Positions 1 through 64,000 of a stretch of DNA of 64,000 nucleotides are shown piece after piece. The stretch is from positions 1 to 64,000 of the forward strand of contig JAJKHS010000024.1 of the NCBI GenBank assembly GCA_021154885.1, read 5' to 3'. Positions within the stretch are counted from its first letter, which is position 1; each line of letters opens with the position of its first letter. This DNA is from Thermoanaerobaculum sp. GTDB lineage: Bacteria > Acidobacteriota > Thermoanaerobaculia > Multivoradales > UBA5704. A program made the position numbers and the translations under genes. The notes below the pieces were generated by a model, which worked only from the letters and a program-made list of their open reading frames with translations, made no database searches and was not told the DNA's origin.

Positions 1-935
1 CCTCCGGCAGCCAGAAGCATCGCGCCCGGGTGAACCGGGAGGGCACCCGCCGGGTCCTGGAGGCGGCCCGGAACGCCAAGGCCGGCCGGGCGATCGTCCT
101 CAGCACCCTCATGGTCTATGGCCAGACGGGGGACGGCGACCTCGACGAGACCGCTCCCCGCCGCCGCTTCGGCAACCCTTATTCGGACAGCAAGCTGGCG
201 GCCGAGCGCCTGGCCCTGGATTTCTCCCGTTCCGGGGGTCTCCCCGTCGCCGTGCTGGAGCCGACCGCGGTCTACGGCCCCTGGGGCGGGGTGTGGACGG
301 AGACCGTGCTGCGCAGCCTGAAGGCCGGCCGGCAGATCCTGATCAACGGCGGCGACGGCCTGGCCAATCCCGTGTACGTGGACGACCTGGTGAGCGCCAT
401 GCTCCTCGCCGCGGTGAGGGACGAAGCGGTGGGGGAGGCGTTCCTCGTCTGCGGCGCGGAGGCGGTCACTTGGCGCGAGATGTTCGGCCGCTTCGAGCGG
501 ATGCTGGGCAGCGAGCGCCGCACCGTGGACATGACGGAGGCCGAGGCCCTGGCGTACTGGCGGCAGTGGCGGCAGCAGCAGCCGCGCGCCCTCGGCGAGG
601 GGTTGCGCATCCTGAAGGGGGAGCGGGAGATCCGCGAACGGATTCAGAACACGCGCGAGGGGCTCTGGCTGCGGGAGCTGGCGAGCGCCGTGCTCCCCGA
701 GAGCTGGCAGCAGAGGATAAAGACGCGGATGGCGGACGGCGGCCGTCCCCCGGTGCCCCCGGCGTCCGAGCTCCCCATCCATCCTCTCCCGCCGAAGATG
801 ATCGGCTTCTTCCGGGCCCGGACCCGCGTCCGCATCGACAAGGCCCGGCGCCTCCTGGGCTACGAGCCGGCCTTCGACTTCGCGACCGGCATGGACCTCA
901 CCGAGCGGTGGGCGCGATGGGCGAACCTGCTGTAA
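1..935 (+). CDS. NAD-dependent epimerase/dehydratase (SDR), 5'-truncated by window edge
   Basis: This is the C-terminal part of an extended short-chain dehydrogenase/reductase of the sugar-nucleotide epimerase/dehydratase type. The frame is open from base 3 with no in-frame stop, and the GTG at 30 lies inside the usual NxEGTxxVLEAA helix, so the real start is upstream of the window. The SDR active site is visible: a Ser-containing strand (LSTLMVYG) and the catalytic Tyr-Lys pair in YSDSK. A substrate loop (NPVYVDDLVSAM) follows, and the C-terminus ends with the ARRLLGYEP motif common in this family. The enzyme probably acts on a nucleotide-activated sugar in the cytoplasm. The flippase 160 bp downstream on the same strand suggests a surface-polysaccharide locus. 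Exact substrate unknown. Confidence 0.85.
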   Translation, partial: SGSQKHRARVNREGTRRVLEAARNAKAGRAIVLSTLMVYGQTGDGDLDETAPRRRFGNPYSDSKLAAERLALDFSRSGGLPVAVLEPTAVYGPWGGVWTETVLRSLKAGRQILINGGDGLANPVYVDDLVSAMLLAAVRDEAVGEAFLVCGAEAVTWREMFGRFERMLGSERRTVDMTEAEALAYWRQWRQQQPRALGEGLRILKGEREIRERIQNTREGLWLRELASAVLPESWQQRIKTRMADGGRPPVPPASELPIHPLPPKMIGFFRARTRVRIDKARRLLGYEPAFDFATGMDLTERWARWANLL

Positions 936-1078
936 GACCCCTCATCACCCCGGCCCTCTTCTCCCATCGCCCTCCCCCCAACCGGGAGAAGAGGGGGAAC
1001 AGCAGGAGCGCTCAGCCGGGTTCCCCTCTCCCGGTCGGGGGGAGGGCGGTGGGAGAGGGGCCAGGGGTGAGGGCTTCG
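936..1078. repeat. extragenic inverted repeat, family B (copy 1)
   Basis: A long imperfect inverted repeat fills the gap between the epimerase and the flippase. The left arm is about 938-1000 and the right arm about 1020-1074, both rich in CCCTCTTCTCCC / GGGAGAAGAGGG blocks. Related sequence occurs at 52641-52790 and 59917-59980, so this is a dispersed family. Transcribed, it would fold into a long GC-rich hairpin, which could attenuate the flippase or stabilise the upstream mRNA. Confidence 0.7.
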
Positions 1079-1095
1079 GGGCGGGGGGCCCGGTC

Positions 1096-2499
1096 ATGAC
1101 GTCCGCAGGCTCCACCGAGCAGCGCATCCTGCGCTCCACGTTCGCCTCCTACGCGATCCAACTCGCCCGCACGGCGGTGACCTTCGGGGCCAAGCTGGCC
1201 CTGATGCGGCTGATCCTCCCCGAGGGCCACGGCGTCTACGAGCTCGCCCTGCGCATCGTGACCGTGGCCTCGGCGATCCGCGACCTCGGGCTGCCCTACC
1301 ACCTGGTGCGGGACCCGCGGCGGCCGTACGGCACCGTCTTCGCCTTCACCGCCGTCTCCGGCGCCGTCCTCACCCTGGGGCTCGTGGGGCTCGCGCCGGT
1401 CTTCGGCCACCTCGATCCCGAGTTGCCGGCCGTGCTGCGGGTCTTCGCCCTCTGGGTCTTCCTCGACGGTCTGGCCGTCGTGCCGAAGGCGTTCTTCGAG
1501 CGCGAGTTGACCATCGGCAACCTGGTGGCGCCGGAGATCTGGCGCGGCGCCGTCATCGCCATCGTCTCGGTGGGGCTTGCCCTCCTCGGCTGGGGATATT
1601 GGAGCCTGGTGATCGGCGACCTCGCCGGCGCCGCCCTCCTGGCCGCCTACTCCTGGTGGAAGGCGTGGGGGAGAGTGCCGCTCAAGATCGAGCGGGACCT
1701 CCTGCCGGGTCTGCTGCGGGACCTTCTGCGTCGCAGCTTCCCCCTCTTCCTGATCTGGATCACCCTGCAGCTCGTCACCTACATCGACGCCTTCATCGTC
1801 GACGGATTCCTCGACACCAGGACGGTCGGCCTGTACACCCGATCCTACTGGCTGGTGTTCCTGGTGGCCACGCTCGTCTATCCCCGAGCGCTCTTCCCCA
1901 CGCTGGTCGAGTACCTGAACGATCGCCCGCGATTCGTCGAGTTCTTTCGTCTGAGCACCATCCAGCTCCTGGGCCTCCAGTTGCTGGCGAGCTACTTCCT
2001 GTTCTTCAACGCGGAGCGGGTGCTGCTGATCCTGGGCGGTCCGGCCTGGCTGCCCGCGGCGCCGATCCTGCGAGTCCTTTCGTTCATCCCCTTCTTCGAT
2101 CAATTCACCATCCTGGGCGGCGAGATGCTCAAGGCCGAGCACCGCGACCGGGAATGGTTTCTGATCGAGCTGCTCAACCTCATCTCGCTGGTGGGCTTCG
2201 GCGTCTGGTTCATCCAGCGCTGGGGCGCGCCGGGGATGGGAGCCGCGAACTACCTGCTGTTGGGGAACCTCGTGATGGCCTGGGAAGTGGCGCGGGTCTT
2301 CGGCCCCCGCTTCAAGACCCTGCTGGCGGACCTCGCCCAGCTCTACCTCATCCCCCTCCCCTTCTTCGCCCTCGCCGCCTGGCTCGGCCCCGCGGGCTCC
2401 TGGATGCGGTTCGGAGCCTCGGCGGCAGCGGCGGGGTTGGCGGGCGGGGCGCTGGCGGGACGGTATTGGAAACCGTTTCGGAGGTTCTTCGCTGGGTGA
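1096..2499 (+). CDS. polysaccharide/lipid-linked oligosaccharide flippase (Wzx/MATE-like)
   Basis: A 467-residue integral membrane protein with about 12-14 hydrophobic segments across its whole length, the usual size of Wzx-type flippases of the MOP superfamily. The N-terminus (about residues 10-45) has the amphipathic helix then hydrophobic segment typical of these proteins, and blocks such as GLGLPYHLV-like and VVPKAFFERELTI in the first half resemble WzxC-like LPS biosynthesis proteins. It would move undecaprenyl-linked oligosaccharide across the inner membrane. It follows the sugar-nucleotide epimerase on the same strand, which fits a glycan assembly role. The gene before it is separated by a long hairpin repeat, so co-transcription is possible but not certain. 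Function by fold and context; substrate unknown. Confidence 0.8.
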   Translation: MTSAGSTEQRILRSTFASYAIQLARTAVTFGAKLALMRLILPEGHGVYELALRIVTVASAIRDLGLPYHLVRDPRRPYGTVFAFTAVSGAVLTLGLVGLAPVFGHLDPELPAVLRVFALWVFLDGLAVVPKAFFERELTIGNLVAPEIWRGAVIAIVSVGLALLGWGYWSLVIGDLAGAALLAAYSWWKAWGRVPLKIERDLLPGLLRDLLRRSFPLFLIWITLQLVTYIDAFIVDGFLDTRTVGLYTRSYWLVFLVATLVYPRALFPTLVEYLNDRPRFVEFFRLSTIQLLGLQLLASYFLFFNAERVLLILGGPAWLPAAPILRVLSFIPFFDQFTILGGEMLKAEHRDREWFLIELLNLISLVGFGVWFIQRWGAPGMGAANYLLLGNLVMAWEVARVFGPRFKTLLADLAQLYLIPLPFFALAAWLGPAGSWMRFGASAAAAGLAGGALAGRYWKPFRRFFAG

Positions 2500-2569
2500 T
2501 TACGGATCGCCAAAGCGTCCGAGTGAATCAAGGCCCAAGCTACACTGACAGATCGCCGGGGGATGGAGC

Positions 2570-2672
2570 CGTTTCCGGGCTGAAGGCCCGGGCTCCCTAA
2601 GCCCAGCCCAACGGGCTGGGTCCGGACGCCGCCACCACCACCCGCGTGCGCCCCAACGGGGCGCGATATTCG
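2570..2672. repeat. cluster of small extragenic palindromes with AAC loops
   Basis: The 265-bp gap after the flippase holds GC-rich palindromes. Two are perfect and share the same AAC loop: CCCAGCCC-AAC-GGGCTGGG at 2602-2620 and GCGCCCC-AAC-GGGGCGC at 2648-2664. They look like small REP-type elements or RNA hairpins. I see no gene in 2500-2764. Confidence 0.55.
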
Positions 2673-2764
2673 GTTCAAGCTAATTCAGGTTAGTCGCCGA
2701 CCGGTTCCAGCGGGTCGTCATAGCGGAGGACGGACAACAAGCGGTGTGCTACTGTCAACCTGCT

Positions 2765-3104
2765 ATGGACCTTCACCGTCTGTCCGAGGAGAGAAGCGTC
2801 GCCTATCACCGCGCCATCGCCGAGCGCCTGCGGGACCATCCGGAGATCCTCGAAAACGCGCGCCGGCGCGTCGAGGGATGGCTGGCGTCAAGCGAAGGCG
2901 CGCGCTTCTACGCTAAGGAAATGGGCAGAGATCCTGAAAGGCGACGTCTCCTCCGTCGCGGCCTTCCTGGTCGAACGCAGCGAGTTGGCGGACGAGCTCC
3001 GCCATTCCAGCCCATTCGCCGGGGCCCTGCGGCCGCAGGAGCGGTGGAGGATCTGGCGCGAGATGCGGGAGCGGTTCTTCCAACGTGACTCAGAGGTTGT
3101 CTGA
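2765..3104 (+). pseudogene. small conserved helical protein, broken by a +1 frameshift
   Basis: The frame from ATG 2765 (MDLHRLSEERSVAYHRAIAE...) encodes about 52 convincing residues up to YAKE. A single extra base in the AAA run at 2919-2921 then throws it out of frame. Removing one A continues directly into WAEILKGDVSSVAAFLVERS ... RWRIWREMRERFFQRDSEVV and ends at TGA 3102-3104. The restored protein of about 112 residues is charged and helical, ending in an SPFAGAL then WRIWREMRERF tail. I recall similar small proteins as conserved hypotheticals, sometimes near toxin-antitoxin-like genes, but cannot name a family. The defect may be a real pseudogenising mutation or a homopolymer sequencing error. 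Confidence 0.7.
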
Positions 3105-3105
3105 A

Positions 3106-3198
3106 AGGCCCGAAGGGCCGACAGCATGTAGCCTGGGGCGTAAGCCCCAGGTACGCCACCCCCAACACTCCCCAAGCCCCGAAGGGGCGGCAGCAGAG
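3106..3198 (+). repeat. dispersed repeat family C (copy 1)
   Basis: A 93-bp element beginning AGGCCCGAAGGGCCG and ending GAAGGGGCGGCAGCAG, with internal hairpins (GCCC-GAA-GGGC, CCTGGGGC...GCCCCAGG, CCCC-GAA-GGGG). A closely related copy lies in the opposite orientation at 9687-9782. It starts directly after the stop codon of the frameshifted small gene. Between its end and about 3430 I see no convincing gene. Confidence 0.8.
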
Positions 3199-3429
3199 CT
3201 CATCGAGGCCCGCCGGCTTTCAATCTCCCCGGAGCCGCCCGTTCCCGGACAGCCGAGGATGCCATTGCGCCAGTCGTACCCTTCAGGCAGAATATCAGGT
3301 CATGAGGCAGAGTTATCAGACTCCATCCTTGCGGGCGCGTCGAGGGGTTGCCGAGGCGAACGGCGCCACGCTTTTGAAACGAGTCGAAGCCGTAAAGCAG
3401 CGCCATGGTGGCGGAGTGAGCGACTTTGA

Positions 3430-3662
3430 ACCGGCTCACCTGGATTTTACACCGTCTGAGCCGTTTGATCGCGAATAGCTGGGCAAAGCCGGTCGGATGC
3501 TCGCCGATCTTCCCGCCGGCGTCGAAGAAGGCAGAGTGCACGTGCGTCTCGCCACGGCCGTCGCCGAGCGGGAGGCTTGCGGCGGAGATGCCCTCGAATA
3601 GCGATCGGTTGGGCTTGATCGCGCGGGAATTCAAGCAGCTTCACCGTGCTGAATCGTAGCAC
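3430..3662 (-). pseudogene. cupin-domain protein remnant (frameshifted, truncated)
   Basis: On the minus strand a GTG at 3662 opens LRFSTVKLLEFPRDQAQPIA. A shifted frame then carries SLFEGISAASLPLGDGRGETHVHSAFF and DAGGKIGEHPTGFAQLF. The second half has the cupin 1 pattern (GE/HxH with PGG-like turn, E, HP), as in small single-domain cupins whose N-terminus reads MLRFSTVKLLEF. The second half of the barrel is missing and the two recognisable pieces are in different frames, so I read this as a decayed gene. It lies immediately downstream of the stop of the sedolisin gene on the same strand. Confidence 0.5.
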
Positions 3663-3666
3663 GACC

Positions 3667-6600
3667 TCAGGGGACCGTGCTCAGCCAACCGGCCAGGGTG
3701 CCGCTTTCGAAGCCGTTCGAGAAGATTGCGCTATCCAGGTTCGTGATGCTGAAAACCGCCGGAGACGAGATCCCGGCCGCGGATGCAATGATGGCGTACT
3801 GCCCCAGGACGCCGTTGGCCGTGAAAGCGGGTGCGGTCGCCACGCCGAGCGCATCCGTCACGAGCAGCACGGAGGTCACGCCGCCAGAAAAGGAGCCGGA
3901 GGGCCCGCTGGTTGGAGCGCTGAGCTGCACGGCCACGTTCGCGGCCGGGCTGTTCGCGGAGTCCAGCACTCTCACACGCAGCGGGATCGGCAGCAGCGAG
4001 CCGACCGCAACGCCCTGGCCGTCGCCCTGCAGCACGTCGATGCGCGCCGGGACGGCCTTCGCCAGCGTCAGGAGTGTCCACGGCGATCCCCCGCCATACG
4101 AGGCGGTCAGACTGACGGCGAGCTCCGCGGAAACGGCGAGCGTCGGAATCGAGAACGAAGCGGAGCTGCTGCCTGCAGGCACCGTGACGACGGAAGGGAC
4201 CTGCGCTGCGACGTCGGAGCTGGAAAGCGCAACGCTCGCTCCTCCAGCCGGAGACGGGCCGCTCAACGTCACGGTGCCGGTGGCCGTGCTGCCGCCCGGA
4301 ATGGACGCCGGAGTCACGGAGAGCGCCTGAGCGAAGGGCATTCCAGGGGTGGAGGGCAGGGCCACTGAAAAGATGTCCTGCTGGCCGTTCGTGTCGCCGG
4401 CCACGAGGTTGGAAGCATTGGACGCGAAGGCGAGAATGCGCCCGTCCGCGCTCAAAGCGGAGTCCGCGCTGAAGGCCGATCCGAGGACTCCCCCAGGGCC
4501 CACGCTGTGGATCATGGTCTGCCGGGTTGCCGTATCGCGCACGGCAATGTAGGGCGTGGGAGCACCCATGATGCCAGCACGAAAAGCGACGAAGCGGCCG
4601 TCGGCGCTGATGGCGGGTGCGCCGGCGCCAAAAAGCAACGTGCCATCGTTGGTCACCGAGACGACGATCGTCGTCTTCGTGGTCCTGTCCCATTCAAAAA
4701 CGTCGGATTGGAAGTTGTTATCCCCGGAGATCAGGTTCGAAGCGGACGAGGTGAAGGCGACGTACCGGCCGTCCGGGCTCACGGCGAGGCGCTCGGCGCT
4801 GTAGTTGGGAATGCCCGCATTGGCCGGGCTGCCATCGGGCGCGCCGCTCACCAGTTGGATCGTCCCCGTCCGCAGATCGCGGAGGAAGACCTGCCGGCCA
4901 GCCGCCGTCGCGCCAGGAACGAGATTCGAGGCGGCGGAGAAAAATGCCACATAACGCCCGTCGCCGCTGAGGGCCGGGGTGGTGGAGTCCGCGTCGCCGG
5001 GCGAGCCGTCGTTGCCAGCCGACGCGAGCGACGTCTCTCCCGTCAGGAGATCTCGGACGTAAACCTGATGGGCTCCACCGCCGCCGCCGGGTACGAGGTT
5101 CGTCGCTTTCGAGTTGAAAGCCACGAAACGGCCATCACCGCTGATCGAAGGAAACAGGCAGTCGCTATCGGCCGCCACACCGGTGGAGGAGAGACTGACC
5201 CTCGTCGTGCGGCCGAGCTGGCGGTCCCGAACGTAGACCGCACCAACTCCCCGTTGTCCACCGGGAACCAGATTGCCAGCGAAAGACTGGAACGTGACGA
5301 ACCGGCCGTCGGCGCTGATCGCGGGCCAGCCGCTGAAGTCGTCCCCTTGCGAGCCGTCGTCCGCGAGACTCACGCGCGCAGTCGTTCCCGTCTGGCGATC
5401 ACGGACGAAGACGTCCGCTGCGCCGTTCGTATCTCCGGCAACGAGGTTCGTGGCGGCCGAGAAGAAAGCGATATAATGGCCGTCGGCGCTCGCCGACGGC
5501 AGGTCGCTGAAGCCATCGGCCAGCACCGATCCCGAGCTGGTGCTCACGAGCTGTGGATTGGCATTCGTCAGGACGACCAGGGTTCCGGTCAAGGAATGTG
5601 TGGCGCCGTCCTGATTCGTCGCCGTGAACGTCAACTGATAGAGCCCGGGCGGCGTCGCAGATCTCGTAATAACGGTGAACGCCGAAGTCAGGCTTGCCGG
5701 ACCCGGCACCGTCATCGATAACGTCTGAGGATTGAACGACGAGGTGCACCCCGCGGGAAGCCCAGCAACGGCGAGAGTTATCGTTTGTGATCCGCCGCGA
5801 ATGTACAAAGCCGTGAGGGGTACGCTGGCGCTGCCCCCAACGGTTGTGACCATGAGCGCCGTGGTGCCGGTAAACGTCGAGGTCAGGTCGGTGAACCCGA
5901 ATTCATTCGGTGCGGTGAAGTTGAAGGTGAACAGGATGGCGCCGCCCGCCGTCAACGTCTGCGTGCTCGAGGGGGTGATGCCGTCGAGCGTTCCTCCCCC
6001 TGGAGCCGATCCCAGGAAGCCCACGGTATAGGGGCCCGCAGCCTGATCGGGCCGGCTGAACGGCACGTCGCCGAAATTGATGGTTCCGCCGGGTCCGGTC
6101 AAGCTGAAGGGCATGAAGCCGCTGAAGGGTTGGCCGTTCAAAGTCGCCGCCACGTTGATTGTTCCGGTGGTCACCGGCGCCGGCGTCGCGTTGCCGCTCA
6201 GGGCCAGGAGGGCCGGGCTCCCGGCGGCATTGCTGAAGACCTTGACGCTCCCGCTCCGCGGGCCTGAGGCGAGCGGCGCGAAGCCCACCTGGAACGTCGT
6301 CGCTATTCCTGCGGGGAGATCGACGGGCGGCACGATGCTGCCGACGCCAATGAAGAACTCCGGGCTTGCGCCGATCGACGAGACGTGCAGCGGGCCGTTG
6401 CCGCAGTTGAGTAGCGTGACGAGTTGAGTCGTGCTGGAGGTCCCAACCATCTGATCGGAGAATCCGAGGCTGCTGGGCGTCAGACAGACGGCGGGCTCGC
6501 CCGTTCCGGGAGGCGGATTCACAGTCAAGCCGATCGTCACGGTGTGGGTGACGTTGACGCTGCTCGTCGCAGAAATAGTGATCGTGTAGGAGCCCGGCGC

Positions 6601-9504
6601 CGTGCCGGCTCCGACGTTGAGCGTCAACGTGGTTTGACCGCCGGACTGAATCAAAGTGGGGGAGAAAGAGGAGGAGACTCCGGCCGGAAGGCTGCCGGCG
6701 CTGAAGCTCAGCGTCTGCGGAGTGCCCTGGAGCGTCGTGGTGCTGAGGACGAACGCGGCGCTCGCCCCTGGCGTTACGCCGGCGGCAGAAGAGGAGGAAG
6801 AAATCGAAAAGTCTCCGGTCGAAAGCCCCGTATAGGTTGAGAAATAGTAATAGACGCCGTAGGCTCCGAACCCCGCGGCCCCGTGGGAGCGCATGCGCCA
6901 CTTGTAGGCGTGATTGTCCGCCAACGAGAAGGGCAACACCGTCGAGGTCTGGGACGCGGAAAGGGTTTGCACGGGGTAGACCGTCGAGGCGTCGCTGAGC
7001 TCAAGCTGATACGAGTCGGCGCCCGGAGCGGTCTGCCAGAAGAACCCGGGGGACAAGAGGTTGACGGTCGTGCCCGGAAATACGGCCGCGCCCGGGGAGA
7101 GCAGGAAGGGCGCGGCCGGAGCCGCCGCCGTTCCCGACTGCGTGACGAGGAAGCTGGCGCCGGCAATCATCGCGTTCGCCGAGCGGGAGGTGGTTGACGC
7201 GTTCGCCGCCCAGGAGACGGTCACGCTCCCACTTCCGCTGCCGCTGGTGGACGAGACAGTGAGCCAGGCCCCGTTTCCGGCTGCCGTCCACGTCCCGCCC
7301 TGGCAGCCGGCCGGCGAGCCCACCACCGCGACCTGCTGGGAGCCGGCAGCGGACGCAGGGCTGGTGGACGGGGGTGAGATCGTGAAGCTGGTGCATGTGG
7401 CGGCTGAAGAGACGGTCACGTTCGCCGTCGCTGTGACGGCACCGTTGTTGCGCTCGATGATCACTAGGGGCTTGTAGGTCTGAGCGCTTGAGTACGTCCT
7501 TGTCGCACTCTTGGCGAGATCCGATACCGCATTGAATTTTGCGCCGATGGCAAGATTCGTGGGGTCGCCGCACTGCTGGATACCTTGCGCAACGGTCGAG
7601 ACCGAGAAAGGACAGTTCCACCAGAAAGTGTAGTTGAGGGTGCCGAACCCTTCGCCGGTGGCCTGCGCGGTCAGCACCGTCGAAAGCGGAGCGACGCCAG
7701 AAGGTGGGTTCGCCGACAGCGTCGCTCCAAGACTAGGCCAGTTGTTGACCAGGGCCGCGGCGTCGACCGAGCCGAGTCCTGTGGCGAGGTCGTAGCCGGT
7801 CTTGCCGTCGAAGCCTCCCACGCCGGCAAACGAGTTGTTTCCAATCACGATGTCGTGAAACACCCCACTTGCTTGAGTTGCAGCGAGTTGGTAGAGGGAG
7901 GGATTGGGATTTTCCTGTCTCTGTCCGGTCTTTTGGACGATCCTGGCCATCAATCCCGCGAAAGCCGGGGCGCTGGCGGAGGTTCCTCCCATGGGCTTCA
8001 GCACGAACTCCTGCACGATCTCATAACCATCGTGCAAGGCGGCGGACAGCGAGATGTCGGGAACGTCGCGTTTCCCATCGGACGGTACGCCTGGTCCCGC
8101 TTGCCAGCTCGGCTTAGAGAGATATACATTGCTGGGCCCGCCGCCTGAGGCCCCGAGGCCGGTCTCATTCCATGCCTCTTCGGGAATGTAACGCAGCGCT
8201 GAGCCCTGGGCAGACCAATAGGAGCTCGGGTCGGCTCCTTCATTGAATTGCGTTCCGCCGACACAAACGTTGAACGGAGTCGAGCAGAAACCGGAAACCG
8301 CCTGATCGTGCGCGTACGGATTATCAGACGGATTGCTGGGGTGGAAGTACGAGCAGCCCGCGGCCCCCCAGTCTCCAGAGGACGCGACCACGGTTATTCC
8401 TTGAGCCGCCGCCTGAGACCAGAGGCTATTGATGGAGCTTTGATAGTCCGAAGGCATGAGTTGCTCGCACGGACCGAAGCTGATGCTCATGACAGGCGCA
8501 AGATTATTGTTTATTATGTATTGCGCCGAGAGGTACACGCCATCGGCGGCGTTCGTCGTCTTCGATACTACGAGATCGATGGTCGCGTCGGGAGCGACGG
8601 CGCCGGCCCACTCGGTATCTAGATCGGCTTCGGTTTCCTCGTCGTAGTTGAAGCTACCAGGGTCTTGTCCATTGACGATGACGTGCGGGTCACGGGCTGG
8701 CAGACCGAAAGTGCTGCGGAAGAATTGGACGTCGGAGAGCAGGATGTTGCTACGAGCCACGATGGCGATCGTCTGGCCGGCTCCCGTATAGGCGGACGGG
8801 AGGTGATAGATCGTTGCGAAGTCCGCCGGCGCGAGAGAGTGCGCGGAGCCGGACGTAAAGTCCGCAGGATCTCCTCGGATCGCTCGGTGGTGGGTTGGCG
8901 CCGGGAAGTTGTTGAGCGTTACGATGCCCTTGACGATATCTGAGAGGGCCCGCGGGAGCGACGGATCGGCCACGTTGGCGTGACGCAGTGCGCCATGGAC
9001 CTGATAGTCGTGGATTTCGGTGTGAAAGGCGCGGTTCACGTCTCCGACGGTGCCCGAGAAATTGATCCAGGTCCTGGCCTTGGCAACTTCATCGATGGTG
9101 AAGCCATGCGAGCTCAACCATTCAGTAACGACGGTGATCTCGTCCGGGGAACGGCCAAACCGCTCCCCGAACTCCTCCGGCGTCAGCCAGCGGTGAAAGC
9201 TCGGGGAGGCCGGGTCCTGCTGTTCGGCGAGAAGGCGCTTCAGTGCCTCTTGCTTGTCCCTGTCCAGATTGAGCGCCAGAGTGATGTGCTCCATCGGCAG
9301 CGACGGAGCCGTCGCGCCGACGTCATACTCGGGCCGTGCCAAAGGATGGACGTTGCCCTTGAGCACCACGGAGTCGGCATCGTTCACGACGTGCTGCGGT
9401 GCCGCCCCCGCACGCGTCGCATCGAGTAATAGGCCGACCAATAGCGGGAGCACTAGAATGGCACGCGTTCTGGTTCCAACATACGTCAACTGCAAGATGC
9501 GCAT
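3667..9504 (-). CDS. secreted sedolisin (S53, pro-kumamolisin-like) protease with Ig-like and TolB/PD40 repeats
   Basis: A 1945-residue exported multidomain protein. Residues 1-35 form a signal peptide; 45-205 the S53 activation prodomain; about 225-590 the catalytic domain. The Glu-Asp pair fits E292/D296 (TEADLD), the oxyanion Asp is D378 (SSGDWG) and the nucleophile is S509 (GGTSASAP). FHDI and GYDLATGLG resemble the Ca-binding end. Downstream are a PKD-like region (about 595-690), a BACON-like domain (about 698-800), further beta domains, an ASH/Hydin-like domain (about 1005-1110), then at least five PD40/TolB-like repeats (SADGRYVAFxSxASNLV...) and Ig-like modules. The C-terminus ends IFSNGFESGTLAGW, a tail I associate with acidobacterial secreted proteins. 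Base composition looks less GC-rich than its neighbours. Inverted copies of one repeat lie outside both ends. Likely an acid-type extracellular peptidase. Confidence 0.85.
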   Translation of the reverse strand: MRILQLTYVGTRTRAILVLPLLVGLLLDATRAGAAPQHVVNDADSVVLKGNVHPLARPEYDVGATAPSLPMEHITLALNLDRDKQEALKRLLAEQQDPASPSFHRWLTPEEFGERFGRSPDEITVVTEWLSSHGFTIDEVAKARTWINFSGTVGDVNRAFHTEIHDYQVHGALRHANVADPSLPRALSDIVKGIVTLNNFPAPTHHRAIRGDPADFTSGSAHSLAPADFATIYHLPSAYTGAGQTIAIVARSNILLSDVQFFRSTFGLPARDPHVIVNGQDPGSFNYDEETEADLDTEWAGAVAPDATIDLVVSKTTNAADGVYLSAQYIINNNLAPVMSISFGPCEQLMPSDYQSSINSLWSQAAAQGITVVASSGDWGAAGCSYFHPSNPSDNPYAHDQAVSGFCSTPFNVCVGGTQFNEGADPSSYWSAQGSALRYIPEEAWNETGLGASGGGPSNVYLSKPSWQAGPGVPSDGKRDVPDISLSAALHDGYEIVQEFVLKPMGGTSASAPAFAGLMARIVQKTGQRQENPNPSLYQLAATQASGVFHDIVIGNNSFAGVGGFDGKTGYDLATGLGSVDAAALVNNWPSLGATLSANPPSGVAPLSTVLTAQATGEGFGTLNYTFWWNCPFSVSTVAQGIQQCGDPTNLAIGAKFNAVSDLAKSATRTYSSAQTYKPLVIIERNNGAVTATANVTVSSAATCTSFTISPPSTSPASAAGSQQVAVVGSPAGCQGGTWTAAGNGAWLTVSSTSGSGSGSVTVSWAANASTTSRSANAMIAGASFLVTQSGTAAAPAAPFLLSPGAAVFPGTTVNLLSPGFFWQTAPGADSYQLELSDASTVYPVQTLSASQTSTVLPFSLADNHAYKWRMRSHGAAGFGAYGVYYYFSTYTGLSTGDFSISSSSSAAGVTPGASAAFVLSTTTLQGTPQTLSFSAGSLPAGVSSSFSPTLIQSGGQTTLTLNVGAGTAPGSYTITISATSSVNVTHTVTIGLTVNPPPGTGEPAVCLTPSSLGFSDQMVGTSSTTQLVTLLNCGNGPLHVSSIGASPEFFIGVGSIVPPVDLPAGIATTFQVGFAPLASGPRSGSVKVFSNAAGSPALLALSGNATPAPVTTGTINVAATLNGQPFSGFMPFSLTGPGGTINFGDVPFSRPDQAAGPYTVGFLGSAPGGGTLDGITPSSTQTLTAGGAILFTFNFTAPNEFGFTDLTSTFTGTTALMVTTVGGSASVPLTALYIRGGSQTITLAVAGLPAGCTSSFNPQTLSMTVPGPASLTSAFTVITRSATPPGLYQLTFTATNQDGATHSLTGTLVVLTNANPQLVSTSSGSVLADGFSDLPSASADGHYIAFFSAATNLVAGDTNGAADVFVRDRQTGTTARVSLADDGSQGDDFSGWPAISADGRFVTFQSFAGNLVPGGQRGVGAVYVRDRQLGRTTRVSLSSTGVAADSDCLFPSISGDGRFVAFNSKATNLVPGGGGGAHQVYVRDLLTGETSLASAGNDGSPGDADSTTPALSGDGRYVAFFSAASNLVPGATAAGRQVFLRDLRTGTIQLVSGAPDGSPANAGIPNYSAERLAVSPDGRYVAFTSSASNLISGDNNFQSDVFEWDRTTKTTIVVSVTNDGTLLFGAGAPAISADGRFVAFRAGIMGAPTPYIAVRDTATRQTMIHSVGPGGVLGSAFSADSALSADGRILAFASNASNLVAGDTNGQQDIFSVALPSTPGMPFAQALSVTPASIPGGSTATGTVTLSGPSPAGGASVALSSSDVAAQVPSVVTVPAGSSSASFSIPTLAVSAELAVSLTASYGGGSPWTLLTLAKAVPARIDVLQGDGQGVAVGSLLPIPLRVRVLDSANSPAANVAVQLSAPTSGPSGSFSGGVTSVLLVTDALGVATAPAFTANGVLGQYAIIASAAGISSPAVFSITNLDSAIFSNGFESGTLAGWLSTVP

Positions 9505-9840
9505 GGCTTTTCTTTTCGGAAGAGGCTCACATGGATACGATTGATGGTACCACGTTCCCCAAAGGCGATAGAGCCGGATGCTGCCTCCGGTACAGGTTTC
9601 GGCCCCTCTTTAGAGAGGACACGGACTGGCTCGATTTGTTGAGGGAAGCGGAGATGCGCGCCGGCGCGATACAACAACGGGTCGCCGTCTGCTGCCGCCC
9701 CTTCGGGGCTTGGGGGGTGTGGAGGCTGCGGTACCTAGGGCTGGCGCCCCAGGCTACATGCTGCCGGCCCTTCGGGCCTCTTCATCGAGCTGCGAAGACT
9801 TCAACTCCGAGCGGGTTGACGGCCTCGGCCGTAGCCAACT
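9505..9840. other. intergenic region containing repeat family C
   Basis: The gap between the start of the sedolisin gene and the 3' end of the carbamoyltransferase gene has no credible coding region. It carries the sedolisin upstream region (about 9505-9680) and then repeat copy 2. Confidence 0.6.
9687..9782 (-). repeat. dispersed repeat family C (copy 2, inverted)
   Basis: The reverse complement of this segment aligns along nearly its full length with 3106-3198, by eye about 85% identical. It shares the AGGCCCGAAGGGCCG start, GCATGTAGCCTGGGGCG core and CCCCGAAGGGGCGGCAG end. The two copies are inverted and bracket the sedolisin gene and cupin remnant. Confidence 0.8.
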
Positions 9841-10779
9841 CTACCCTCCGGCCAGGCACCAGTTGAGGACGGCCATGGCGCTCGTCATCTTGTGGTAGGC
9901 CTGCCGGAAGGCGATGCTCTGCGGGCCGTCGAGGACCTCGTCGAGCACCTCGTAGCCGCGCATCGCCGGCAGGTCGTGGAGGAAGACGGTGCTGCCGTCG
10001 GGTTTCGAGACCTCGGCCATGACCGCAGGGGTGACGGTGTAGGGCCGGAACCTGGGGACCCAGTCCTCGTCGGCCTTCTTGACCCCCATGGTGAGCCAGC
10101 GGGTCGTGTACACCGCGTCCACCCCGCGCGGCAGGCGGCTCATGTCGTGGTGCTGCTCGATCTCGGAGCCGTTCGCCGCGGCCGTGGCCCGGACCTCCGC
10201 GATGAAGCCCGCAGGCAGTCCGTACCTCTCGGGCGTGACCAGGGTCAGCCGCATTCCGGGGAGCCGGGCGACGGCCAGGGAGATCGCCGAGGCCGAGTTG
10301 TTCCCCTCCCCCAGGTAGAGCACGTGCAGCCCCGCCAGCCGGCCGAAGTGCTCGCGCAGCGTGGCGAGGTCGGCGAGCGACTGGGTCGGGTGCTCGCTTT
10401 CGCTCATGGCGTTGACCACCGCCATCCGGTCCTGGCAGGCGAGCTCGCGCATCTCCGCCATCGTTTCGTTGGTGCGGATGACGAGGGCGTCCAGATAGTT
10501 GGCCAGGACGCGCGCGGTGTCCGGCACGGACTCGCCGGTCACGATCTGCAGGTCGTTGGGCCCGTAGGTGATGACCTGGGCTCCAAGCTTCAGGGCCGCG
10601 ACGGTGAACGACGTGCGGGTGCGGGTGGAGGTCTTACGGAAGTAGATGCCCACGAGGCGGCCGGCCAAGGGGCGCTCAACCGTCCAGCGCCCCTCGGCGA
10701 TGGCGACGGCGGTTTCGACGAGCGACAGGATCGTTTCCCGATCCAGGTCGGAAATGGAAAGCAGATGCTTGACGAGCAT
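9841..10779 (-). CDS. ornithine carbamoyltransferase-like enzyme with altered amine-substrate motifs
   Basis: A 312-residue aspartate/ornithine carbamoyltransferase-fold protein. The carbamoyl-phosphate site is intact: STRTRTS (51-57) and HPTQ (130-133). The ornithine-binding signatures are not. The usual HCLP loop reads HDLP (268-271), and the TDxWxSMG loop reads TTRWLTMG, losing the Asp and Ser that hold ornithine in classical enzymes. It therefore probably carbamoylates another amine. Beside an SbnB-like gene and an NRPS, 2,3-diaminopropionate (giving 3-ureidoalanine) is the best guess, by analogy with zwittermicin- and viomycin-type pathways. An AAGGAG ribosome site (complement of 10785-10790) supports the start. 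Transcribed divergently from the dioxygenase. A housekeeping argF role is less likely because no other arginine genes are present. Confidence 0.8.
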   Translation of the reverse strand: MLVKHLLSISDLDRETILSLVETAVAIAEGRWTVERPLAGRLVGIYFRKTSTRTRTSFTVAALKLGAQVITYGPNDLQIVTGESVPDTARVLANYLDALVIRTNETMAEMRELACQDRMAVVNAMSESEHPTQSLADLATLREHFGRLAGLHVLYLGEGNNSASAISLAVARLPGMRLTLVTPERYGLPAGFIAEVRATAAANGSEIEQHHDMSRLPRGVDAVYTTRWLTMGVKKADEDWVPRFRPYTVTPAVMAEVSKPDGSTVFLHDLPAMRGYEVLDEVLDGPQSIAFRQAYHKMTSAMAVLNWCLAGG

Positions 10780-10967
10780 GCAGGCTCCTTGCGAAAAATG
10801 TTCAATACGACGCTGGGGTCTGCTATTCTACCCGTCTTCTACAGTGCGCGACTCGACCACTTCGGCGCCGCCTCCGTCTATACTCTGGCGACGGCGTGAG
10901 CAGGAGGCGCTGGACGGCATCCCCTCACCAATGAGGAGGCCGTGTTCCGATCCGAAGGAGATCACCG
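10780..10967. promoter_or_regulatory. divergent intergenic promoter region
   Basis: This 188-bp gap separates the divergently transcribed carbamoyltransferase and dioxygenase genes and must hold promoters for both. Each gene has a clear AAGGAG site (complement of 10785-10790 for the left gene, 10955-10960 for the right). I could not assign -35/-10 boxes with confidence. Confidence 0.45.
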
Positions 10968-12023
10968 ATGAGCGAAGAAGAGACCAGCCGGCCAAGCCTG
11001 CGGAAACCGGGCATCCCCGCCCGCCGGGCGGTCAGTGTGTCACAAGGGGACCTGGTGCAGATGGCGCCGATGAACGAGAGCGGCTTCCCGCTGGTGGCCC
11101 AACCGACGGTCCCCGGCGTCAACCTCGCGGGTTGGGCGGAGGCGAACCGCGACCTGATCAGCGGCCGGCTCGCCCAGCATGGCGGGCTCCTCTTCCGCGG
11201 CTTCGCGATCCCGCGGGTGGAGGAGTTCGAGCATGTCGTCCGGGCCATCTCCGGCGATCTGCTGGAGTACAAGGAGCGCTCGTCGCCGCGCCACGCCGTC
11301 AGCGGCCGGATCTACACCTCCACCGACTACCCGCCCGAGCATCCCATCTTCCTGCACAACGAGAACTCCTATCAGGCGGTCTGGCCGCGGCGTATCTTCT
11401 TCTACTGCTCCAAGGCGATGATGGAGGGGGGCGAGACCCCCATCGCCGACGTGCGCAAGATCTACCAGCGCGTCGACCCCGAGGTGCGGGACCGCTTCAT
11501 CGCCAAGCGCTGGATGGTGGTGCGCAACTACGGCGACGGCTTCGGCCTCCCCTGGCAGGACGTCTATCAGACCGAGGACAAGGCCCAGGTCGAGGCGCAC
11601 TGCCTGAAAAACGGCATCCAGCTCGAGTGGAAGGACGGCAACCGCCTGCGCACCCGTGCCGTGCGCAACGCCGTGGCCAGGCACCCCGACAGCGGCGACC
11701 TGTGCTGGTTCAACCATGCCACCTTCTTCCACATCAGCACGCTGACGCCAGCCATCCGCGAGGCGCTGCTCGACGAGTTCGCCGAGGAGGACCTGCCCAC
11801 CAACACCTACTATGGCGACGGCAGCCCCATCGAGGCCGACGCGCTCGATCACCTGCGCTCCTGTTACCACGCCGAGACCGTCAAATTCCCCTGGCAGGTC
11901 GGCGACCTCCTGATGCTGGACAACATGATGGCCGCGCATGGCCGCGCCCCGTTCAAGGGCCAGCGCCAGGTGCTGGTGGGAATGTCGCACCCGACGACCT
12001 GGACCGACGTGCCGCCGCTCTAG
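10968..12023 (+). CDS. SyrP/TauD-family Fe(II)/2-oxoglutarate dioxygenase (probable beta-hydroxylase)
   Basis: A 351-residue TauD/TfdA-fold enzyme, closest in pattern to the SyrP-like proteins of NRPS clusters (blocks LLEYKERSSPRHAVSG, YTSTDYPPEHPIFLHNENSY, NTYYGDGSPIE). The iron facial triad is visible as H130-x-E132 (HNE) and distal H324 (AHGR); R333 is a candidate 2-oxoglutarate ligand. The HxE rather than HxD form is typical of the clavaminate-synthase-like branch. Relatives such as SyrP hydroxylate the beta carbon of an amino acid held on a carrier protein, so the likely substrate is a residue bound to this NRPS. AAGGAG at 10955-10960 fixes the start. Its stop overlaps that of the convergent SbnB-like gene (CTAG at 12020-12023). 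Confidence 0.85.
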   Translation: MSEEETSRPSLRKPGIPARRAVSVSQGDLVQMAPMNESGFPLVAQPTVPGVNLAGWAEANRDLISGRLAQHGGLLFRGFAIPRVEEFEHVVRAISGDLLEYKERSSPRHAVSGRIYTSTDYPPEHPIFLHNENSYQAVWPRRIFFYCSKAMMEGGETPIADVRKIYQRVDPEVRDRFIAKRWMVVRNYGDGFGLPWQDVYQTEDKAQVEAHCLKNGIQLEWKDGNRLRTRAVRNAVARHPDSGDLCWFNHATFFHISTLTPAIREALLDEFAEEDLPTNTYYGDGSPIEADALDHLRSCYHAETVKFPWQVGDLLMLDNMMAAHGRAPFKGQRQVLVGMSHPTTWTDVPPL

Positions 12024-13051
12024 CCCAGCGGCAGGAAGGAGTCGATGATCGTGCCGCGGCCCGTCTCCAGGGCCCGCTGGCGCGCCAGTTGCCCCACGGC
12101 GAGGTCCAGCACGCCGAGGCCGAACGGGCTGAAGACGGTCACTCCGTCCTCGTCCTTCTTGGCGGGCGAGGTGCCGGCGAGGAGGTCGGCGAGGGTGCAG
12201 CGGATGAAGTTGCGGTTGCCGGTCTGCTGCTCGGCGAGGTGGATCGAGGTCTGGGCGCGGCTGACGTGGTCGGGATCGTCCACCACGTTGTCACTGGCCA
12301 GGATCGCGCCGGCGGTGAGGTCGCGCAGCGAGGTGTGGAGGATCGTGGCGCCGGGCAGGCAGGCCGAGAGGTCGCCGACGTGGGGCTGCACCGCGGTGGT
12401 GGCGAAGGCGATGAGGGGGCAGGTGCGGAGGATCTCGTCAGGATCTTCGGCCACCAGGACCTCGACGCTGTCGTCCCGGCGGACGCCGCGGGCCATCCCG
12501 GCGATGCGCGCGGCCAGCGACTCGGCGCGCTCCCGCTGGAGGTCGAAAAGACGGAAGCGGGTGAGGTCGGGGAGGGTGTGGAGGAGGAAGCGGGCGGTCT
12601 CGAAGTTGATGATGCCGGTGCCGATGAGGCCCGCCGAGCCGGTCGTGCGGCCGCGGCGAAGCTCGCGGGCGGCCAGGGCGGCGCTCGCCGCCGTGCGGCG
12701 GGCGCTGATCAGGGAGCTCTCCAGGATGGCCTCCGGCAGCCCGGTGGTGGCACTGTTGAGGATCAGCACCGCCGAGGCGCGGGCCATCCCCTTCTCCACG
12801 TTGCCCGGAAAAGAGGCGATCCACTTCATGCCGGCCACCCCGAAGCCGTCGCCAAGATAGGCGGGCAGGGCGATGATCCGGTTCCGGTCGTCGTTGGGGA
12901 AGCGCAGGAAGGTCGAGTGCGGCAGCGAGCTCTCGCCGCGCGAGTGGGCCAGATAGGCCCGCGCCACTGCGTCGATCACCTCGAGCTCGCGCCCGGTAAG
13001 GAGGTCGTCCACCTCGCTGCCACGCAGGATCAGGATCTGGTTCTCAGTCAT
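12020..13051 (-). CDS. sbnB: SbnB-like dehydrogenase (ornithine cyclodeaminase family), diaminopropionate biosynthesis
   Basis: A 343-residue member of the ornithine cyclodeaminase/mu-crystallin superfamily. The blocks SLPHSTFLRFP, NRIIALPAYLG, GMKWIASFPGNVEKGM and ISARRTAASAALAA are those of SbnB, the NAD-dependent enzyme that oxidatively splits N-(2-amino-2-carboxyethyl)-L-glutamate into L-2,3-diaminopropionate and 2-oxoglutarate. The dinucleotide site is GLIGTGIIN. I chose ATG 13051 (MTENQILILRG) over the longer frame from 13267 because family homology begins there; the extra 72 residues are low-complexity and would overlap the NRPS start. The usual partner SbnA (cysteine-synthase-like) is not in the window, so the amino acid pathway would need it elsewhere. 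It lies divergent to the NRPS. Confidence 0.8.
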   Translation of the reverse strand: MTENQILILRGSEVDDLLTGRELEVIDAVARAYLAHSRGESSLPHSTFLRFPNDDRNRIIALPAYLGDGFGVAGMKWIASFPGNVEKGMARASAVLILNSATTGLPEAILESSLISARRTAASAALAARELRRGRTTGSAGLIGTGIINFETARFLLHTLPDLTRFRLFDLQRERAESLAARIAGMARGVRRDDSVEVLVAEDPDEILRTCPLIAFATTAVQPHVGDLSACLPGATILHTSLRDLTAGAILASDNVVDDPDHVSRAQTSIHLAEQQTGNRNFIRCTLADLLAGTSPAKKDEDGVTVFSPFGLGVLDLAVGQLARQRALETGRGTIIDSFLPLG

Positions 13052-13230
13052 TGCCCGCCAAGAATGACACAGCCGGCTCGCCGGTGGAATGGTTGCCGCA
13101 GGGTCGGGGCGAAGTGGCCTGATGTCCCGGCCGGCAGCGCCCTTCGCACCTTGTAGGGAGGGGCGGCTCGTGTCGTCTCCTGTCGCTACCCCCAGAGTTT
13201 CTCCCCCGGTCACACCCAGACGTCGATCCG
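13052..13230. promoter_or_regulatory. divergent promoter region of NRPS and sbnB-like gene
   Basis: A 179-bp gap between the divergent sbnB-like gene and the NRPS. I see no strong Shine-Dalgarno before the NRPS ATG at 13231 and no clear operator palindrome. Promoters for both directions are expected here on position alone. Confidence 0.4.
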
Positions 13231-16200
13231 ATGACCGATTCGTTCCCGTCCCACGGCGCCGGTCCACCGTCTCTCGTTGCGGCTCTCCGCGGTCAGGCCG
13301 CCCTTCGCCCCGGACGGCGGGCTTTCACCTTTCTGGCTGACGGAGAGGTGGAGTCCGAGCGGCTGACCTATCGGTCCCTCGACCGGCGGGCCCGGGCGGT
13401 CGCGGCCACGCTGGCGCGGCACGGCGGAGCGGGCGAGCGGGTCCTCCTGCTCTTTCCGCCGGGGCTCGATTTCGTGGCCGCCTTCTTCGGCTGCCTCTAC
13501 GCCGGCGCCGTGGCCGTCCCCGCCTACCCGCCGCGCGCGGAGCGCTCAATCCCTCGCCTGCGGGCCCTCGCCCGCGATGCCGCGCCGCGCTTCGCCCTGG
13601 CGCCGGCCGCCGGTGCCGACCGCCTGCGGCGGGCAGCAGCCGGCCTGCCGGAGCTCGCCGGGGTCGAATGGCTCTCGCTGGGCGAGGGGCGAGAGGAGGA
13701 CTGGCGGGAACCTCTGGCCAGTCCGGAGACGCTCGCCTTCCTCCAGTACACCTCGGGCTCGACCTCGAACCCCAAGGGGGTGATGGTCACCCACGGCAAC
13801 CTGCTCGCCAACGCCCGGGCGATCACCCGCGCGGTCGGGCTCAGCGAGCGCGATATCCTGCTGAGCTGGCTACCGCTCTATCACGACATGGGGCTGATCG
13901 GGATCGTGATCCAGTCGGTCCTGCTGGGGGCGCGCTGCGTGCTGATGCCGCCCACGGCCTTCCTCCAGCGCCCGCTGCGCTGGCTGCGCGCGATGACGCG
14001 CTACGGCGCCACCTTGAGCGGCGGCCCCGACTTCGCCTACGACCTCTGCGTGCGCCGGAGCAATCCCGAGGAGCGGGCCGGGCTCGACCTGCGCCGCTGG
14101 CGAGTCGCCTTCAACGGCGCCGAGCCGGTGAGCCCCGAGACCCTGGATCGCTTCACTCGGGCCTTCGCTCCGGCGGGGTTCCGTGCCGAGGCGCTCTGCC
14201 CCTGCTACGGCTTGGCGGAGGCGACCCTGCTGGTGTCGGTCTCGCCGCCCGGTGCGGCGCCAGCGATGCGGGAGGTGGAGAAGCCTGCGCGCCGGCTCGC
14301 CGGGAGCGGGACGGTCGCGCCCGGGACAGAGGTGGCAATCGTCCATCCCCGCACTCGCCGCCGCCTGGAGGTAGGGCGGGTGGGAGAGATCTGGGTGGCC
14401 GGTCCCCAGGTGGCCGCCGGCTACTGGGGCCGTCCCCGGGAGTCGGCCCGGACCTTCCGGGCGCCGGCGGGGGAGGAGCGCGGGGCCTGGCTGCGCACCG
14501 GTGACCTCGGCTTCCTCGAAGGAAGAGAGCTGTTCGTCACCGGTCGCATCAAGGACCTGATCGTGCTGCGCGGCCGCAACCTCTATCCCCAGGATGTCGA
14601 GCGGACGGCCGTAGCGAGCCATCCGGGCTTCGCGCCGGGCGGTGCCGCCGCCTTTGCCGTGGAGGCGGGCGGCCGGGAGAGGCTGGCCGTCGTCCAGGAA
14701 GTCGGCCGGCGCTTCCGCACCACCGCCGCCGCGGAGGCCATCGCGGCGTTGCGCCGCGCGGTGGCCGAGGAGCACGAGGCCGAGGTCCACGGCGTGGCCC
14801 TGCTCGCCCCGGGCACCCTGCCGCGCACCTCCAGCGGCAAGGTGCGGCGCCAGGCCTGCCGCGAGGGTTTTCTGGCGCGGACCCTGCCCGCGTTGGCTTG
14901 GGACGTGGCGGGTGAAGCCGAACCTTCGGAGTCCTTTGCGGAGCACGGGGTACGCCACGCCGTCGCCCGGTCGCTCGGCCATGATCCACGGGGAGCCGAT
15001 GCCCGCCGGCCGCTCGCCGCCCTGGGGCTCGACTCGCTCGCCGCGGTCGAGCTCCAGCACGCCTTGGAGACCGGTTTCGGGATCGCCCTTTCCCTGCCCG
15101 CCGTGCTCGCCTCGAGCGTGGCAGAAATTGAAGGGCTCGCGAGGACGCTCCGGGCAGGGCGGGTCGAGCCCCCGACCACCGTCCAGACCCGCCCCTACGC
15201 TAAGCCGGCCGAGGTCCCGCTCTCCCACGGCCAGCGGGCGCTCTGGTTCCTGCACCGGCTGGACCCCGAGGGGACCGCCTATCACCTCGCCTTCGCGGCG
15301 CGAGTGCGGTCGAACGTGGACGCGGACCGGCTCAGGGCCGCCCTGGCCGCCCTGGTCGAGCGCCATCCCGTGCTGCGCACGGTCTATGAGGAGCGCGGCG
15401 GCGAGCCCGTCGCCCGGGTACTGGCGGCCGCGCCCGAGGCGTTCGCGGTGATCGACGCCCACGAGCTGGGAGGCGAGGAGCTGCGCGAGCGGGTGGAGGT
15501 CGAAGCGGCGCGTCCTTTCGACCTCGCGGCGGGGCCGGTCCTGCGGGTGCGCCTGCTGCTCGGGCCCGCGGGGCGGCGGGCGCTGCTGGTCGCCGCGCAC
15601 CACATCGCCGTCGACCTGTGGTCGCTGGTGGTGCTGGTCGACGAGCTGGCGCGGCTGCTGGCCGCCCCTGATATTGCAAGGGCGGCGGCGGAGCTGCCCG
15701 CCGCCGGTTCCTGGGCCGCGCACGTGGCCGCTGAGCGCGAACGGCTCGCCGGCCCCGAGGGGGAACGGCTGTGGGCGTTCTGGCACGGCCGGCTGGGGGA
15801 GCGGGAGCTGCCGGTGCTCGACCTGCCGGCCGACCGGCCCCGCCCGGCGGTCGCGCGCTTCCGGGGCGCCGCCCTCCCGCTGGTCATCGGGCCGGAGGTG
15901 ACGGCGGGCGTCAAGGCCCTGGCCGCGGCGGCCGAGGCGACCCTGTTCACCGTCCTGCTCGCCGCCTTCCAGCTCCTGCTCGGCCGGCTCGCCGGCCAGG
16001 ACGAGGTGCTGGTGGGCTCGCCCGCCGCTTGCCGCAGCCGGCCCGAGCTGGCCGATCTGGTGGCCAACCTGGTCAACCCGCTGGTCTTGCGCGGCGGCCC
16101 GGCCGGCGACCCGACCGTGCGGCAGCTCCTCGCCCGGGCCTGGGACGAGCTGCTGGGAGCGCTCGCCCACCAGGACTTCCCGTTCCCGTTGCTGGTCGAG

Positions 16201-19200
16201 CGTCTGCAGCCGCGGCGCGACTCCGCCCTGCCGCCGGTCTTCCAGGCCCTCCTCGCCCTGGAGCGGCCGCACCGGCTCGGCGCGGCGGTCGCCCCCTTCG
16301 TGCTGGGGAGCGCCGGGGAGGCGCTGCAGCCGCTGCATCTGGGACCGCTGGTCCTGGAGCCGCTGCGGCTCGACCTGCCGGGGGCGCAGCTCGACCTCGG
16401 GCTCTACGTCGTCGAGCAGGGCGGCGGGCTCGCCGGCTCGCTGCGCTATGACGCCGACCTTTTCGACGCCGCGACCGTGGCCCGCTGGGCCGGCTGCTTC
16501 GCCACTCTGCTCGCCGGGATGGCGGCGGCGCCTGAGGCCCGGGCGGCGGAGCTGTCGCTGCTCTCTCCGGCGGAGCGGCGCCAGTTGATTGCCGACGTCG
16601 CCGATGTCGCCGACGTCGCCGAGCCGGCGTCCGCGGCTTCACTCTGGGAACGGTTCGCGGCGCAGGCGGCGCGCACGCCGGAGGCCCCGGCGCTGCTCTG
16701 GGAGGTCGGGGAGGTGACCTACCGCGACCTCGCGGCGCGGGCCGGTCAGGTCGCTGCAAGGCTGGCGGACCGCGGCATCGGTCCGGAGGCGAGGGTGGGG
16801 GTCCTCCTGCCGCGGACCCCGGAGCTGGTGGCCGCGATCCTGGGCATCCTCCGCTCGGGCGCCGCCTACGTGCCGCTCGATCCCGCCTACCCGCGGGAGC
16901 GGATCGAATGGATGGTGGCGGACTCGGGAGCCGCGGCCGTGCTCACCTCGAACGACGTCGAGAAGCCCGCGGCAGCCATTCCCGCGCCGGTCGGCGCCGG
17001 GCCCGAGGGGCTGGTCGCGGTGATCTACACCTCGGGCTCGACCGGCCGGCCCAAGGGCGTGGGGGTCGTCCAGCGGGGCGTCGCCGCGCTTCTCGCCTGG
17101 GCGGAGCGGGCCTGCTCCGAGCCAGAGATCGCAGGCGTGCTCGCGGCGACCTCGGTCTGCTTCGACCTCTCGCTGTTCGAGCTGTTCGTGCCGCTGACCC
17201 GCGGCGGGGCGGTGGTGCTGGCGGAGAACGCGCTGGAGCTGCCGCGGCTGCCGGCGCGCGAGCGGGTGACCCTCCTCAACACCGTCCCCTCGGCCGCGGC
17301 GGAGCTGGTGCGGGCGGGCGCCCTGCCGGTCTCGGTGCGAACGGTCTGCCTGGCGGGCGAACCGCTGCCGGAGCCGCTCGCCCGCGCGCTCGCCGCTGCG
17401 GGCCGGCGGGTGCTCAACCTCTACGGTCCCACCGAGACCACGGTCTACTCGACCTGGGCGGAGGTGGGGAGGGCCGCGGGGGCGCCGCCCATCGGCCGGC
17501 CGCTGCCGGGCGAGCGGGTGCTCCTGCTCGACCGCCGGATGCAGCCGGTGCCGCCCGGCGTGCCGGGGGAGATCTGGATCGGCGGCGCGGGGCTCGCCCG
17601 CGGCTACCTCGGGCGGCCGGACGCCGCGGCCGAGCGGTTCCTCCCCGATCCCTGGGGGCCGCCCGGCGCCCGTCTCTACCGGACGGGAGACCTCGCCCGC
17701 CTGCTGCCGGACGGCGAGCTGGCCTTTCTCGGCCGGCTCGACCACCAGGTCAAGATCCGTGGCTTCCGCGTCGAGCCGGGGGAGGTCGAGGCCGCCCTGG
17801 CAGGCCATTCCGAGGTGGCGGAGGTCGCGGTGGGGACCGGCCCCGAGCCGGGTGGCGGGCGGCGGCTCGTGGCCTGGGTGGCGCCGGCCCGTGGGGCGGC
17901 CGGCGACCTGCCCGCGCGGCTGCGCCGCCATCTGGAGGAGCGGCTGCCCGCCTTCCTCGTCCCCGCCGCCTGGGTCGTGCTCCCCGTCCTGCCGCGCACC
18001 GCCAACGGCAAGCTCGACCGCGCTGCCCTGCCCGCTCCCGAAGAGGCGCCGGGGAGCGGCACGGCCGGCCGGCCGCGGACGCCGGTTGAAGAGGTGCTGG
18101 CGGGGATGTGGGCCGAGCTGTTGGGCCGCCCTGCCGGGCCGGACGACGACTTCTTCGCCCTCGGCGGCCACTCGCTGGTGGCGACCCGCCTGGCGGCACG
18201 GGTGCGCGAGGTCCTGAGCGTCGAGATGCCGGTCTCCCTCCTCTTCCGCGCCCCGACCCTGGCCGGCCTGGCTGCCGAGCTGGCGCGGCTGCGCGCCGGG
18301 GAGGAGGGACCGGTGTCACCGCGGCCTGCGCCGCTCGTCACCGTCCCCCGTAGCGGAACGATCCCCCTCTCCTTCGCCCAGCAGCGGCTCTGGTTCCTCG
18401 ACCGCCTGGAGCCGGGGACCCCGCGCTACAACGTGCCGGCCGCCGTCCACCTCCGGGGTCCGCTGGACGCCGCCGCCCTGGAGCGCGCAGTGCGCGAGGT
18501 GGTCCGGAGGCACGAAGCCCTGCGCACTCGCTTTCCCGAAACCGCGGCGGGTCCGATCCAGGAGATCGACGCCGAGCCGGACCTGCCGCTGCCATGGATC
18601 GATCTCGCCGGCCTCCCCCCGGCCCGGGAGGACGCCGAGGCCCGGCGCCTGGCCGCGGAGGAGGCCCGCCGCCCCTTCGACCTGGCGCGCGGACCGGTGC
18701 TGCGCGCCTGGCTCCTGCGGCGGGGAACGGCGGCGCACACCCTGCTCCTCGTCTGCCATCACATCGCGGTCGACGCCTGGTCTCTCTCCCTGCTCCTGGG
18801 CGAGGTCGGGCGGCTGCTGGCAGGGGAGGCGCTGCCCCCGCCCCGTCTCCAGATCGCCGACTTCTCGCTCTGGCAGCGCGGGTGGATGCGAGGGGAGACC
18901 CTGACCGCGCGGCTGGCGTCCGCGCGCCGCCGGCTGGCCGGAGCGCCCGCCCTGGCGCTCGCCACCGACCGCCCCCGTCCAACGGTCCAGACCTCCCGCG
19001 GCGGCCGGCGACCGCTGGCGCTGGCGGCGCCCCTCGCCGCCGCCGTGGGGGAGATCGGCCGGCGGCTCGGCGCCACGCCGTTCATGGTCCTCCTCGCCGC
19101 CTTCGAGGTCCTGCTCGGCCGCCATGCCGGCCAGGAGGATTTCGCCGTGGGGGCGCCGGTTGCCGGTCGCGACCGGGTGGAGACCGAGGGGGTGGTCGGC

Positions 19201-22200
19201 CTGTTCGTCAATACCCTGGTGCTGCGCGCAGACCTCGCGGGCGAGCTCCCGTTCGCCGCCCTGGTGAAGCGCGTGCGGGAGGACGCCCTGGCCGCCTACG
19301 CGGACCGCGACCTCCCCTTCGACCGGCTGGTCGACGCCGTGGCGCCGGTCCGCGACCTGTCGCGCGCGCCGCTCTTCCAGACCCTGCTGTCGCTGGTCGA
19401 CGTGCCGCGGCCGGCGCTGGACCTCCCAGAGCTGACGGTGCAGGTCGAGGAGATCGAGGCGGCAGTCGCGAAGTTCGATCTCACCCTGGAGCTGACCCCC
19501 CGCGAGACCCCCGAAGGAGGATGGGCAGGCTCGCTGGAGTACAGCGCCGATCTTTTCGACCCCGCGACCGCCGAGCGCCTGGCCGGGCACTTCCTGGCCC
19601 TGCTCGCGGGAGCGGTCGCCGATCCGGACCTCCCCTGGCCGCGCCTTCCCCTGCTCGGTGCGGGGGAGCGGCACCAGCTCCTCCAGGAGTGGCGGCAGGG
19701 GGCCGGCACGGTCGGGGAGGGCTTCGTCCTCCAGGCGATCGCGGACCAGGTGGCCCGCGACCCCGAGGCGCCGGCCCTGATCGCGGTGGACGTGGACGAG
19801 GAGGTCTCCCGCGGCGAGCTGGCCCGGCGGGCGGGCCGGCTGGCGCGGCGGCTCGCGGGCCTGGGGGTGGGAACGGAGGAGGTGGTCGGCATCCGCATCG
19901 AGCGTTCGGCCGAGCTGGCCGTCGCCCTTCTCGCCGTGCTTCAGGCGGGCGGCGCCCTCCTGCCGCTCGACCCTGCCCACCCTCCCGAGCGGCTGGCGGG
20001 GTTGCTCGCCGACGCGGGCGCGCGGCGGCTGCTGGTGCGCGCCGCGGACCCGCCGCCCCCGGCCGGGTGGAACGGCGAGACCGTGGCGGTGGACGACGGG
20101 GAGGACGAGGCGGAGGAAGCCGTCGAGATTCCCTTTGCGATCCATCCGATCCATCCGATCCATCCAATCGCGCCGGAGCAGGCGGCCTACGTCATGTACA
20201 CGTCCGGCTCCACCGGCCGGCCCAAGGGGGTGGTGATGCCGCACCGGGGCCTGGCCGTCCTCTGCCGGACCGTGGCCGAGCGCTACGGCCTGGCGGACGG
20301 CGACCGCATGCTGGGCTTCACCTCTCCCGCCTTCGACGTGGCGCTGGAGGAGATGCTCGCTTCCTGGGTCGCGGGGGCCGCGGTGGCTCCGGCACCGCCC
20401 GCGGCGGTGGCGACGCTCGACGGCTTCCTCGCCTTCCTGGCCGCGCACCGGGTGACGGCCGTGGACCTCCCGGCCTCGTTCTGGCACGCCTGGGCCGCCG
20501 CCCTCGCCCAGGCGCCGCCGCCGCCAAGCCTGCGGCTGGTGGTCGCCGGGAGCGAGCGGCTGGCGGCCGACAAGGTGGCGGCGTGGCGGCAGGGGACGCG
20601 CGTGCAACTGCTCAGCGCCTACGGCTCCACCGAGGTCACCACCCCGGTGGTGGGCGAGCCATGGGCAGGGGAGGAGCCGGTCCCGGCCGGCCGGCCGCTC
20701 GCCGGCGCGGAGGTCGTGCTGCTCGACCCGCGCGGTGAGCCGGTCCCCCTGGGTGCGGCCGGCGAGGTGGCGGTCGGCGGCCCGTGGCTCGCCCGCGGCT
20801 ACCTCGGCCGGCCCGACCTCACGGCCGAGCGCTTCGTGCCGCACCCCTGGAACGGCCCGGGCGCCCGGCTCTATCGCACCGGCGACCTCGGCCGCTTCCG
20901 CCCTGACGGCGTCCTGGAGGTGCTCGGCCGGATCGACCACCAGATCAAGGTGCGCGGCGTACGCATCGAGCCCGGAGAGGTCGAGGCGGTCCTGGAGACG
21001 CATCCGGAGGTGGCGCGCGCGGCCGTGGCGGCGCGGCCCGGGACCGCCGGCGACCGCCTCGCCGCCTGGGTGGTCCCCCGGGGCGGGGTGGTCCCTGATC
21101 CCGCGGACTTGCGGACCTTCCTCGCCGACCGGCTCCCCGAGGCGATGGTGCCCACGGCCTGGGTCTCCCTGGCGGACCTGCCCCTCACGCCGGCCGGCAA
21201 GCTCGACCGCGGGGCTCTGCCGGAGCCCGCGTTGGACGAGCGCGCCGCACCGGCCGCGCCGCGCAACCGGGTGGAGGCGGTGCTGGCCGAGGTCTGGAGC
21301 CGGGTGCTCGGCCTCGGGGCCGTGGGCATTCACGACGACTTCTTCGCCCTGGGCGGCGACTCGATCCTCACCTTGCAGATCGTCGCCGGGGCGCGCGAGC
21401 GCGGGCTGGAGGTCAGCCCCCGGCAGATCTTCGAGCGCCGGACGGTGGCGGGTCTGGCGAGGGTGGTGGGGGAAAAGGACGGCAGGGACAGCAGGGACGG
21501 CAGGGACGAAGAGGGGGAGGGGAGAGGGGAGGGCTGGTTCGCTCTCACCTGGATTCAGCGGTGGTTCTTCGCGCTTGAGCAGCCCGCGCCGCATCACTTC
21601 AACCAGGCGCTGCTCCTGGCGCCGGAGGAGCCGCTCGATCCCGGGCTCATGGCGGGCGCGGTGGCGGCGCTGGTGGAGCGGCATGAGGCCCTGCGGCTGC
21701 GTTTCGAGCGCGGCCCCGAGGCTTGGCGGCAGCGGGTGGCGCCGGAGGAGCGGGACCTCTTCGCCTGGATCGATCTGGAGGGATTGCCGGCGCCGCTGCG
21801 CACGGCGGCCCTCACCGCGGCGGCAGCCCAGGCGCAGACCGGGTTCGACCTCCAGTCCGGCCCCCTGTTCAGGGCGGTCCTCTTCAGGATGGGCGGGAGC
21901 GAGCGGCTGCTGCTCGCGGCTCATCACCTGGCGGTCGACGGCGTCTCCTGGCGGCTCCTGCTGGGGGATCTCGACCGGGCCTGCCGGCGGCTCCCCCTGC
22001 CGCCGCGGACCACGTCCTTCCAGCGCTGGGCCCGGCTCGTGGGTGAGGCCGAGTCCACGATTCAGCAGGTAGCGCGCGATCCCGTGCCCCTGCCGTTTGG
22101 CCTCGCGGGCGAGCCAGGGCCCGAAGGCGAGGCGGAGACGGTCTCGATCGAGCTGCCGCCCGAGACGACCGGGGACCTGCTGCGCGGCATTCCGGCCATG

Positions 22201-25200
22201 TACGGGGCGCGTCCGGACGAGGCGCTGCTCGCGGCCCTCGCCCGCGCGGCCGGGGGGCGGCTGCGGGTGGAGGTCGAGGGGCACGGCCGGGATGCGGATC
22301 TCTTTCCCGGGATCAACCCCGGGATCGACCTGTCGCGCACCGTGGGGTGGTTCACCACGCTGTCACCAGTGTTGATCGAGCGGCCGGCCGCGGAGGGTCC
22401 CGGCGCGTCGCTGCGGGCCGTCCGGGCGCAGGTCCCCGCCGGCCTGCCGAGGCCCGAAGTGAGCTTCAACTACCTGGGGCGGTTCGACGGCTCCGGGCCG
22501 TTCGCCCTGGCCCCCGAGCCCGCCGGCCCGCAGCGCAGCCCCGCGGCGCGGCGGACCCACCGGCTGGAGGTCAACGCCGTGGCGATCGGCGACCGGCTGC
22601 GGCTCGACTGCACCGGCAACCGCGGCGACCGGGCCGCGCTGGAGCGGTTGGCCGCGGCCGTGGCGGGCGAGCTGGAAGCCCTGCTCGCCCCCTGCCGCAC
22701 GCTGCGGGCCGACCCCGGAGTGGAGGACCTCTATCCGCTCACCCCGGCGCAGCAGGGGATCCTGTTCCACGACCGCGAGTCCCCGGGGTCCGGGGCCTAC
22801 GTCGAGCAGCTCACCTGGACCTTCACGGGCGGCCTCGACCGCGCCGCCCTGGAGCGGGCCTGGAGCCTCGTCTCCCGGCGCCACGCGGTGCTGCGTACGG
22901 CGTTCGTCGAGGGCGAGGAATCGCTGCAAGTCGTGCGGCGCGACGCCGGGCCGAAGTGGGAGGTGGAGGACTGGCGCCATCTCGCGCCGGGCGAGCGGGA
23001 GGAGCGGCTCGCGGAGCGCCTGGCGGCCGACCGGCGGCGCGGCTTCGATCCCGCCCGGGCCCCCCTCCAGCGGCTGGCGCTCTTCCGCCTCGCCGCGGAC
23101 CGCTGGCAGCTCCTGTGGAGCCACCACCACCTGCTGCTGGACGGCTGGTCCATGGCCCTCGTGCTGGAGGAGGTCCTGACCGCCTATGAGGCGTTCGCGC
23201 GCGGGGAGGAGCCGGAGCTCCCCTCTCGCCGCCCCTTCCGCGACTTCGTCGAGTGGCTGCTGCGGAGAGGGGCGGATCGGGAGTTCTGGCAGCGGCTCCT
23301 CGCCGGGTTCGCGGCGCCGACCCCGCTGGGGATCGACCGGCCGGCCTCGCGGCCCGCCGCCGGCGAGGAGGCCTGGGGCGAGCGGCACCTCCACGCGGCT
23401 CCCGCGGCCGGCGATCTCCTGGCGCTCGGCCGGCGGCGGGGCTGGACACCCGCGACTCTGGTGCACGGGGCCTGGGCCCTCCTGCTCGGCTTCCACGGCG
23501 GCTGCGAGGACGTGGTCTTCGGCAGCGTGGTCTCGGGGCGGTCGGCGCTGCCGGGGGCCGAGGGAATCGTGGGCTTGCTCGCCAACACCCTGCCAGTGCG
23601 CATCGGGCTCGCCGCCGCCGAGCCCCTGGGCCCGTGGCTCGACCATCTCCAGGCGCTCCTGCTCGAGATCCGCCAGCGCGAGGCGACACCCCTGCCCGCC
23701 GTCCGCAACTGGAGCGAGGTGGCGCGCGACCGGCCGCTCTTCGAGAGCCTCGTCGCCTTCGAGAACTTCCCCCTCGGCGAGCCGCTGCGGCGCTGGCGCG
23801 GCGGCTCGCAAATCGCGGGGGTGCGCACCGTCGATCGCACTCACTACCCGCTGACGCTCCTCGCCGCGCCCGATGGGGATCGCCTCGCCTTCACCCTGCT
23901 CTTCGCCCGCGGCCGCTTTGCGGAGTCGGCCGTCGACCGTCTGGCCGGCCGCCTCGCGGCCCTGCTCGCCGGCATGGCTGCGGGCGAGGACCGGCCTCTC
24001 TCGGCCCTTCCCCTCCTCGCGCCTGAGGAAGTCGCGCAGCTCGCGGCCTGGGCCGCAGGGCCGCCGGCGGCGGGCGGGAACACGCCCGTGCACGAGCGGG
24101 TCGCCGCGCAGGCGGCGCGCTCGCCGGAGGCGATCGCCGTGATCTCCGCAGGGGAGGGCGCCGCGCTCACCTACCGGGAGCTGGAGGAGAGGGCGAGCTG
24201 CCTTGCCCATCGCCTCCGGGCCTTGGGGGTCGGGCCTGAGGTGCCGGTGGCGCTCTGCGCCGGCCGCTCGTTCGACGCCGTGGCCGGCCTGTTGGCCATC
24301 CTCAAGGCGGGAGGAGTCTGCGTGCCGCTCGACGCGGCCTATCCGCGGGAGCGGCTGGCCCTCATGCTGGCGGACTCCGGGGCGGAGCTGCTCATCACCC
24401 GGTCGGCGCTCGCAGACCGGTTCAATTTTTTCGACCGTCCCATGGTTCTGCTTGATCAGACCGATCGGACTGATCGGACTGATCGGTCGGATACGGCAGA
24501 CGCGACCACCAATGAGGCGCTCGCCTACGTCATCTACACCTCGGGCTCGACCGGCCGGCCCAAAGGGGTCGCCGTCTCCCACCGGCTGCTCGCCAACGTC
24601 ATCGCCTGGCAGATCGCCTGCGGCATCGCTCGCGGGCCGCGGCGGACGCTCCAGTTCTCCGCCTTGAGCTTCGACGTCAGCCTGCAGGAGATCCTCTCGA
24701 CCCTGGGCAGCGGCGGTACGCTGGTGCTGCTGCGGGAGGAGTGGCGCGCCGACGGCCCGCGGCTCTGGCGGCTGATCGCGGAGGAGAGGATCGAGCGGCT
24801 GTTCCTGCCGTTCGCGGCGCTGGAGCTGCTGGCCGGGTCGGCCCCCGCCCGCGAGCCGCTGGCTCCCGAGCTGGCGGAGGTGGCGGTGGCGGGCGAGCAG
24901 CTCCACGTGACCCCGGCGATCGCCGGGCTCTTCGCCCGCCTGCCCGGCTGCTCCCTGGTGAACCACTACGGGCCGACCGAGACGCACATCATCACCTCGT
25001 TCCCGCTCGCCGGCCCGCCTGCCTCCTGGCCGGCCCTGCCGCCCATCGGCCGCGCCATCCCCGGAGCGCGGGTCACGGTCCTCGACGCCTGGCTGCGGCC
25101 GCTGCCGGCGGGGGTGGTGGGCGAGGTCTGGCTCGGGGGCGTCGCCGTCTGCCGCGGCTACCTCGGCCGCCCGGACCTCACGGCCGAGCGCTTCCTGCCC

Positions 25201-28200
25201 GATCCCGCGGCGACGCCGGACGAGCCGGGGTCGCGGCTCTATCGCAGCGGCGACCTGGGGCGCTGGCGCGAAGACGGCGAGATCGAATTCCTGGGCCGGC
25301 GGGACGGGCAGGTCAAGGTCCGGGGATACCGGGTCGAGCTGGGCGAGATCGAGGCCGCCCTGGCCTTCCATCCGTCGGTGCTGCGCGCCGCGGTCGTAGC
25401 CCGGCGGGACGCGGCCGGAATGCGCCTGCTCGCCGCCATCGTGCCGCGGCCGGAGGGGAGAGCCGGCGACGACCTGGCTACGGACCTGCGGGCCTTCCTG
25501 CTCGCGAGGCTCCCAGCCTACATGGTCCCCACCGGGTTCGCGATCCTCGGCGACCTGCCGCTGACCCCCAGCGGCAAGGTCGACCGCCAGGCCCTCGCCC
25601 GCGTCGAGATCGAGTCGATTGCGGCGCCGAGCGCCTCCAAGCCGCCGGCCACGGCGATCGAGCGCGATCTCGCGGCGCTCTGGGAGGCGGTCCTGGCGGT
25701 GCCGCGGGTGAGTCTGGAGGACGGCTTCTTCGAGCTGGGGGGCCACTCGCTGCTGGCCGGCCGGCTCCTCGCCCGGGTGCGGGCCGTCTTCGGAGTGGAC
25801 ATCCCCCTGGCCCGGCTGCTCGACGACCCCACCCTGGGCGGCATGGCGGCGGCGGTCACGGCGGCGCTGGTGACGCGGACGGAGGCCGGAACGGCTGGGC
25901 GGCCGGGGATCCCCCGCCGCGACGGGGCCGGCCCCGCCCCTCTCTCCTCGGGCCAGCGGCGGATGTGGCTGGCCCAGCAGATGGACCCGGGGAGCCCGGC
26001 GGCGAATCTGCCGGCGGCGCTGCGGCTCACCGGGCCGCTCGACCGCCGGGCCCTCGCCGCGGCCCTGAGCGAGGTGGCGCGCCGCCACGCGGTCCTGCGT
26101 TCCGGGATCGAGGCGCCGGACGGCGAGCCGATCCTGATCGTGGCCGCGCCGTCTCCTCTGGCCCCTCTGGCGCTGCCGCTCGTCGACCTCGCGGGCCTGG
26201 CGCCGGCACAGGCCGAGGCCGAGGGGAGCCGCCTCGCCGGGGAGGAGGCCCGCCGTCCCTTCGACCTCGCCCGCCCGCCCCTGCTGCGCACCGTCCTGAC
26301 GCGGTTGGGCGAGGACGCTCACCTGCTGCTGCTCACCCTCCACCACGCCGCGGCCGACGGCTGGTCGCTCGCCGTCCTGGTCCGCGAGGTGGGCGCGCTC
26401 TACGCCGCCTGCGCCGCGGGCCGGCCGTCGCCGCTGCCCGAGCCGCCGATCCAGTACGCCGACTACGCCGCCTGGCAGCAGGCGCGCCTGGCCGCGGGCG
26501 AGCTCGCGGCCGACCTCGACTGGTGGCGGCAGCGCCTGGCCGGTCTGCCGCCGCTCGCGCTGCCCACGGACCGGGAGGGTCGGGCCGCAGTGACTGCGGG
26601 GGCCGCGGGGGCGGTGCGCCGGTCGCTGGTCCTCGCAGCGGATCGGACCGCGGCCCTCCAGGAGCTCGCCCGGAGCGAGGGGGCGACCCCCTTCATGGTC
26701 CTCGCCGCCGCCTTCGCCGCCTTCCTGGGACGCCTCGCCGGACAGGACGACGTCGCCTTCGCCACTCCGGTCGCCGGCCGTGCTCAGGTCGAGACCGAGG
26801 AGCTGATCGGGTTCTTCGTCAATACCCTGATCCTGCGGATCGACCTCGCCGGCGCCGCGGTGCCCCTGACCTTCCGCCTCCTGCTGGCGCGGCTGCGCAC
26901 CGCCGTCGCCGAGGCCCACGCCCACCAGGAGCTGCCGTTCGAGCGGCTGGTGGAGGAGCTGGCCCCCGACCGGCGGGCCGGGCGGCACCCCCTGGTGCAG
27001 ACCGTCTTCGCCCTCCAGAACGCCCCCCGGGAGCCCCTCGCCCTGCCGGGCCTCACGGTCACCCCCGTCGCGGTGGCGACCGGCACGGCCCTGTTCGACC
27101 TCGCCGTGGAGGTGGAGGAATGGGACGGATCTCTCACCGCGCACCTGGAGGTCGACGCCGGCCTCTGGGAGGCGGCGATGGCGGAGCGCCTGTTGCAGCA
27201 GCTCACGACCCTGCTCGCCGCGGCCGTCGCCGATCCGGACCGGCCGTTGGGCGAGCTGCCGTTCGTTCCTTTGGTGAAGCGCTTCGCGAAGCGCCTGGAG
27301 ACCCGCCGGGAAGCGCCGGTCCCGGCCCCGGCTCCGGCCGGGGAGGTCGCGGAACGGCTCGCGGCGATCTTTGCGGAGGTCCTGGGCAGGCCGGAGGTGG
27401 GACCGTACGACGGCTTCTGGGACCTGGGCGGCCACTCGCTCCAGGCGGCGCGGGTGGTGGCGCGGGTACGCCGGGATCTCGGGGCGGAGATCCCGCTGCG
27501 CTCCCTGTTCGAGGCTCCCACGCCGGCCGGGCTGGCGAGGCTGGTGAGCGGGGGAACGGTCCCGGCTCCGCCGCCGGTCGCCGCGGCCGGTCCCGGCTCC
27601 GCGCCGCTCTCCTTCGGCCAGCAAAGGCTCTGGTTCCTCCAGCAACTGGCGCCGGCGAGCCCGGCCTACGACATCCCTCTGGCCGTGAGACTGGACGGCG
27701 CGCTCGACGTCCGCGCGCTCGCGGCGGCCCTCTCGGAGGTGGTGCGCCGGCACGAGGTGCTGCGCACGGCGATCAGGACCCGCCATGGCGAGGCCGTCCC
27801 CGAGGTGGCCCCGCCGGCGCCCCTGCCCCTCCCCCGGATCGATCTCTCGGCCCTGCCCGCGCCGCGGCGGGAGGAGGAGGCCGCCCGGCTCGCCGCCGAA
27901 GAGGGCCGCCGGCCGTTCGACCTCACCAGGGCGCCGCTGCTGCGCTGCCTGCTGCTGCGGCTGGGGCCGGACGCGCACCGCCTCGTCCTCAACCTCCATC
28001 ACATCGCGGGCGACGGCTGGTCGGGGGCGGTCCTGGTGCGCGAGGCCGGCGCGCTCTATGCCGCCTTCACGAGCGGGCTGCCGTCGCCCCTGCCGGAGCT
28101 CGCCCTGCAGTACGCCGACTTCGCCCGCTGGCAGCGGGAGCAACTCTCTGGCGCGACCCTGGATCGCCTGCTCGCCTTCTGGCGGCAGCGCCTGGCCGGC

Positions 28201-31200
28201 CTGCCGCCTCTGGAGCTCCCCACCGACCGGCCGCGCCCGCCTGTCGAGAGCTTTCGCGGCGTGCGCGCCAGCCGGCGGCTCGCGGCATGCGCGCTGGAGC
28301 GGCTGGCCGGGGAGGGCGGGGCGACCCTGTTCATGGTGATGACGGCGGCTCTCGCGGCCCTGCTCGGGCGGCTTTCGGGGCAGGAGGACTTCGGCATCGC
28401 GACGCCGGTCGCCGGCCGCACCCGGGCCGAACTCGAAGGGCTGATCGGCTTCTTCGTCAACACCCTGGTCCTGCGCGCCGATCTCGCGGGCGATCCGAGC
28501 TTCGCCGGGCTGCTGGCGCGGACGCGCGAGACCGTGCTGGCGGCGCAGGACCACCAGGACCTCCCCTTCGAGCGGCTGGTCGAAGCGCTGGGGGAGCGGC
28601 GCGACCCCGCCCGCCAGCCGCTCGCGCAGGCCCTCCTGGTCCTCCAGAACGCGCCGCGCGCGCCGCTCGTCCTGCCCGGCCTCACCCTCACCCCGGTGGA
28701 GATCGACAACGGCACCGCCAAGCTCGACCTCTCCCTGGACCTGGAGAGGGACGGCGAGGAGATCGCCGCCGGCCTGGAGGTCAACCGCGACCTCTTCGAC
28801 GCCACCACCGCGGCACGCATGCTGGAGCAGCTCGCGACGCTCCTCGCAGCCGCGGCGGCCGATCCCGGGCTGCCGCTGCCGGCGCTGCCGCTCCTGTCGC
28901 CGGCCGCCCGGCATCAGGTGCTCGCCGAGTGGGGGGACGGCGGGGACCCGGGCGCCGCTCCGGTGCCGTTCCACCGGCTCTTCGCAGCCGCCGCGGCCCG
29001 CCGTCCTGAAGCGCTGGCCGTGACCGGGGAAGACGGGGAGAGCCTGACCTACGGCGAGCTCGACCGCCGCGCCAACCGTCTGGCCCGCCACCTGCGCTCG
29101 CTGGGCGTGAGACCGGAGGCGCGGGTGGGGATCTGCCTGCCGCGCTCGCCCGAGCTGATCGTGGCGATCCTGGCGGTCGTCAAAGCCGGCGGCGCGTACG
29201 TGCCGCTCGATCCCGACTACCCCCGAGAGCGCCTGGCCTTCCTGCTGGAGGACTCCCGGGCGCTGCTGGTGATCACCCGCTCCGGGCTGGCCGGCGCGCT
29301 CGCGGCGGGGGTGCGCACCGTGCGCCTGGACGCCGACGATATTGGCGCCAGGGCTATCGCCCGCCGCTCCCCCCGCCCCCTGGGGGACGGCGCTGGAGTG
29401 GACCATCCGCTCTACGTCATCTACACCTCGGGCTCGACGGGGAGGCCCAAGGGGGTGGTCGTCACCCACCGCAACGCCGCCCGGCTGTTCACGGCCACGG
29501 CGCCCTGGTTCGGCTTCGGGGAGGGGGACGTCTGGACCCTGTTCCACTCCTTCGCCTTCGACTTCTCGGTCTGGGAGATCTGGGGGGCGCTCCTCCACGG
29601 CGGCCGGCTGGTGGTGGTGCCCTGGTGGGTGAGCCGGTCTCCCGACGCCTTTCTCCATCTCCTCCGCCGCGAGGGGGTGACGGTGCTCAACCAGACCCCC
29701 TCGGCGTTCCGGCCGCTGATCGCGGCCGCCCGCCGGGAGGAGAGGTGGGACCTGGCGCTGCGCTGCGTGATCTTCGGCGGCGAGGCGCTCGACCCCCGCC
29801 ATCTCGCCCCCTGGTTCGAGCGTTGCGGCGACCGCCACCCCCGGCTGGTCAACATGTACGGGATCACCGAGACCACGGTGCACGTCACCTACAGACCGCT
29901 CTCCCGGGCCGATGCGCAGGGCGCCCGCAGCCCGATCGGGCGCGCTCTCCCGGACCTCGCCATCCGGCTCCTCGACCGCTGTTCCCTCCAACTGGTCCCT
30001 CCCGGCGTGCCCGGCGAGATCTGCGTCGGCGGGGAGGGGGTCGCGCGCAGCTATCTCGGCCGGCCGGACCTCACTGCCGAGCGCTTCGTCCCCGATCCGT
30101 GGGGGAAAGGCGCGCGCCTCTACCGCTCGGGCGACCTCGCCCGCTGGCTGCCGGACGGCGACCTGGAGGTGCTCGGACGGATCGACCAGCAGGTCAAGGT
30201 GCGGGGGTTCCGCGTCGAGCCGGGGGAGATCGAGGCGGCCTTGGAGGCCCACCCCGGGGTGCGGGAGTGCGCCGTGGTGGCGCGCTCCGATGAAGAAGAC
30301 GAGGAGGATGGGGAGCGCCGGCTGGTCGCCTACGTGGTGGGTGAGGTTCCGGCCGCGGAGCTGCGCGCCTTCCTCCAGGAGCGGCTCCCGAGTCCCATGG
30401 TGCCGGCCGTCTTCGTGACGCTCGCGGCCCTGCCGCTGACCCGCCACGGCAAGCTCGACCGCGCGGCCCTGCCCGCGCCGGGTAGCACCGCCGCCGCTGC
30501 CGCCGTGGCTCCGTTCGCGCCGCCCGAGACGCCGGTGGAGCGGGCCATCGCGGCGAGCTGGGGCGAGATCCTGGGGGTTTCCGGCATCGGCCTCGACGAC
30601 GACTTCTTCGCCCTCGGCGGCGACTCCATCCGCAGCATCCAGGCCCGCGTGCGGGCCGCGGAGCGAGGGGTGCACTTCACCGTCCAGGAGCTGTTCCAGC
30701 ACCCCACGGTCCGCGGGCTGGCCCGCGCGGCCTGCGCGGCTGTAGATCCGGCCACGGAGCCGGCCGGCGATCTCCTTTCTCCAGCAGACCGCGCCCGCCT
30801 TCCCGTGGGCATCGAGGACGCCTTCCCGCTCGCCCGCAACCTGGCGGGGCTGGTCTTCCACAGCGAGTACAGCCCGGACTACCTGATCTACGTCACCAGC
30901 CTCCATCTCGCGGCTCCCTTCGACGCCGGGCGGCTCCAGCAGGCCCTCGACCAGGTGGTCGCCCGCCACCCGGTGCTGCGCAGCTCCTACGCCCTGGAGG
31001 GCTTCTCCGAGCCGCTCCAGATCGTCCATCGCAACGTCCGCGTTCCTGTGGAGGTGGAGGACCTCCGGCACCTGCCCGCCGCCGCCCAGGAGGAGGCGCT
31101 GGAGCGCTGGCTCGCGGCCGAGCAGCGCCGGAAATTCGACTGGCGCCGGCCGCCGCTGCTGCGGCTGAAGGTCCACCGCCGGAGCGCGGAGACCTTGCAG

Positions 31201-34200
31201 CTCACCCTCGCCGAGGCCTACCTCGACGGCTGGAGCGTCGGGCTGTTCCTCACCGAGCTGTTCCACCGCTATCTCGCTCTCCTCCCGCCGGACCTCGTCC
31301 CCGCGGGTGCCGCGGCGCTGCCGCCGCCCGACGACCGCCCTCTCGCCGCCGCCTACCGCGACTACGTGGCCCTGGAGCGCGCGGCGCTCGCCTCGGCCGC
31401 GGCCCGGCGCTTCTGGGAGCGGCGGCTGGACGGCGGCGGTGGCGGCGGGGGCCGGCTGCCCGCGACGTGGCTGGCGAGGGCGGACGCGCGGCGGCGCCCG
31501 GCGCACTTCACCCGCGAGCTCGTGGGGCATCTGGAGGTGCCCTTCCCGGAGCGGGTCTCGGACGGTCTCCATGCCGCCGCCCGCGCCGCCTCGGCGCCGC
31601 TCAAGGACCTCCTCCTCGCGGTCCACCTGAAGCTCCTCTCCCTGCTCAACGGGACCCCGGACGTGCTCTCCGGCGTGCTCGCCAACGGCCGTCCCGAGGG
31701 GGCTGACGGCGACCGGGTCATCGGCGGCTTCCTGAACGCCATGCCCTTCCGGCTCGACCTCGCCCCGGGCTCCTGGGCCGATCTCGCCCGCCAGACGTTC
31801 GCGGCCGAGCGCGAGCTGCTGCCGTACCGGCGCTTCCCACTCGCCGAGATCGCCGAGATCTCCGAGCTGGGGCAGCGCGAGCCGCGCGCCGGCCGGCCGC
31901 TGTTCGACACCCTGTTCAACTTCACCCACTTCCACGTCTACGAGCGGCTGGCGCGCATCCCGGGAGTGGCGGTGCTGGGGAGCTGGGGCTCGGAGCAGAC
32001 CTACTTCCCCCTCACCGTGCAGCTCAACGTGCACGAGATCACGCATCGGATCTCCCTCGCCCTCGACCACCGGCGGGCCGACCTCGACGCCCCGGAGGCG
32101 GAGGAGATCGCGGCCCGCTACGTCCGCCTCCTGGAGGCCGTCGCGGCGGACCCCGAAGCGCCCCACGACGCCCTCTGCCTGCTCGGTCCGGCCGAGCGGC
32201 AGCAGGTGTTCGTCGAGTGGAACGACGCCACCGTGGTGGGGGATGAGGAGCGGGCCGTGCACGAGCTGTTCGCGGCCCAGGCGGCGCGGACGCCCGGCGC
32301 TCCGGCCCTGCTGTGGGGCGAGGAGGTGGTCACCTATGGCGAGCTGGCGGCGCGGGCCGGCCGGGTGGCGCGGCGCCTCCTCGGGCTCGGCCTTCCCGCC
32401 GAGGCGCGGGTGGGGGTCCTCCTCGAGCGCTCCCCGGACCTGGTGGCGGCCATCCTGGGCGCCGTCGCCGCGGGCGCCGCCTACGTCCCCCTCGATCCCG
32501 CCTACCCGCGCGAGCGGCTGGCGGCGATGCTGGACGACTCGGGGGCGCGGGCGCTGGTGACGCGGCGCGGGTTGGGGCCGTGGGCGGCGACGGCGGCGAC
32601 GGCGGCGACCGCGGGCAGGACGCGGATCGATCTCGAGGACCTTGCCGGCCTGGAGCCGGCCGGCGCGGCCGGCCTCCCTCCGGTCGACCCCGCGCGGCTG
32701 TTCGCGGTGATCTACACCTCCGGCTCGACGGGCCGGCCCAAGGGGGTGGCGGTCGAGCACCGCAGCGTCGCCGCCTTCCTCGCCGGCGCGGCGCGCGTCT
32801 ACTCCCCCGAGGAGCGAGCCGGGGTGCTCGCGGCAGCCTCGGTCTGCTTCGATCTTTCCGTGTTCGAGCTGTTCTTCCCGCTCGTCCACGGCGGCGTCGC
32901 GATCCTGGCGGACAACGTCCTCGACCTGCCGCGCCTGCCGGCCCGGAACGCGGTGCGGTTGATCATGGTGGTCCCCTCGGCGGCGGCCGAGCTGCTGCGC
33001 GAGAAAGGCTTCCCACTCTCCGTCCGCACCCTGGTCCTGGGCGGCGAGGCCGTCCCCCTGGGGCTGGTCCGAGGGCTGCGGGCTGAAAACCCGGGGTGGC
33101 GCCTCTTCGACGCTTACGGGCCGACCGAGGCGACGGTCTACTCGATCCTCGGCCTCATTGCGGCGGACCTCGCCGGCGCGCCGCCCATCGGCCGGCCCGC
33201 GGCGGGCGATCGCGCCCTGCTGCTCGATCCCGACCTGCAGCCGGTGCTCCCCGGCGTGCCGGGCGAGATCTGGCTCGGCGGCCGGGGGCTCGCCCGCGGC
33301 TACCTCGGCCGGCCGGACCTCACGGCCGACCGCTTCCGGCCCGATCCCACGGGCGAGCCGGGAACGCGCCTCTACCGCACCGGCGACCTCGGGCGCCTGC
33401 TGCCGGACGGGCGCATCGAGTTCCTGGGCAGGCGGGACCATCAGGTCAAGGTCCGGGGCTTTCGCATCGAGCTGGGGGACGTCGAGGCGGCGCTCGCGCG
33501 CCACCCCGGCATCGCGAGCGCCGTGGTGGTGGACCGGCGCGACCCGGACGCCCCGGGAGACGCCCGGCTGGTCGCCTACGCCGTGCCTCGCCGCGGGCTG
33601 CCCCCGGCCGAATCCTGGGCGGTGGAGCTGCGGGGCTTCCTGCGCCAGGCGCTGCCGGCCCACATGGTCCCCTCCGACTTCGTGGTGCTCGACTCTCTGC
33701 CGCTCACCTCCACCGGCAAGCTGGACTACCGGGCGCTGCCGGCGCCGGACCGCGAGCGGGCCGGCGCGGACCGCCCGTGGACCGCGCCGCGCACGCCGGT
33801 GGAGGAGCTGCTGTGCGGGCTCTGGGCCCAGGTCCTCGGCGTCGAGCGGGTGGGCGCCGGCGACGACTTCTTCGCGCTCGGCGGCCACTCGCTCCTCGCC
33901 ACCCAGTTGATCTCCAGGCTGCGCGAGACCTTCAGCCGGGAGCTGCCGCTGCGCGCGCTGTTCGACGCGCCACGGCTCTCCGATCTGGCGCGGGTGGTCG
34001 AGCGGGCGCTCGCCGCGGGGGACGGGGACGCCGCGCCGCCCCTCGCTCCCCATCCCCGGCCGCTGCCCGAGGTCCCCCTCTCCTTCGCCCAGCAGCGGCT
34101 CTGGTTCCTCGACCGCCTGGAACCGGAGAGCCCGCTCTACGACGTGCCGGTCGCCGTCCGGTTGCGCGGCCGCCTCGCGCCGCCGGCGCTCGGCGCCGCC

Positions 34201-37200
34201 CTTACCGAGGTCGTCCGCCGGCACGAGGCCCTGCGCACCGTGTTCCGCGCGGTGGACGGGCGCCCTCGCCAGGAGGTCGTGGCGGCGGCTCCGGCCCCAC
34301 TCCCCGTGCTCGACCTCGCGGGCCTGCCCGTCCCCTGCCGCACGCCTGAGGCCGCGCGGCTCGCCCGCGAGGCGGCCCGGCGCCCCTTCGACCTCGGACG
34401 GGGGCCGCTCCTGCGCCTGGCCCTGCTGCGCCTCGGGCCCGAGGAGCACCTGCTGCTCGCGGTCTTCCACCACGTCGTCGCCGACGGCTGGTCGATGGGG
34501 ATCTTCCTGCGCGAGACCGCGGCGCTCTACCGGGCCGCCCTCGCCAGAGAGCCCTCGCCGCTCCCTCCTCTGCCCCTGCAGTACGCCGACTTCGCCCTCT
34601 GGCAGCGCGGCTGGCTGGCCGGCGAGACCCTGGAGCGCCAGCTCGCCTTCTGGCGCGGCCGGCTTGCCGGCGTGCCCCCTCTGGCCCTGCCCACCGACCG
34701 GCCGCGGCCGGCGGTGCCCGCCTACCGCGGCGGCCGCGTGCCGGTGGTCCTCGATCCGGCGCTCGGCGCCGCGGTGGGAGCGCTCGCCCGCCGCGAGGGG
34801 GCGACCTTCTTCATGATCGTCCTCGCCGCCTTCTCGGCCGTGCTCGGCCGCTGGGCGGGGCAGGAGTCGCTGGCCGTGGGAACGCCGATCGCCGGCCGCA
34901 CGCGCCTGGAGCTGGAGCCGCTGATCGGCTTCTTCGTCAACACCCTGGTCCTCCCCGTGGACCTCGCGGGCCACCCCACCGGCCGGGACCTCCTCGGCCG
35001 CTGCCGCGAGGCCGCGCTCGGCGCCTACGCCCACCAGGACCTGCCGTTCGAGAAGCTCGTCGAGGCGCTCCGCCCCGAGCGCGAGCGGGCGCGGTCGCCG
35101 CTGTTCCAGGTCCTGCTGGCCGTCCAGAACACGCCGCTGCCCGACTTCGACCTCCCCGGCCTGACGCTCGCACCCGTCGAGGTCGAGGCCGGGACCGCCC
35201 GCTTCGACGTCACCCTGACACTGGCGGAAGGCCCCGCCGAAATCGCCGGCTGGCTGGAGCACGACGCCCACCTCTTCGACCGCGCCACGGCCACCCGTCT
35301 GACCGGTCATCTCGCGACGCTCCTCCAGGCCCTCGCCGCGGACCCGGGCCGCCGCCTCGAAGACCTGCCGCTGCTGGCGGCCGGGGAGCGCCATCAGCTC
35401 CTCGTGGAGTGGGCGGAGCCAGCCGGCGTCCAGGGGATGGGGACACCGGAGATCCTGGAGCTGATCGCCGCCCAGGCCCGGCGGACGCCCGACGCCGTGG
35501 CCGTGGCGCAGGGTGAGCGGGAGATCACCTATGGCGACCTCGTCGCCGGCGCCGAGCGCCTGGCCCGGAATCTCCGCGCCCGCGGCGTGGGGCCGGAGGT
35601 GCCGGTGGCGATCCACCTGCGCAAGAGCCCCGAGGCGATCCTGGCGATCCTCGGCGTGCTGCGGGCGGGCGGTGCCTACCTGCCGCTCGACCCCGCCTAC
35701 CCCGAGGAGCGTCTGGCCTGGGTGACCACCGATGCCCGCGTGGCCTTGACGCTCGACGAAAAGGATGATTTTGCTGCGGGTGGGGGCGGCCACGGGATTG
35801 CCGGCCTGCCCGCCGTCCCCCCGGCCGCTCCTGCCTACGTCCTCTACACCTCCGGCTCGACGGGGCGCCCCAAGGGAGTCGTGGTGACGCGGGCCGGCCT
35901 GCTCGCCTCGACGCTCGCCCGGCTGGAGGGGTATGCGCCGCCGGTCTCCGCCTTCCTGATCCTCCCCTCGCTCGCCTTCGACAGCTCGGTGGCGGGCCTC
36001 TTCTGGACGCTCTGCCAGGGCGGGGCGCTGGTCCTCCCGGAGGAGGGGGAGGCGGCGGACCCGGCCCGCCTCGCGCGGCTCGTCGAACGGCGCCGGGTCT
36101 CCCACTGGCTGAGCATCCCGTCGCTCTACGCCTTGCTGCTCGACGCGGCCGGGTGCGAGATCGGCCGGCTCCGCTCGCTGGCCGCGGTCATCGTCGCGGG
36201 CGAGAGCTGCCCGGCCGGTCTGCCCGGGCGCCACGCCGCCGCCTTCCCCGGCGTGCCGCTGCTCAACGAGTACGGCCCCACCGAGGGGACGGTCTGGGCC
36301 ACGGCCGGCGAGCTCGCTCCGGGGGAGCCGGTCACCATCGGCCGCCCGATCCCCGGCGCCCGTGTGCTGCTGCTCGATCGCGCGCTGCGGCCTGCGCCCG
36401 CCGGCGTGCCCGGCGAGCTTTTCCTCGGCGGAGAAGGGCTCGCGCGCGGCTATCTCGGCCGCCCCGACCTGACGGCCGAGCGGTTCGTGCCCGATCCGCT
36501 CTCCCTCCTCCCGGGCGCGCGCCTCTACCGCACCGGCGACCTCGCCCGCTGGCTCCCCGACGGCCGTCTCGACCTCCTGGGCCGCGTCGACGACCAGATC
36601 AAGGTCCGCGGCTTCCGCATTGAGCCGGGCGAGATCGAGGCCGTCCTGGAGCGCTGCCCCGGAGTCCGCCAGGCGGCGGTCGTCGCGCGCGACCTGCCCT
36701 CGGGCGACCGGCGCCTGGCAGGCTGCGTGACGGGGGCCGCGGACCTCGACCCGGAGGCGCTGCGGGGCCTCCTCGCCGGCCGGCTCCCCGCGCACCTGGT
36801 GCCGCCGGAGATGGTCGTCCTGCCCGCGCTGCCGCTCTCGCCGAACGGCAAGGTGGACCGCCCGGCCCTGAAGCGGCTGCTCGCCGGGCGCCCCGCATCT
36901 CCCCGCGGCGCCACACCCCCGGCCGACGCGCTGGAGCGGCGCCTGGCCGCGATCTGGGAGGAGCTGCTCGGCCTTCCGGAGGTGGGGCGCGAGGACGGCT
37001 TCTTCGACCTGGGAGGCCACTCGCTGCTCGCCGTCCAACTGGTGGCGCGGGTCGAAACGGAGCTGGGCCGGCGTCTCCCCCTGGCCGCCCTGTTCCGCAG
37101 CGCCACGCTCGCCTCGCTGGCGGCGGAGATCCGATCGGCCCCTGCGGCCCGGCTGGCCTCGCCGCTGGTGTCGCTCCGCGCAGGCGGGCAGGGGAGGCCG

Positions 37201-37863
37201 TTCTTCTGGTGCCATGCCCTGGACGGGAGCACCCTCTGCTACGCCGGCCTCGCCCGCCATCTCCCCGGCCGCCCCCTCTATGGCCTGGAGGAGACGGGGA
37301 GCGGCGGCGCGAGCCTTGAGGATCTGGCCGTGCGCTACGCGGCGGCGATCACCTCCGCGTACTCGTCCGGCCCCTGTCTCCTGGGGGGCTGGTCGTTCGG
37401 CGGCCTGGTCGCCTGGGAAACGGCGCGCCGGCTGGAGGAGATGGGGCATGAGGTGGGGCTCCTCGTGCTGCTCGACAGCCGGCCGCCGGACCCCGCCGCC
37501 CCCGCCGAGATTCCGGGCCTCGGCGACGAGGTCCCCGATCCTCATCTCCGCGCCGTGGTCCACGCCCGTCTCGCCGCCCTGCGCTCCTATCGGCCAGGGA
37601 CCCTCGCCTGCCCGGTCGCTCTCTTCCTCGCCGGGGATCGTCCCCAGGAGGAGACCGCCGCTCTCGCCGCCCTCTGGCGTCCCCTGGCTCCCGGCGGCCT
37701 CGACGTCGAGATCCTTCCTGGGGACCACTTCAGCCTGCTGCGGGAGCCCGCGGTGGCAGCCCTGGCGGATAGGATTGAGCGACGGTTGGCGAGGCTGGCG
37801 AGGCTGGACCACCCGGGAGACAATTTCATGCAAGGAGCGTCGAATGGCCGCGAGTCGCCGTGA
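13231..37863 (+). CDS. single-chain lipopeptide NRPS: FAAL-ACP plus seven modules and thioesterase
   Basis: An 8210-residue megasynthase. Domain map (residues, approximate): FAAL 12-560; ACP (S602); C1 660-1095 (HHIAVDL from 790); A1 1135-1600; PCP1 (S1648); C2 1710-2145; A2 2166-2668; PCP2 (S2711); E 2769-3154 (HHLAVDGVSW from 2898); C3 3166-3604 (DCL-like); A3 3619-4127; PCP3 (S4173); C4 4236-4674; PCP4 (S4736) with no A domain; C5 4791-5229; A5 5244-5749; PCP5 (S5799); C6 5864-6329 lacking the HH motif; A6 6342-6839; PCP6 (S6887); C7 6949-7389; A7 7404-7884; PCP7 (S7931); TE 7980-8200 (GWSFGG, S8055). Specificity codes read by eye: A1 DLFNCALVYK, A2 DVESVAATPK, A3 DVQFAAHIIK (proline-like), A5 DFWNIGMVHK (threonine), A6 DLFMVGAVYK, A7 DSALIAEVWK. 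It makes an acylated peptide with a D-residue at position 2. Confidence 0.95.
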   Translation: MTDSFPSHGAGPPSLVAALRGQAALRPGRRAFTFLADGEVESERLTYRSLDRRARAVAATLARHGGAGERVLLLFPPGLDFVAAFFGCLYAGAVAVPAYPPRAERSIPRLRALARDAAPRFALAPAAGADRLRRAAAGLPELAGVEWLSLGEGREEDWREPLASPETLAFLQYTSGSTSNPKGVMVTHGNLLANARAITRAVGLSERDILLSWLPLYHDMGLIGIVIQSVLLGARCVLMPPTAFLQRPLRWLRAMTRYGATLSGGPDFAYDLCVRRSNPEERAGLDLRRWRVAFNGAEPVSPETLDRFTRAFAPAGFRAEALCPCYGLAEATLLVSVSPPGAAPAMREVEKPARRLAGSGTVAPGTEVAIVHPRTRRRLEVGRVGEIWVAGPQVAAGYWGRPRESARTFRAPAGEERGAWLRTGDLGFLEGRELFVTGRIKDLIVLRGRNLYPQDVERTAVASHPGFAPGGAAAFAVEAGGRERLAVVQEVGRRFRTTAAAEAIAALRRAVAEEHEAEVHGVALLAPGTLPRTSSGKVRRQACREGFLARTLPALAWDVAGEAEPSESFAEHGVRHAVARSLGHDPRGADARRPLAALGLDSLAAVELQHALETGFGIALSLPAVLASSVAEIEGLARTLRAGRVEPPTTVQTRPYAKPAEVPLSHGQRALWFLHRLDPEGTAYHLAFAARVRSNVDADRLRAALAALVERHPVLRTVYEERGGEPVARVLAAAPEAFAVIDAHELGGEELRERVEVEAARPFDLAAGPVLRVRLLLGPAGRRALLVAAHHIAVDLWSLVVLVDELARLLAAPDIARAAAELPAAGSWAAHVAAERERLAGPEGERLWAFWHGRLGERELPVLDLPADRPRPAVARFRGAALPLVIGPEVTAGVKALAAAAEATLFTVLLAAFQLLLGRLAGQDEVLVGSPAACRSRPELADLVANLVNPLVLRGGPAGDPTVRQLLARAWDELLGALAHQDFPFPLLVERLQPRRDSALPPVFQALLALERPHRLGAAVAPFVLGSAGEALQPLHLGPLVLEPLRLDLPGAQLDLGLYVVEQGGGLAGSLRYDADLFDAATVARWAGCFATLLAGMAAAPEARAAELSLLSPAERRQLIADVADVADVAEPASAASLWERFAAQAARTPEAPALLWEVGEVTYRDLAARAGQVAARLADRGIGPEARVGVLLPRTPELVAAILGILRSGAAYVPLDPAYPRERIEWMVADSGAAAVLTSNDVEKPAAAIPAPVGAGPEGLVAVIYTSGSTGRPKGVGVVQRGVAALLAWAERACSEPEIAGVLAATSVCFDLSLFELFVPLTRGGAVVLAENALELPRLPARERVTLLNTVPSAAAELVRAGALPVSVRTVCLAGEPLPEPLARALAAAGRRVLNLYGPTETTVYSTWAEVGRAAGAPPIGRPLPGERVLLLDRRMQPVPPGVPGEIWIGGAGLARGYLGRPDAAAERFLPDPWGPPGARLYRTGDLARLLPDGELAFLGRLDHQVKIRGFRVEPGEVEAALAGHSEVAEVAVGTGPEPGGGRRLVAWVAPARGAAGDLPARLRRHLEERLPAFLVPAAWVVLPVLPRTANGKLDRAALPAPEEAPGSGTAGRPRTPVEEVLAGMWAELLGRPAGPDDDFFALGGHSLVATRLAARVREVLSVEMPVSLLFRAPTLAGLAAELARLRAGEEGPVSPRPAPLVTVPRSGTIPLSFAQQRLWFLDRLEPGTPRYNVPAAVHLRGPLDAAALERAVREVVRRHEALRTRFPETAAGPIQEIDAEPDLPLPWIDLAGLPPAREDAEARRLAAEEARRPFDLARGPVLRAWLLRRGTAAHTLLLVCHHIAVDAWSLSLLLGEVGRLLAGEALPPPRLQIADFSLWQRGWMRGETLTARLASARRRLAGAPALALATDRPRPTVQTSRGGRRPLALAAPLAAAVGEIGRRLGATPFMVLLAAFEVLLGRHAGQEDFAVGAPVAGRDRVETEGVVGLFVNTLVLRADLAGELPFAALVKRVREDALAAYADRDLPFDRLVDAVAPVRDLSRAPLFQTLLSLVDVPRPALDLPELTVQVEEIEAAVAKFDLTLELTPRETPEGGWAGSLEYSADLFDPATAERLAGHFLALLAGAVADPDLPWPRLPLLGAGERHQLLQEWRQGAGTVGEGFVLQAIADQVARDPEAPALIAVDVDEEVSRGELARRAGRLARRLAGLGVGTEEVVGIRIERSAELAVALLAVLQAGGALLPLDPAHPPERLAGLLADAGARRLLVRAADPPPPAGWNGETVAVDDGEDEAEEAVEIPFAIHPIHPIHPIAPEQAAYVMYTSGSTGRPKGVVMPHRGLAVLCRTVAERYGLADGDRMLGFTSPAFDVALEEMLASWVAGAAVAPAPPAAVATLDGFLAFLAAHRVTAVDLPASFWHAWAAALAQAPPPPSLRLVVAGSERLAADKVAAWRQGTRVQLLSAYGSTEVTTPVVGEPWAGEEPVPAGRPLAGAEVVLLDPRGEPVPLGAAGEVAVGGPWLARGYLGRPDLTAERFVPHPWNGPGARLYRTGDLGRFRPDGVLEVLGRIDHQIKVRGVRIEPGEVEAVLETHPEVARAAVAARPGTAGDRLAAWVVPRGGVVPDPADLRTFLADRLPEAMVPTAWVSLADLPLTPAGKLDRGALPEPALDERAAPAAPRNRVEAVLAEVWSRVLGLGAVGIHDDFFALGGDSILTLQIVAGARERGLEVSPRQIFERRTVAGLARVVGEKDGRDSRDGRDEEGEGRGEGWFALTWIQRWFFALEQPAPHHFNQALLLAPEEPLDPGLMAGAVAALVERHEALRLRFERGPEAWRQRVAPEERDLFAWIDLEGLPAPLRTAALTAAAAQAQTGFDLQSGPLFRAVLFRMGGSERLLLAAHHLAVDGVSWRLLLGDLDRACRRLPLPPRTTSFQRWARLVGEAESTIQQVARDPVPLPFGLAGEPGPEGEAETVSIELPPETTGDLLRGIPAMYGARPDEALLAALARAAGGRLRVEVEGHGRDADLFPGINPGIDLSRTVGWFTTLSPVLIERPAAEGPGASLRAVRAQVPAGLPRPEVSFNYLGRFDGSGPFALAPEPAGPQRSPAARRTHRLEVNAVAIGDRLRLDCTGNRGDRAALERLAAAVAGELEALLAPCRTLRADPGVEDLYPLTPAQQGILFHDRESPGSGAYVEQLTWTFTGGLDRAALERAWSLVSRRHAVLRTAFVEGEESLQVVRRDAGPKWEVEDWRHLAPGEREERLAERLAADRRRGFDPARAPLQRLALFRLAADRWQLLWSHHHLLLDGWSMALVLEEVLTAYEAFARGEEPELPSRRPFRDFVEWLLRRGADREFWQRLLAGFAAPTPLGIDRPASRPAAGEEAWGERHLHAAPAAGDLLALGRRRGWTPATLVHGAWALLLGFHGGCEDVVFGSVVSGRSALPGAEGIVGLLANTLPVRIGLAAAEPLGPWLDHLQALLLEIRQREATPLPAVRNWSEVARDRPLFESLVAFENFPLGEPLRRWRGGSQIAGVRTVDRTHYPLTLLAAPDGDRLAFTLLFARGRFAESAVDRLAGRLAALLAGMAAGEDRPLSALPLLAPEEVAQLAAWAAGPPAAGGNTPVHERVAAQAARSPEAIAVISAGEGAALTYRELEERASCLAHRLRALGVGPEVPVALCAGRSFDAVAGLLAILKAGGVCVPLDAAYPRERLALMLADSGAELLITRSALADRFNFFDRPMVLLDQTDRTDRTDRSDTADATTNEALAYVIYTSGSTGRPKGVAVSHRLLANVIAWQIACGIARGPRRTLQFSALSFDVSLQEILSTLGSGGTLVLLREEWRADGPRLWRLIAEERIERLFLPFAALELLAGSAPAREPLAPELAEVAVAGEQLHVTPAIAGLFARLPGCSLVNHYGPTETHIITSFPLAGPPASWPALPPIGRAIPGARVTVLDAWLRPLPAGVVGEVWLGGVAVCRGYLGRPDLTAERFLPDPAATPDEPGSRLYRSGDLGRWREDGEIEFLGRRDGQVKVRGYRVELGEIEAALAFHPSVLRAAVVARRDAAGMRLLAAIVPRPEGRAGDDLATDLRAFLLARLPAYMVPTGFAILGDLPLTPSGKVDRQALARVEIESIAAPSASKPPATAIERDLAALWEAVLAVPRVSLEDGFFELGGHSLLAGRLLARVRAVFGVDIPLARLLDDPTLGGMAAAVTAALVTRTEAGTAGRPGIPRRDGAGPAPLSSGQRRMWLAQQMDPGSPAANLPAALRLTGPLDRRALAAALSEVARRHAVLRSGIEAPDGEPILIVAAPSPLAPLALPLVDLAGLAPAQAEAEGSRLAGEEARRPFDLARPPLLRTVLTRLGEDAHLLLLTLHHAAADGWSLAVLVREVGALYAACAAGRPSPLPEPPIQYADYAAWQQARLAAGELAADLDWWRQRLAGLPPLALPTDREGRAAVTAGAAGAVRRSLVLAADRTAALQELARSEGATPFMVLAAAFAAFLGRLAGQDDVAFATPVAGRAQVETEELIGFFVNTLILRIDLAGAAVPLTFRLLLARLRTAVAEAHAHQELPFERLVEELAPDRRAGRHPLVQTVFALQNAPREPLALPGLTVTPVAVATGTALFDLAVEVEEWDGSLTAHLEVDAGLWEAAMAERLLQQLTTLLAAAVADPDRPLGELPFVPLVKRFAKRLETRREAPVPAPAPAGEVAERLAAIFAEVLGRPEVGPYDGFWDLGGHSLQAARVVARVRRDLGAEIPLRSLFEAPTPAGLARLVSGGTVPAPPPVAAAGPGSAPLSFGQQRLWFLQQLAPASPAYDIPLAVRLDGALDVRALAAALSEVVRRHEVLRTAIRTRHGEAVPEVAPPAPLPLPRIDLSALPAPRREEEAARLAAEEGRRPFDLTRAPLLRCLLLRLGPDAHRLVLNLHHIAGDGWSGAVLVREAGALYAAFTSGLPSPLPELALQYADFARWQREQLSGATLDRLLAFWRQRLAGLPPLELPTDRPRPPVESFRGVRASRRLAACALERLAGEGGATLFMVMTAALAALLGRLSGQEDFGIATPVAGRTRAELEGLIGFFVNTLVLRADLAGDPSFAGLLARTRETVLAAQDHQDLPFERLVEALGERRDPARQPLAQALLVLQNAPRAPLVLPGLTLTPVEIDNGTAKLDLSLDLERDGEEIAAGLEVNRDLFDATTAARMLEQLATLLAAAAADPGLPLPALPLLSPAARHQVLAEWGDGGDPGAAPVPFHRLFAAAAARRPEALAVTGEDGESLTYGELDRRANRLARHLRSLGVRPEARVGICLPRSPELIVAILAVVKAGGAYVPLDPDYPRERLAFLLEDSRALLVITRSGLAGALAAGVRTVRLDADDIGARAIARRSPRPLGDGAGVDHPLYVIYTSGSTGRPKGVVVTHRNAARLFTATAPWFGFGEGDVWTLFHSFAFDFSVWEIWGALLHGGRLVVVPWWVSRSPDAFLHLLRREGVTVLNQTPSAFRPLIAAARREERWDLALRCVIFGGEALDPRHLAPWFERCGDRHPRLVNMYGITETTVHVTYRPLSRADAQGARSPIGRALPDLAIRLLDRCSLQLVPPGVPGEICVGGEGVARSYLGRPDLTAERFVPDPWGKGARLYRSGDLARWLPDGDLEVLGRIDQQVKVRGFRVEPGEIEAALEAHPGVRECAVVARSDEEDEEDGERRLVAYVVGEVPAAELRAFLQERLPSPMVPAVFVTLAALPLTRHGKLDRAALPAPGSTAAAAAVAPFAPPETPVERAIAASWGEILGVSGIGLDDDFFALGGDSIRSIQARVRAAERGVHFTVQELFQHPTVRGLARAACAAVDPATEPAGDLLSPADRARLPVGIEDAFPLARNLAGLVFHSEYSPDYLIYVTSLHLAAPFDAGRLQQALDQVVARHPVLRSSYALEGFSEPLQIVHRNVRVPVEVEDLRHLPAAAQEEALERWLAAEQRRKFDWRRPPLLRLKVHRRSAETLQLTLAEAYLDGWSVGLFLTELFHRYLALLPPDLVPAGAAALPPPDDRPLAAAYRDYVALERAALASAAARRFWERRLDGGGGGGGRLPATWLARADARRRPAHFTRELVGHLEVPFPERVSDGLHAAARAASAPLKDLLLAVHLKLLSLLNGTPDVLSGVLANGRPEGADGDRVIGGFLNAMPFRLDLAPGSWADLARQTFAAERELLPYRRFPLAEIAEISELGQREPRAGRPLFDTLFNFTHFHVYERLARIPGVAVLGSWGSEQTYFPLTVQLNVHEITHRISLALDHRRADLDAPEAEEIAARYVRLLEAVAADPEAPHDALCLLGPAERQQVFVEWNDATVVGDEERAVHELFAAQAARTPGAPALLWGEEVVTYGELAARAGRVARRLLGLGLPAEARVGVLLERSPDLVAAILGAVAAGAAYVPLDPAYPRERLAAMLDDSGARALVTRRGLGPWAATAATAATAGRTRIDLEDLAGLEPAGAAGLPPVDPARLFAVIYTSGSTGRPKGVAVEHRSVAAFLAGAARVYSPEERAGVLAAASVCFDLSVFELFFPLVHGGVAILADNVLDLPRLPARNAVRLIMVVPSAAAELLREKGFPLSVRTLVLGGEAVPLGLVRGLRAENPGWRLFDAYGPTEATVYSILGLIAADLAGAPPIGRPAAGDRALLLDPDLQPVLPGVPGEIWLGGRGLARGYLGRPDLTADRFRPDPTGEPGTRLYRTGDLGRLLPDGRIEFLGRRDHQVKVRGFRIELGDVEAALARHPGIASAVVVDRRDPDAPGDARLVAYAVPRRGLPPAESWAVELRGFLRQALPAHMVPSDFVVLDSLPLTSTGKLDYRALPAPDRERAGADRPWTAPRTPVEELLCGLWAQVLGVERVGAGDDFFALGGHSLLATQLISRLRETFSRELPLRALFDAPRLSDLARVVERALAAGDGDAAPPLAPHPRPLPEVPLSFAQQRLWFLDRLEPESPLYDVPVAVRLRGRLAPPALGAALTEVVRRHEALRTVFRAVDGRPRQEVVAAAPAPLPVLDLAGLPVPCRTPEAARLAREAARRPFDLGRGPLLRLALLRLGPEEHLLLAVFHHVVADGWSMGIFLRETAALYRAALAREPSPLPPLPLQYADFALWQRGWLAGETLERQLAFWRGRLAGVPPLALPTDRPRPAVPAYRGGRVPVVLDPALGAAVGALARREGATFFMIVLAAFSAVLGRWAGQESLAVGTPIAGRTRLELEPLIGFFVNTLVLPVDLAGHPTGRDLLGRCREAALGAYAHQDLPFEKLVEALRPERERARSPLFQVLLAVQNTPLPDFDLPGLTLAPVEVEAGTARFDVTLTLAEGPAEIAGWLEHDAHLFDRATATRLTGHLATLLQALAADPGRRLEDLPLLAAGERHQLLVEWAEPAGVQGMGTPEILELIAAQARRTPDAVAVAQGEREITYGDLVAGAERLARNLRARGVGPEVPVAIHLRKSPEAILAILGVLRAGGAYLPLDPAYPEERLAWVTTDARVALTLDEKDDFAAGGGGHGIAGLPAVPPAAPAYVLYTSGSTGRPKGVVVTRAGLLASTLARLEGYAPPVSAFLILPSLAFDSSVAGLFWTLCQGGALVLPEEGEAADPARLARLVERRRVSHWLSIPSLYALLLDAAGCEIGRLRSLAAVIVAGESCPAGLPGRHAAAFPGVPLLNEYGPTEGTVWATAGELAPGEPVTIGRPIPGARVLLLDRALRPAPAGVPGELFLGGEGLARGYLGRPDLTAERFVPDPLSLLPGARLYRTGDLARWLPDGRLDLLGRVDDQIKVRGFRIEPGEIEAVLERCPGVRQAAVVARDLPSGDRRLAGCVTGAADLDPEALRGLLAGRLPAHLVPPEMVVLPALPLSPNGKVDRPALKRLLAGRPASPRGATPPADALERRLAAIWEELLGLPEVGREDGFFDLGGHSLLAVQLVARVETELGRRLPLAALFRSATLASLAAEIRSAPAARLASPLVSLRAGGQGRPFFWCHALDGSTLCYAGLARHLPGRPLYGLEETGSGGASLEDLAVRYAAAITSAYSSGPCLLGGWSFGGLVAWETARRLEEMGHEVGLLVLLDSRPPDPAAPAEIPGLGDEVPDPHLRAVVHARLAALRSYRPGTLACPVALFLAGDRPQEETAALAALWRPLAPGGLDVEILPGDHFSLLREPAVAALADRIERRLARLARLDHPGDNFMQGASNGRESP
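16590..16622 (+). repeat. 9-bp tandem microrepeat in C1-A1 linker
   Basis: Repeats of GCCGACGTC/GCCGATGTC encode ADVADVADVA between C1 and A1 of the NRPS. Comparable in-frame 9-bp repeats occur at other linkers and loops of the same gene. Confidence 0.6.
20138..20167 (+). repeat. 9-bp tandem microrepeat in A2 domain
   Basis: Three to four copies of ATCCATCCG encode IHPIHPIHPI just before the A3 core motif (YTSGSTGRPKG) of the second adenylation domain. Confidence 0.7.
24453..24490 (+). repeat. 9-bp tandem microrepeat in A3 domain
   Basis: Copies of GATCGGACT encode DQTDRTDRTDRSD just before the A3 core motif of the third adenylation domain. This is the same loop as the repeats at 20138 and 32583. 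Confidence 0.7.
27279..27294. other. 16-bp perfect palindrome at the missing A-domain junction
   Basis: GCGCTTCGCGAAGCGC is a perfect palindrome in the short linker joining C4 to PCP4, where an adenylation domain of about 500 residues would normally be. It may be chance in GC-rich coding DNA or a scar of the event that removed A4. Confidence 0.5.
37832..37837 (+). promoter_or_regulatory. ribosome binding site for the multicopper oxidase, inside the NRPS 3' end
   Basis: AAGGAG lies 6 nt before ATG 37844, within the last codons of the NRPS in another frame. It fixes the oxidase start and implies translational coupling to the NRPS. Confidence 0.7.
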
Positions 37864-39106
37864 TTTCTTTCGTCTTGGCCTCGGGGTGGGGGCGGGTTGG
37901 CTGGCGGCCGCCTGCGAGACCGCGGCCGGCCCCAAGGCGCTGACCCGGGCCATGGCGGACCACCTTCCCGGCGGCCCCCCGCTGCCTGTCGAGACCCCCG
38001 ACCTGCCCAGGCTCCCCTGGACCTGGGATAATGGGGTCAAAGTCTTCCAGCTCACCCCCGAGGTCGTGAAGAGCCGTTTCGTCCCCTGGCAAGAGGTCAA
38101 CACCTGGGGATACAACGGCTCCACTCCTGGCCCCACGATCGAGGCGGTGGAGGGCGATCGGGTGCGCTTCGTCGTCGAGAACCACCTCCCCGAGGCCACC
38201 ACTCTCCACTGGCATGGGCTGGAGGTGCCGCACGAGATGGACGGCGCCGAGGGGATCAGCCAGGATCTGATCCCGCCCGGTGGGAAGTTCGTCTACGACT
38301 TCACCCTCCACCAGCACGGCACGTTCTTCTATCATTCGCATCGCCCCATGCAGCAGATGATGGGCATGGTGGGGCTGTTCGTGATCCATCCCCGGCGGGC
38401 CTACGAGCCCCGGGTCGACCGCGACTTCGCCTGGGTCCTCCAGGGTTGGGCGACGTTGCCCGGCAATCCCACGCCCAACAGCATGGCCATGGAGTTCAAC
38501 TGGCTGACGATGAACGGCAAGGCGGCCCCCGCCACCACGCCGGCGCTGTGCAAGTTGGGCGAGAGGGTGCGGCTGCGCTTCGTCAACCTCGGCATGGATC
38601 ACCACCCCATGCATCTCCACGGTCACACCTGGGTGGTCACCGGCACGGAGGGGGGGCGTGTTCCCGCCGCCGCCTGGACGCCGGGCAACACCGAGATCGT
38701 CGGGGTGGCCCAGGCGCGCACCCTGGAGCTGGTGGCCAACAATCCGGGCGACTGGATGATCCACTGCCACCTGCCCCATCACATGATGAACGCCATGGCC
38801 ACCATGGCCCCCCCGCTCCTGCCTGCGAGCGGTCGCGCCGAGACGCCGGTCTCGCACGGCGTGGGACCGGCGCCGGAGGGGCATGCCCATCATCACTCCG
38901 GGGTAGGCGACGCCCGTTCCATTCCCGGCTATCCCCAGGACATGTTCATGGCGATGGACGATCAGGTCGCCAGGCCGGAGACCCACGGCCTGCGGCCGGG
39001 CTGGACCGGCGGCATGATGGGCATGATGACCCTGCTGCGCGTCCTGCGCTCCGACCAGTACGACGAGATCCTGGCCCTGAAGGCGAGCCAGGCGGGGAGG
39101 GCGTAA
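37844..39106 (+). CDS. Tat-exported two-domain multicopper oxidase
   Basis: A 420-residue multicopper oxidase overlapping the NRPS end by 20 bp. A twin-arginine signal (RRDFFRLG, residues 5-12) precedes two cupredoxin-like halves. All four copper-ligand clusters are present: HWH (122-124), HSH (164-166), HPMHLHGH (254-261) and HCHLPHHM (307-314). At about 420 residues it is shorter than three-domain laccases or CueO and fits the two-domain class. Methionine-rich stretches (MQQMMGM, HHMMNAM, MMGMM) suggest copper handling. It should act in the periplasm or cell envelope, oxidising Cu(I), another metal or a phenolic/peptide substrate. The coupling AAGGAG site and overlap tie its expression to the NRPS, which is unusual. 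The stop overlaps the next start (TAATG). Confidence 0.88.
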   Translation: MAASRRDFFRLGLGVGAGWLAAACETAAGPKALTRAMADHLPGGPPLPVETPDLPRLPWTWDNGVKVFQLTPEVVKSRFVPWQEVNTWGYNGSTPGPTIEAVEGDRVRFVVENHLPEATTLHWHGLEVPHEMDGAEGISQDLIPPGGKFVYDFTLHQHGTFFYHSHRPMQQMMGMVGLFVIHPRRAYEPRVDRDFAWVLQGWATLPGNPTPNSMAMEFNWLTMNGKAAPATTPALCKLGERVRLRFVNLGMDHHPMHLHGHTWVVTGTEGGRVPAAAWTPGNTEIVGVAQARTLELVANNPGDWMIHCHLPHHMMNAMATMAPPLLPASGRAETPVSHGVGPAPEGHAHHHSGVGDARSIPGYPQDMFMAMDDQVARPETHGLRPGWTGGMMGMMTLLRVLRSDQYDEILALKASQAGRA

Positions 39107-40191
39107 TGAAGGCCCTGTCCTGCCTCGGGCTCGCGATGCTCCTCTCCTGCGGGGTGGCCGCGGCCGCGGCGGACGATTCCGCGCCGCCGGCCGTCCACCT
39201 GGCGGACCTCGAAGGCCGGGCCCTGCAGCACAACCCGGCGATGGCCTCCGCCGAGGCCGCGCTCCGCACCGTCGACGGGCAACTGCAAAAGGCCGGCTCC
39301 GATCCCGTGCTCGCCGGCAGGCTGGCGCGGACGCGGAGCCAACTGCTGGTCGAGCGGCAGCGCATGCTGGTGAAATTCCGCACCCTCTTCTTCCATACCC
39401 TGGCCAACCAGCAGCGGGTGGAATCGCGGCAGCGCCTCGCCAGGCTGGCGCGAGAGGCGATGGCAGTGACCGGCCAACTGTTCAACGTCGGGGCCGCGGA
39501 CGACCCGGACCGGCTGGCCAGCGAAAACGAGGCGCAGGTGCTCGATGCCGCTCTCGCCGACGCCCGCTTCGAGTTGGAGCAGATGCGCGCGCTGCTCAAA
39601 GAGACCGTCGGCGAGCCCGGGATGGAGCTGGGCTCCCTGCAAGGCGACCTCATCGCCGAGCTGCCCAGGATCGACCGCGAGGAGTGGCGCCAGCGCCTCC
39701 TGCGCGAGAGCCCGTCCCTGCAGGAGGTGAAGGCCGAGATCGCCCGGGACGAAGCGGCGCTGGCGCGGGCTCGCCAGGCTCGAAAGGGGACCGCGGCGGC
39801 CGAAGCGGCGCTGGCCCAGGCCCGCCTGCGCGCCGAGCAGATCCGCCTCACCCTGGAAATCAGCTTCGCCGAGACCTATGCGGCCTACCAGTCCGGGGTC
39901 CGGCAGATCGAGACCTATCGCGGCGGCGTCCTCGAACGTGCGGAGCACGCCTGGCAGGAGACCCTCCAACGCTACCAGCAGATGACGGCCCCTTATCCAC
40001 AGGTCCTGATCGCCCGGCGTAACCTGTTCCAGATGGAGGATGCGGCCCTCGACGCCGTGGTGAAGGCGTGGTCGGCGGCGATCGACATCCAGGCCCTGCT
40101 GCCCTACGAGCTGCCCCAGAACCTGGCGCCCCCCATTGCCGCGCCCTCGGCGTCGGCTCCGGGCGGCGGCGGCAATTCAGGCGTCCCCTGA
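39106..40191 (+). CDS. TolC-family outer-membrane-efflux-like protein, short and lacking obvious barrel strands
   Basis: A 361-residue protein with a signal peptide (about 1-22) followed by long charged helices with heptad character (NPAMASAEAALRTVDGQLQKA..., LARLAREAMAVTGQLFNVGAADDPD), typical of the periplasmic helical barrel of TolC-like efflux proteins. Family members are usually 400-500 residues and contain beta strands of the membrane barrel between helix pairs. Here the segment between the first and second helical repeats is reduced to a short RQARKGTAAAEAAL turn. It may therefore be a periplasmic coiled-coil relative rather than a complete channel. Its ATG overlaps the oxidase stop, so the two are translationally coupled and probably work together in copper handling or product export. 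The 3' end overlaps the convergent aminotransferase by 15 bp. Confidence 0.7.
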   Translation: MKALSCLGLAMLLSCGVAAAAADDSAPPAVHLADLEGRALQHNPAMASAEAALRTVDGQLQKAGSDPVLAGRLARTRSQLLVERQRMLVKFRTLFFHTLANQQRVESRQRLARLAREAMAVTGQLFNVGAADDPDRLASENEAQVLDAALADARFELEQMRALLKETVGEPGMELGSLQGDLIAELPRIDREEWRQRLLRESPSLQEVKAEIARDEAALARARQARKGTAAAEAALAQARLRAEQIRLTLEISFAETYAAYQSGVRQIETYRGGVLERAEHAWQETLQRYQQMTAPYPQVLIARRNLFQMEDAALDAVVKAWSAAIDIQALLPYELPQNLAPPIAAPSASAPGGGGNSGVP

Positions 40192-41343
40192 GACCGGCGC
40201 TGCGCCCATCGCGGCCCGGATCGCCCGGCCGAGGCGCCGGATGCCCTCCTCGATTTGCTCCGGGGGCAGGCTCGTGAAGCTCAAGCGCAGGCAGCGGTCG
40301 CCGCACGGGTCGCCGGCGCAGAAGATCACGCCCGGGCTGAAGGCGACGCTCTCCGTCTCGACGGCGGCCTGAAGCAGTCTGGCGGCGTCGAGGCCGGGCG
40401 GCAGCTCGGCCCAGACGTACATGCCGCTCATGGGGTGGTTCCACAGGACCTCGGGCGGGAAGTGGTCCCGCAGGGCGGCGAGCATCGTGTCGCGGCGGCG
40501 CCGGTACTCGTCGCGCAGCATCGCCAGGTGGGCGGGGAGGAGCCCCGCCTCGAGATAGGCCGCGATCACGCGGTGACCGAGAGAGGGCGTGTCGAGGTCG
40601 ACGCCATGCTTCAACGGCGAGAGGCGGGCGGCGAGGGGCGGGGGCACGACCACCCAGCCTGCCCGCAGCGCGGGAGCCAGGATCTTCGAGAACGATCCGA
40701 GGTATAGGACCCACTCGTCCTCGAGCGCGCGCAGCGGTGGCGCCGGCGTCTCGCCGTAATAGAGGAAGCCGTAGGCGTCGTCCTCGAGGATGGGCATCCG
40801 GTACCGGCGCGCCATCCCGGCGAGGCGGCGCCGTTTCTCGCGGCTCAAACTGACGCCCAGCGGGTTGTGCCCGTCGGTGATCGCATAGAGGAAGGCTGGG
40901 CGGGCACCGCCGGCGAGCAGGGTCTCGGCCGCGTCCACGTCCATGCCGGTGGCGAGGTCGGCCGCGACCGTCAGGATTTCCGGCTGCTGGAACCGGGTCG
41001 CCAGCCGGATGCCGTCGTAAATGGCCCGCTCGAACAGGACCTGCCCGCCCGGAGGGAGAAGCAGGCGGCTCAGGAGATCCATCCCCTGCTGGGCGCCGGA
41101 GGTCAGGAAGATCTGCTCCTCCGTGCAGCGGACGCCCCGCAAGGCCATCAGTTGAACGATCTGGGTCTTGAGGGGCCCGTACGGCAGGCCGTACTGGAGG
41201 GACGAGGCGCTCTCCCGGAGCACGCGGGCCGCCTGCTCGGCGAGCGCCTCGCGCGGGAACAGCTCGGCCGCCGGCAGGCCGATGGCAAACGAGAGGATCC
41301 CGGGCCGCGAGGCGAGGTCCATGATTTCGCGCAGGCTCGCCAT
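40177..41343 (-). CDS. PLP-dependent class I/II aminotransferase (2-aminoadipate/MocR-type fold)
   Basis: A 388-residue fold-type I aminotransferase without the DNA-binding domain of MocR regulators. Visible motifs are YGLPYG near 51, TSGAQQG (81-87), HNPLG (159-163) for the PLP ring, LEDDAYGFLYY with the pyridine-N Asp, and the Schiff-base Lys K220 in GSFSKILAPALRAGW. A C-terminal CLRLSF supplies the carboxylate-binding Arg. Close families include LysN-like 2-aminoadipate and aromatic aminotransferases. At the edge of the NRPS cluster it might make or degrade a nonproteinogenic building block, but it could equally be an unrelated amino acid enzyme. It is transcribed towards the TolC-like gene, on the strand opposite the NRPS operon. 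Confidence 0.8.
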   Translation of the reverse strand: MASLREIMDLASRPGILSFAIGLPAAELFPREALAEQAARVLRESASSLQYGLPYGPLKTQIVQLMALRGVRCTEEQIFLTSGAQQGMDLLSRLLLPPGGQVLFERAIYDGIRLATRFQQPEILTVAADLATGMDVDAAETLLAGGARPAFLYAITDGHNPLGVSLSREKRRRLAGMARRYRMPILEDDAYGFLYYGETPAPPLRALEDEWVLYLGSFSKILAPALRAGWVVVPPPLAARLSPLKHGVDLDTPSLGHRVIAAYLEAGLLPAHLAMLRDEYRRRRDTMLAALRDHFPPEVLWNHPMSGMYVWAELPPGLDAARLLQAAVETESVAFSPGVIFCAGDPCGDRCLRLSFTSLPPEQIEEGIRRLGRAIRAAMGAAPVSGDA

Positions 41344-41477
41344 CGTTGCATCCTACTCCGTGAAGGGTTGTGGCCGCAGACATGGAATGGCCCGGACCGT
41401 CATTTCCTAGAGGCGGGTGCTCGCGGTTGAACAACCAGAGAAGTATTGCAGAACGCGGCCATGTTTTGATAGCATAT

Positions 41478-41507
41478 TTGACACTCCGGAGGCGCCCGGC
41501 TCGTATA
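41478..41507 (+). promoter_or_regulatory. candidate sigma70-type promoter of the ECF-kinase operon
   Basis: TTGACA at 41478-41483 is followed after 17-20 bp by TCGTATACCT (41501-41510), giving a plausible -10 near CGTATA. It lies in a relatively AT-rich patch of the 221-bp gap upstream of the sigma factor gene. The Shine-Dalgarno candidates are GGAGG at 41546 and GGAG at 41557. Prediction by eye only. Confidence 0.4.
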
Positions 41508-41564
41508 CCTCTGTGCCCCCTTTCCATCCAGTGCCGGCACTGAGGGAGGAAGGTCTGGAGCAAG

Positions 41565-42137
41565 ATGACCAACGGGACGATCACGAAGCTGCTCCAGACC
41601 TGGAGCGAAGGGGACCAGGAGGCGGCGGAGCGGGTCCTCCCTCTGGTCTACGACGAGCTGCGGCACATCGCCTCCCGACAGCTCCGGCAGGAGCGGGAGG
41701 GCCACACGCTCCAGGCCACGGCGGTGGTGCACGAGGCCTATCTGCGCCTGCAGGGGCAGGGGGGGTTCGAGTGGCCGAGCCGGGCCCACTTCTTCGCCTT
41801 CGCGGCGCACCTCATTCGCCGCATCCTGGTGGACCATGCCCGCCATCGCAACCGTGCCAAGCGGGGTGGCGGGCTGGAGAGGGTGACGCTCGCCGAGGCC
41901 GCGGACCTGGCGCTGGAGCGGTGTCCGGACCTGGTGGCTCTCGACGAAGCGCTCACCTGTCTGGAATCCCTCGACCCCCGCAAGGCGGCGGTGGTGGAGC
42001 TGCGGTTCTTCGCCGGCCTGACGCTGGACGAGACCGCCCAGCATCTGGGGGTATCGCCCGAGACGGTGGGGAGGGAGTGGCGCCGGGCCCGGGCCTGGCT
42101 GTACGACCAACTCCAGCCGGTCGAGGGGCGGGCCTGA
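41565..42137 (+). CDS. ECF-family RNA polymerase sigma factor
   Basis: A 190-residue sigma-70 family factor of the type often paired with Ser/Thr kinases in Acidobacteria and Planctomycetes. Region 2 covers about residues 20-90 (LVYDELRHIASRQLRQE, HLIRRILVDHARHRNRAKR). Region 4 covers about 125-185, with LRFFAGLTLDETAQHLGVSPETVGREWRRARAWL as a clear helix-turn-helix. There is no separate anti-sigma factor gene. Instead the stop overlaps the start of a kinase gene (TGATG at 42135-42139), suggesting the kinase controls the sigma factor or shares its signal. Target promoters are unknown. Confidence 0.9.
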   Translation: MTNGTITKLLQTWSEGDQEAAERVLPLVYDELRHIASRQLRQEREGHTLQATAVVHEAYLRLQGQGGFEWPSRAHFFAFAAHLIRRILVDHARHRNRAKRGGGLERVTLAEAADLALERCPDLVALDEALTCLESLDPRKAAVVELRFFAGLTLDETAQHLGVSPETVGREWRRARAWLYDQLQPVEGRA

Positions 42138-44905
42138 TGGGGGAGGCCGAGCGCTGGCGCGAGGTGGATCGCCTCTTCGCCGCTGCCCTCGAGCGCCACA
42201 CGGCCGAGCGGGCGGCGTTCCTGGCGACGGCGGGTGCGAGCCATCCCGAGCTGCGCGCCGAGGTCGAGCGGCTGCTGGCCGTCGACGCGCGGCTCGGCAG
42301 CTTTCTGGAGCGGCCCGCCGTCGCGGGCGCGGACCTGGAGGAGAGGGACGAGAGGGGGCCTCTCGGTCCCTACCGCCTGCTGCGGCGCATCGGCGGCGGC
42401 GGCATGGGCACGGTCTACCTCGCCCGCCGCGACGACGAGCAGTACGACCGGCTGGTGGCGGTCAAGATCCTTCGCTCCGGCCTGGAGGGAACGGAGATCT
42501 ACCACCGCTTCCTCGCCGAGCGGCAGATCCTGGCCCGGCTGGAGCACCCCCACATCGCCCGCCTCTACGACGGCGGCAGCACCCCTGACGGCCGCCCCTA
42601 CCTGGTAATGGAGCTGGTGGAGGGGTTGCCGGTCGACATCTACTGCGACCGCCAGCGCCTGTCCGTGGACCAGCGCCTGGACCTCTTCCGGCGGATCTGC
42701 GGTGCCGTGCAGTACGCCCACCAGAACCTGCTGGTCCATCGCGACATCAAGCCGCTCAACATCCTGGTCACCCCCGAGGGGGAGCCGAAGCTCCTCGACT
42801 TCGGGATCGCCAAGCAGCTTGCGCCTGGCGGGGAGGGCTCCGGCGCCTTGACGCGCACCGGCCTGCGCATGATGACGCCCAGCTACGCCAGCCCGGAGCA
42901 GGTGCGGGGCGAGGCCGTCACTACCGCCGCGGACGTCTACTCCCTGGGCGTGCTGCTCTACGAGCTGCTGGTGGGGCGCAGCCCCTACCGGCTCCCGGCC
43001 GGCCTGCCGCACGAGATTGAGGCCGCCATCTGCGAGCAGGAGCCGGAGCGGCCGAGCCTGGCGCTGTTCCGCGCCCCGGGAGCGGCGCCGGAGCCAGCGC
43101 CCGAAGCCATGGCCGCCGCCCGCGGCACCCGGCCCCAGGCGCTGGTCCGGCGGCTGGCGGGGGACCTGGACAACGTCGTGTTGATGGCCCTGCGCAAGGA
43201 GCCGCAGCGCCGTTACTCCTCGGCGGCGGCGCTCGCCCAGGACTTGGCGCACCACCTTCAGAACCTGCCGGTGGCCGCCCGGCCGGACACCCTGGCCTAC
43301 CGGACCCGCAAGCTCGTTCGCCGCCACCGGGCCGCGGTCCTCGCCGCCGCCGCCGTGCTGGTGCTGGTGGCAGGCTTCCTCGTCAGCCTGATCGTCCAGG
43401 GCCGGCAGCTCGCGCGGGAGCGGGACAAGGCCAACTACGCCCTCTCCTTCCTGGTGGACACCTTCAAGCAGGCCGACCCTTTCCATACGCGGGGGGAGCA
43501 CCTCACCGCCCAGGAGATCCTGGACCGGGGCGCGGGACGCGTCTCCCGGGAACTCGTCGGGCAGCCGGACGTGCAGGCGGCCCTGATGGACGCCATCGGC
43601 CGGGTGGACCTGGGCCTCGGGCGCATCGATCGTGCGGAGCCGCTGCTGGCGGGCGCTCTCGCCGTGCGCCGCCGGGTTCTGGGCGCCGGTGCCCTGGAGG
43701 TGGCCCAGAGCCTGGACCAGGTGGCCGCCGTCCGCTTCCAGCGCTCGGACTTCAAGGGCTCGGAGCAGCTCCTGCGCCAGTCGCTGGCTCTGAAGCGCCG
43801 GTTGCCGGGCGACCACGCTGTCGAGATCGCGAGGACCCTCAACCAACTCGGGGAGACCGTGGCCAGGAGAGGCGATCCGAAGGCGGCCGGGCTGTTGCAT
43901 CGCCAGGCGCTGGTCAACGCCCGGCGCGCCGAGGGCCGGGAGGGGCCCACCGTGTCGGCGTCGCTCGCCGCCCTCGCCCGCCGCATCGACGAACAGGGCG
44001 ACTATCCGGCCGCGGAAAAGCTGCTGCAACAGAGTCTCGACATGGAGACCCGCCTCCTGGGCGAGGAGAATGCAGACGTCATCAGACACCGGCGGGCCTA
44101 CTACGAGCTGCTGGTCCACCAGGGCAAGTACCCGGAGGCCGAGGCCATGGTCCGCCGCACCCTGGAGGTGGAGCGCCGGATCGTGGGCGAAGGGCACCCG
44201 GAGCTGGCGGAGCTGTACAACGACTTGGCGGTGACGCTCACGGGGCAGAGGCGGTTCCCGGAGGCCGAGGCCCTCTACCGGCGTTCGCTGGCCGCGATGC
44301 GGACTGCCTACGGCGACTCGGACTTCCGCGTCGCCGAGGCCCTAGGCAATCTCGGGGGCACTCTCGAGGGGGAGGAGAGATATGAGGAGGCGGCCGCCGT
44401 GCATGCACAGTCCCTGGAGATCCGCAGACGCATCTATGGCCCCCGGGGCCCGGAGGTGGCCCACAGCCTCCTGCACTTGGCCAAGGCGCGGCGCCAACTG
44501 GGACAGCCCGGGCTCGCCTTCCCCCTGGCACGTCAGTCGCTGACCATCCTGCAGGGTGCATTTGGGCCCGAGCACCCCCTGACCGCCTATCCGACGCAGC
44601 TCATCGGCCTCATCCTGCGGGACCAGGGAAAGCCGGCGGACGCTGAGCCCCACCTGCGTCGGGCGTTGACGCTGCTGGCCCGGTCGGTGCCGCCGGGCCA
44701 CCCCCAGCTCGCCCTGAGCAAGGTCGAGCTCGCGTCCTGTCTTGCCGATCTCGGCCGGCTGGAGGAGGCCGAGGCCCTGGTGCGGGAGGCCCTGCCCCTG
44801 CTCGGCACCCGCTTCGGACCCGACTCGCCGCCGGTGAAAGACGCCCAGGCCACCCTCTCCCAGATCGTCCGGCGGCGGGGCCGGACGGCGGCCGGTGCCA
44901 AATGA
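42137..44905 (+). CDS. transmembrane Ser/Thr protein kinase with C-terminal TPR repeats (copy 1)
   Basis: A 922-residue PknB-type kinase receptor. The kinase domain is about residues 75-340: glycine loop IGGGGMGTVYLA (about 84), VAVK lysine (about 107), catalytic loop HRDIKPLN (H201), DFG (D221) and SYASPEQVRGE activation-segment end. One transmembrane helix follows at about 398-421 (AAAVLVLVAGFLVSLIV). After a conserved juxtamembrane block (LVDTFKQADPFHTRGE) come roughly ten TPR-like repeats to the C-terminus. It is probably anchored in the inner membrane with the kinase inside and the TPR array outside as sensor or scaffold. It overlaps both neighbours (TGATG upstream, ATGA downstream), so the sigma factor and both kinases form one operon. 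Confidence 0.92.
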   Translation: MGEAERWREVDRLFAAALERHTAERAAFLATAGASHPELRAEVERLLAVDARLGSFLERPAVAGADLEERDERGPLGPYRLLRRIGGGGMGTVYLARRDDEQYDRLVAVKILRSGLEGTEIYHRFLAERQILARLEHPHIARLYDGGSTPDGRPYLVMELVEGLPVDIYCDRQRLSVDQRLDLFRRICGAVQYAHQNLLVHRDIKPLNILVTPEGEPKLLDFGIAKQLAPGGEGSGALTRTGLRMMTPSYASPEQVRGEAVTTAADVYSLGVLLYELLVGRSPYRLPAGLPHEIEAAICEQEPERPSLALFRAPGAAPEPAPEAMAAARGTRPQALVRRLAGDLDNVVLMALRKEPQRRYSSAAALAQDLAHHLQNLPVAARPDTLAYRTRKLVRRHRAAVLAAAAVLVLVAGFLVSLIVQGRQLARERDKANYALSFLVDTFKQADPFHTRGEHLTAQEILDRGAGRVSRELVGQPDVQAALMDAIGRVDLGLGRIDRAEPLLAGALAVRRRVLGAGALEVAQSLDQVAAVRFQRSDFKGSEQLLRQSLALKRRLPGDHAVEIARTLNQLGETVARRGDPKAAGLLHRQALVNARRAEGREGPTVSASLAALARRIDEQGDYPAAEKLLQQSLDMETRLLGEENADVIRHRRAYYELLVHQGKYPEAEAMVRRTLEVERRIVGEGHPELAELYNDLAVTLTGQRRFPEAEALYRRSLAAMRTAYGDSDFRVAEALGNLGGTLEGEERYEEAAAVHAQSLEIRRRIYGPRGPEVAHSLLHLAKARRQLGQPGLAFPLARQSLTILQGAFGPEHPLTAYPTQLIGLILRDQGKPADAEPHLRRALTLLARSVPPGHPQLALSKVELASCLADLGRLEEAEALVREALPLLGTRFGPDSPPVKDAQATLSQIVRRRGRTAAGAK

Positions 44906-47685
44906 GCGAAGGCCTGATGGATGCCGCCACCCGCTGGCGCGAGGTGGACAGGGTCTTCGCCGCCGCTCTGGAACGGTCCGCCGCCGAGCGCGGCGCCTTT
45001 CTCGCCGCCGCCTGCGCCGGCGATTCCGAGCTGCGGCGGGAGGTGGAGAGCCTCCTCGCCGCCGACGAGCGGATCGGCGACTTCCTCGAGCGTCCGGCCG
45101 GCGAGCTCCTGGGCGTGCTCCCTCTGGGGGGCGATGGCGGGCGGGTCGGTCCCTACCGCCTGCTGCGCCGGATCGGCAGCGGCGGCATGGGCGCGGTCTA
45201 CCTCGCCCGCCGCGACGACGAGCAGTACGAGCGTCTGGTGGCGGTCAAGGTGCTGCGCTGGGGGCTCGACAGCCCCGAGGCCCGCCACCGGTTCCTGGCC
45301 GAGCGCCAGATCCTGGCCCGCCTCGAGCACCCCGACATCGCCCGCCTCTACGACGGCGGCACCACCGAGGAGGGCCGCCCCTACCTGGTCATGGAGCTGG
45401 TGGAGGGGCTGCCGGTCGACGTCTACTGCGACCGGCACCGGCTCACCGTCGACCAGCGCCTGGACCTCTTCCGGCGGATCTGCGGCGCCGTCCAGTACGC
45501 CCACCAGAACCTGCTGGTCCACCGCGACCTGAAGCCGGCCAACATCCTGGTGACCGCAGCGGGGGAGCCGAAGCTCCTCGACTTCGGCATTGCCAAGCGG
45601 CTGGAGGAGGACCGCGGCATCGGCGGCGGCGACCCCGACGAGGAGACGCTCTCGGACCTGCGGGTGATGACTCCCGTCTACGCCAGCCCGGAGCAGGTGC
45701 GCGGCCAGGCCGTCACCACGGCGAGCGACGTCTACGCGCTGGGCGTGCTCCTCTACGAGTTGCTGGCCGGCCGCCTCCCCTACCGGCTGGCGAGCCACCG
45801 CGATCGGGACGTGGCGGCTGCCATCGTCGGCCAGGAGCCGGAGCCGCCGAGCCAGAGCCTGCTCCGCTCGGGGTCGCCGGAGCCCGTCGCCGCCGGCCGC
45901 GGCACGCGCCCCCGAGCCCTCGCCCGCCGGCTGCGAGGAGACCTGGACGCGATCCTCCTCCGCGTTCTGAGCAAGGATCCCCAGAGCCGCTACGCCTCGG
46001 TGGCCCTCCTCTCCCAGGACCTCGAGCGTCACCTCGCCCACCGGCCGGTGGCGGCGCGTCCCAACACCCTGCTCTACCGGGCGGGGAAGCTCGTGCGCCG
46101 CAACCCGGCCACGGCGGCGGCCGCGGTGCTGGTGGTGCTGCTCGGCATCGGCCTCCTGACGAGCTTCGCCGTGCAGCAAAGGCGGGTGGCCCGGGAGCGG
46201 GACAAGGCCCGCTACACCCTCTCCTTCCTGGTCGACACCTTCAAGCAGGCCGATCCCTACCACGCGCGCGGCGAGCGGCTGACCGCCAGAGAGATCCTGG
46301 ACCAAGGGGCGGAGCGCGTGTCGCGGGAACTGGCCGGCCAGCCGGACGTCCAGGCCGAGCTGATGGATTCGATCGGCGAGGTCGCCCTCGGGCTGGGCCG
46401 CTACGACCAGGCGGAGCCGCTCCTGGAGCGAGCCCTGGCGCTACGCCGCAAGAGGTTCGGTCCGGAGTCCCTGCCGGTGGCGCAGAGCCTGGAGCACCTC
46501 GGGCTGCTCAAGCAGGAGCGCTCCGACCACGCCGCCGCCGAGGCGCTGCTGCGCCAGTCGCTGACTATCGAGCGGCGCCTGCTGGGCGCGCCCAACCTCT
46601 CGGTAGCGAAGACCCTCAACGAGTTGGGGGGCGTGCTCGCCGTCGAGGCACGATCCACCGACGCCGAGAAGCTCCACCAGGAGGCTCTGGCCATCGCCCG
46701 CCAGGTGGAGGGGCCGGTGGGCCCCACCGTGGCCGACAGTCTGCTCGGCGTGGCGAAGAGAAAGAACGATCTCGGCGACTACGCCGCGGCTGAGCGGCTC
46801 TTCCGCCAGGGCTTGGACATCGAGCGCCGTGCCCTGGGAGACCGGCACCCCCGGCTGTATCGCGATCAGACGGACCTGGGCGAGATCCTCTTCGAGGCCG
46901 GCAAGTACCAGGCGGCGGAGACGCTGCTGCGCCAGTCCCTGGCCGTCCAGCAGAAGATCCTGGGCCGGGAACATCCCGACGTCGCCACCACGCTGACCGA
47001 TCTCGCCATGGTGGTCCAGCGCCTGAACCGGTACGCCGAGGCGGAGGTCATCGACCGCGAGGTGCTGCAGATCACGCGCTCGCAGTTCGGCCCCACGCAC
47101 TGGCGGGTGGCGATCATCCTGGGCAACCTGGGCTCCGTGCTGGTGGGACAGCACACGCCGGAGAAGATCCGGGAGGGTATCCCCTACTACGAGGAGGCGC
47201 TGGCGATCCGTCGCCAGGACCTGGGTGATCGCAACCCCTTGGTGGCACAGATCTACCTGCTCCTCGCCGGGGCCCACCGCGGGCTCCAGGAGGCGGAGCA
47301 GGCCCTCCCCCTGGCACGGCGGGCCCTCAGCCTCCTCGAGAAGATCGAAGGGTCGGATCATCCGCACGTCGCCTTCGCCCTGCGCGAGATCGGCAGAGAC
47401 TACCTTTTGCTCAAGCGCTACGCCGAGGCCGAGCCCTACCTGCGCCGCGCCCTGGATATCCGGCGCAAGGAGCTGGCCCCCGATCACCCCGACCTGGCCA
47501 ATGCCAAGACCTCCCTGGGGGAGTGCCTGATGGGGCTCGGCCGCTATGCCGAGGCGGACGTGCTGCTGCGGGAGGCGGACGCCACCCTCTCGGCGCAGTT
47601 CCCCGCAGGCGACTACCGGGTGCAGGACCTCCGCATCCTGCGAGCCCGACTGGAGAAGGCGCGGGGGGCTCCACACCCGCCCTGA
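44902..47685 (+). CDS. transmembrane Ser/Thr protein kinase with C-terminal TPR repeats (copy 2)
   Basis: A 927-residue paralogue of the preceding kinase, with the same order: short N-terminal helical region, kinase domain (IGSGGMGAVYLARR, VAVKVL, HRDLKPAN at H207, LLDFGIAKRL, PVYASPEQVRGQ), transmembrane helix about 401-423, juxtamembrane LVDTFKQADPYHARGE, then TPR repeats. All catalytic residues are present. Long stretches are near-identical to copy 1 in the kinase half, while the TPR halves differ more, as expected for a tandem duplication whose sensor parts are diverging. ATG 44902 overlaps the TGA of copy 1. Confidence 0.92.
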   Translation: MSEGLMDAATRWREVDRVFAAALERSAAERGAFLAAACAGDSELRREVESLLAADERIGDFLERPAGELLGVLPLGGDGGRVGPYRLLRRIGSGGMGAVYLARRDDEQYERLVAVKVLRWGLDSPEARHRFLAERQILARLEHPDIARLYDGGTTEEGRPYLVMELVEGLPVDVYCDRHRLTVDQRLDLFRRICGAVQYAHQNLLVHRDLKPANILVTAAGEPKLLDFGIAKRLEEDRGIGGGDPDEETLSDLRVMTPVYASPEQVRGQAVTTASDVYALGVLLYELLAGRLPYRLASHRDRDVAAAIVGQEPEPPSQSLLRSGSPEPVAAGRGTRPRALARRLRGDLDAILLRVLSKDPQSRYASVALLSQDLERHLAHRPVAARPNTLLYRAGKLVRRNPATAAAAVLVVLLGIGLLTSFAVQQRRVARERDKARYTLSFLVDTFKQADPYHARGERLTAREILDQGAERVSRELAGQPDVQAELMDSIGEVALGLGRYDQAEPLLERALALRRKRFGPESLPVAQSLEHLGLLKQERSDHAAAEALLRQSLTIERRLLGAPNLSVAKTLNELGGVLAVEARSTDAEKLHQEALAIARQVEGPVGPTVADSLLGVAKRKNDLGDYAAAERLFRQGLDIERRALGDRHPRLYRDQTDLGEILFEAGKYQAAETLLRQSLAVQQKILGREHPDVATTLTDLAMVVQRLNRYAEAEVIDREVLQITRSQFGPTHWRVAIILGNLGSVLVGQHTPEKIREGIPYYEEALAIRRQDLGDRNPLVAQIYLLLAGAHRGLQEAEQALPLARRALSLLEKIEGSDHPHVAFALREIGRDYLLLKRYAEAEPYLRRALDIRRKELAPDHPDLANAKTSLGECLMGLGRYAEADVLLREADATLSAQFPAGDYRVQDLRILRARLEKARGAPHPP

Positions 47686-47701
47686 CCCCAGGCTGCGGCC
47701 G

Positions 47702-49051
47702 CTAGAACGGCACCATCTCGATCCGCAGATTGGCGTACTGCCAGCCGTAGGTGGGCCACTCGCCGCTCGCGGCTTGGGCCGCCGTGTTGCCGAACTGGAC
47801 GTTGAAGCCGGCGGCGGGAATGGTCAGCGTGTTGTTCTTCGCCGTGGCGTTCTGGCTCATGGTCGCGGCCGTCACGCCGCCCGTGGTGACCGTCGTGGTG
47901 ATCGTGGCGTGCTCGGCATCGTAGACGTAGTGGATGTGGTAGAGCGTCCCTTGCTGGAACGCCATCGCCGTCTCCTGGGCGGAGACCGTGGGCGGCGCGA
48001 TGTCCACGTTCGAGGTGTTCTTGAGCGTGCTGCGCGGCGGGCCGAAGGTGTTCAGGTTGGCGATGGTATTGGAGCGGTTCTTGCCGCGGTAGACCCAGAT
48101 CAGGCTGTGGTTCTCGGTCTCGTGCCCGGCGGTGAACGGGCCCGGGGTGACGTCCCAGTCGACGCTCATCTGCCGCAGGGCGAGCGCCTGGGGCACCTGC
48201 ACGACGAGCTGCTTGATCTCGTGGCCGACGGCCGGCGTGTGGAAATTGCCGGCGAGGGTGAAGACGATGGAGTTGCCCGGGGGTGGCGGGGGAGGTGCTC
48301 CCGGGCCGAGGGTCGAGGCGCCAGAGCCCGTGGGGGTCGCGAAGAGCAGGGAACCGGCGAGCGGGTTGAACACGGCGCCATAGGGATAGAACGTCTTGTC
48401 GCAGGTGACCAGGGCCCGGGCGTCCAGGGCGTCGGTCTCTCCCAGGAGCCCCAGGGCGTCGCCGAAGTGGCGCATGGACAGCGCCTCGACCGTGATCGTG
48501 GCGGTGCCGGCGATCTGGCTGCCGTCCGCCCGGAAGACGGCGACGGAACAGGTGGCCGCCTGCGCCTCCAGGTTCACCACTCCGATATCGGTGTAGACGC
48601 CGCCGCTCGTCCGGCCGAGCCCCAGCAGGTGGGCTGTGGCGCCTGCCTTGACGACGTTGGCCGAGGAGATGACAGGCACCGGCGTGTAGGCCGCCGGGCC
48701 GGACCCCAGTGTATTGTTGAGGCGCGCCTCGACCTGGATCTCGGCGTCGGCGGCGATCTCCAGCAGGCCGAAATGGCCTGGCGTCGTCAGGCCGATGAGC
48801 TTGCCGGTGCGCCCGCTGAGCACCGTCGCCTGGGTGCCGGTGCCCGAGAGGCCCGTACCGCTGGCGCCGGCGGGCAGGAAGGTCGGCTTGAAGTTGCGCG
48901 GCTGGCTGGCGGGGCTGGCGATCCAGACCTCCGTGCGCTGGTGGCTGCTGCCCACGCCGTCGCGGTCGAGCAGGGGGATATAGAGGTTTCCCGCCGCCGC
49001 AGGCAAAGCGGTGGCCAGCAGGGTGAGGCAGCCGAGGAGCGTTCTTCGCAT
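47702..49051 (-). CDS. secreted two-domain protein of unrecognised family (paralogue 1)
   Basis: A 449-residue exported protein with a signal peptide (1-21). An N-terminal beta-rich domain (about 22-235) has the block LYIPLLDRDG ... VWIASP, a PVISSANV motif and a cysteine pair. A proline linker (GAPPPPPPG) leads to a C-terminal beta-rich domain (about 255-449) with QMSVDWDVTPGP, NHSLIWVYRGKNRSNTIANL, YHIHYVYD and the end motif YGWQYANLRIEMV. I do not recognise the family; the C-terminal domain could be lectin- or LamG-like. Two paralogues lie at 50975-52411 and 52789-54000 on the same strand. A GGAGGT sequence precedes ATG 49051. Confidence 0.8.
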   Translation of the reverse strand: MRRTLLGCLTLLATALPAAAGNLYIPLLDRDGVGSSHQRTEVWIASPASQPRNFKPTFLPAGASGTGLSGTGTQATVLSGRTGKLIGLTTPGHFGLLEIAADAEIQVEARLNNTLGSGPAAYTPVPVISSANVVKAGATAHLLGLGRTSGGVYTDIGVVNLEAQAATCSVAVFRADGSQIAGTATITVEALSMRHFGDALGLLGETDALDARALVTCDKTFYPYGAVFNPLAGSLLFATPTGSGASTLGPGAPPPPPPGNSIVFTLAGNFHTPAVGHEIKQLVVQVPQALALRQMSVDWDVTPGPFTAGHETENHSLIWVYRGKNRSNTIANLNTFGPPRSTLKNTSNVDIAPPTVSAQETAMAFQQGTLYHIHYVYDAEHATITTTVTTGGVTAATMSQNATAKNNTLTIPAAGFNVQFGNTAAQAASGEWPTYGWQYANLRIEMVPF

Positions 49052-49120
49052 GGACCGGACCTCCAGGGGGACAGAAAGGATTTCCTTGCTGATCGAATTC
49101 GCCCCGCTTAGATGGTAGCA

Positions 49121-49149
49121 CCCCTGGGACCGCCGGCGTCCCGCCGGCC
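49121..49149. repeat. dispersed palindromic repeat family A (copy 1)
   Basis: A 29-bp copy of an element containing CTGGGACCGCCGGCGTCC followed by CGCCGGCC, lying in the divergent gap 49052-49200. Further copies are at 55969-55997, 61748-61777 and, inverted, 61803-61832. Confidence 0.85.
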
Positions 49150-49200
49150 TCTTCTCCTTTTTTGTGGAACAATACGCGCCTCCAACACCGGACCACCGCC

Positions 49201-50967
49201 ATGACGCCGACCGAACACCAACGGGAGTCCCCTCCCCCCGCCCGCCCCTGGGCCCTGTGGGTCCTGCTGCTCCTCCTCGCGGTCTGGGGCGGGTGGTTCA
49301 TTTATCGCACCTCGTTCGTGATCGACGGGCGGCGGTTCTTCTGCCTGTTAGACGACGCGATGATCTCGATGACCTACGCCCGCAACCTGGTCGAGGGGCA
49401 TGGCCTCAACTGGGCGCGGTGGGGCGAGCCGGTGGAGGGGTTCACCCATCCGCTGTGGACCTTGCTGATGGTCCCGATCAACGCCCTGCCTCTTCACCTG
49501 CGCCACCTCAGCCTGCTGGTGCAGCTCGTGTCGCTCGCCTGCCTGGGCGCCACCGTGGTGGCGGTGCGGCGGCTGATGCTCGATCACTTCTCCGGCGAGC
49601 GGGCGCACCATTGGCTCCCCGCCGCCGTGCTGACCGCCTTCTACTACCCCCTCGCCTACTGGTCGCTGGTGGGGATGGAGAGCGGCCTCCAGGCCCTGCT
49701 GACGGTGCTCGCCGTCCACCTCGCGCTCGCCGCCGTCCACTCCGGACGGGACCGCCACCTGGCGCTCTGGCTGGTCTGCACGGCCGCCTTCCTGCTGCGC
49801 ATGGACATGCTGCTGCTGGTCGCGGCCGTGCAGCTCTATCTCCTGCTGCGGGGAGGACTGCGGCCGGCCGGCCGGCGGAGCTGGCTCGCCGGGCTCGCCG
49901 TCTTCGTCGGCGTCTCACTCGCCTACGGCCTGTTCCGCTGGTTCTACTTCCACGACCTCCTCCCCAACACCTATTACCTGAAGCTCTACGGTATCCCCCT
50001 CGTCGTGCGGCTGCTGCGCGGCCTGTCGCTGATGGCGGTCTTCCTGCGCGCCCATCTCGCCCTCGTCCTGGTGGCGGCCCTGGGCACCGGCGCGGCGCTG
50101 TCGCGCCACCGGCGCCTCGCCCTGCCGGCGGCGGTGGTCGCCCTCTACTTCGCCTACAGCGTGTACGTGGGGGGCGACGTCTGGGAGAAGGACATCAGCG
50201 TGCGGGCCAACCGGTTCGTGGTGTTCGTCATGCCGCTGCTCTTCGTGTTGCTCAACGCCCTGCTCAACCAGGCCGTGGCGGCCTGGCGCCGGCGCCGAGA
50301 CAACGGGACCGAGGTCTTTCCGGCGCAGCGCTTCGCCGTCGCCGCCCTCACCGCCGCCGCCCTGCTCTCCGCCGACGGCCTCTGGTTCTCGGACGACGCG
50401 GAGGAGAACTGGGAGAACGCGATGGCGACGCGGCGGCCGCCCCTGGTCGAGAACCAGCGGGAGGTGATGGGGCAGACGCTCGTCTTCCTGCGCCTCCTCA
50501 AGCCGCAGGCCGTGGTCGCCACCGCCTGGGCCGGCATCCCCGCCTATTTCACGAATTATCGGATGATCGACATCCTCGGCTACAACGACCGGGTGATCGC
50601 CCGGCGGCCCCCCATCCATCCGCTCGACGAGGACAGCTTCGAATCGTTCATCCCCGGCCACGACAAGTACGACGAGCACCGTCTGCTGGAGGAGCAGCGG
50701 CCCGACGGCTTCTTCCAGATCTGGGGCATCCGCAAGGAGCTGGGGCTGCCGACGGAGGTGATGCCGCGGTATGGCTACCGGAAGGTGGGCGGCTTCTGGC
50801 TGCGGGCCGATTCACCCTATCTCCTGGCGCCGCTGCCCCCGCTGCCCCCGACACCGCCGCCGGCGCCCGCGGGGCCGCGCCCGGGGAGGCGGCGGCACCC
50901 CCCCAGGCCGGACCCGCAGACGCCGCCGCAGGACGGAGCGCCTGCGGCGGCGGAGCAGCAGCAGTGA
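49201..50967 (+). CDS. polytopic membrane protein, probable GT-C glycosyltransferase (AftB/ArnT-like)
   Basis: A 588-residue protein with about ten hydrophobic segments and a soluble C-terminal part. The first extracytoplasmic loop carries LDDAMISMTYARNLVEGHGL, then EPVEGFTHPLWTLLM and further on LPNTYYLKL. This pattern is known from GT-C enzymes that use polyprenyl-phosphate sugars (for example the AftB-like arabinofuranosyltransferases), with the acidic pair DD as likely catalytic residues. I chose ATG 49201 rather than the TTG at 49162. The final 45 residues are proline/arginine-rich and low in complexity. It sits between genes for the secreted paralogues, so glycosylation of exported proteins or glycans is a reasonable idea, but unproved. 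The end converges on paralogue 2, with only 7 bp between them. Confidence 0.75.
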   Translation: MTPTEHQRESPPPARPWALWVLLLLLAVWGGWFIYRTSFVIDGRRFFCLLDDAMISMTYARNLVEGHGLNWARWGEPVEGFTHPLWTLLMVPINALPLHLRHLSLLVQLVSLACLGATVVAVRRLMLDHFSGERAHHWLPAAVLTAFYYPLAYWSLVGMESGLQALLTVLAVHLALAAVHSGRDRHLALWLVCTAAFLLRMDMLLLVAAVQLYLLLRGGLRPAGRRSWLAGLAVFVGVSLAYGLFRWFYFHDLLPNTYYLKLYGIPLVVRLLRGLSLMAVFLRAHLALVLVAALGTGAALSRHRRLALPAAVVALYFAYSVYVGGDVWEKDISVRANRFVVFVMPLLFVLLNALLNQAVAAWRRRRDNGTEVFPAQRFAVAALTAAALLSADGLWFSDDAEENWENAMATRRPPLVENQREVMGQTLVFLRLLKPQAVVATAWAGIPAYFTNYRMIDILGYNDRVIARRPPIHPLDEDSFESFIPGHDKYDEHRLLEEQRPDGFFQIWGIRKELGLPTEVMPRYGYRKVGGFWLRADSPYLLAPLPPLPPTPPPAPAGPRPGRRRHPPRPDPQTPPQDGAPAAAEQQQ

Positions 50968-50974
50968 GGGCGGC

Positions 50975-52411
50975 CTACTTCGGGACGAACTCGATCTTCA
51001 GGTTGAGGTACTGCCAGCCGTAGCTCGAGACCTCCGGACCATCCTGGAAGGAGTAGTGGCCGAACTCCACCGTCATGCCGGTCGTGGGGATGGTGAAAGC
51101 CTTGTCTTTGGCGGTGCCCGTCATGCTCATGCTGACGACGACACTGCCACCTGACGAGAGCTCGCAGGTGATCAGGTTGTTCGCGAAGTCGTAGACGTAG
51201 TGCAGATGATAGAGCCGGCCTTTCTCCCAGGGGACCGAAACCTCCTTGGCCTGGACACCGCCAGCCGGCAGATCGACGTTCTCGTTCATTTTGAGCGAGA
51301 CCTTCGGCGGCGCGAACGCGTTGACGTTGGCGATCGAGTTGCTGCGGAACTTGCCGCGATAGAGCCAGAGGAGAGCGTGATTGGCGGCTGGCTTGGCGGT
51401 GTTCCAGGGGCCGGGAATGACGTCCAGGTCCGCGACGATCTTCTTGGCGAGGATCGATTTGGCGAGCTCGATCTTGTACTGCTGCTTCTCGTTGTCCCGG
51501 ATGGGGGTGTGGAACAGGCCCGGGACCTGGAAGACGTTGCCGGTGACCACCGGCGGGGGTGGCGGCGGAGGCGGTGGCGGCGGCGGTGGCGGAGGTGGGG
51601 GGGGCGGTGGCGGCGGAGGAGGCGGCGGCGGTGGCGGATTGGGGCTGCCGCCATCCGGAGCCGTGAGCGACGAGCCTGCGGACGCCGGCGTGAGGTACAG
51701 GAGCTGGGACGTGGCCGCCGTGAAGACCGTGGCGTAGACGTAGAACGGCTGGTCGCAGCTCACCTGGATCCGCACGTCCGCAGCGCTCAGCTCGTTGAGG
51801 ATCCCCAGCGCGTCGGAGAAGTAGAGGAAGGACAGCGGCTTCAGCGGCAGGGTCACCGTCGAGGCGATCTGCGAGCCGTCGGCCCGGAAGACGTTGGCCT
51901 TGCACTGCGCTGCCTGCTGGCCGAGGTTGACGATCCCGAGGCTGGAGACGTCGCCGGCCTGGGATCGCCCCAGGCCCTGGACGGTGGCCGTCTTGCCGCT
52001 CGCGAAGAGGTTCGCCGAGGAGATCACGGGCAGCTCGGAGTAGGCCCATACGCCGCCCTTGCCCAGGGTGGTCAGCCGGGCGTTGACCGCCACGTTGGCG
52101 GAATCGGCGGCGATCTCGAGCAGCGACACCTTGCCGGCGATGCCGTTGAACACGAGGGTCTGGCCCGCCGCCAGCGTGCTCGGCGTCGCCGGCGTGCTGC
52201 GCTGGGTGCCGTCCCGGTCCGCCTCCAGCAAGGTGGTCTTGATCGTGCTCTGCGCCGCTCCCGAGTTGCTCAGCCAGACCTTCACGGAGTTGGCGCTGCC
52301 GTTCGGCCCCCCGGGATCGGGGAGGGGGATGTAGACGCTGCCGGCGAACGCCGGCCCGGCGATCCCCAGCAGCAAAAGTAAGAGACTGCTCAGGAACGTT
52401 CTCGTCTTCAT
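50975..52411 (-). CDS. secreted two-domain protein of unrecognised family (paralogue 2, polyproline linker)
   Basis: A 478-residue paralogue of the protein at 47702-49051. Signal peptide 1-23; N-terminal domain about 24-250 (VYIPLPDPGG, VKVWLSN, PVISSANL, two cysteines); an exceptional run of about 29 consecutive prolines; C-terminal domain about 292-478 (LDVIPGPWN, NHALLWLYRGKFRSNSIANVN, YHLHYVYD, SSYGWQYLNLKIEFV). A strong AGGAGG (complement of 52421-52426) sits 9 nt before ATG 52411. It is probably an extracellular or surface protein; no enzymatic motif is recognised. The polyproline stretch would need elongation factor P for efficient translation. Confidence 0.8.
   Translation of the reverse strand: MKTRTFLSSLLLLLLGIAGPAFAGSVYIPLPDPGGPNGSANSVKVWLSNSGAAQSTIKTTLLEADRDGTQRSTPATPSTLAAGQTLVFNGIAGKVSLLEIAADSANVAVNARLTTLGKGGVWAYSELPVISSANLFASGKTATVQGLGRSQAGDVSSLGIVNLGQQAAQCKANVFRADGSQIASTVTLPLKPLSFLYFSDALGILNELSAADVRIQVSCDQPFYVYATVFTAATSQLLYLTPASAGSSLTAPDGGSPNPPPPPPPPPPPPPPPPPPPPPPPPPPPPPVVTGNVFQVPGLFHTPIRDNEKQQYKIELAKSILAKKIVADLDVIPGPWNTAKPAANHALLWLYRGKFRSNSIANVNAFAPPKVSLKMNENVDLPAGGVQAKEVSVPWEKGRLYHLHYVYDFANNLITCELSSGGSVVVSMSMTGTAKDKAFTIPTTGMTVEFGHYSFQDGPEVSSYGWQYLNLKIEFVPK
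51551..51637 (-). repeat. polyproline-coding low-complexity run (about 29 Pro codons)
   Basis: An uninterrupted run of CCN codons (read on the minus strand; mainly CCG, CCA and CCT) encodes the linker between the two domains of paralogue 2. The mixed third bases argue that it is maintained by selection for proline rather than by slippage of one codon. Confidence 0.9.
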
Positions 52412-52788
52412 GAGACTTCACCTCCTGCGAAGGGCGCTACGAGCGCAAACCAACTCCTCTCCGCGTGGGTCGCGGTGCTGCGAAACAGATTGCTGCTTCT
52501 GCATGGTAACCCTGGGCCCGGCCGAGCGCAAGTCTGAAAACGCCTTGTTCGAGGCGCACTTAGCCCGGATTCCCTCAAGGAACGGTTCAGGGGGCGTCGG
52601 AGAGCGGCGTTCCCGCCGACCGACGCCCCTTCGGGGCGGGCCCTCACCCCCTGCCCCCTCTCCCGCCCCCTCCCACCCCCCTCACCGGGAGAGGGGGACC
52701 CGGCTGGAGGTTTCTTGCCTTTCTCCCTCTTCTCCCGGTGAGGGGGGTGGGAGGGGGCGGGAGAAGAGGGCAGGGGTGATGAGGGCCT
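52412..52788. other. intergenic region with repeat family B hairpin
   Basis: No gene is seen. 52412-52620 includes the upstream region of paralogue 2, with a somewhat AT-richer patch near 52480-52560. 52641-52788 is occupied by a large inverted repeat. Confidence 0.6.
52647..52776. repeat. extragenic inverted repeat, family B (copy 2)
   Basis: Arms of about 42 bp (52647-52688 and 52735-52776) are almost perfectly complementary around a 46-nt loop. They contain GCCCCCTCCCACCCCCCTCA / its complement. It ends just before the stop of paralogue 3 and could act as a terminator or mRNA-stabilising hairpin for that gene, as well as being a member of the dispersed family at 936-1078 and 59917-59980. 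Confidence 0.8.
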
Positions 52789-54000
52789 TTACCTCTGCAC
52801 CATCTCCACCCGCAGGTTGCTGTAGCTCCAGCCCCAGCTCGCCACCTCGGGGCCTTCCTGGAAGTGGTAGTGGCCGAACTCGGTGACCAGGCCGGAGGCC
52901 GGGACGGTGATGGTGTTGTTGTCCGCCGAGCCGTCCATCCGCATCGTCTTCAAGACTCGGCCATTCTGGGAGGTGGTGATGACGATCTTCTCGGTGGTCG
53001 CGTCATACACGTAGTGGAAGTGATAGGTCTGTCCCGTCTGCAGCTTGACGTTGCCCGAGGCGTTGGTGTTCCAGGTCTTCGGCAGGTCCAGGTTCTGATT
53101 GTTCTTGATGAAGTTCTTCTTCGGCCCGTAGTAGTTGACGTTGGCCACCGTGTTGGCGCGGAACTTTCCGCGGTGCAGCCAGAGGAGGGCGTGGTTGCCG
53201 GCCGGGTTCTTGGTGCTCCAGGGGCCGAGGGTGACGTCCCAGTCAATGGTCATCTGGCGCAGGGCCAGCGCCGACGGCACCGGGATGTTGATGATTCCCT
53301 TCTCGTTCTGGGGAGTGGCCTTGTGGAGCAGGCCGGGCGCGTTGAAGACGAGCGTCCCCTTGGGGGTCACCTGCGGCTTCGCGGTCTTGACGGCGAGGGC
53401 GCTCTCGGGGGTGGCGAAGGAGACCTCGGAGGTCGTGCGGTCGACGCCCACGGCGTAGGCGTAGAACGGCTGGCCGCAGGAGACCTTGGCGGTGACGGCG
53501 GAGCTCTCGGGCAGGGCGTCGCCGAGCTGCTGCAGGGACCGCGCCGGCACGACGACCGTGGCGCTCGCCGCCGCGAGGCTGCCGTCGGCGCTCAGGAAGT
53601 CCACGTCGCACCGCGCCGCCTCGGCGCCCAGGTTCACCAGCCCGAGCTTGGCCACGTTGCGGTCATTGTGGTCGAGGCCGTTGAGGAAGGTCGTGGCGCC
53701 GGCCTCCAGCCGGTTGTCCGCCGAGATCACCGGCACCCGGGTGATGAAGGTCCGGCCGGCGCGGGCGGTCTGGATCCAGGCGTCGACCTGCGAAGCCTCC
53801 AGCTCCAGCAGACCCGTCTCCCCCGCGGCCGAGTAGGATTTCGTTACGCCGTCCGAGCCCGCGACCCGGAGCTTGGTGGTGAGGGACTGTCCGTCGGCTC
53901 CCTGCGGACCCACGACCGGTACCCACACGGGTGCGGCGTGCAGCGGAGCGGCGGCGGCCAGGGCGATGAGGGCTAGACGGGCGGCGAACCGGTTCTTCAT
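52789..54000 (-). CDS. secreted two-domain protein of unrecognised family (paralogue 3)
   Basis: A 403-residue paralogue without a proline linker. Signal peptide 1-22 ([22 protein letters not shown]); N-terminal domain about 23-210 ([18 protein letters not shown], two cysteines); C-terminal domain about 225-403 ([57 protein letters not shown]). I chose ATG 54000 because it opens a clean signal peptide and has AGGAGG (complement of 54008-54013) before it; the longer frame from 54120 lacks both. Function unknown; expected outside the cytoplasm. Confidence 0.8.
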
Positions 54001-54186
54001 ACAGCGACCTCCTGGGTAAAAAGGAGGCAAAACCGTGGAACGAGGCTTTGCCCCGGGTCCTACGAAACGAGTGCATTGATCCTGGCGCTGAATGGTACGA
54101 GGTTTGGCCGGCGGATGCAATCAAGATTTGCATTTCTCTATACCGTGCGAACCTGGAGCGGCTTTTCCCCACGATAGGATGGAACG

Positions 54187-54873
54187 ATGGAGCCGCTTCG
54201 CAGCCTGGGCCGCCGGGCCTTCAAGCCGGTCTACATCCTCTATTACAAGCTCCTCTTCGGGCGGCGTTTCCCGTTCTCCGAGCGCCTCGCCGCACGGGTC
54301 CACGCCTGGGAGATGGCCACCGGCCGCGGCGACGCGCCGGTGGCGAAGGACGTCTGGGAGGAGCAGTACCGCCGCGGCCACTGGGAGCTCATGCGCGGCC
54401 TGGACGAGGCGGCCCGCTACAGCGTCATCGCGGGCTACCTCCATCACCTCAAGCCCGGCGGCTCGGTGCTCGACGTGGGCAGCGGCGAGGGGCTGCTGCG
54501 CGATCCTCTGATTTCCTACGGCTATGCGCGCTACCACGGGATCGATCTCTCCGAGGCCGCCATCGTCCAGGCCGCGCCCCGCCGCGACGAGCGCACCACC
54601 TTCGCCGCGGCCGACGCCGAGACGTACGTCCCGCCCGGCCGCTTCGACGCGGTGGTGTTCAACGAGTGCGTCTACTACTTCAACGATCCCGTGGGCTCGG
54701 TGCGGCGCTACGAGCCGTACCTGGAGGAGGGCGGCTGCTTCGTGGTCTCGACATTCCGCTCCCGGCGGGCGGACGTGATCGCGCGTCGGCTCGCGGAGGT
54801 CTATCCGCTACTGGAGGAGACGGCGATCACGAACCGCAAGGGGACGTGGGTGGTGAGGATCTTCAGGCCATGA
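54187..54873 (+). CDS. class I SAM-dependent methyltransferase
   Basis: A 228-residue Rossmann-fold methyltransferase. Motif I is VLDVGSGEG (about 95-103), followed by an acidic residue after strand 2 (YHGIDLSEAA), ADAET at motif II/III, and FNECVYYFND. The N-terminal 60 residues are basic and may contact membrane or substrate. It has no recognisable substrate-specific domain. The company of epimerase and glycosyltransferase genes suggests methylation of a sugar or lipid-linked glycan, but that is inference. Confidence 0.8.
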   Translation: MEPLRSLGRRAFKPVYILYYKLLFGRRFPFSERLAARVHAWEMATGRGDAPVAKDVWEEQYRRGHWELMRGLDEAARYSVIAGYLHHLKPGGSVLDVGSGEGLLRDPLISYGYARYHGIDLSEAAIVQAAPRRDERTTFAAADAETYVPPGRFDAVVFNECVYYFNDPVGSVRRYEPYLEEGGCFVVSTFRSRRADVIARRLAEVYPLLEETAITNRKGTWVVRIFRP

Positions 54874-54890
54874 TCTTCAGGTCGTGATCT

Positions 54891-55934
54891 TCAAGTTAAA
54901 ACGGGCGCCTGCCAGCGCAGCGCCGCGTCGAGCCGGCCCTCGGCCTGCAGCTCCTGGATCCGCTTCAGGCGGATGAAGCGGGGGCCCAGAAACTCCGTCT
55001 GCGTGAGGCCGGCCTTGAGATAGGCGTCGTGGAGCTCGCGGGCGCCCTGGCGGGCGTTCCACTGCGGCTGAAAGGCAGGGAGGACGCGCTCGATCTTGCC
55101 GCAGTCCACCCGGTAGCAGCGCTTGTCCGGCCCGGCGTCGTCGGCGTAGGTGATCGCACAGCCGGGGACGGTTTCGGCGACGATCTCCGCCAGCTCGCGG
55201 ATGCGGTAGTTCTCCGCCGTGCGGCCGACGTTGAACGCCTGGTCGTGTACGTGCTCGCGGGGGGCCTCCAGGGCGGCGAGGAAGGCCCGGCCGATGTCTT
55301 CGACGTGGACGATGGGCCGCCACGGCGTCCCATCGCTCATCATGTGGATGCGGCCGGTGGTGACGGCCCAGCCCACGAGGTTGTTGAGCACCAGGTCCAC
55401 GCGCAGCCGGGGGGAGACGCCGTAGGCCGTGGCGTTGCGCAGATAGGTGGGGCTGAAGCGGTCGTCCGCCAGCTCGGCGAGCTGCTGCTCCAACCGCACC
55501 TTGGAGACGCCATAGGGGGTGACGGGATTGAACGCCGCCCTCTCGTCCAGGAAATCGTCCCCGGCCGCGCCGTAGGTGCTGCACGACGAGGAGAACACGA
55601 AGCGCTCGACGCCGGCCTCCCTGGCCAGGCGGGCGAAGCGGATCGAGGCCGCGTCGTTGATATCATAGGTGAGCGTCGAGTCGAGATTGCCCAGCGGATC
55701 GTTGGACAGGCCGGCGAGGTGGAGGACGGCCTGGAACCCCTCGAGGTCCCGGCGCTCGGCCTCCCGGAGGTCCTTGCGGATGGACTGGACCGGGAGCTCC
55801 GCGGGCAGGCCGGGGAGCAGACAGGGCTCGAAGAAGCCGGCGTCGAAGCCCACCACCTCATGGCCCGCCGCGCGAAGCAAAGGCACCATGACGCTGCCGA
55901 GGTAGCCATGGTGGCCGGTGACGAGGACGCGCAT
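54891..55934 (-). CDS. NAD-dependent sugar epimerase/dehydratase (extended SDR)
   Basis: A 347-residue extended SDR. The nucleotide-binding motif TGHHGYLGS is at residues 6-14, [10 protein letters not shown] follows strand 4, and the active site has SSSCSTYG and YGVSK (catalytic Tyr and Lys). C-terminal blocks ([29 protein letters not shown]) are usual for NDP-sugar epimerases. I chose ATG 55934 (MRVLVTG) rather than the GTG at 55955 because the Rossmann strand begins there. It likely supplies a modified NDP-sugar to the neighbouring glycosyltransferase. Confidence 0.87.
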
Positions 55935-55968
55935 GATGGGGCGGAAGGGTAGCACACCCCCCGTACAA

Positions 55969-55997
55969 CCCCTGGGACCGCCGGCGTCCCGCCGGCC
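55969..55997. repeat. dispersed palindromic repeat family A (copy 2)
   Basis: This 29-bp copy is the same as that at 49121-49149 over its whole length. It lies in the 99-bp gap between the SDR start and the GT2 stop. Confidence 0.85.
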
Positions 55998-56033
55998 TGC
56001 TAACTCCGCTTTTAATTCTTTAATTTGGGGGCC

Positions 56034-56921
56034 CTACGGCGCCACCACCTTGTAGCGGAAACATCCTCGAACCCGTCCCACCCGCCAGCCGAGCTGCCAC
56101 GTCCACCGGGCCCGCCCTTCGCGAGTGAGGAGCAGCAAGGGAGTGCGCAGAAGGAGGCTGAGCCATTTCCGCACTCCGGGCAGCCACCCCAGCCGTGGCA
56201 TCCCTCGCTTCCGGTACCGCTCATAGATCAGCACGTTGTGGAGACCGTAGCTCACCCCCTGACGATAAATGCTCCCGAGGTCCCCCCGGTGGCGGATGTT
56301 GACCACGGCCTCCGGCGCGAAGCGGAGGGGGAAGCCGGCGAGCTGGAGGCGCCAGCAGTAGTCCGTGTCCTCCAGGGCGGGCAGGGTCTCGTCGAAGCCG
56401 CCCACGGCCTCGTGAGCCCGGCGGGTCACCCCCAGCCCGCCGCCCCCGGCGTGAGGGAGGAAGGGCGGGTAATCGTAGGACGTGAGGCCGTCCTTCTGAG
56501 GGTTCAGATGCGTGCGCCGCACCCAGGCGGGGTTCAGCTTTTCGTTGTCGTAGCGGCAGGCCACGAAATCGGATTGCGCAAGGGCGCGTCCCAGACCGGC
56601 CAGCCAGCCGGGGGCCACCTCGTCGTCGGCGTCGCAGAAGAGGAAGGCGTCGCCGGTGGCCGCGGCGGCGCCCAGGTTGCGGGCGTGGGCCTGCCCCCGG
56701 CGATCGGACGCGTCCACCAGCCGCAGCCCGGGGAGACGGCCGCGGTAGCTCTCCACGATTTTCTGGGAGCCGTCGGCCGAGCCGTTGTCGCCGACGATCA
56801 CCTCCCATTCGCCCTCCCAGCTCTGGCCCGCCAGGGCGTCGAGTTGCACGCCGATCGTGGCAGCCGCGTTCAGACAGGGGATCACCACGCTGAGCTTCAG
56901 GGGGCGGGTCGGGGTGGTCAT
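56034..56921 (-). CDS. family 2 glycosyltransferase
   Basis: A 295-residue GT-A fold glycosyltransferase. Motifs are SVVIPCLNAA at the N-terminus, GDNGSADGS, the DxD-like CDADD, and the catalytic ALEDTDYCWRL. The C-terminal tail has a hydrophobic helix (WLSLLLRTPLLLL) that may associate with the membrane. It probably transfers a nucleotide-activated sugar to a lipid-linked or surface acceptor. The start is uncertain: ATG 56921 gives the shortest sensible protein, and an upstream ATG at 56954 would overlap the divergent neighbour. Confidence 0.85.
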   Translation of the reverse strand: MTTPTRPLKLSVVIPCLNAAATIGVQLDALAGQSWEGEWEVIVGDNGSADGSQKIVESYRGRLPGLRLVDASDRRGQAHARNLGAAAATGDAFLFCDADDEVAPGWLAGLGRALAQSDFVACRYDNEKLNPAWVRRTHLNPQKDGLTSYDYPPFLPHAGGGGLGVTRRAHEAVGGFDETLPALEDTDYCWRLQLAGFPLRFAPEAVVNIRHRGDLGSIYRQGVSYGLHNVLIYERYRKRGMPRLGWLPGVRKWLSLLLRTPLLLLTREGRARWTWQLGWRVGRVRGCFRYKVVAP

Positions 56922-56962
56922 GGGGCGGGGAGATGATAGCCCATGCGATACCATCCCCCCTC

Positions 56963-58579
56963 ATGCCCCCGCCCCCCGCCGCCCCGCGCCGCCGGATCAC
57001 CGGGGAGGGCCTGCTCTTCGCGGCCCTCCTGATCCTCCACGTGGCGCCGATCTGGGCGTTCCGCTTCATCCCCACCCAGGACGGCCCGGGGCATCAGGCT
57101 CTGGCCTTCATCCTCCGCCAGTACGGCCGCCCGGACGCGGGACTGCTGCGCCACTACTACGCGCTTAACCGCGAGGCGCTGCCGAACTGGTTCATCTTCT
57201 TCCTCCTGACCCGCGTCCTGCGCTTTCTCGCCGTGCCGGTGGCGGAGAAGGTGCTGCTCACCGTCTACGCGCTTCTGCTGCCGCTCTCCGTGCGCTACGC
57301 CTTGAAGGGAATTGCCCAGGAGGGGAGCGACCGGGCGGGGTTCCTCGCCGTCCTCTCCTTTCCCTTCATCTACAACTACACGCTCCACATGGGGTTCTTC
57401 AACTTCTGCTTCAGCCTGCCGGCCTTTTTCTTCACCGTCGGATATTGGCTGCGGCACGGGGAGAGGATGACGCCGCTGCGGACCGCAGCCCTGGCCCTCC
57501 TCATCCTCTGGGTCTACTTCTGCCACCCCGTGACCCTGGTGATGACCGCCGCCGCCCTGCTGACGCTGGCCGGCTGGCACGTCCTACTGGAGCGTGGAGC
57601 CGCGCCCGCAGACATTCGCCGCTGGCTCCTCCCGCCCCTCCTGGCCCTCCTTCCGGCCGTGGCCCTCATGGCCTCCTTCGTGGGCCGGCGGATGGGCTCG
57701 AAAATCGACTTCCTCCCTCTCTGGGAGAAGCTCAAGCACCTGGCCGGCCTCTACTCTCTGGCCTCGCTCAGCCACTGGACGCCCCCGCTGGCGGCGGCCC
57801 TGGCCCTGTTGTTCTACGTCGTCGCCTGCCTTTGTCTGCGACAGCGGGGGAGGCGCCCGCTGGAGGCGCGGGACGGCCTGTTCCTGGTCGTCCTGGTCTT
57901 CCTGGCGGCCTACTTCCTGGCTCCCAGCGAGATCTCCGGCGGCGGCTTCGTCAACCACCGGCTGAACCTTTTCCCCTTCCTGGCCCTGATCCTCTGGCTC
58001 GGCGCCTTCGACCATTCCGAGAGACGGCGGCGCTGGATCCAGATCGTTGCAACCGGCCTGGCCGTGCTCTTCCTCTTCGTCTACACCCGCGCCTACGTCC
58101 TCCTCAATCAGGGCCTGGCGGAGATCGCCGCCGCCGGCGAGCGCATGGAGCCGGACCACACCTTCCTCTACCTCTCCTACGCCCATCGGGGGGAGCAGCC
58201 CAACGGCCGCGAACTCGCCTTCCGCACCGAGCCTTTCCTCCACGCGGGAGGCTACATTGCGGCGGAGAAGCGGCTGGTAGACCTCTCGCTTTACGAAGCG
58301 AACGAGGACTACTTTCCGATCTATTACCGGCCTGAGCTGAATCCCTATCGCCACCTCTCCGTGGGTCCGCTGGGAATCGAGCAGAGCCCTCCCCGGGCCG
58401 AGATCCTCGCCTATCCGCAGCGGACGGGCGGGCGGGTGGACTACGTCCTGATCTGGGGCTTGCGACAGGAACGGCTGGGGGAGCCGGACGTGCGGAAGGT
58501 GCTGGATCAACTCGCGGTGGGGTTCGACGTGGTGTGGACGGGTGGGGAGGGGGGGGTGACGCTTTATCGGGCGAGGTAA
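56963..58579 (+). CDS. polytopic membrane protein, possible glycan-related GT-C/hypothetical
   Basis: A 538-residue protein with about ten transmembrane segments. The first loop has FRFIPTQDGPGHQALAFILRQY, where the Asp near the start resembles the acidic residue of GT-C enzymes. A soluble C-terminal region of about 150 residues follows the last membrane helix. Homologues would normally be annotated as hypothetical membrane proteins. It lies divergent to the GT2 gene. I do not assign an activity. Confidence 0.65.
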   Translation: MPPPPAAPRRRITGEGLLFAALLILHVAPIWAFRFIPTQDGPGHQALAFILRQYGRPDAGLLRHYYALNREALPNWFIFFLLTRVLRFLAVPVAEKVLLTVYALLLPLSVRYALKGIAQEGSDRAGFLAVLSFPFIYNYTLHMGFFNFCFSLPAFFFTVGYWLRHGERMTPLRTAALALLILWVYFCHPVTLVMTAAALLTLAGWHVLLERGAAPADIRRWLLPPLLALLPAVALMASFVGRRMGSKIDFLPLWEKLKHLAGLYSLASLSHWTPPLAAALALLFYVVACLCLRQRGRRPLEARDGLFLVVLVFLAAYFLAPSEISGGGFVNHRLNLFPFLALILWLGAFDHSERRRRWIQIVATGLAVLFLFVYTRAYVLLNQGLAEIAAAGERMEPDHTFLYLSYAHRGEQPNGRELAFRTEPFLHAGGYIAAEKRLVDLSLYEANEDYFPIYYRPELNPYRHLSVGPLGIEQSPPRAEILAYPQRTGGRVDYVLIWGLRQERLGEPDVRKVLDQLAVGFDVVWTGGEGGVTLYRAR

Positions 58580-58631
58580 ACTCCAACCGAGGACTTGATG
58601 CCGGCGTCGTTCCTGGGTAGAATTTAACGCT

Positions 58632-58844
58632 ATGGCACGGAACGCGAGAAAGCACGAAGATGTCCAGTCGCCTCCGATGAAGCCCGAAGAGGAGTTCAGG
58701 GCGCAGCTCGATCAACTCCAGTGGAATGCTCGTCAAGAATACCTGCGCGCCGGAGATTCTCCGCTGGATTGGGAGGGCCTGGAACGGGAGATCGCTGAAC
58801 GCCGGGGCGGCGTCCGCGACGAGGATGAAGATCTCGTTCGTTGA
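58632..58844 (+). CDS. putative antitoxin of a PIN-type toxin-antitoxin module
   Basis: A 70-residue charged protein. Its C-terminal half contains the block ARQEYLRAGDSPLDWEGLEREIAERRGG, which recurs twice in the gene at 59286-59684. Its end overlaps the start of a PIN-domain gene by 20 bp, the arrangement of type II toxin-antitoxin pairs. The antitoxin role is inferred from size, charge and position; the fold family is not certain. Confidence 0.7.
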   Translation: MARNARKHEDVQSPPMKPEEEFRAQLDQLQWNARQEYLRAGDSPLDWEGLEREIAERRGGVRDEDEDLVR

Positions 58845-59238
58845 TTCGGGAGTCCTGATTGCCTCCGCTCGTGGGACCCCGGGGGTCGTCACAAGGGTGA
58901 ACGAGATTTTGACAGACCCTGAAAGATCGTTTGCTTCAAGTGTCTACGTCCAGTTGGAGGTTCTTCCCAAGGCCTCGTTCTATGGACGAGAGGAGGAGCG
59001 CATCCTTTACAACCAATACTTCAAGATCGTCCGCCACTGGGCTCCAGTTGGGGAGTCACTGATCCAAGAGGCACTAGAGGTTGCATTCCGCTGTGGTCTT
59101 TCCGCGTTTGACGCTCTCCACGTCGCATCAGCCCGTGCGGTCGGGGCTGACGAACTGATCACCAGCGAGAAACCGGGTAAACCTATTCACCGTATCCAAG
59201 GTATCACCGTCCGGACGATTCACGCTCCACAGTCCTGA
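58825..59238 (+). CDS. PIN-domain ribonuclease toxin (VapC-like)
   Basis: A 137-residue PIN-domain protein. Acidic active-site residues are visible: Asp in FVDSGVLIAS (D7), Glu in QLEVLPK, and Asp in SAFDALHVASA, followed by ADELITSEK with a further acidic residue. PIN toxins are metal-dependent RNases that cleave tRNA, rRNA or mRNA when the antitoxin is lost. ATG 58825 lies inside the antitoxin gene in another frame, indicating translational coupling. Confidence 0.85.
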   Translation: MKISFVDSGVLIASARGTPGVVTRVNEILTDPERSFASSVYVQLEVLPKASFYGREEERILYNQYFKIVRHWAPVGESLIQEALEVAFRCGLSAFDALHVASARAVGADELITSEKPGKPIHRIQGITVRTIHAPQS

Positions 59239-59285
59239 TCTGCCTAGAAGAGCCCAGGGTCGTTTCCGGGCAGAGGTTCACCGTC

Positions 59286-59684
59286 ATGGCACAGAACAGA
59301 CGAGCTCGAACCGTCGAAGAAGAGATCGCGGCCCGTCGGGAGTTGGAGGAGGGATACCAGCCCAAGACAAAGCTTGGGGAGTCCCTCTGGAAAGCTCGCC
59401 AGGAGTTCCTGCGTTCAGGGGAGCCTTTCCTGGACGCGGACGGCTTGGAACGAGAGATCGCTGAACGCCGGGGCGGGGTGGGCTTTACTTCCATGGAACG
59501 TGACGAGAAAGAGAAAGAAGAAACTCTCCAGATGACGAGGGAGGAAGAGTTCAGGTCAGAGTTCGATCATCTCTTGATGAAAGCTCGCCAGGAGTACGCG
59601 CGCTCCGGTGAACCTTGGCTGGATGCGGATGGCTTGGAGCGAGAAATCGCTGAACGTCGTGGCGGAGTCCGCGAAGAGGATTGA
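59286..59684 (+). CDS. orphan double antitoxin (two fused copies of the antitoxin motif)
   Basis: A 132-residue protein with two tandem copies of the antitoxin block of the upstream gene: KARQEFLRSGEPFLDADGLE and KARQEYARSGEPWLDADGLE, each followed by REIAERRGG. The second copy could also be translated alone from the in-frame ATG 59493. No toxin gene follows; an inverted-repeat element lies there instead. It may be a remnant of a second toxin-antitoxin unit whose toxin was deleted and whose antitoxins fused, or an anti-addiction protein able to neutralise the PIN toxin at 58825-59238. Confidence 0.7.
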   Translation: MAQNRRARTVEEEIAARRELEEGYQPKTKLGESLWKARQEFLRSGEPFLDADGLEREIAERRGGVGFTSMERDEKEKEETLQMTREEEFRSEFDHLLMKARQEYARSGEPWLDADGLEREIAERRGGVREED

Positions 59685-59713
59685 GCGTCTCGGTCCTGGT
59701 TCAGAATTGTTTT

Positions 59714-59893
59714 GAGCCCGTAGGGCAGCAGACTCCCAGCCCAGGGCGGGAGCCGTGGGAAAAACGCATTTAATAATCTCAATTGAGCCCCGTCAGGGGC
59801 GACAGACGCCCTTGGCAGGGCTCAAGAATTTGTTTTTTCCGTCTCTTCTCAGGGCTCTCGCCCTGGGCGAGGAGTCTGCCGCCCTACGGGCTC
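59714..59893. mobile_element. inverted-repeat element, MITE-like or structured RNA
   Basis: A 180-bp element with 41-bp imperfect terminal inverted repeats (59714-59754 and 59853-59893, about four mismatches), starting GAGCCCGTAGGGC. The AT-rich interior holds a small hairpin (GCCCCGTCAGGGGC) and A/T runs that continue the pairing (GGGAAAAACG / TTTTTTCC). It has no coding capacity. It sits directly after the orphan antitoxin and before the TIR-CHAT remnant. No target-site duplication is obvious, so it may be an immobile palindromic element. Confidence 0.6.
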
Positions 59894-59916
59894 GCGGCTG
59901 AGAATTGCCACAAACC

Positions 59917-59980
59917 TCTCCCTCTTCTCCCGGCGGTTGGGGGGGAGGCTGGGAGAGGAGGGCCGGGGTGATGAGGGACA
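59917..59980. repeat. dispersed repeat family B (copy 3)
   Basis: The reverse complement matches 938-1000 closely (CCCTCATCACCCCGGCCCTC...). It truncates the 3' end of the TIR-CHAT remnant. No gene is seen in 59685-59990. Confidence 0.7.
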
Positions 59981-59992
59981 GTGCGCCCTGCC

Positions 59993-60459
59993 GAGGATTC
60001 CCGGGTCGGCGTGGCAGGTGACGTGGAGCACGTGGTAGCGCTCGGTCTGGAGGGCTTTCCCGGATCGCCTTGACCGTGCCCCTCTCGATGACGCGGACGT
60101 AGGCGGGCCGCTGCTGCTTGCGGGCGGGCTCAACGGCGTCGAGGAACTCGCGCTCCATGTCCAGCAACTCGCCGCGGGCGTTCTGCTCTTCGGGGCTGCC
60201 GATGGCGACCAGGATGCGCAGCGGACCGGAGATGGGCAGGGCCGGGGAAGAACACAAGCCGGCGGTGGCGCGGAACAGGCGGACGTGGGGGTCGCTCAAG
60301 CCCTTGGGCGAATGCTCCGCCGCCGGCGTCCCATCCGCCGATCTCCCAATCGTCGAAGAAGACGCGGAGACCAGCGTTGCGGAGGTTTTCCGCCAGACGA
60401 CGGACCGTATTGCCATCCGCGCGGCTATAAGATATGAAGACGTCGTAGGTCTCCGGCAT
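59993..60459 (-). pseudogene. TIR-CHAT defence-type protein remnant, internally deleted and frameshifted
   Basis: On the minus strand ATG 60459 opens a TIR domain start (MPETYDVFISYSRADGNTVR ... GLRVFFDDWEIG, to about 60325). A second frame from about 60317 to 60057 then reads PLRILVAIGSPEEQNARGEL and VRVIERGTVKAIRE, the start of a CHAT caspase-like domain. A third frame (60055-59993) continues ERYHVLHVTCHADPG with the CHAT catalytic histidine. Most of the TIR domain, the CHAT cysteine half and everything downstream are missing, and family B repeat sequence follows. Intact proteins of this layout occur as effector-like or signalling proteins in bacteria; this copy is dead. Confidence 0.7.
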
Positions 60460-60527
60460 TCGGTCTCTCTCGCTCTGCTTACAGGAATTCTACCCCAGGA
60501 GCAGCTCGAACAGGTCCAGAGAGCCTC

Positions 60528-60658
60528 AAACATTGGAAAAACGGCCTGAACATTGAAAAAAGCCGTGAAACAATGTTCCTCCAGCTTTTTCAATGTTCAA
60601 GCCCGTGAAACATTGTTTTTTCCGAAAAAACAATGGAAAAAGCCAGGAAACAATGTTT
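60528..60658. repeat. AT-rich array of seven AACATTG/CAATGTT sites spaced about 20 bp
   Basis: Seven copies of AACATTG or its complement (one degenerate, ACAATGG) start near 60529, 60549, 60571, 60591, 60609, 60630 and 60651, with 18-22 bp between starts. They are embedded in A/T runs and alternate in orientation, forming several dyads, for example GAACATTG...CAATGTTC at 60548-60578. The block stands out from the GC-rich surroundings. It lies between the start of the TIR-CHAT remnant and the 3' end of the SGNH gene. Iteron-like protein-binding sites or a compound operator are possible. Confidence 0.75.
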
Positions 60659-60697
60659 CAGGCGGTTTTCCGGCGAAAAAAGGGCGGAAAACCTGTT

Positions 60698-61744
60698 CTA
60701 GGGCCTGCCAGCCGCCAATTCCTTGATTTTGGGCGTTAAAGCCCGTCCCACGGCGTCATGGCCGGCAGCGTTCCAGTGCGTGTCCCGGGGATAGCGTAGC
60801 CGATTCCAATCGGTCCTGGAAAGCAGGTCGTCGACGGCAACGAAAGGGACGCCCAGAGTTTTCAGACGTTCCTGGACGGCGAGTCGGTCGCGGCGGAACT
60901 CGGCGCCGCGGTCGTCGATCAGCACGGCGAGGAAGCGGCCGCCCTGGGCCTCGGTCAGGCGGCGGGCCTCGGCGAGGTTCTGGACGGTGGGCTCGTAGTC
61001 CGCGGCTGTGGAGGCCGGCTCCTTCCTGGAACGGCCGAGCGCCTCCTTGGTCTTCTCGGCCAGGGCGGGGAGGGCCAGGCGCATCAGGTTCGAGTGCCCC
61101 TCGAGCCAGGCCGTTAGCGGGCCCAGCACGGGCAGCCGGGTCTCGCGTAGATAGAGGTTGCCGCCGATCAGCACGAGCCGGTCGAGGTAGGTCTGGCCCA
61201 CGAGGTAGCCGGCCCGGTAGGCGAACGGGGCGGCGCAGCGCTGGCGATCCCAGAGCGGGGAGAGGGTCATCACCACCACGGCCGGCCGCAGCGCGGGGAG
61301 GAAGCGGCGCAGGCGGGCCATCATCTGCCGACTGCTGTAGCCTGGAACGCCGGCGTTCTCCACGCGCACCCCCGCCTCGCGCTCGATCACGGCCGAGTAG
61401 CTGCGGCCGGCCGGTACCCCCTCGCCGAAGGTCATCGAGTCGCCGATGGCGAGGACGACGGGGCGCGGCGGCGCAGGGTGGGGCTGCTCCCGCAATCCCC
61501 GGGCGTCGACGGCGATCGGGATGTCGAATTCATGTTCCTTGGCGATCTCCCGGCCGTGGAAGCCGGGCCGGAGGGTATAGCCCGCCGCCGGATCCGCTTG
61601 GAAGAGGTAGCGGGCGTGGTTGCCGCCCGCAAACCAGGGGGAGCCGCGGCCGGCCGAGCCGATCCCCAGGATGCGCAACGCCGCCTCGGCGGCGAGCAGG
61701 GTGAGGAGGATGGAGAAGGCCGAGAGGGCCAGTTTCTTAAGCAT
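60698..61744 (-). CDS. SGNH/GDSL hydrolase, membrane-anchored or secreted
   Basis: A 348-residue protein with an N-terminal hydrophobic segment (about 3-25) and an SGNH-hydrolase domain. The nucleophile block is AIGDSMTFGEG, a Gly/Asn-type block follows (ENAGVPGYSS), and the C-terminal DTHWNAAGH carries the catalytic Asp/His pair. Such proteins remove or add O-acetyl groups on extracellular glycans. ATG 61744 is chosen because it opens the signal/anchor helix; it overlaps the end of the upstream GT-C-like gene by 8 bp. Confidence 0.8.
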   Translation of the reverse strand: MLKKLALSAFSILLTLLAAEAALRILGIGSAGRGSPWFAGGNHARYLFQADPAAGYTLRPGFHGREIAKEHEFDIPIAVDARGLREQPHPAPPRPVVLAIGDSMTFGEGVPAGRSYSAVIEREAGVRVENAGVPGYSSRQMMARLRRFLPALRPAVVVMTLSPLWDRQRCAAPFAYRAGYLVGQTYLDRLVLIGGNLYLRETRLPVLGPLTAWLEGHSNLMRLALPALAEKTKEALGRSRKEPASTAADYEPTVQNLAEARRLTEAQGGRFLAVLIDDRGAEFRRDRLAVQERLKTLGVPFVAVDDLLSRTDWNRLRYPRDTHWNAAGHDAVGRALTPKIKELAAGRP

Positions 61745-63545
61745 GGGCCCCCTGGGACCGCCGGCGTCCCGCCGGCCTCTTCTCTTTGGCAGGTAAGTAA
61801 GTGGCCGGCGGGACGCCGGCGGTCCCAGGGGGTTTCGCGACCGGCCGCAACCTGAACGCAAACCCCCTCCCCGCGGGCGCTTCGAGCCGGAGTTGGTAGA
61901 GGTAGTACGGATCGTCCGTCCACCACATGCGGTGCGCGGCCCGGGGGTGGGCGAAGTGGAGGAGCTTGCCGGCGACGCCGCCCGGCAGGGGGACGGCGGC
62001 CACGCTCTCGGCGCCGAAGACGTCCAGGCGCCGCGGCAGGGGCGGCAGGACGTCGAGCTCGACCCCATCCAGCGGCGCCGGGCTGCCGATCAGGATCTGG
62101 CCTTCTCCGGAGGCGTCCAGGTCGATCGCGGCGGCGCCGTCCTTCCCCGGACGGAGGCTCGGGGTCAGCAGCTTGATCCACATGGCGTTGTGGACGAAGT
62201 CCTCGTGGCCCGAGGGCTTGAGGTGCGACAGCGTCGTCTCGTAGGGAAGGTAGCGCTGGGCGAAGTGCGAGACGTACGTGTAGCCGCCCCCGGGCGCCAG
62301 GAGGTAGGTCTCGGGATGTTGCCAGAGAGGGAGGAGGAATGGCGCGGCCAGGGCGGCGGCCAGCACGGCCCAGGACATACGGGCGGGCGACCGGCCGGCG
62401 GCGAACCAGAAGGCCGGGTAGAGCGGCAGGAAGTAACGGTTGGCCAGGGCCCCGCCGCCACCATAGAAGTTGAACGGCCGGATGAGGAGGAAACAGAAGG
62501 CTGCGGCCAGGGCGGCCAGGATCAGCATCCCCCGGCCCTCGCCCCGGCGAAAGGCGGCGAGGCCCAGGAGCAGGGGGAGGAAGTAGGGAAGGATGCCGAC
62601 GTGGCGGCCGACGAAAAAGTAGAGGACGTTCCAGGCCATCTGCGGCCGGTCGAAGCTCACCTGCGCCCTCCAGGTGTGGTCCCCCCGCCGGGCGATCTGC
62701 GACGTCCAGGAGCCCGCGGGGAGGTCGACCTCGGGGAAGCCGGTCGTGGAGTCGAAGCTCTGGCGCTGGCCGCCGTAGGGGGTGAGCGCGTCCGCGTCCG
62801 CCAGGTTGGCGAGGCCCGAGGAGAGGACGACCAGCCCGGCCCCGATCACCAGAGCGGCGATCCCCAGGGCCCGTCGCCCCCGGGGAACGGCCAGAGCGGC
62901 GGGGAGGAGCAGGGCGCCATAGAACGGGCGCGACATCAGGACCAGTCCCAGGAGAGCGCCGGCCGCCAGCCAGCGCAGGGCCGACCGTCCGGCCGTCTCC
63001 GGCGGCTCCCCCCCCCGGGGTGCGCCATAGGCCAGGGCCAGGGCAATCGCCGTCAGGCACATCAGGAAGAGGTCCGAGTGGACCCAGAAGACGTAGGCGA
63101 AGGCCACGGAGGCGAAGACCCAGGCGGCCACCCAGAGGGGGGCGGCGGGGCCGAGGCGGCGGCTGAGCGTCCGCGCCGCGGCCACGGCGGCCAGCGCCAG
63201 GAGCAGGGCATTGGCGATCGAGGCGCCGCGAGTGGGTGAGAGGCGCAGGAACGGGGCGATCCAGGCGGCGTAGGAGGCCGGCTTGCTGTAGGTGAAGGTA
63301 CGGCCGCTGTCGGCGCTCTGGAGGATCAGGCCCTCGGGCTTGACCCCCCACTGCTCCACGAAGCGGTCGAAGTCCCGCCGGGAGTAGCGCAGGTCGAAGT
63401 CCCACGCCAGGCTCTGGGCCTGCATGAGGTACGTGGCTTCGTCGCCCACCAGCCCCGGCCAGCTCCGCCGGTCGAAGGTCACCGCTCCCACCACCGTCGC
63501 CGCCAGGAGCAGGGCAAGGACGGCCCAGGCCAGGGAACGTTGCAT
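61737..63545 (-). CDS. polytopic GT-C-like glycosyltransferase with a repeat-derived C-terminal tail
   Basis: A 602-residue membrane protein with about ten to twelve hydrophobic segments. LVGDEATYLMQAQSLAWDF near the N-terminus carries the acidic pair expected of GT-C (ArnT/dolichyl-phosphate mannosyltransferase-like) enzymes, and RPFNFYGGGGALANRYFLPLYP near residue 380 is also typical of this group. A beta-rich soluble region follows the membrane part. The last 30 or so residues ([26 protein letters not shown]) are encoded by the paired family A repeat at 61748-61832, so the natural stop has apparently been replaced. It likely transfers a lipid-linked sugar, as the neighbouring SGNH and GT2 genes suggest. 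Confidence 0.8.
   Translation of the reverse strand: MQRSLAWAVLALLLAATVVGAVTFDRRSWPGLVGDEATYLMQAQSLAWDFDLRYSRRDFDRFVEQWGVKPEGLILQSADSGRTFTYSKPASYAAWIAPFLRLSPTRGASIANALLLALAAVAAARTLSRRLGPAAPLWVAAWVFASVAFAYVFWVHSDLFLMCLTAIALALAYGAPRGGEPPETAGRSALRWLAAGALLGLVLMSRPFYGALLLPAALAVPRGRRALGIAALVIGAGLVVLSSGLANLADADALTPYGGQRQSFDSTTGFPEVDLPAGSWTSQIARRGDHTWRAQVSFDRPQMAWNVLYFFVGRHVGILPYFLPLLLGLAAFRRGEGRGMLILAALAAAFCFLLIRPFNFYGGGGALANRYFLPLYPAFWFAAGRSPARMSWAVLAAALAAPFLLPLWQHPETYLLAPGGGYTYVSHFAQRYLPYETTLSHLKPSGHEDFVHNAMWIKLLTPSLRPGKDGAAAIDLDASGEGQILIGSPAPLDGVELDVLPPLPRRLDVFGAESVAAVPLPGGVAGKLLHFAHPRAAHRMWWTDDPYYLYQLRLEAPAGRGFAFRLRPVAKPPGTAGVPPATYLPAKEKRPAGRRRSQGAHA
61748..61832. repeat. paired palindromic repeat family A (copies 3 and 4, inverted)
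   Basis: Two perfect 30-bp inverted copies (61748-61777 and 61803-61832) of the CTGGGACCGCCGGCGTCC element flank a 25-nt loop. The pair is inside the coding sequence of the GT-C-like protein and a few bases before the start of the SGNH gene. Its RNA would form a very stable hairpin over the intergenic junction. Confidence 0.9.
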
Positions 63546-63585
63546 GGCGGGGGATTATACGGTGCCTCCTGTTACAATCCCCCCG

Positions 63586-64000
63586 ATGAGTTCCCAGCCG
63601 ATCCCCATCCGGCCTCCGGTCGAGACCGCGCCTGAGCCGGCGGAAGTGGAGGTCTCCGTCATCATCCCCGTGCGCGACGAGGTGGAGACGGTGGAGGAGC
63701 TCGCGACGCGGGTGGCGGCGGTGCTGGAGGGACTGGGGCGGACGTTCGAGATCCTCTTCGTGGACGACGGCTCGCGCGACGGCACCCCCGAGCGGGTGCG
63801 CCGGGTGCGGGAGCGGGACGGGCGGGTCAAGCTGGTGCGGCTGCGGCGGAACTTCGGCAAGGCCGCGGCCCTCTCCGCCGGCTTCGATCACTCCCAGGGC
63901 CGCATCATCGTCACCATGGACGGCGACCTGCAGGACGATCCGGAGGAGATCCCCCGCTTCCTCGCCACCCTGGAGGAGGCTGACCTCGACCTCGTCTCCG
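63586..64000 (+). CDS. family 2 glycosyltransferase, polyprenyl-phosphate sugar synthase type (3'-truncated)
   Basis: The first 138 residues of a GT2 enzyme that runs off the window. EVSVIIPVRDEVETVEELA, LFVDDGSRDGT, LRRNFGKAAALSAGF and the DxD motif DGDLQDDPEEIP are those of DPM1/GtrB-like enzymes, which load a sugar onto undecaprenyl phosphate. It is divergent from the GT-C-like gene with only 40 bp between the starts. Together they could form a donor-synthase and transferase pair. Confidence 0.9.
   Translation, partial: MSSQPIPIRPPVETAPEPAEVEVSVIIPVRDEVETVEELATRVAAVLEGLGRTFEILFVDDGSRDGTPERVRRVRERDGRVKLVRLRRNFGKAAALSAGFDHSQGRIIVTMDGDLQDDPEEIPRFLATLEEADLDLVS

Follow-up and report, generated by a model that had tools for sequence, protein, structure and literature searches.

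Gene content and organization of the locus

The window, a stretch of 64,000 nucleotides from Thermoanaerobaculum sp. (contig JAJKHS010000024.1, positions 1 to 64,000), contains a nonribosomal peptide synthetase (NRPS) encoded by a single open frame that is uninterrupted across 24.6 kb, with smaller genes on both sides (Table 1). A search of the genome for 16S returned nothing. The intact frame, together with the PDB and Pfam matches, bears out the sequence-only reading of this protein as an 8210-residue NRPS with a fatty acyl-AMP ligase (FAAL) and carrier protein at its start and a thioesterase at its end.

Table 1. Features of the synthetase locus, with positions in the window.
Feature	Position	Strand	Basis or remark
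L-2,3-diaminopropionate (or diaminobutyrate) transcarbamylase-type carbamoyltransferase	9841..10779	-	Pfam OTCace_N/OTCace
Stand-alone Fe(II)/2-oxoglutarate TauD-type hydroxylase	10968..12023	+	Pfam TauD
SbnB-type N-(2-amino-2-carboxyethyl)-L-glutamate dehydrogenase (final step of Dap synthesis)	12020..13051	-	NCBI model TIGR03944
8210-aa NRPS	13231..37863	+	FAAL-ACP, seven modules, TE; E domain in module 2
FAAL	13231..14910	+	top PDB matches are FAAL-type structures
ACP (LGLDSL)	14923..15150	+	PP-binding
Module 1, C1-A1-T1	15208..18300	+	code DLFNCALVYK (Ala-like)
Module 2, C2-A2-T2-E	18358..22680	+	code DVEDVGATPK, basic-like by inference; D-residue
Module 3, C3-A3-T3	22723..25875	+	code DVQFAAHIIK (Pro-like)
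Module 4, C4-T4, no A domain	25933..27555	+	PP-binding alone between C4 and C5
Module 5, C5-A5-T5	27598..30735	+	code DFWNIGMVHK (Thr)
C6, C_modAA (dehydrating-type) condensation domain without HH	30748..32220	+	McyA/AmbE matches, clade 100/99
Shortened active-site strand of C6, AEAYLDGWS	31210..31236	+	McyA counterpart SFHHSILDGWS
Module 6, A6-T6	32248..34005	+	code DLFMVGAVYK (Ala-derived)
Module 7, C7-A7-T7	34063..37125	+	code DSALIAEVWK (His)
Thioesterase (GWSFGG)	37153..37845	+	Pfam thioesterase at NRPS C-terminus
Multicopper oxidase, start approximate	37829..39106	+	family match
TolC-like outer membrane protein (OEP/TolC), paired with oxidase	39103..40191	+	family match
LysN/MocR-type class I/II aminotransferase, cluster link uncertain	40177..41343	-	family match

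As for the N-terminus of the NRPS, a PDB search gave a best match of 525 bits, followed by FadD23, FadD32 and FadD28, and the domain is nearer to solved FAALs than to acyl-CoA ligases. The active-site motifs of the A, T, E and TE domains are intact, and HH is kept in all C domains but C6. The D-residue 2, Pro-like residue 3 and Thr at module 5 proposed earlier hold as predictions, given the E domain of module 2 and the codes of A3 and A5. A literature search with the A-domain codes returned matches for the His and Thr codes only, the former being that of A7 (PMC12283262). Module 4 has no A domain, and the same A-less module occurs in two related synthetases, G170 and G305; this module, the histidine-less C6 and the His module 7 did not figure in the sequence-only reading. 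No complete orthologous cluster turned up in the genus or family to which the window belongs, where the best FAAL-C-A match is 53%.

Regarding the flanking genes, the carbamoyltransferase, SbnB-like enzyme, hydroxylase, multicopper oxidase, TolC-like protein and aminotransferase are all present as first listed. A pair similar to the multicopper oxidase and TolC-like protein lies away from this NRPS in G091 and G086 and was not found near the related synthetases of G170, G305 or G218; it is probably an unrelated copper-handling unit with no part in tailoring. The aminotransferase is nearest to general 2-aminoadipate/MocR-type enzymes. A viomycin-type VioC/VioD pairing of the TauD enzyme with this aminotransferase was also considered and rejected, as VioC gave no match and VioD scored 62 bits where the cut-off is 391.

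The histidine-less condensation domain C6

The nearest solved relatives of C6 are McyA (329 bits) and AmbE (150 bits). C6 lacks two residues of the active-site strand and both catalytic histidines; the YH(N/D) pair is absent as well, both from C6 and from nine relatives lacking HH, which come from several families. The sources of these relatives include pAMDE1, known from published work as a bleomycin-family cluster (PMC3777966), and a Bradyrhizobium plasmid. Since these nine other domains share the deletion, an assembly error or lesion in C6 is ruled out. In a tree where the bleomycin family is represented by the pAMDE1 domain in place of the Blm, Tlm and Zbm sequences, C6 and its nine relatives form one 10-member clade that includes this domain, with a support of 100/99. 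Residues E5995 and D6279 are conserved throughout this clade. C6 follows the Thr-coded A5, and every readable relative in the clade follows Thr or Ser.

The hallmark of C_modAA domains is a [K/R]SVLLAAH segment before motif C5 plus a strict DG (PMC11342130), and C6 carries both, as KDLLLAVH at 6125 (KxxLLAxH) and LDG. It does not have HHxxxDG with the catalytic second His, and the C_modAA survey accepts members without this motif; among the 50 domains that it covers, both histidines are missing only in three of the BlmVI type, for which conjugate addition was assigned instead of peptide bonding (PMC11342130). C6 lacks both histidines and groups with a bleomycin-family domain, and it is predicted to be a C_modAA domain of the BlmVI type, with a conjugate linkage at Thr5. 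Such an addition would require that the Thr carboxyl be released or amidated afterwards; the cluster genes examined showed no amidotransferase.

The product might instead be an ordinary dehydrobutyrine lipopeptide, with C6 dehydrating Thr5 and also forming the normal peptide bond without HH, a task for which McyA-type domains have HH. Because the junction of Thr5 with residue 6 has no C domain other than C6, in the window as in G170 and G305, C6 may form plain peptide bonds even without its histidines; moreover, it retains the K..H hallmark. Its best solved relative, the dehydrating C domain of microcystin McyA, likewise stands between a hydroxy residue, in this case a Ser that is dehydrated, and an Ala-type module. 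However, McyA retains HH and YHD whereas C6 has neither, the tested AmbE domain requires its second His (PMC10880069), and C6 falls inside a histidine-less clade that holds a bleomycin-family domain, so that this alternative appears rather unlikely.

Proposed supply and hydroxylation of a ureido residue

The carbamoyltransferase scores under the OTC equivalog cut-off. Its segments VFLHDLPAMRG and AVYTTRWLTMG contain HDLP, the mark of DPTCase/DBTCase (PMC4581275), and the 240's-loop arginine in TTRW; these features and EHPTQ are common to 16 relatives and absent from the true OTC of the genome (HCLP, DVWASMG), and this separate HCLP enzyme, on C83, rules out the window gene as the ornithine carbamoyltransferase of the genome. 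As for SbnB, adjacent to the synthetase, it scores 392 bits with TIGR03944 against a cut-off of 327, its start being an ATG picked from the translation. SbnA must come from another locus, because there is none in the window; the genome has three copies elsewhere, so that both parts of a Dap pathway are at hand.

Among 149 genomes, DPTCase co-occurs with SbnB in four of its four carriers (P=3.5e-6), and the same DPTCase type is found with SbnA/SbnB and an NRPS at three sites (L002, L003/L069 and L006), alongside an aspartokinase and a Dab-type aminotransferase at G024:C275, and with no NRPS nearby at L001, L004 and G055:C11. With the HDLP signature and this co-occurrence, supply of ureidoalanine from Dap by the carbamoyltransferase and SbnB is a well supported prediction from the sequences. 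The DPTCase clusters have no A-domain code in common, so ureidoalanine is not placed on an A domain. The original proposal of a FAAL-initiated lipopeptide cluster with carbamoyl and diaminopropionate chemistry stands overall, with the chemistry narrowed to the conversion of Dap into β-ureidoalanine; the Dap route has no SbnA at the locus, and the multicopper oxidase and TolC probably drop out as tailoring genes.

The hydroxylase has the TauD fold of SyrP-like/IBH-type enzymes, is only 33-34% identical to the two bleomycin-family TauD enzymes, and clusters with enzymes of G055 and G091 that also adjoin SbnA or DPTCase. As its clade mates adjoin Dap/ureido genes, the more likely target would be a Dap/ureido residue rather than His. 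Hydroxylation of His7, giving a corrugatin-like β-hydroxyhistidine metallophore, would fit either reading of C6: metallophores with this residue and a hydroxylase class IBH_His have been described (PMC12971057). The code of A7 is also on record as accepting β-hydroxyhistidine. Against it are the company that the TauD enzyme keeps and its low identity to the bleomycin-family enzymes, as well as the synthetases of G170, G305 and G218, which carry His7 and have no TauD gene within the stretches read. Unlike the embedded homologues, the window NRPS has no extra C-like domain that could act as the interface type, before A7 or elsewhere, and no siderophore receptor came to light among the identified genes of the window; hydroxylation of His7 is judged unlikely.

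Proposed product and assembly

The reading preferred here, with a probability of roughly 0.6, is an uncharacterized lipopeptide cluster in which C6 conjugate-links Thr5 to residue 6, with a ureidoalanine supply and a His7 tail. Domain order, motifs, clade membership and gene associations are directly observed, and the substrates, linkage, hydroxylation target and metal binding are inferred from them. In this scheme, FAAL would load a fatty acid, and the synthetase would add in order residue 1 (Ala-like pocket), D-residue 2, Pro-like residue 3, the residue of module 4, Thr5, residue 6 and His7. SbnA, from its other locus, and SbnB would provide Dap, which the HDLP carbamoyltransferase would carbamoylate to β-ureidoalanine, and the stand-alone TauD enzyme would probably hydroxylate this residue. 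C6 is predicted to dehydrate Thr5 and to join residue 6 through the β-carbon of Thr by conjugate addition, not by a normal peptide bond, leaving a β-amino-linked unit beside His; the TE would then release the product. Because C6 belongs to the histidine-less kind to which side-chain linking is assigned in bleomycin-type clusters, the cluster suggests an unusual, possibly metal-binding product.

That the synthetase is decaying and makes no product, having lost two catalytic features (the A domain of module 4 and the histidines of C6) from one protein, is highly improbable: both recur in independent genomes, omega is 0.23-0.31 in close pairs of C6-type domains, and the frame is unbroken.

As a tentative extension of the conjugate-linking proposal, a widespread and so far undescribed NRPS family of the phylum could build a β-amino-linked Thr-X next to a C-terminal His by means of histidine-less BlmVI-type C domains, giving a bleomycin-like metal-binding lipopeptide tail, to which the window member would add hydroxylated β-ureidoalanine while loading its A-less module in trans. 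The way in which a C domain that has neither catalytic histidine joins its substrates is a question so far tied to the bleomycin family; a ten-domain clade from different phyla, with Ser/Thr upstream and varied residues downstream, makes this question testable, and the two short deletions offer a sequence rule by which assembly lines of this sort can be found. A genomic rule emerges from the cluster as well, linking HDLP transcarbamylases with Dap supply and with a clade of hydroxylases.

Relation to known systems

The window resembles the bleomycin-family NRPSs (BlmVI/ZbmVI type; pAMDE1 of Alteromonas mediterranea DE1) in an AL/FAAL-ACP start, in a histidine-less C_modAA domain that comes after a Ser or Thr module and whose two short deletions are identical, in SyrP/TauD enzymes and in a later His module. 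In the bleomycin family, however, this domain is at the start, after Ser, whereas in the window it is near the C-terminus, after Thr; further, the window showed neither PKS nor Cy domains nor sugar genes, and DPTCase and SbnB are extra there. SbnB and the HDLP transcarbamylase recall the viomycin/zwittermicin-type supply of Dap/β-ureidoalanine (SbnA/SbnB homologues plus DPTCase), with the differences that SbnA is outside the cluster and that the context is that of a FAAL lipopeptide.

Finally, the synthetases G170:C109 and G305:C28, from the same phylum, share the order A1-C-A2-E-C-A3 / C-T-C-A(Thr)-C6-A6-C-A(His)-TE, A-less module included. They differ in being split over two genes, in a Gln-coded A1, in the codes of A3 and A6, and in having no FAAL seen and no DPTCase, SbnB or TauD nearby, while a methyltransferase-like gene lies downstream.

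Organization of the synthetase

Regarding the giant nonribosomal peptide synthetase (NRPS), the sequence-only reading had claimed one protein of 8210 residues that starts with a fatty acyl-AMP ligase (FAAL) and a carrier protein and ends with a thioesterase, and this held throughout: the frame is real and uninterrupted, its first 550 residues best match solved FAALs, an ACP follows, and a Pfam thioesterase lies at the C-terminus; the identities proposed for the surrounding accessory genes agreed as well. The domain string is FAAL-ACP-C1-A1-T-C2-A2-T-E-C3-A3-T-C4-T-C5-A5-T-C6-A6-T-C7-A7-T-TE. By motif reading, the P-loop and A10 Lys are intact in the six A domains, as are the E and TE motifs, eight carrier serines are present, and HH is kept in every C domain but C6. 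The C1 and C2 motifs are both devoid of the usual DG. The contig measures 66.9 kb, of which the window takes up positions 1-64000; it belongs to a genome of 8.2 Mb (161 contigs) in which condensation-domain matches number at least 112. A-domain codes were obtained via alignment to PheA, and the substrate predictions rest on these codes.

Features, positions and motifs or codes (window positions unless a replicon is named)
Feature	Position	Strand	Motif or code	Predicted residue
1945-aa protein	3667-9504	-		
NRPS	13231-37863			
C1	15598		HHIAVDLWS	
C2	18757		HHIAVDAWS	
A1			DLFNCALVYK	Ala-like
A2			DVEDVGATPK	basic-like, inferred
A3			DVQFAAHIIK	presumably Pro-like
A5			DFWNIGMVHK	Thr
A6			DLFMVGAVYK	
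A7			DSALIAEVWK	His
Sigma factor and kinase-like genes	41565-47685	+		
L035 gene row (G024:C275)	1252-5837			
L171/L167, plasmid pUSDA123-1	282282-301713			

The A7 code is listed as a His code, with beta-OH accepted (PMC12283262).

As for module 4, a domain search found no A domain, only PP-binding between C4 and C5. C6, used as query across the phylum, retrieved two contigs (G170:C109 and G305:C28) whose paired adjacent genes, A1-T-C-A2-T-E-C-A3-T and C-T-C-A(Thr)-T-C6-A6-T-C-A(His)-T-TE, follow the module order of the window, A-less C-T module included; because they keep it, this module is a conserved design and no lesion. The synthetase of a third genome, G218, is a shorter variant missing module 4. 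Near these three clusters, no diaminopropionate transcarbamylase (DPTCase), SbnB, TauD, multicopper oxidase (MCO) or TolC was found.

The His-less domain C6

The best solved relatives of C6 are the McyA C domain (329 bits) and the AmbE dehydrating domain (150 bits), other C domains scoring ~126 or lower, and C6 keeps KDLLLAVH, the published hallmark of dehydrating-type (C_modAA) domains. Its active-site strand reads AEAYLDGWS versus SFHHSILDGWS in McyA, hence two residues shorter and devoid of His, the exact gap position being alignment-dependent; a second two-residue gap takes out the YH(N/D) pair. Ten domains share the two gaps (those of the window, G170, G305, G345, G218, G160, G060, G061, a Bradyrhizobium japonicum USDA 123 plasmid and Alteromonas mediterranea pAMDE1), and a partial copy in G333 is likewise without HH; where readable, the upstream A code is Thr or Ser every time. 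The ten form one clade (support 100/99) in a tree of 38 C_modAA domains in which pAMDE1 represents the bleomycin family. Close pairs have omega values of 0.23-0.31; the His-less type is therefore under purifying selection.

The published cluster of pAMDE1 is of the bleomycin family (PMC3777966), and its His-less domain sits in a FAAL/AL-ACP-C-A(Ser)-T-C-A(Asn) protein, a BlmVI-type start. His-less C_modAA domains of the BlmVI type are credited with conjugate addition, not with peptide bonding (PMC11342130); in AmbE, activity is lost when the second His is mutated (PMC10880069). From this family role of the clade and the AmbE requirement, we infer that C6 would dehydrate Thr5, with residue 6 then adding at the beta-carbon. 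The main rival to such conjugate addition is that C6 forms a normal peptide bond without the His.

The B. japonicum locus on pUSDA123-1 has a FAAL-C-A(Ser)-His-less C_modAA-A start with an adjoining penicillin-acylase gene, and resembles the pAMDE1 cluster. In Nostoc and Trichormus plasmids (L139, L140), a C_modAA domain with WHN replacing the usual xHH precedes a His-coded A domain.

Probable Dap and ureidoalanine supply

The window SbnB scores above its curated cut-off, and the carbamoyltransferase falls under the ornithine carbamoyltransferase (OTC) equivalog cut-offs. The latter and 16 relatives, most of them adjoining NRPS or diaminopropionate (Dap) genes, have HDLP and a TTRW loop, the corresponding motifs in the OTC of this genome being HCLP and DVWASMG; HDLP is the stated mark of Dap/diaminobutyrate (Dab) transcarbamylases (PMC4581275). 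Within the class, the HDLP enzyme occurs in 4 of 149 genomes (a G073 match with HCLP was left out) and SbnB in eight, including all four HDLP carriers (hypergeometric P = 3.5e-6, a guide only, the genomes being related). SbnA, SbnB and the HDLP enzyme also lie near NRPS genes in Kordia and a Ktedonobacterium. No SbnA was found within the window; three copies above cut-off are elsewhere in its genome (contigs C25, C139 and C100), and on C25 (L036) a further FAAL NRPS has genes for SbnA and an asparagine-synthetase-like protein as neighbours. In L035, genes named from sequence alone encode, in a row, an aspartokinase, a class III (Dab-type) aminotransferase, an HDLP transcarbamylase and a cupin-like protein, which would fit a possible diaminobutyrate-to-ureidobutyrate cassette.

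TauD hydroxylase and outer genes

Many TauD homologues in the class are NRPS-embedded in the order C-TauD-(C-like)-A, the A code being that for Asp, Asn or Gln. At L093, L092, L096, L098, L099, L102 and L105, a TauD hydroxylase is part of an NRPS gene and precedes a divergent C-like domain and A domains coded for Asp, Asn or Gln; in several of these loci C_modAA domains come next, their motifs reading ENH or FHH. The window TauD is stand-alone and groups (90/95) with the enzymes of G055, adjoining SbnA and a FAAL NRPS, and G091, overlapping a DPTCase gene; because of this grouping, and of only 33-34% identity with the two pAMDE1 TauD enzymes, a Dap/ureidoalanine residue is favoured over His as its probable target.

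The MCO-TolC pair and the aminotransferase, which resembles 2-aminoadipate/MocR-type enzymes, are not needed in the proposed model; outside the context of this NRPS, G091:C124 and G086:C33 each have a similar oxidase with a TolC-like match next to it. Among the window neighbours, the 1945-aa protein combines a kumamolisin-type propeptide domain, a BACON domain and PD40 repeats, and directly after the cluster an ECF sigma factor gene is followed by genes for two long proteins that are kinase-like and rich in repeats in their C-terminal halves.
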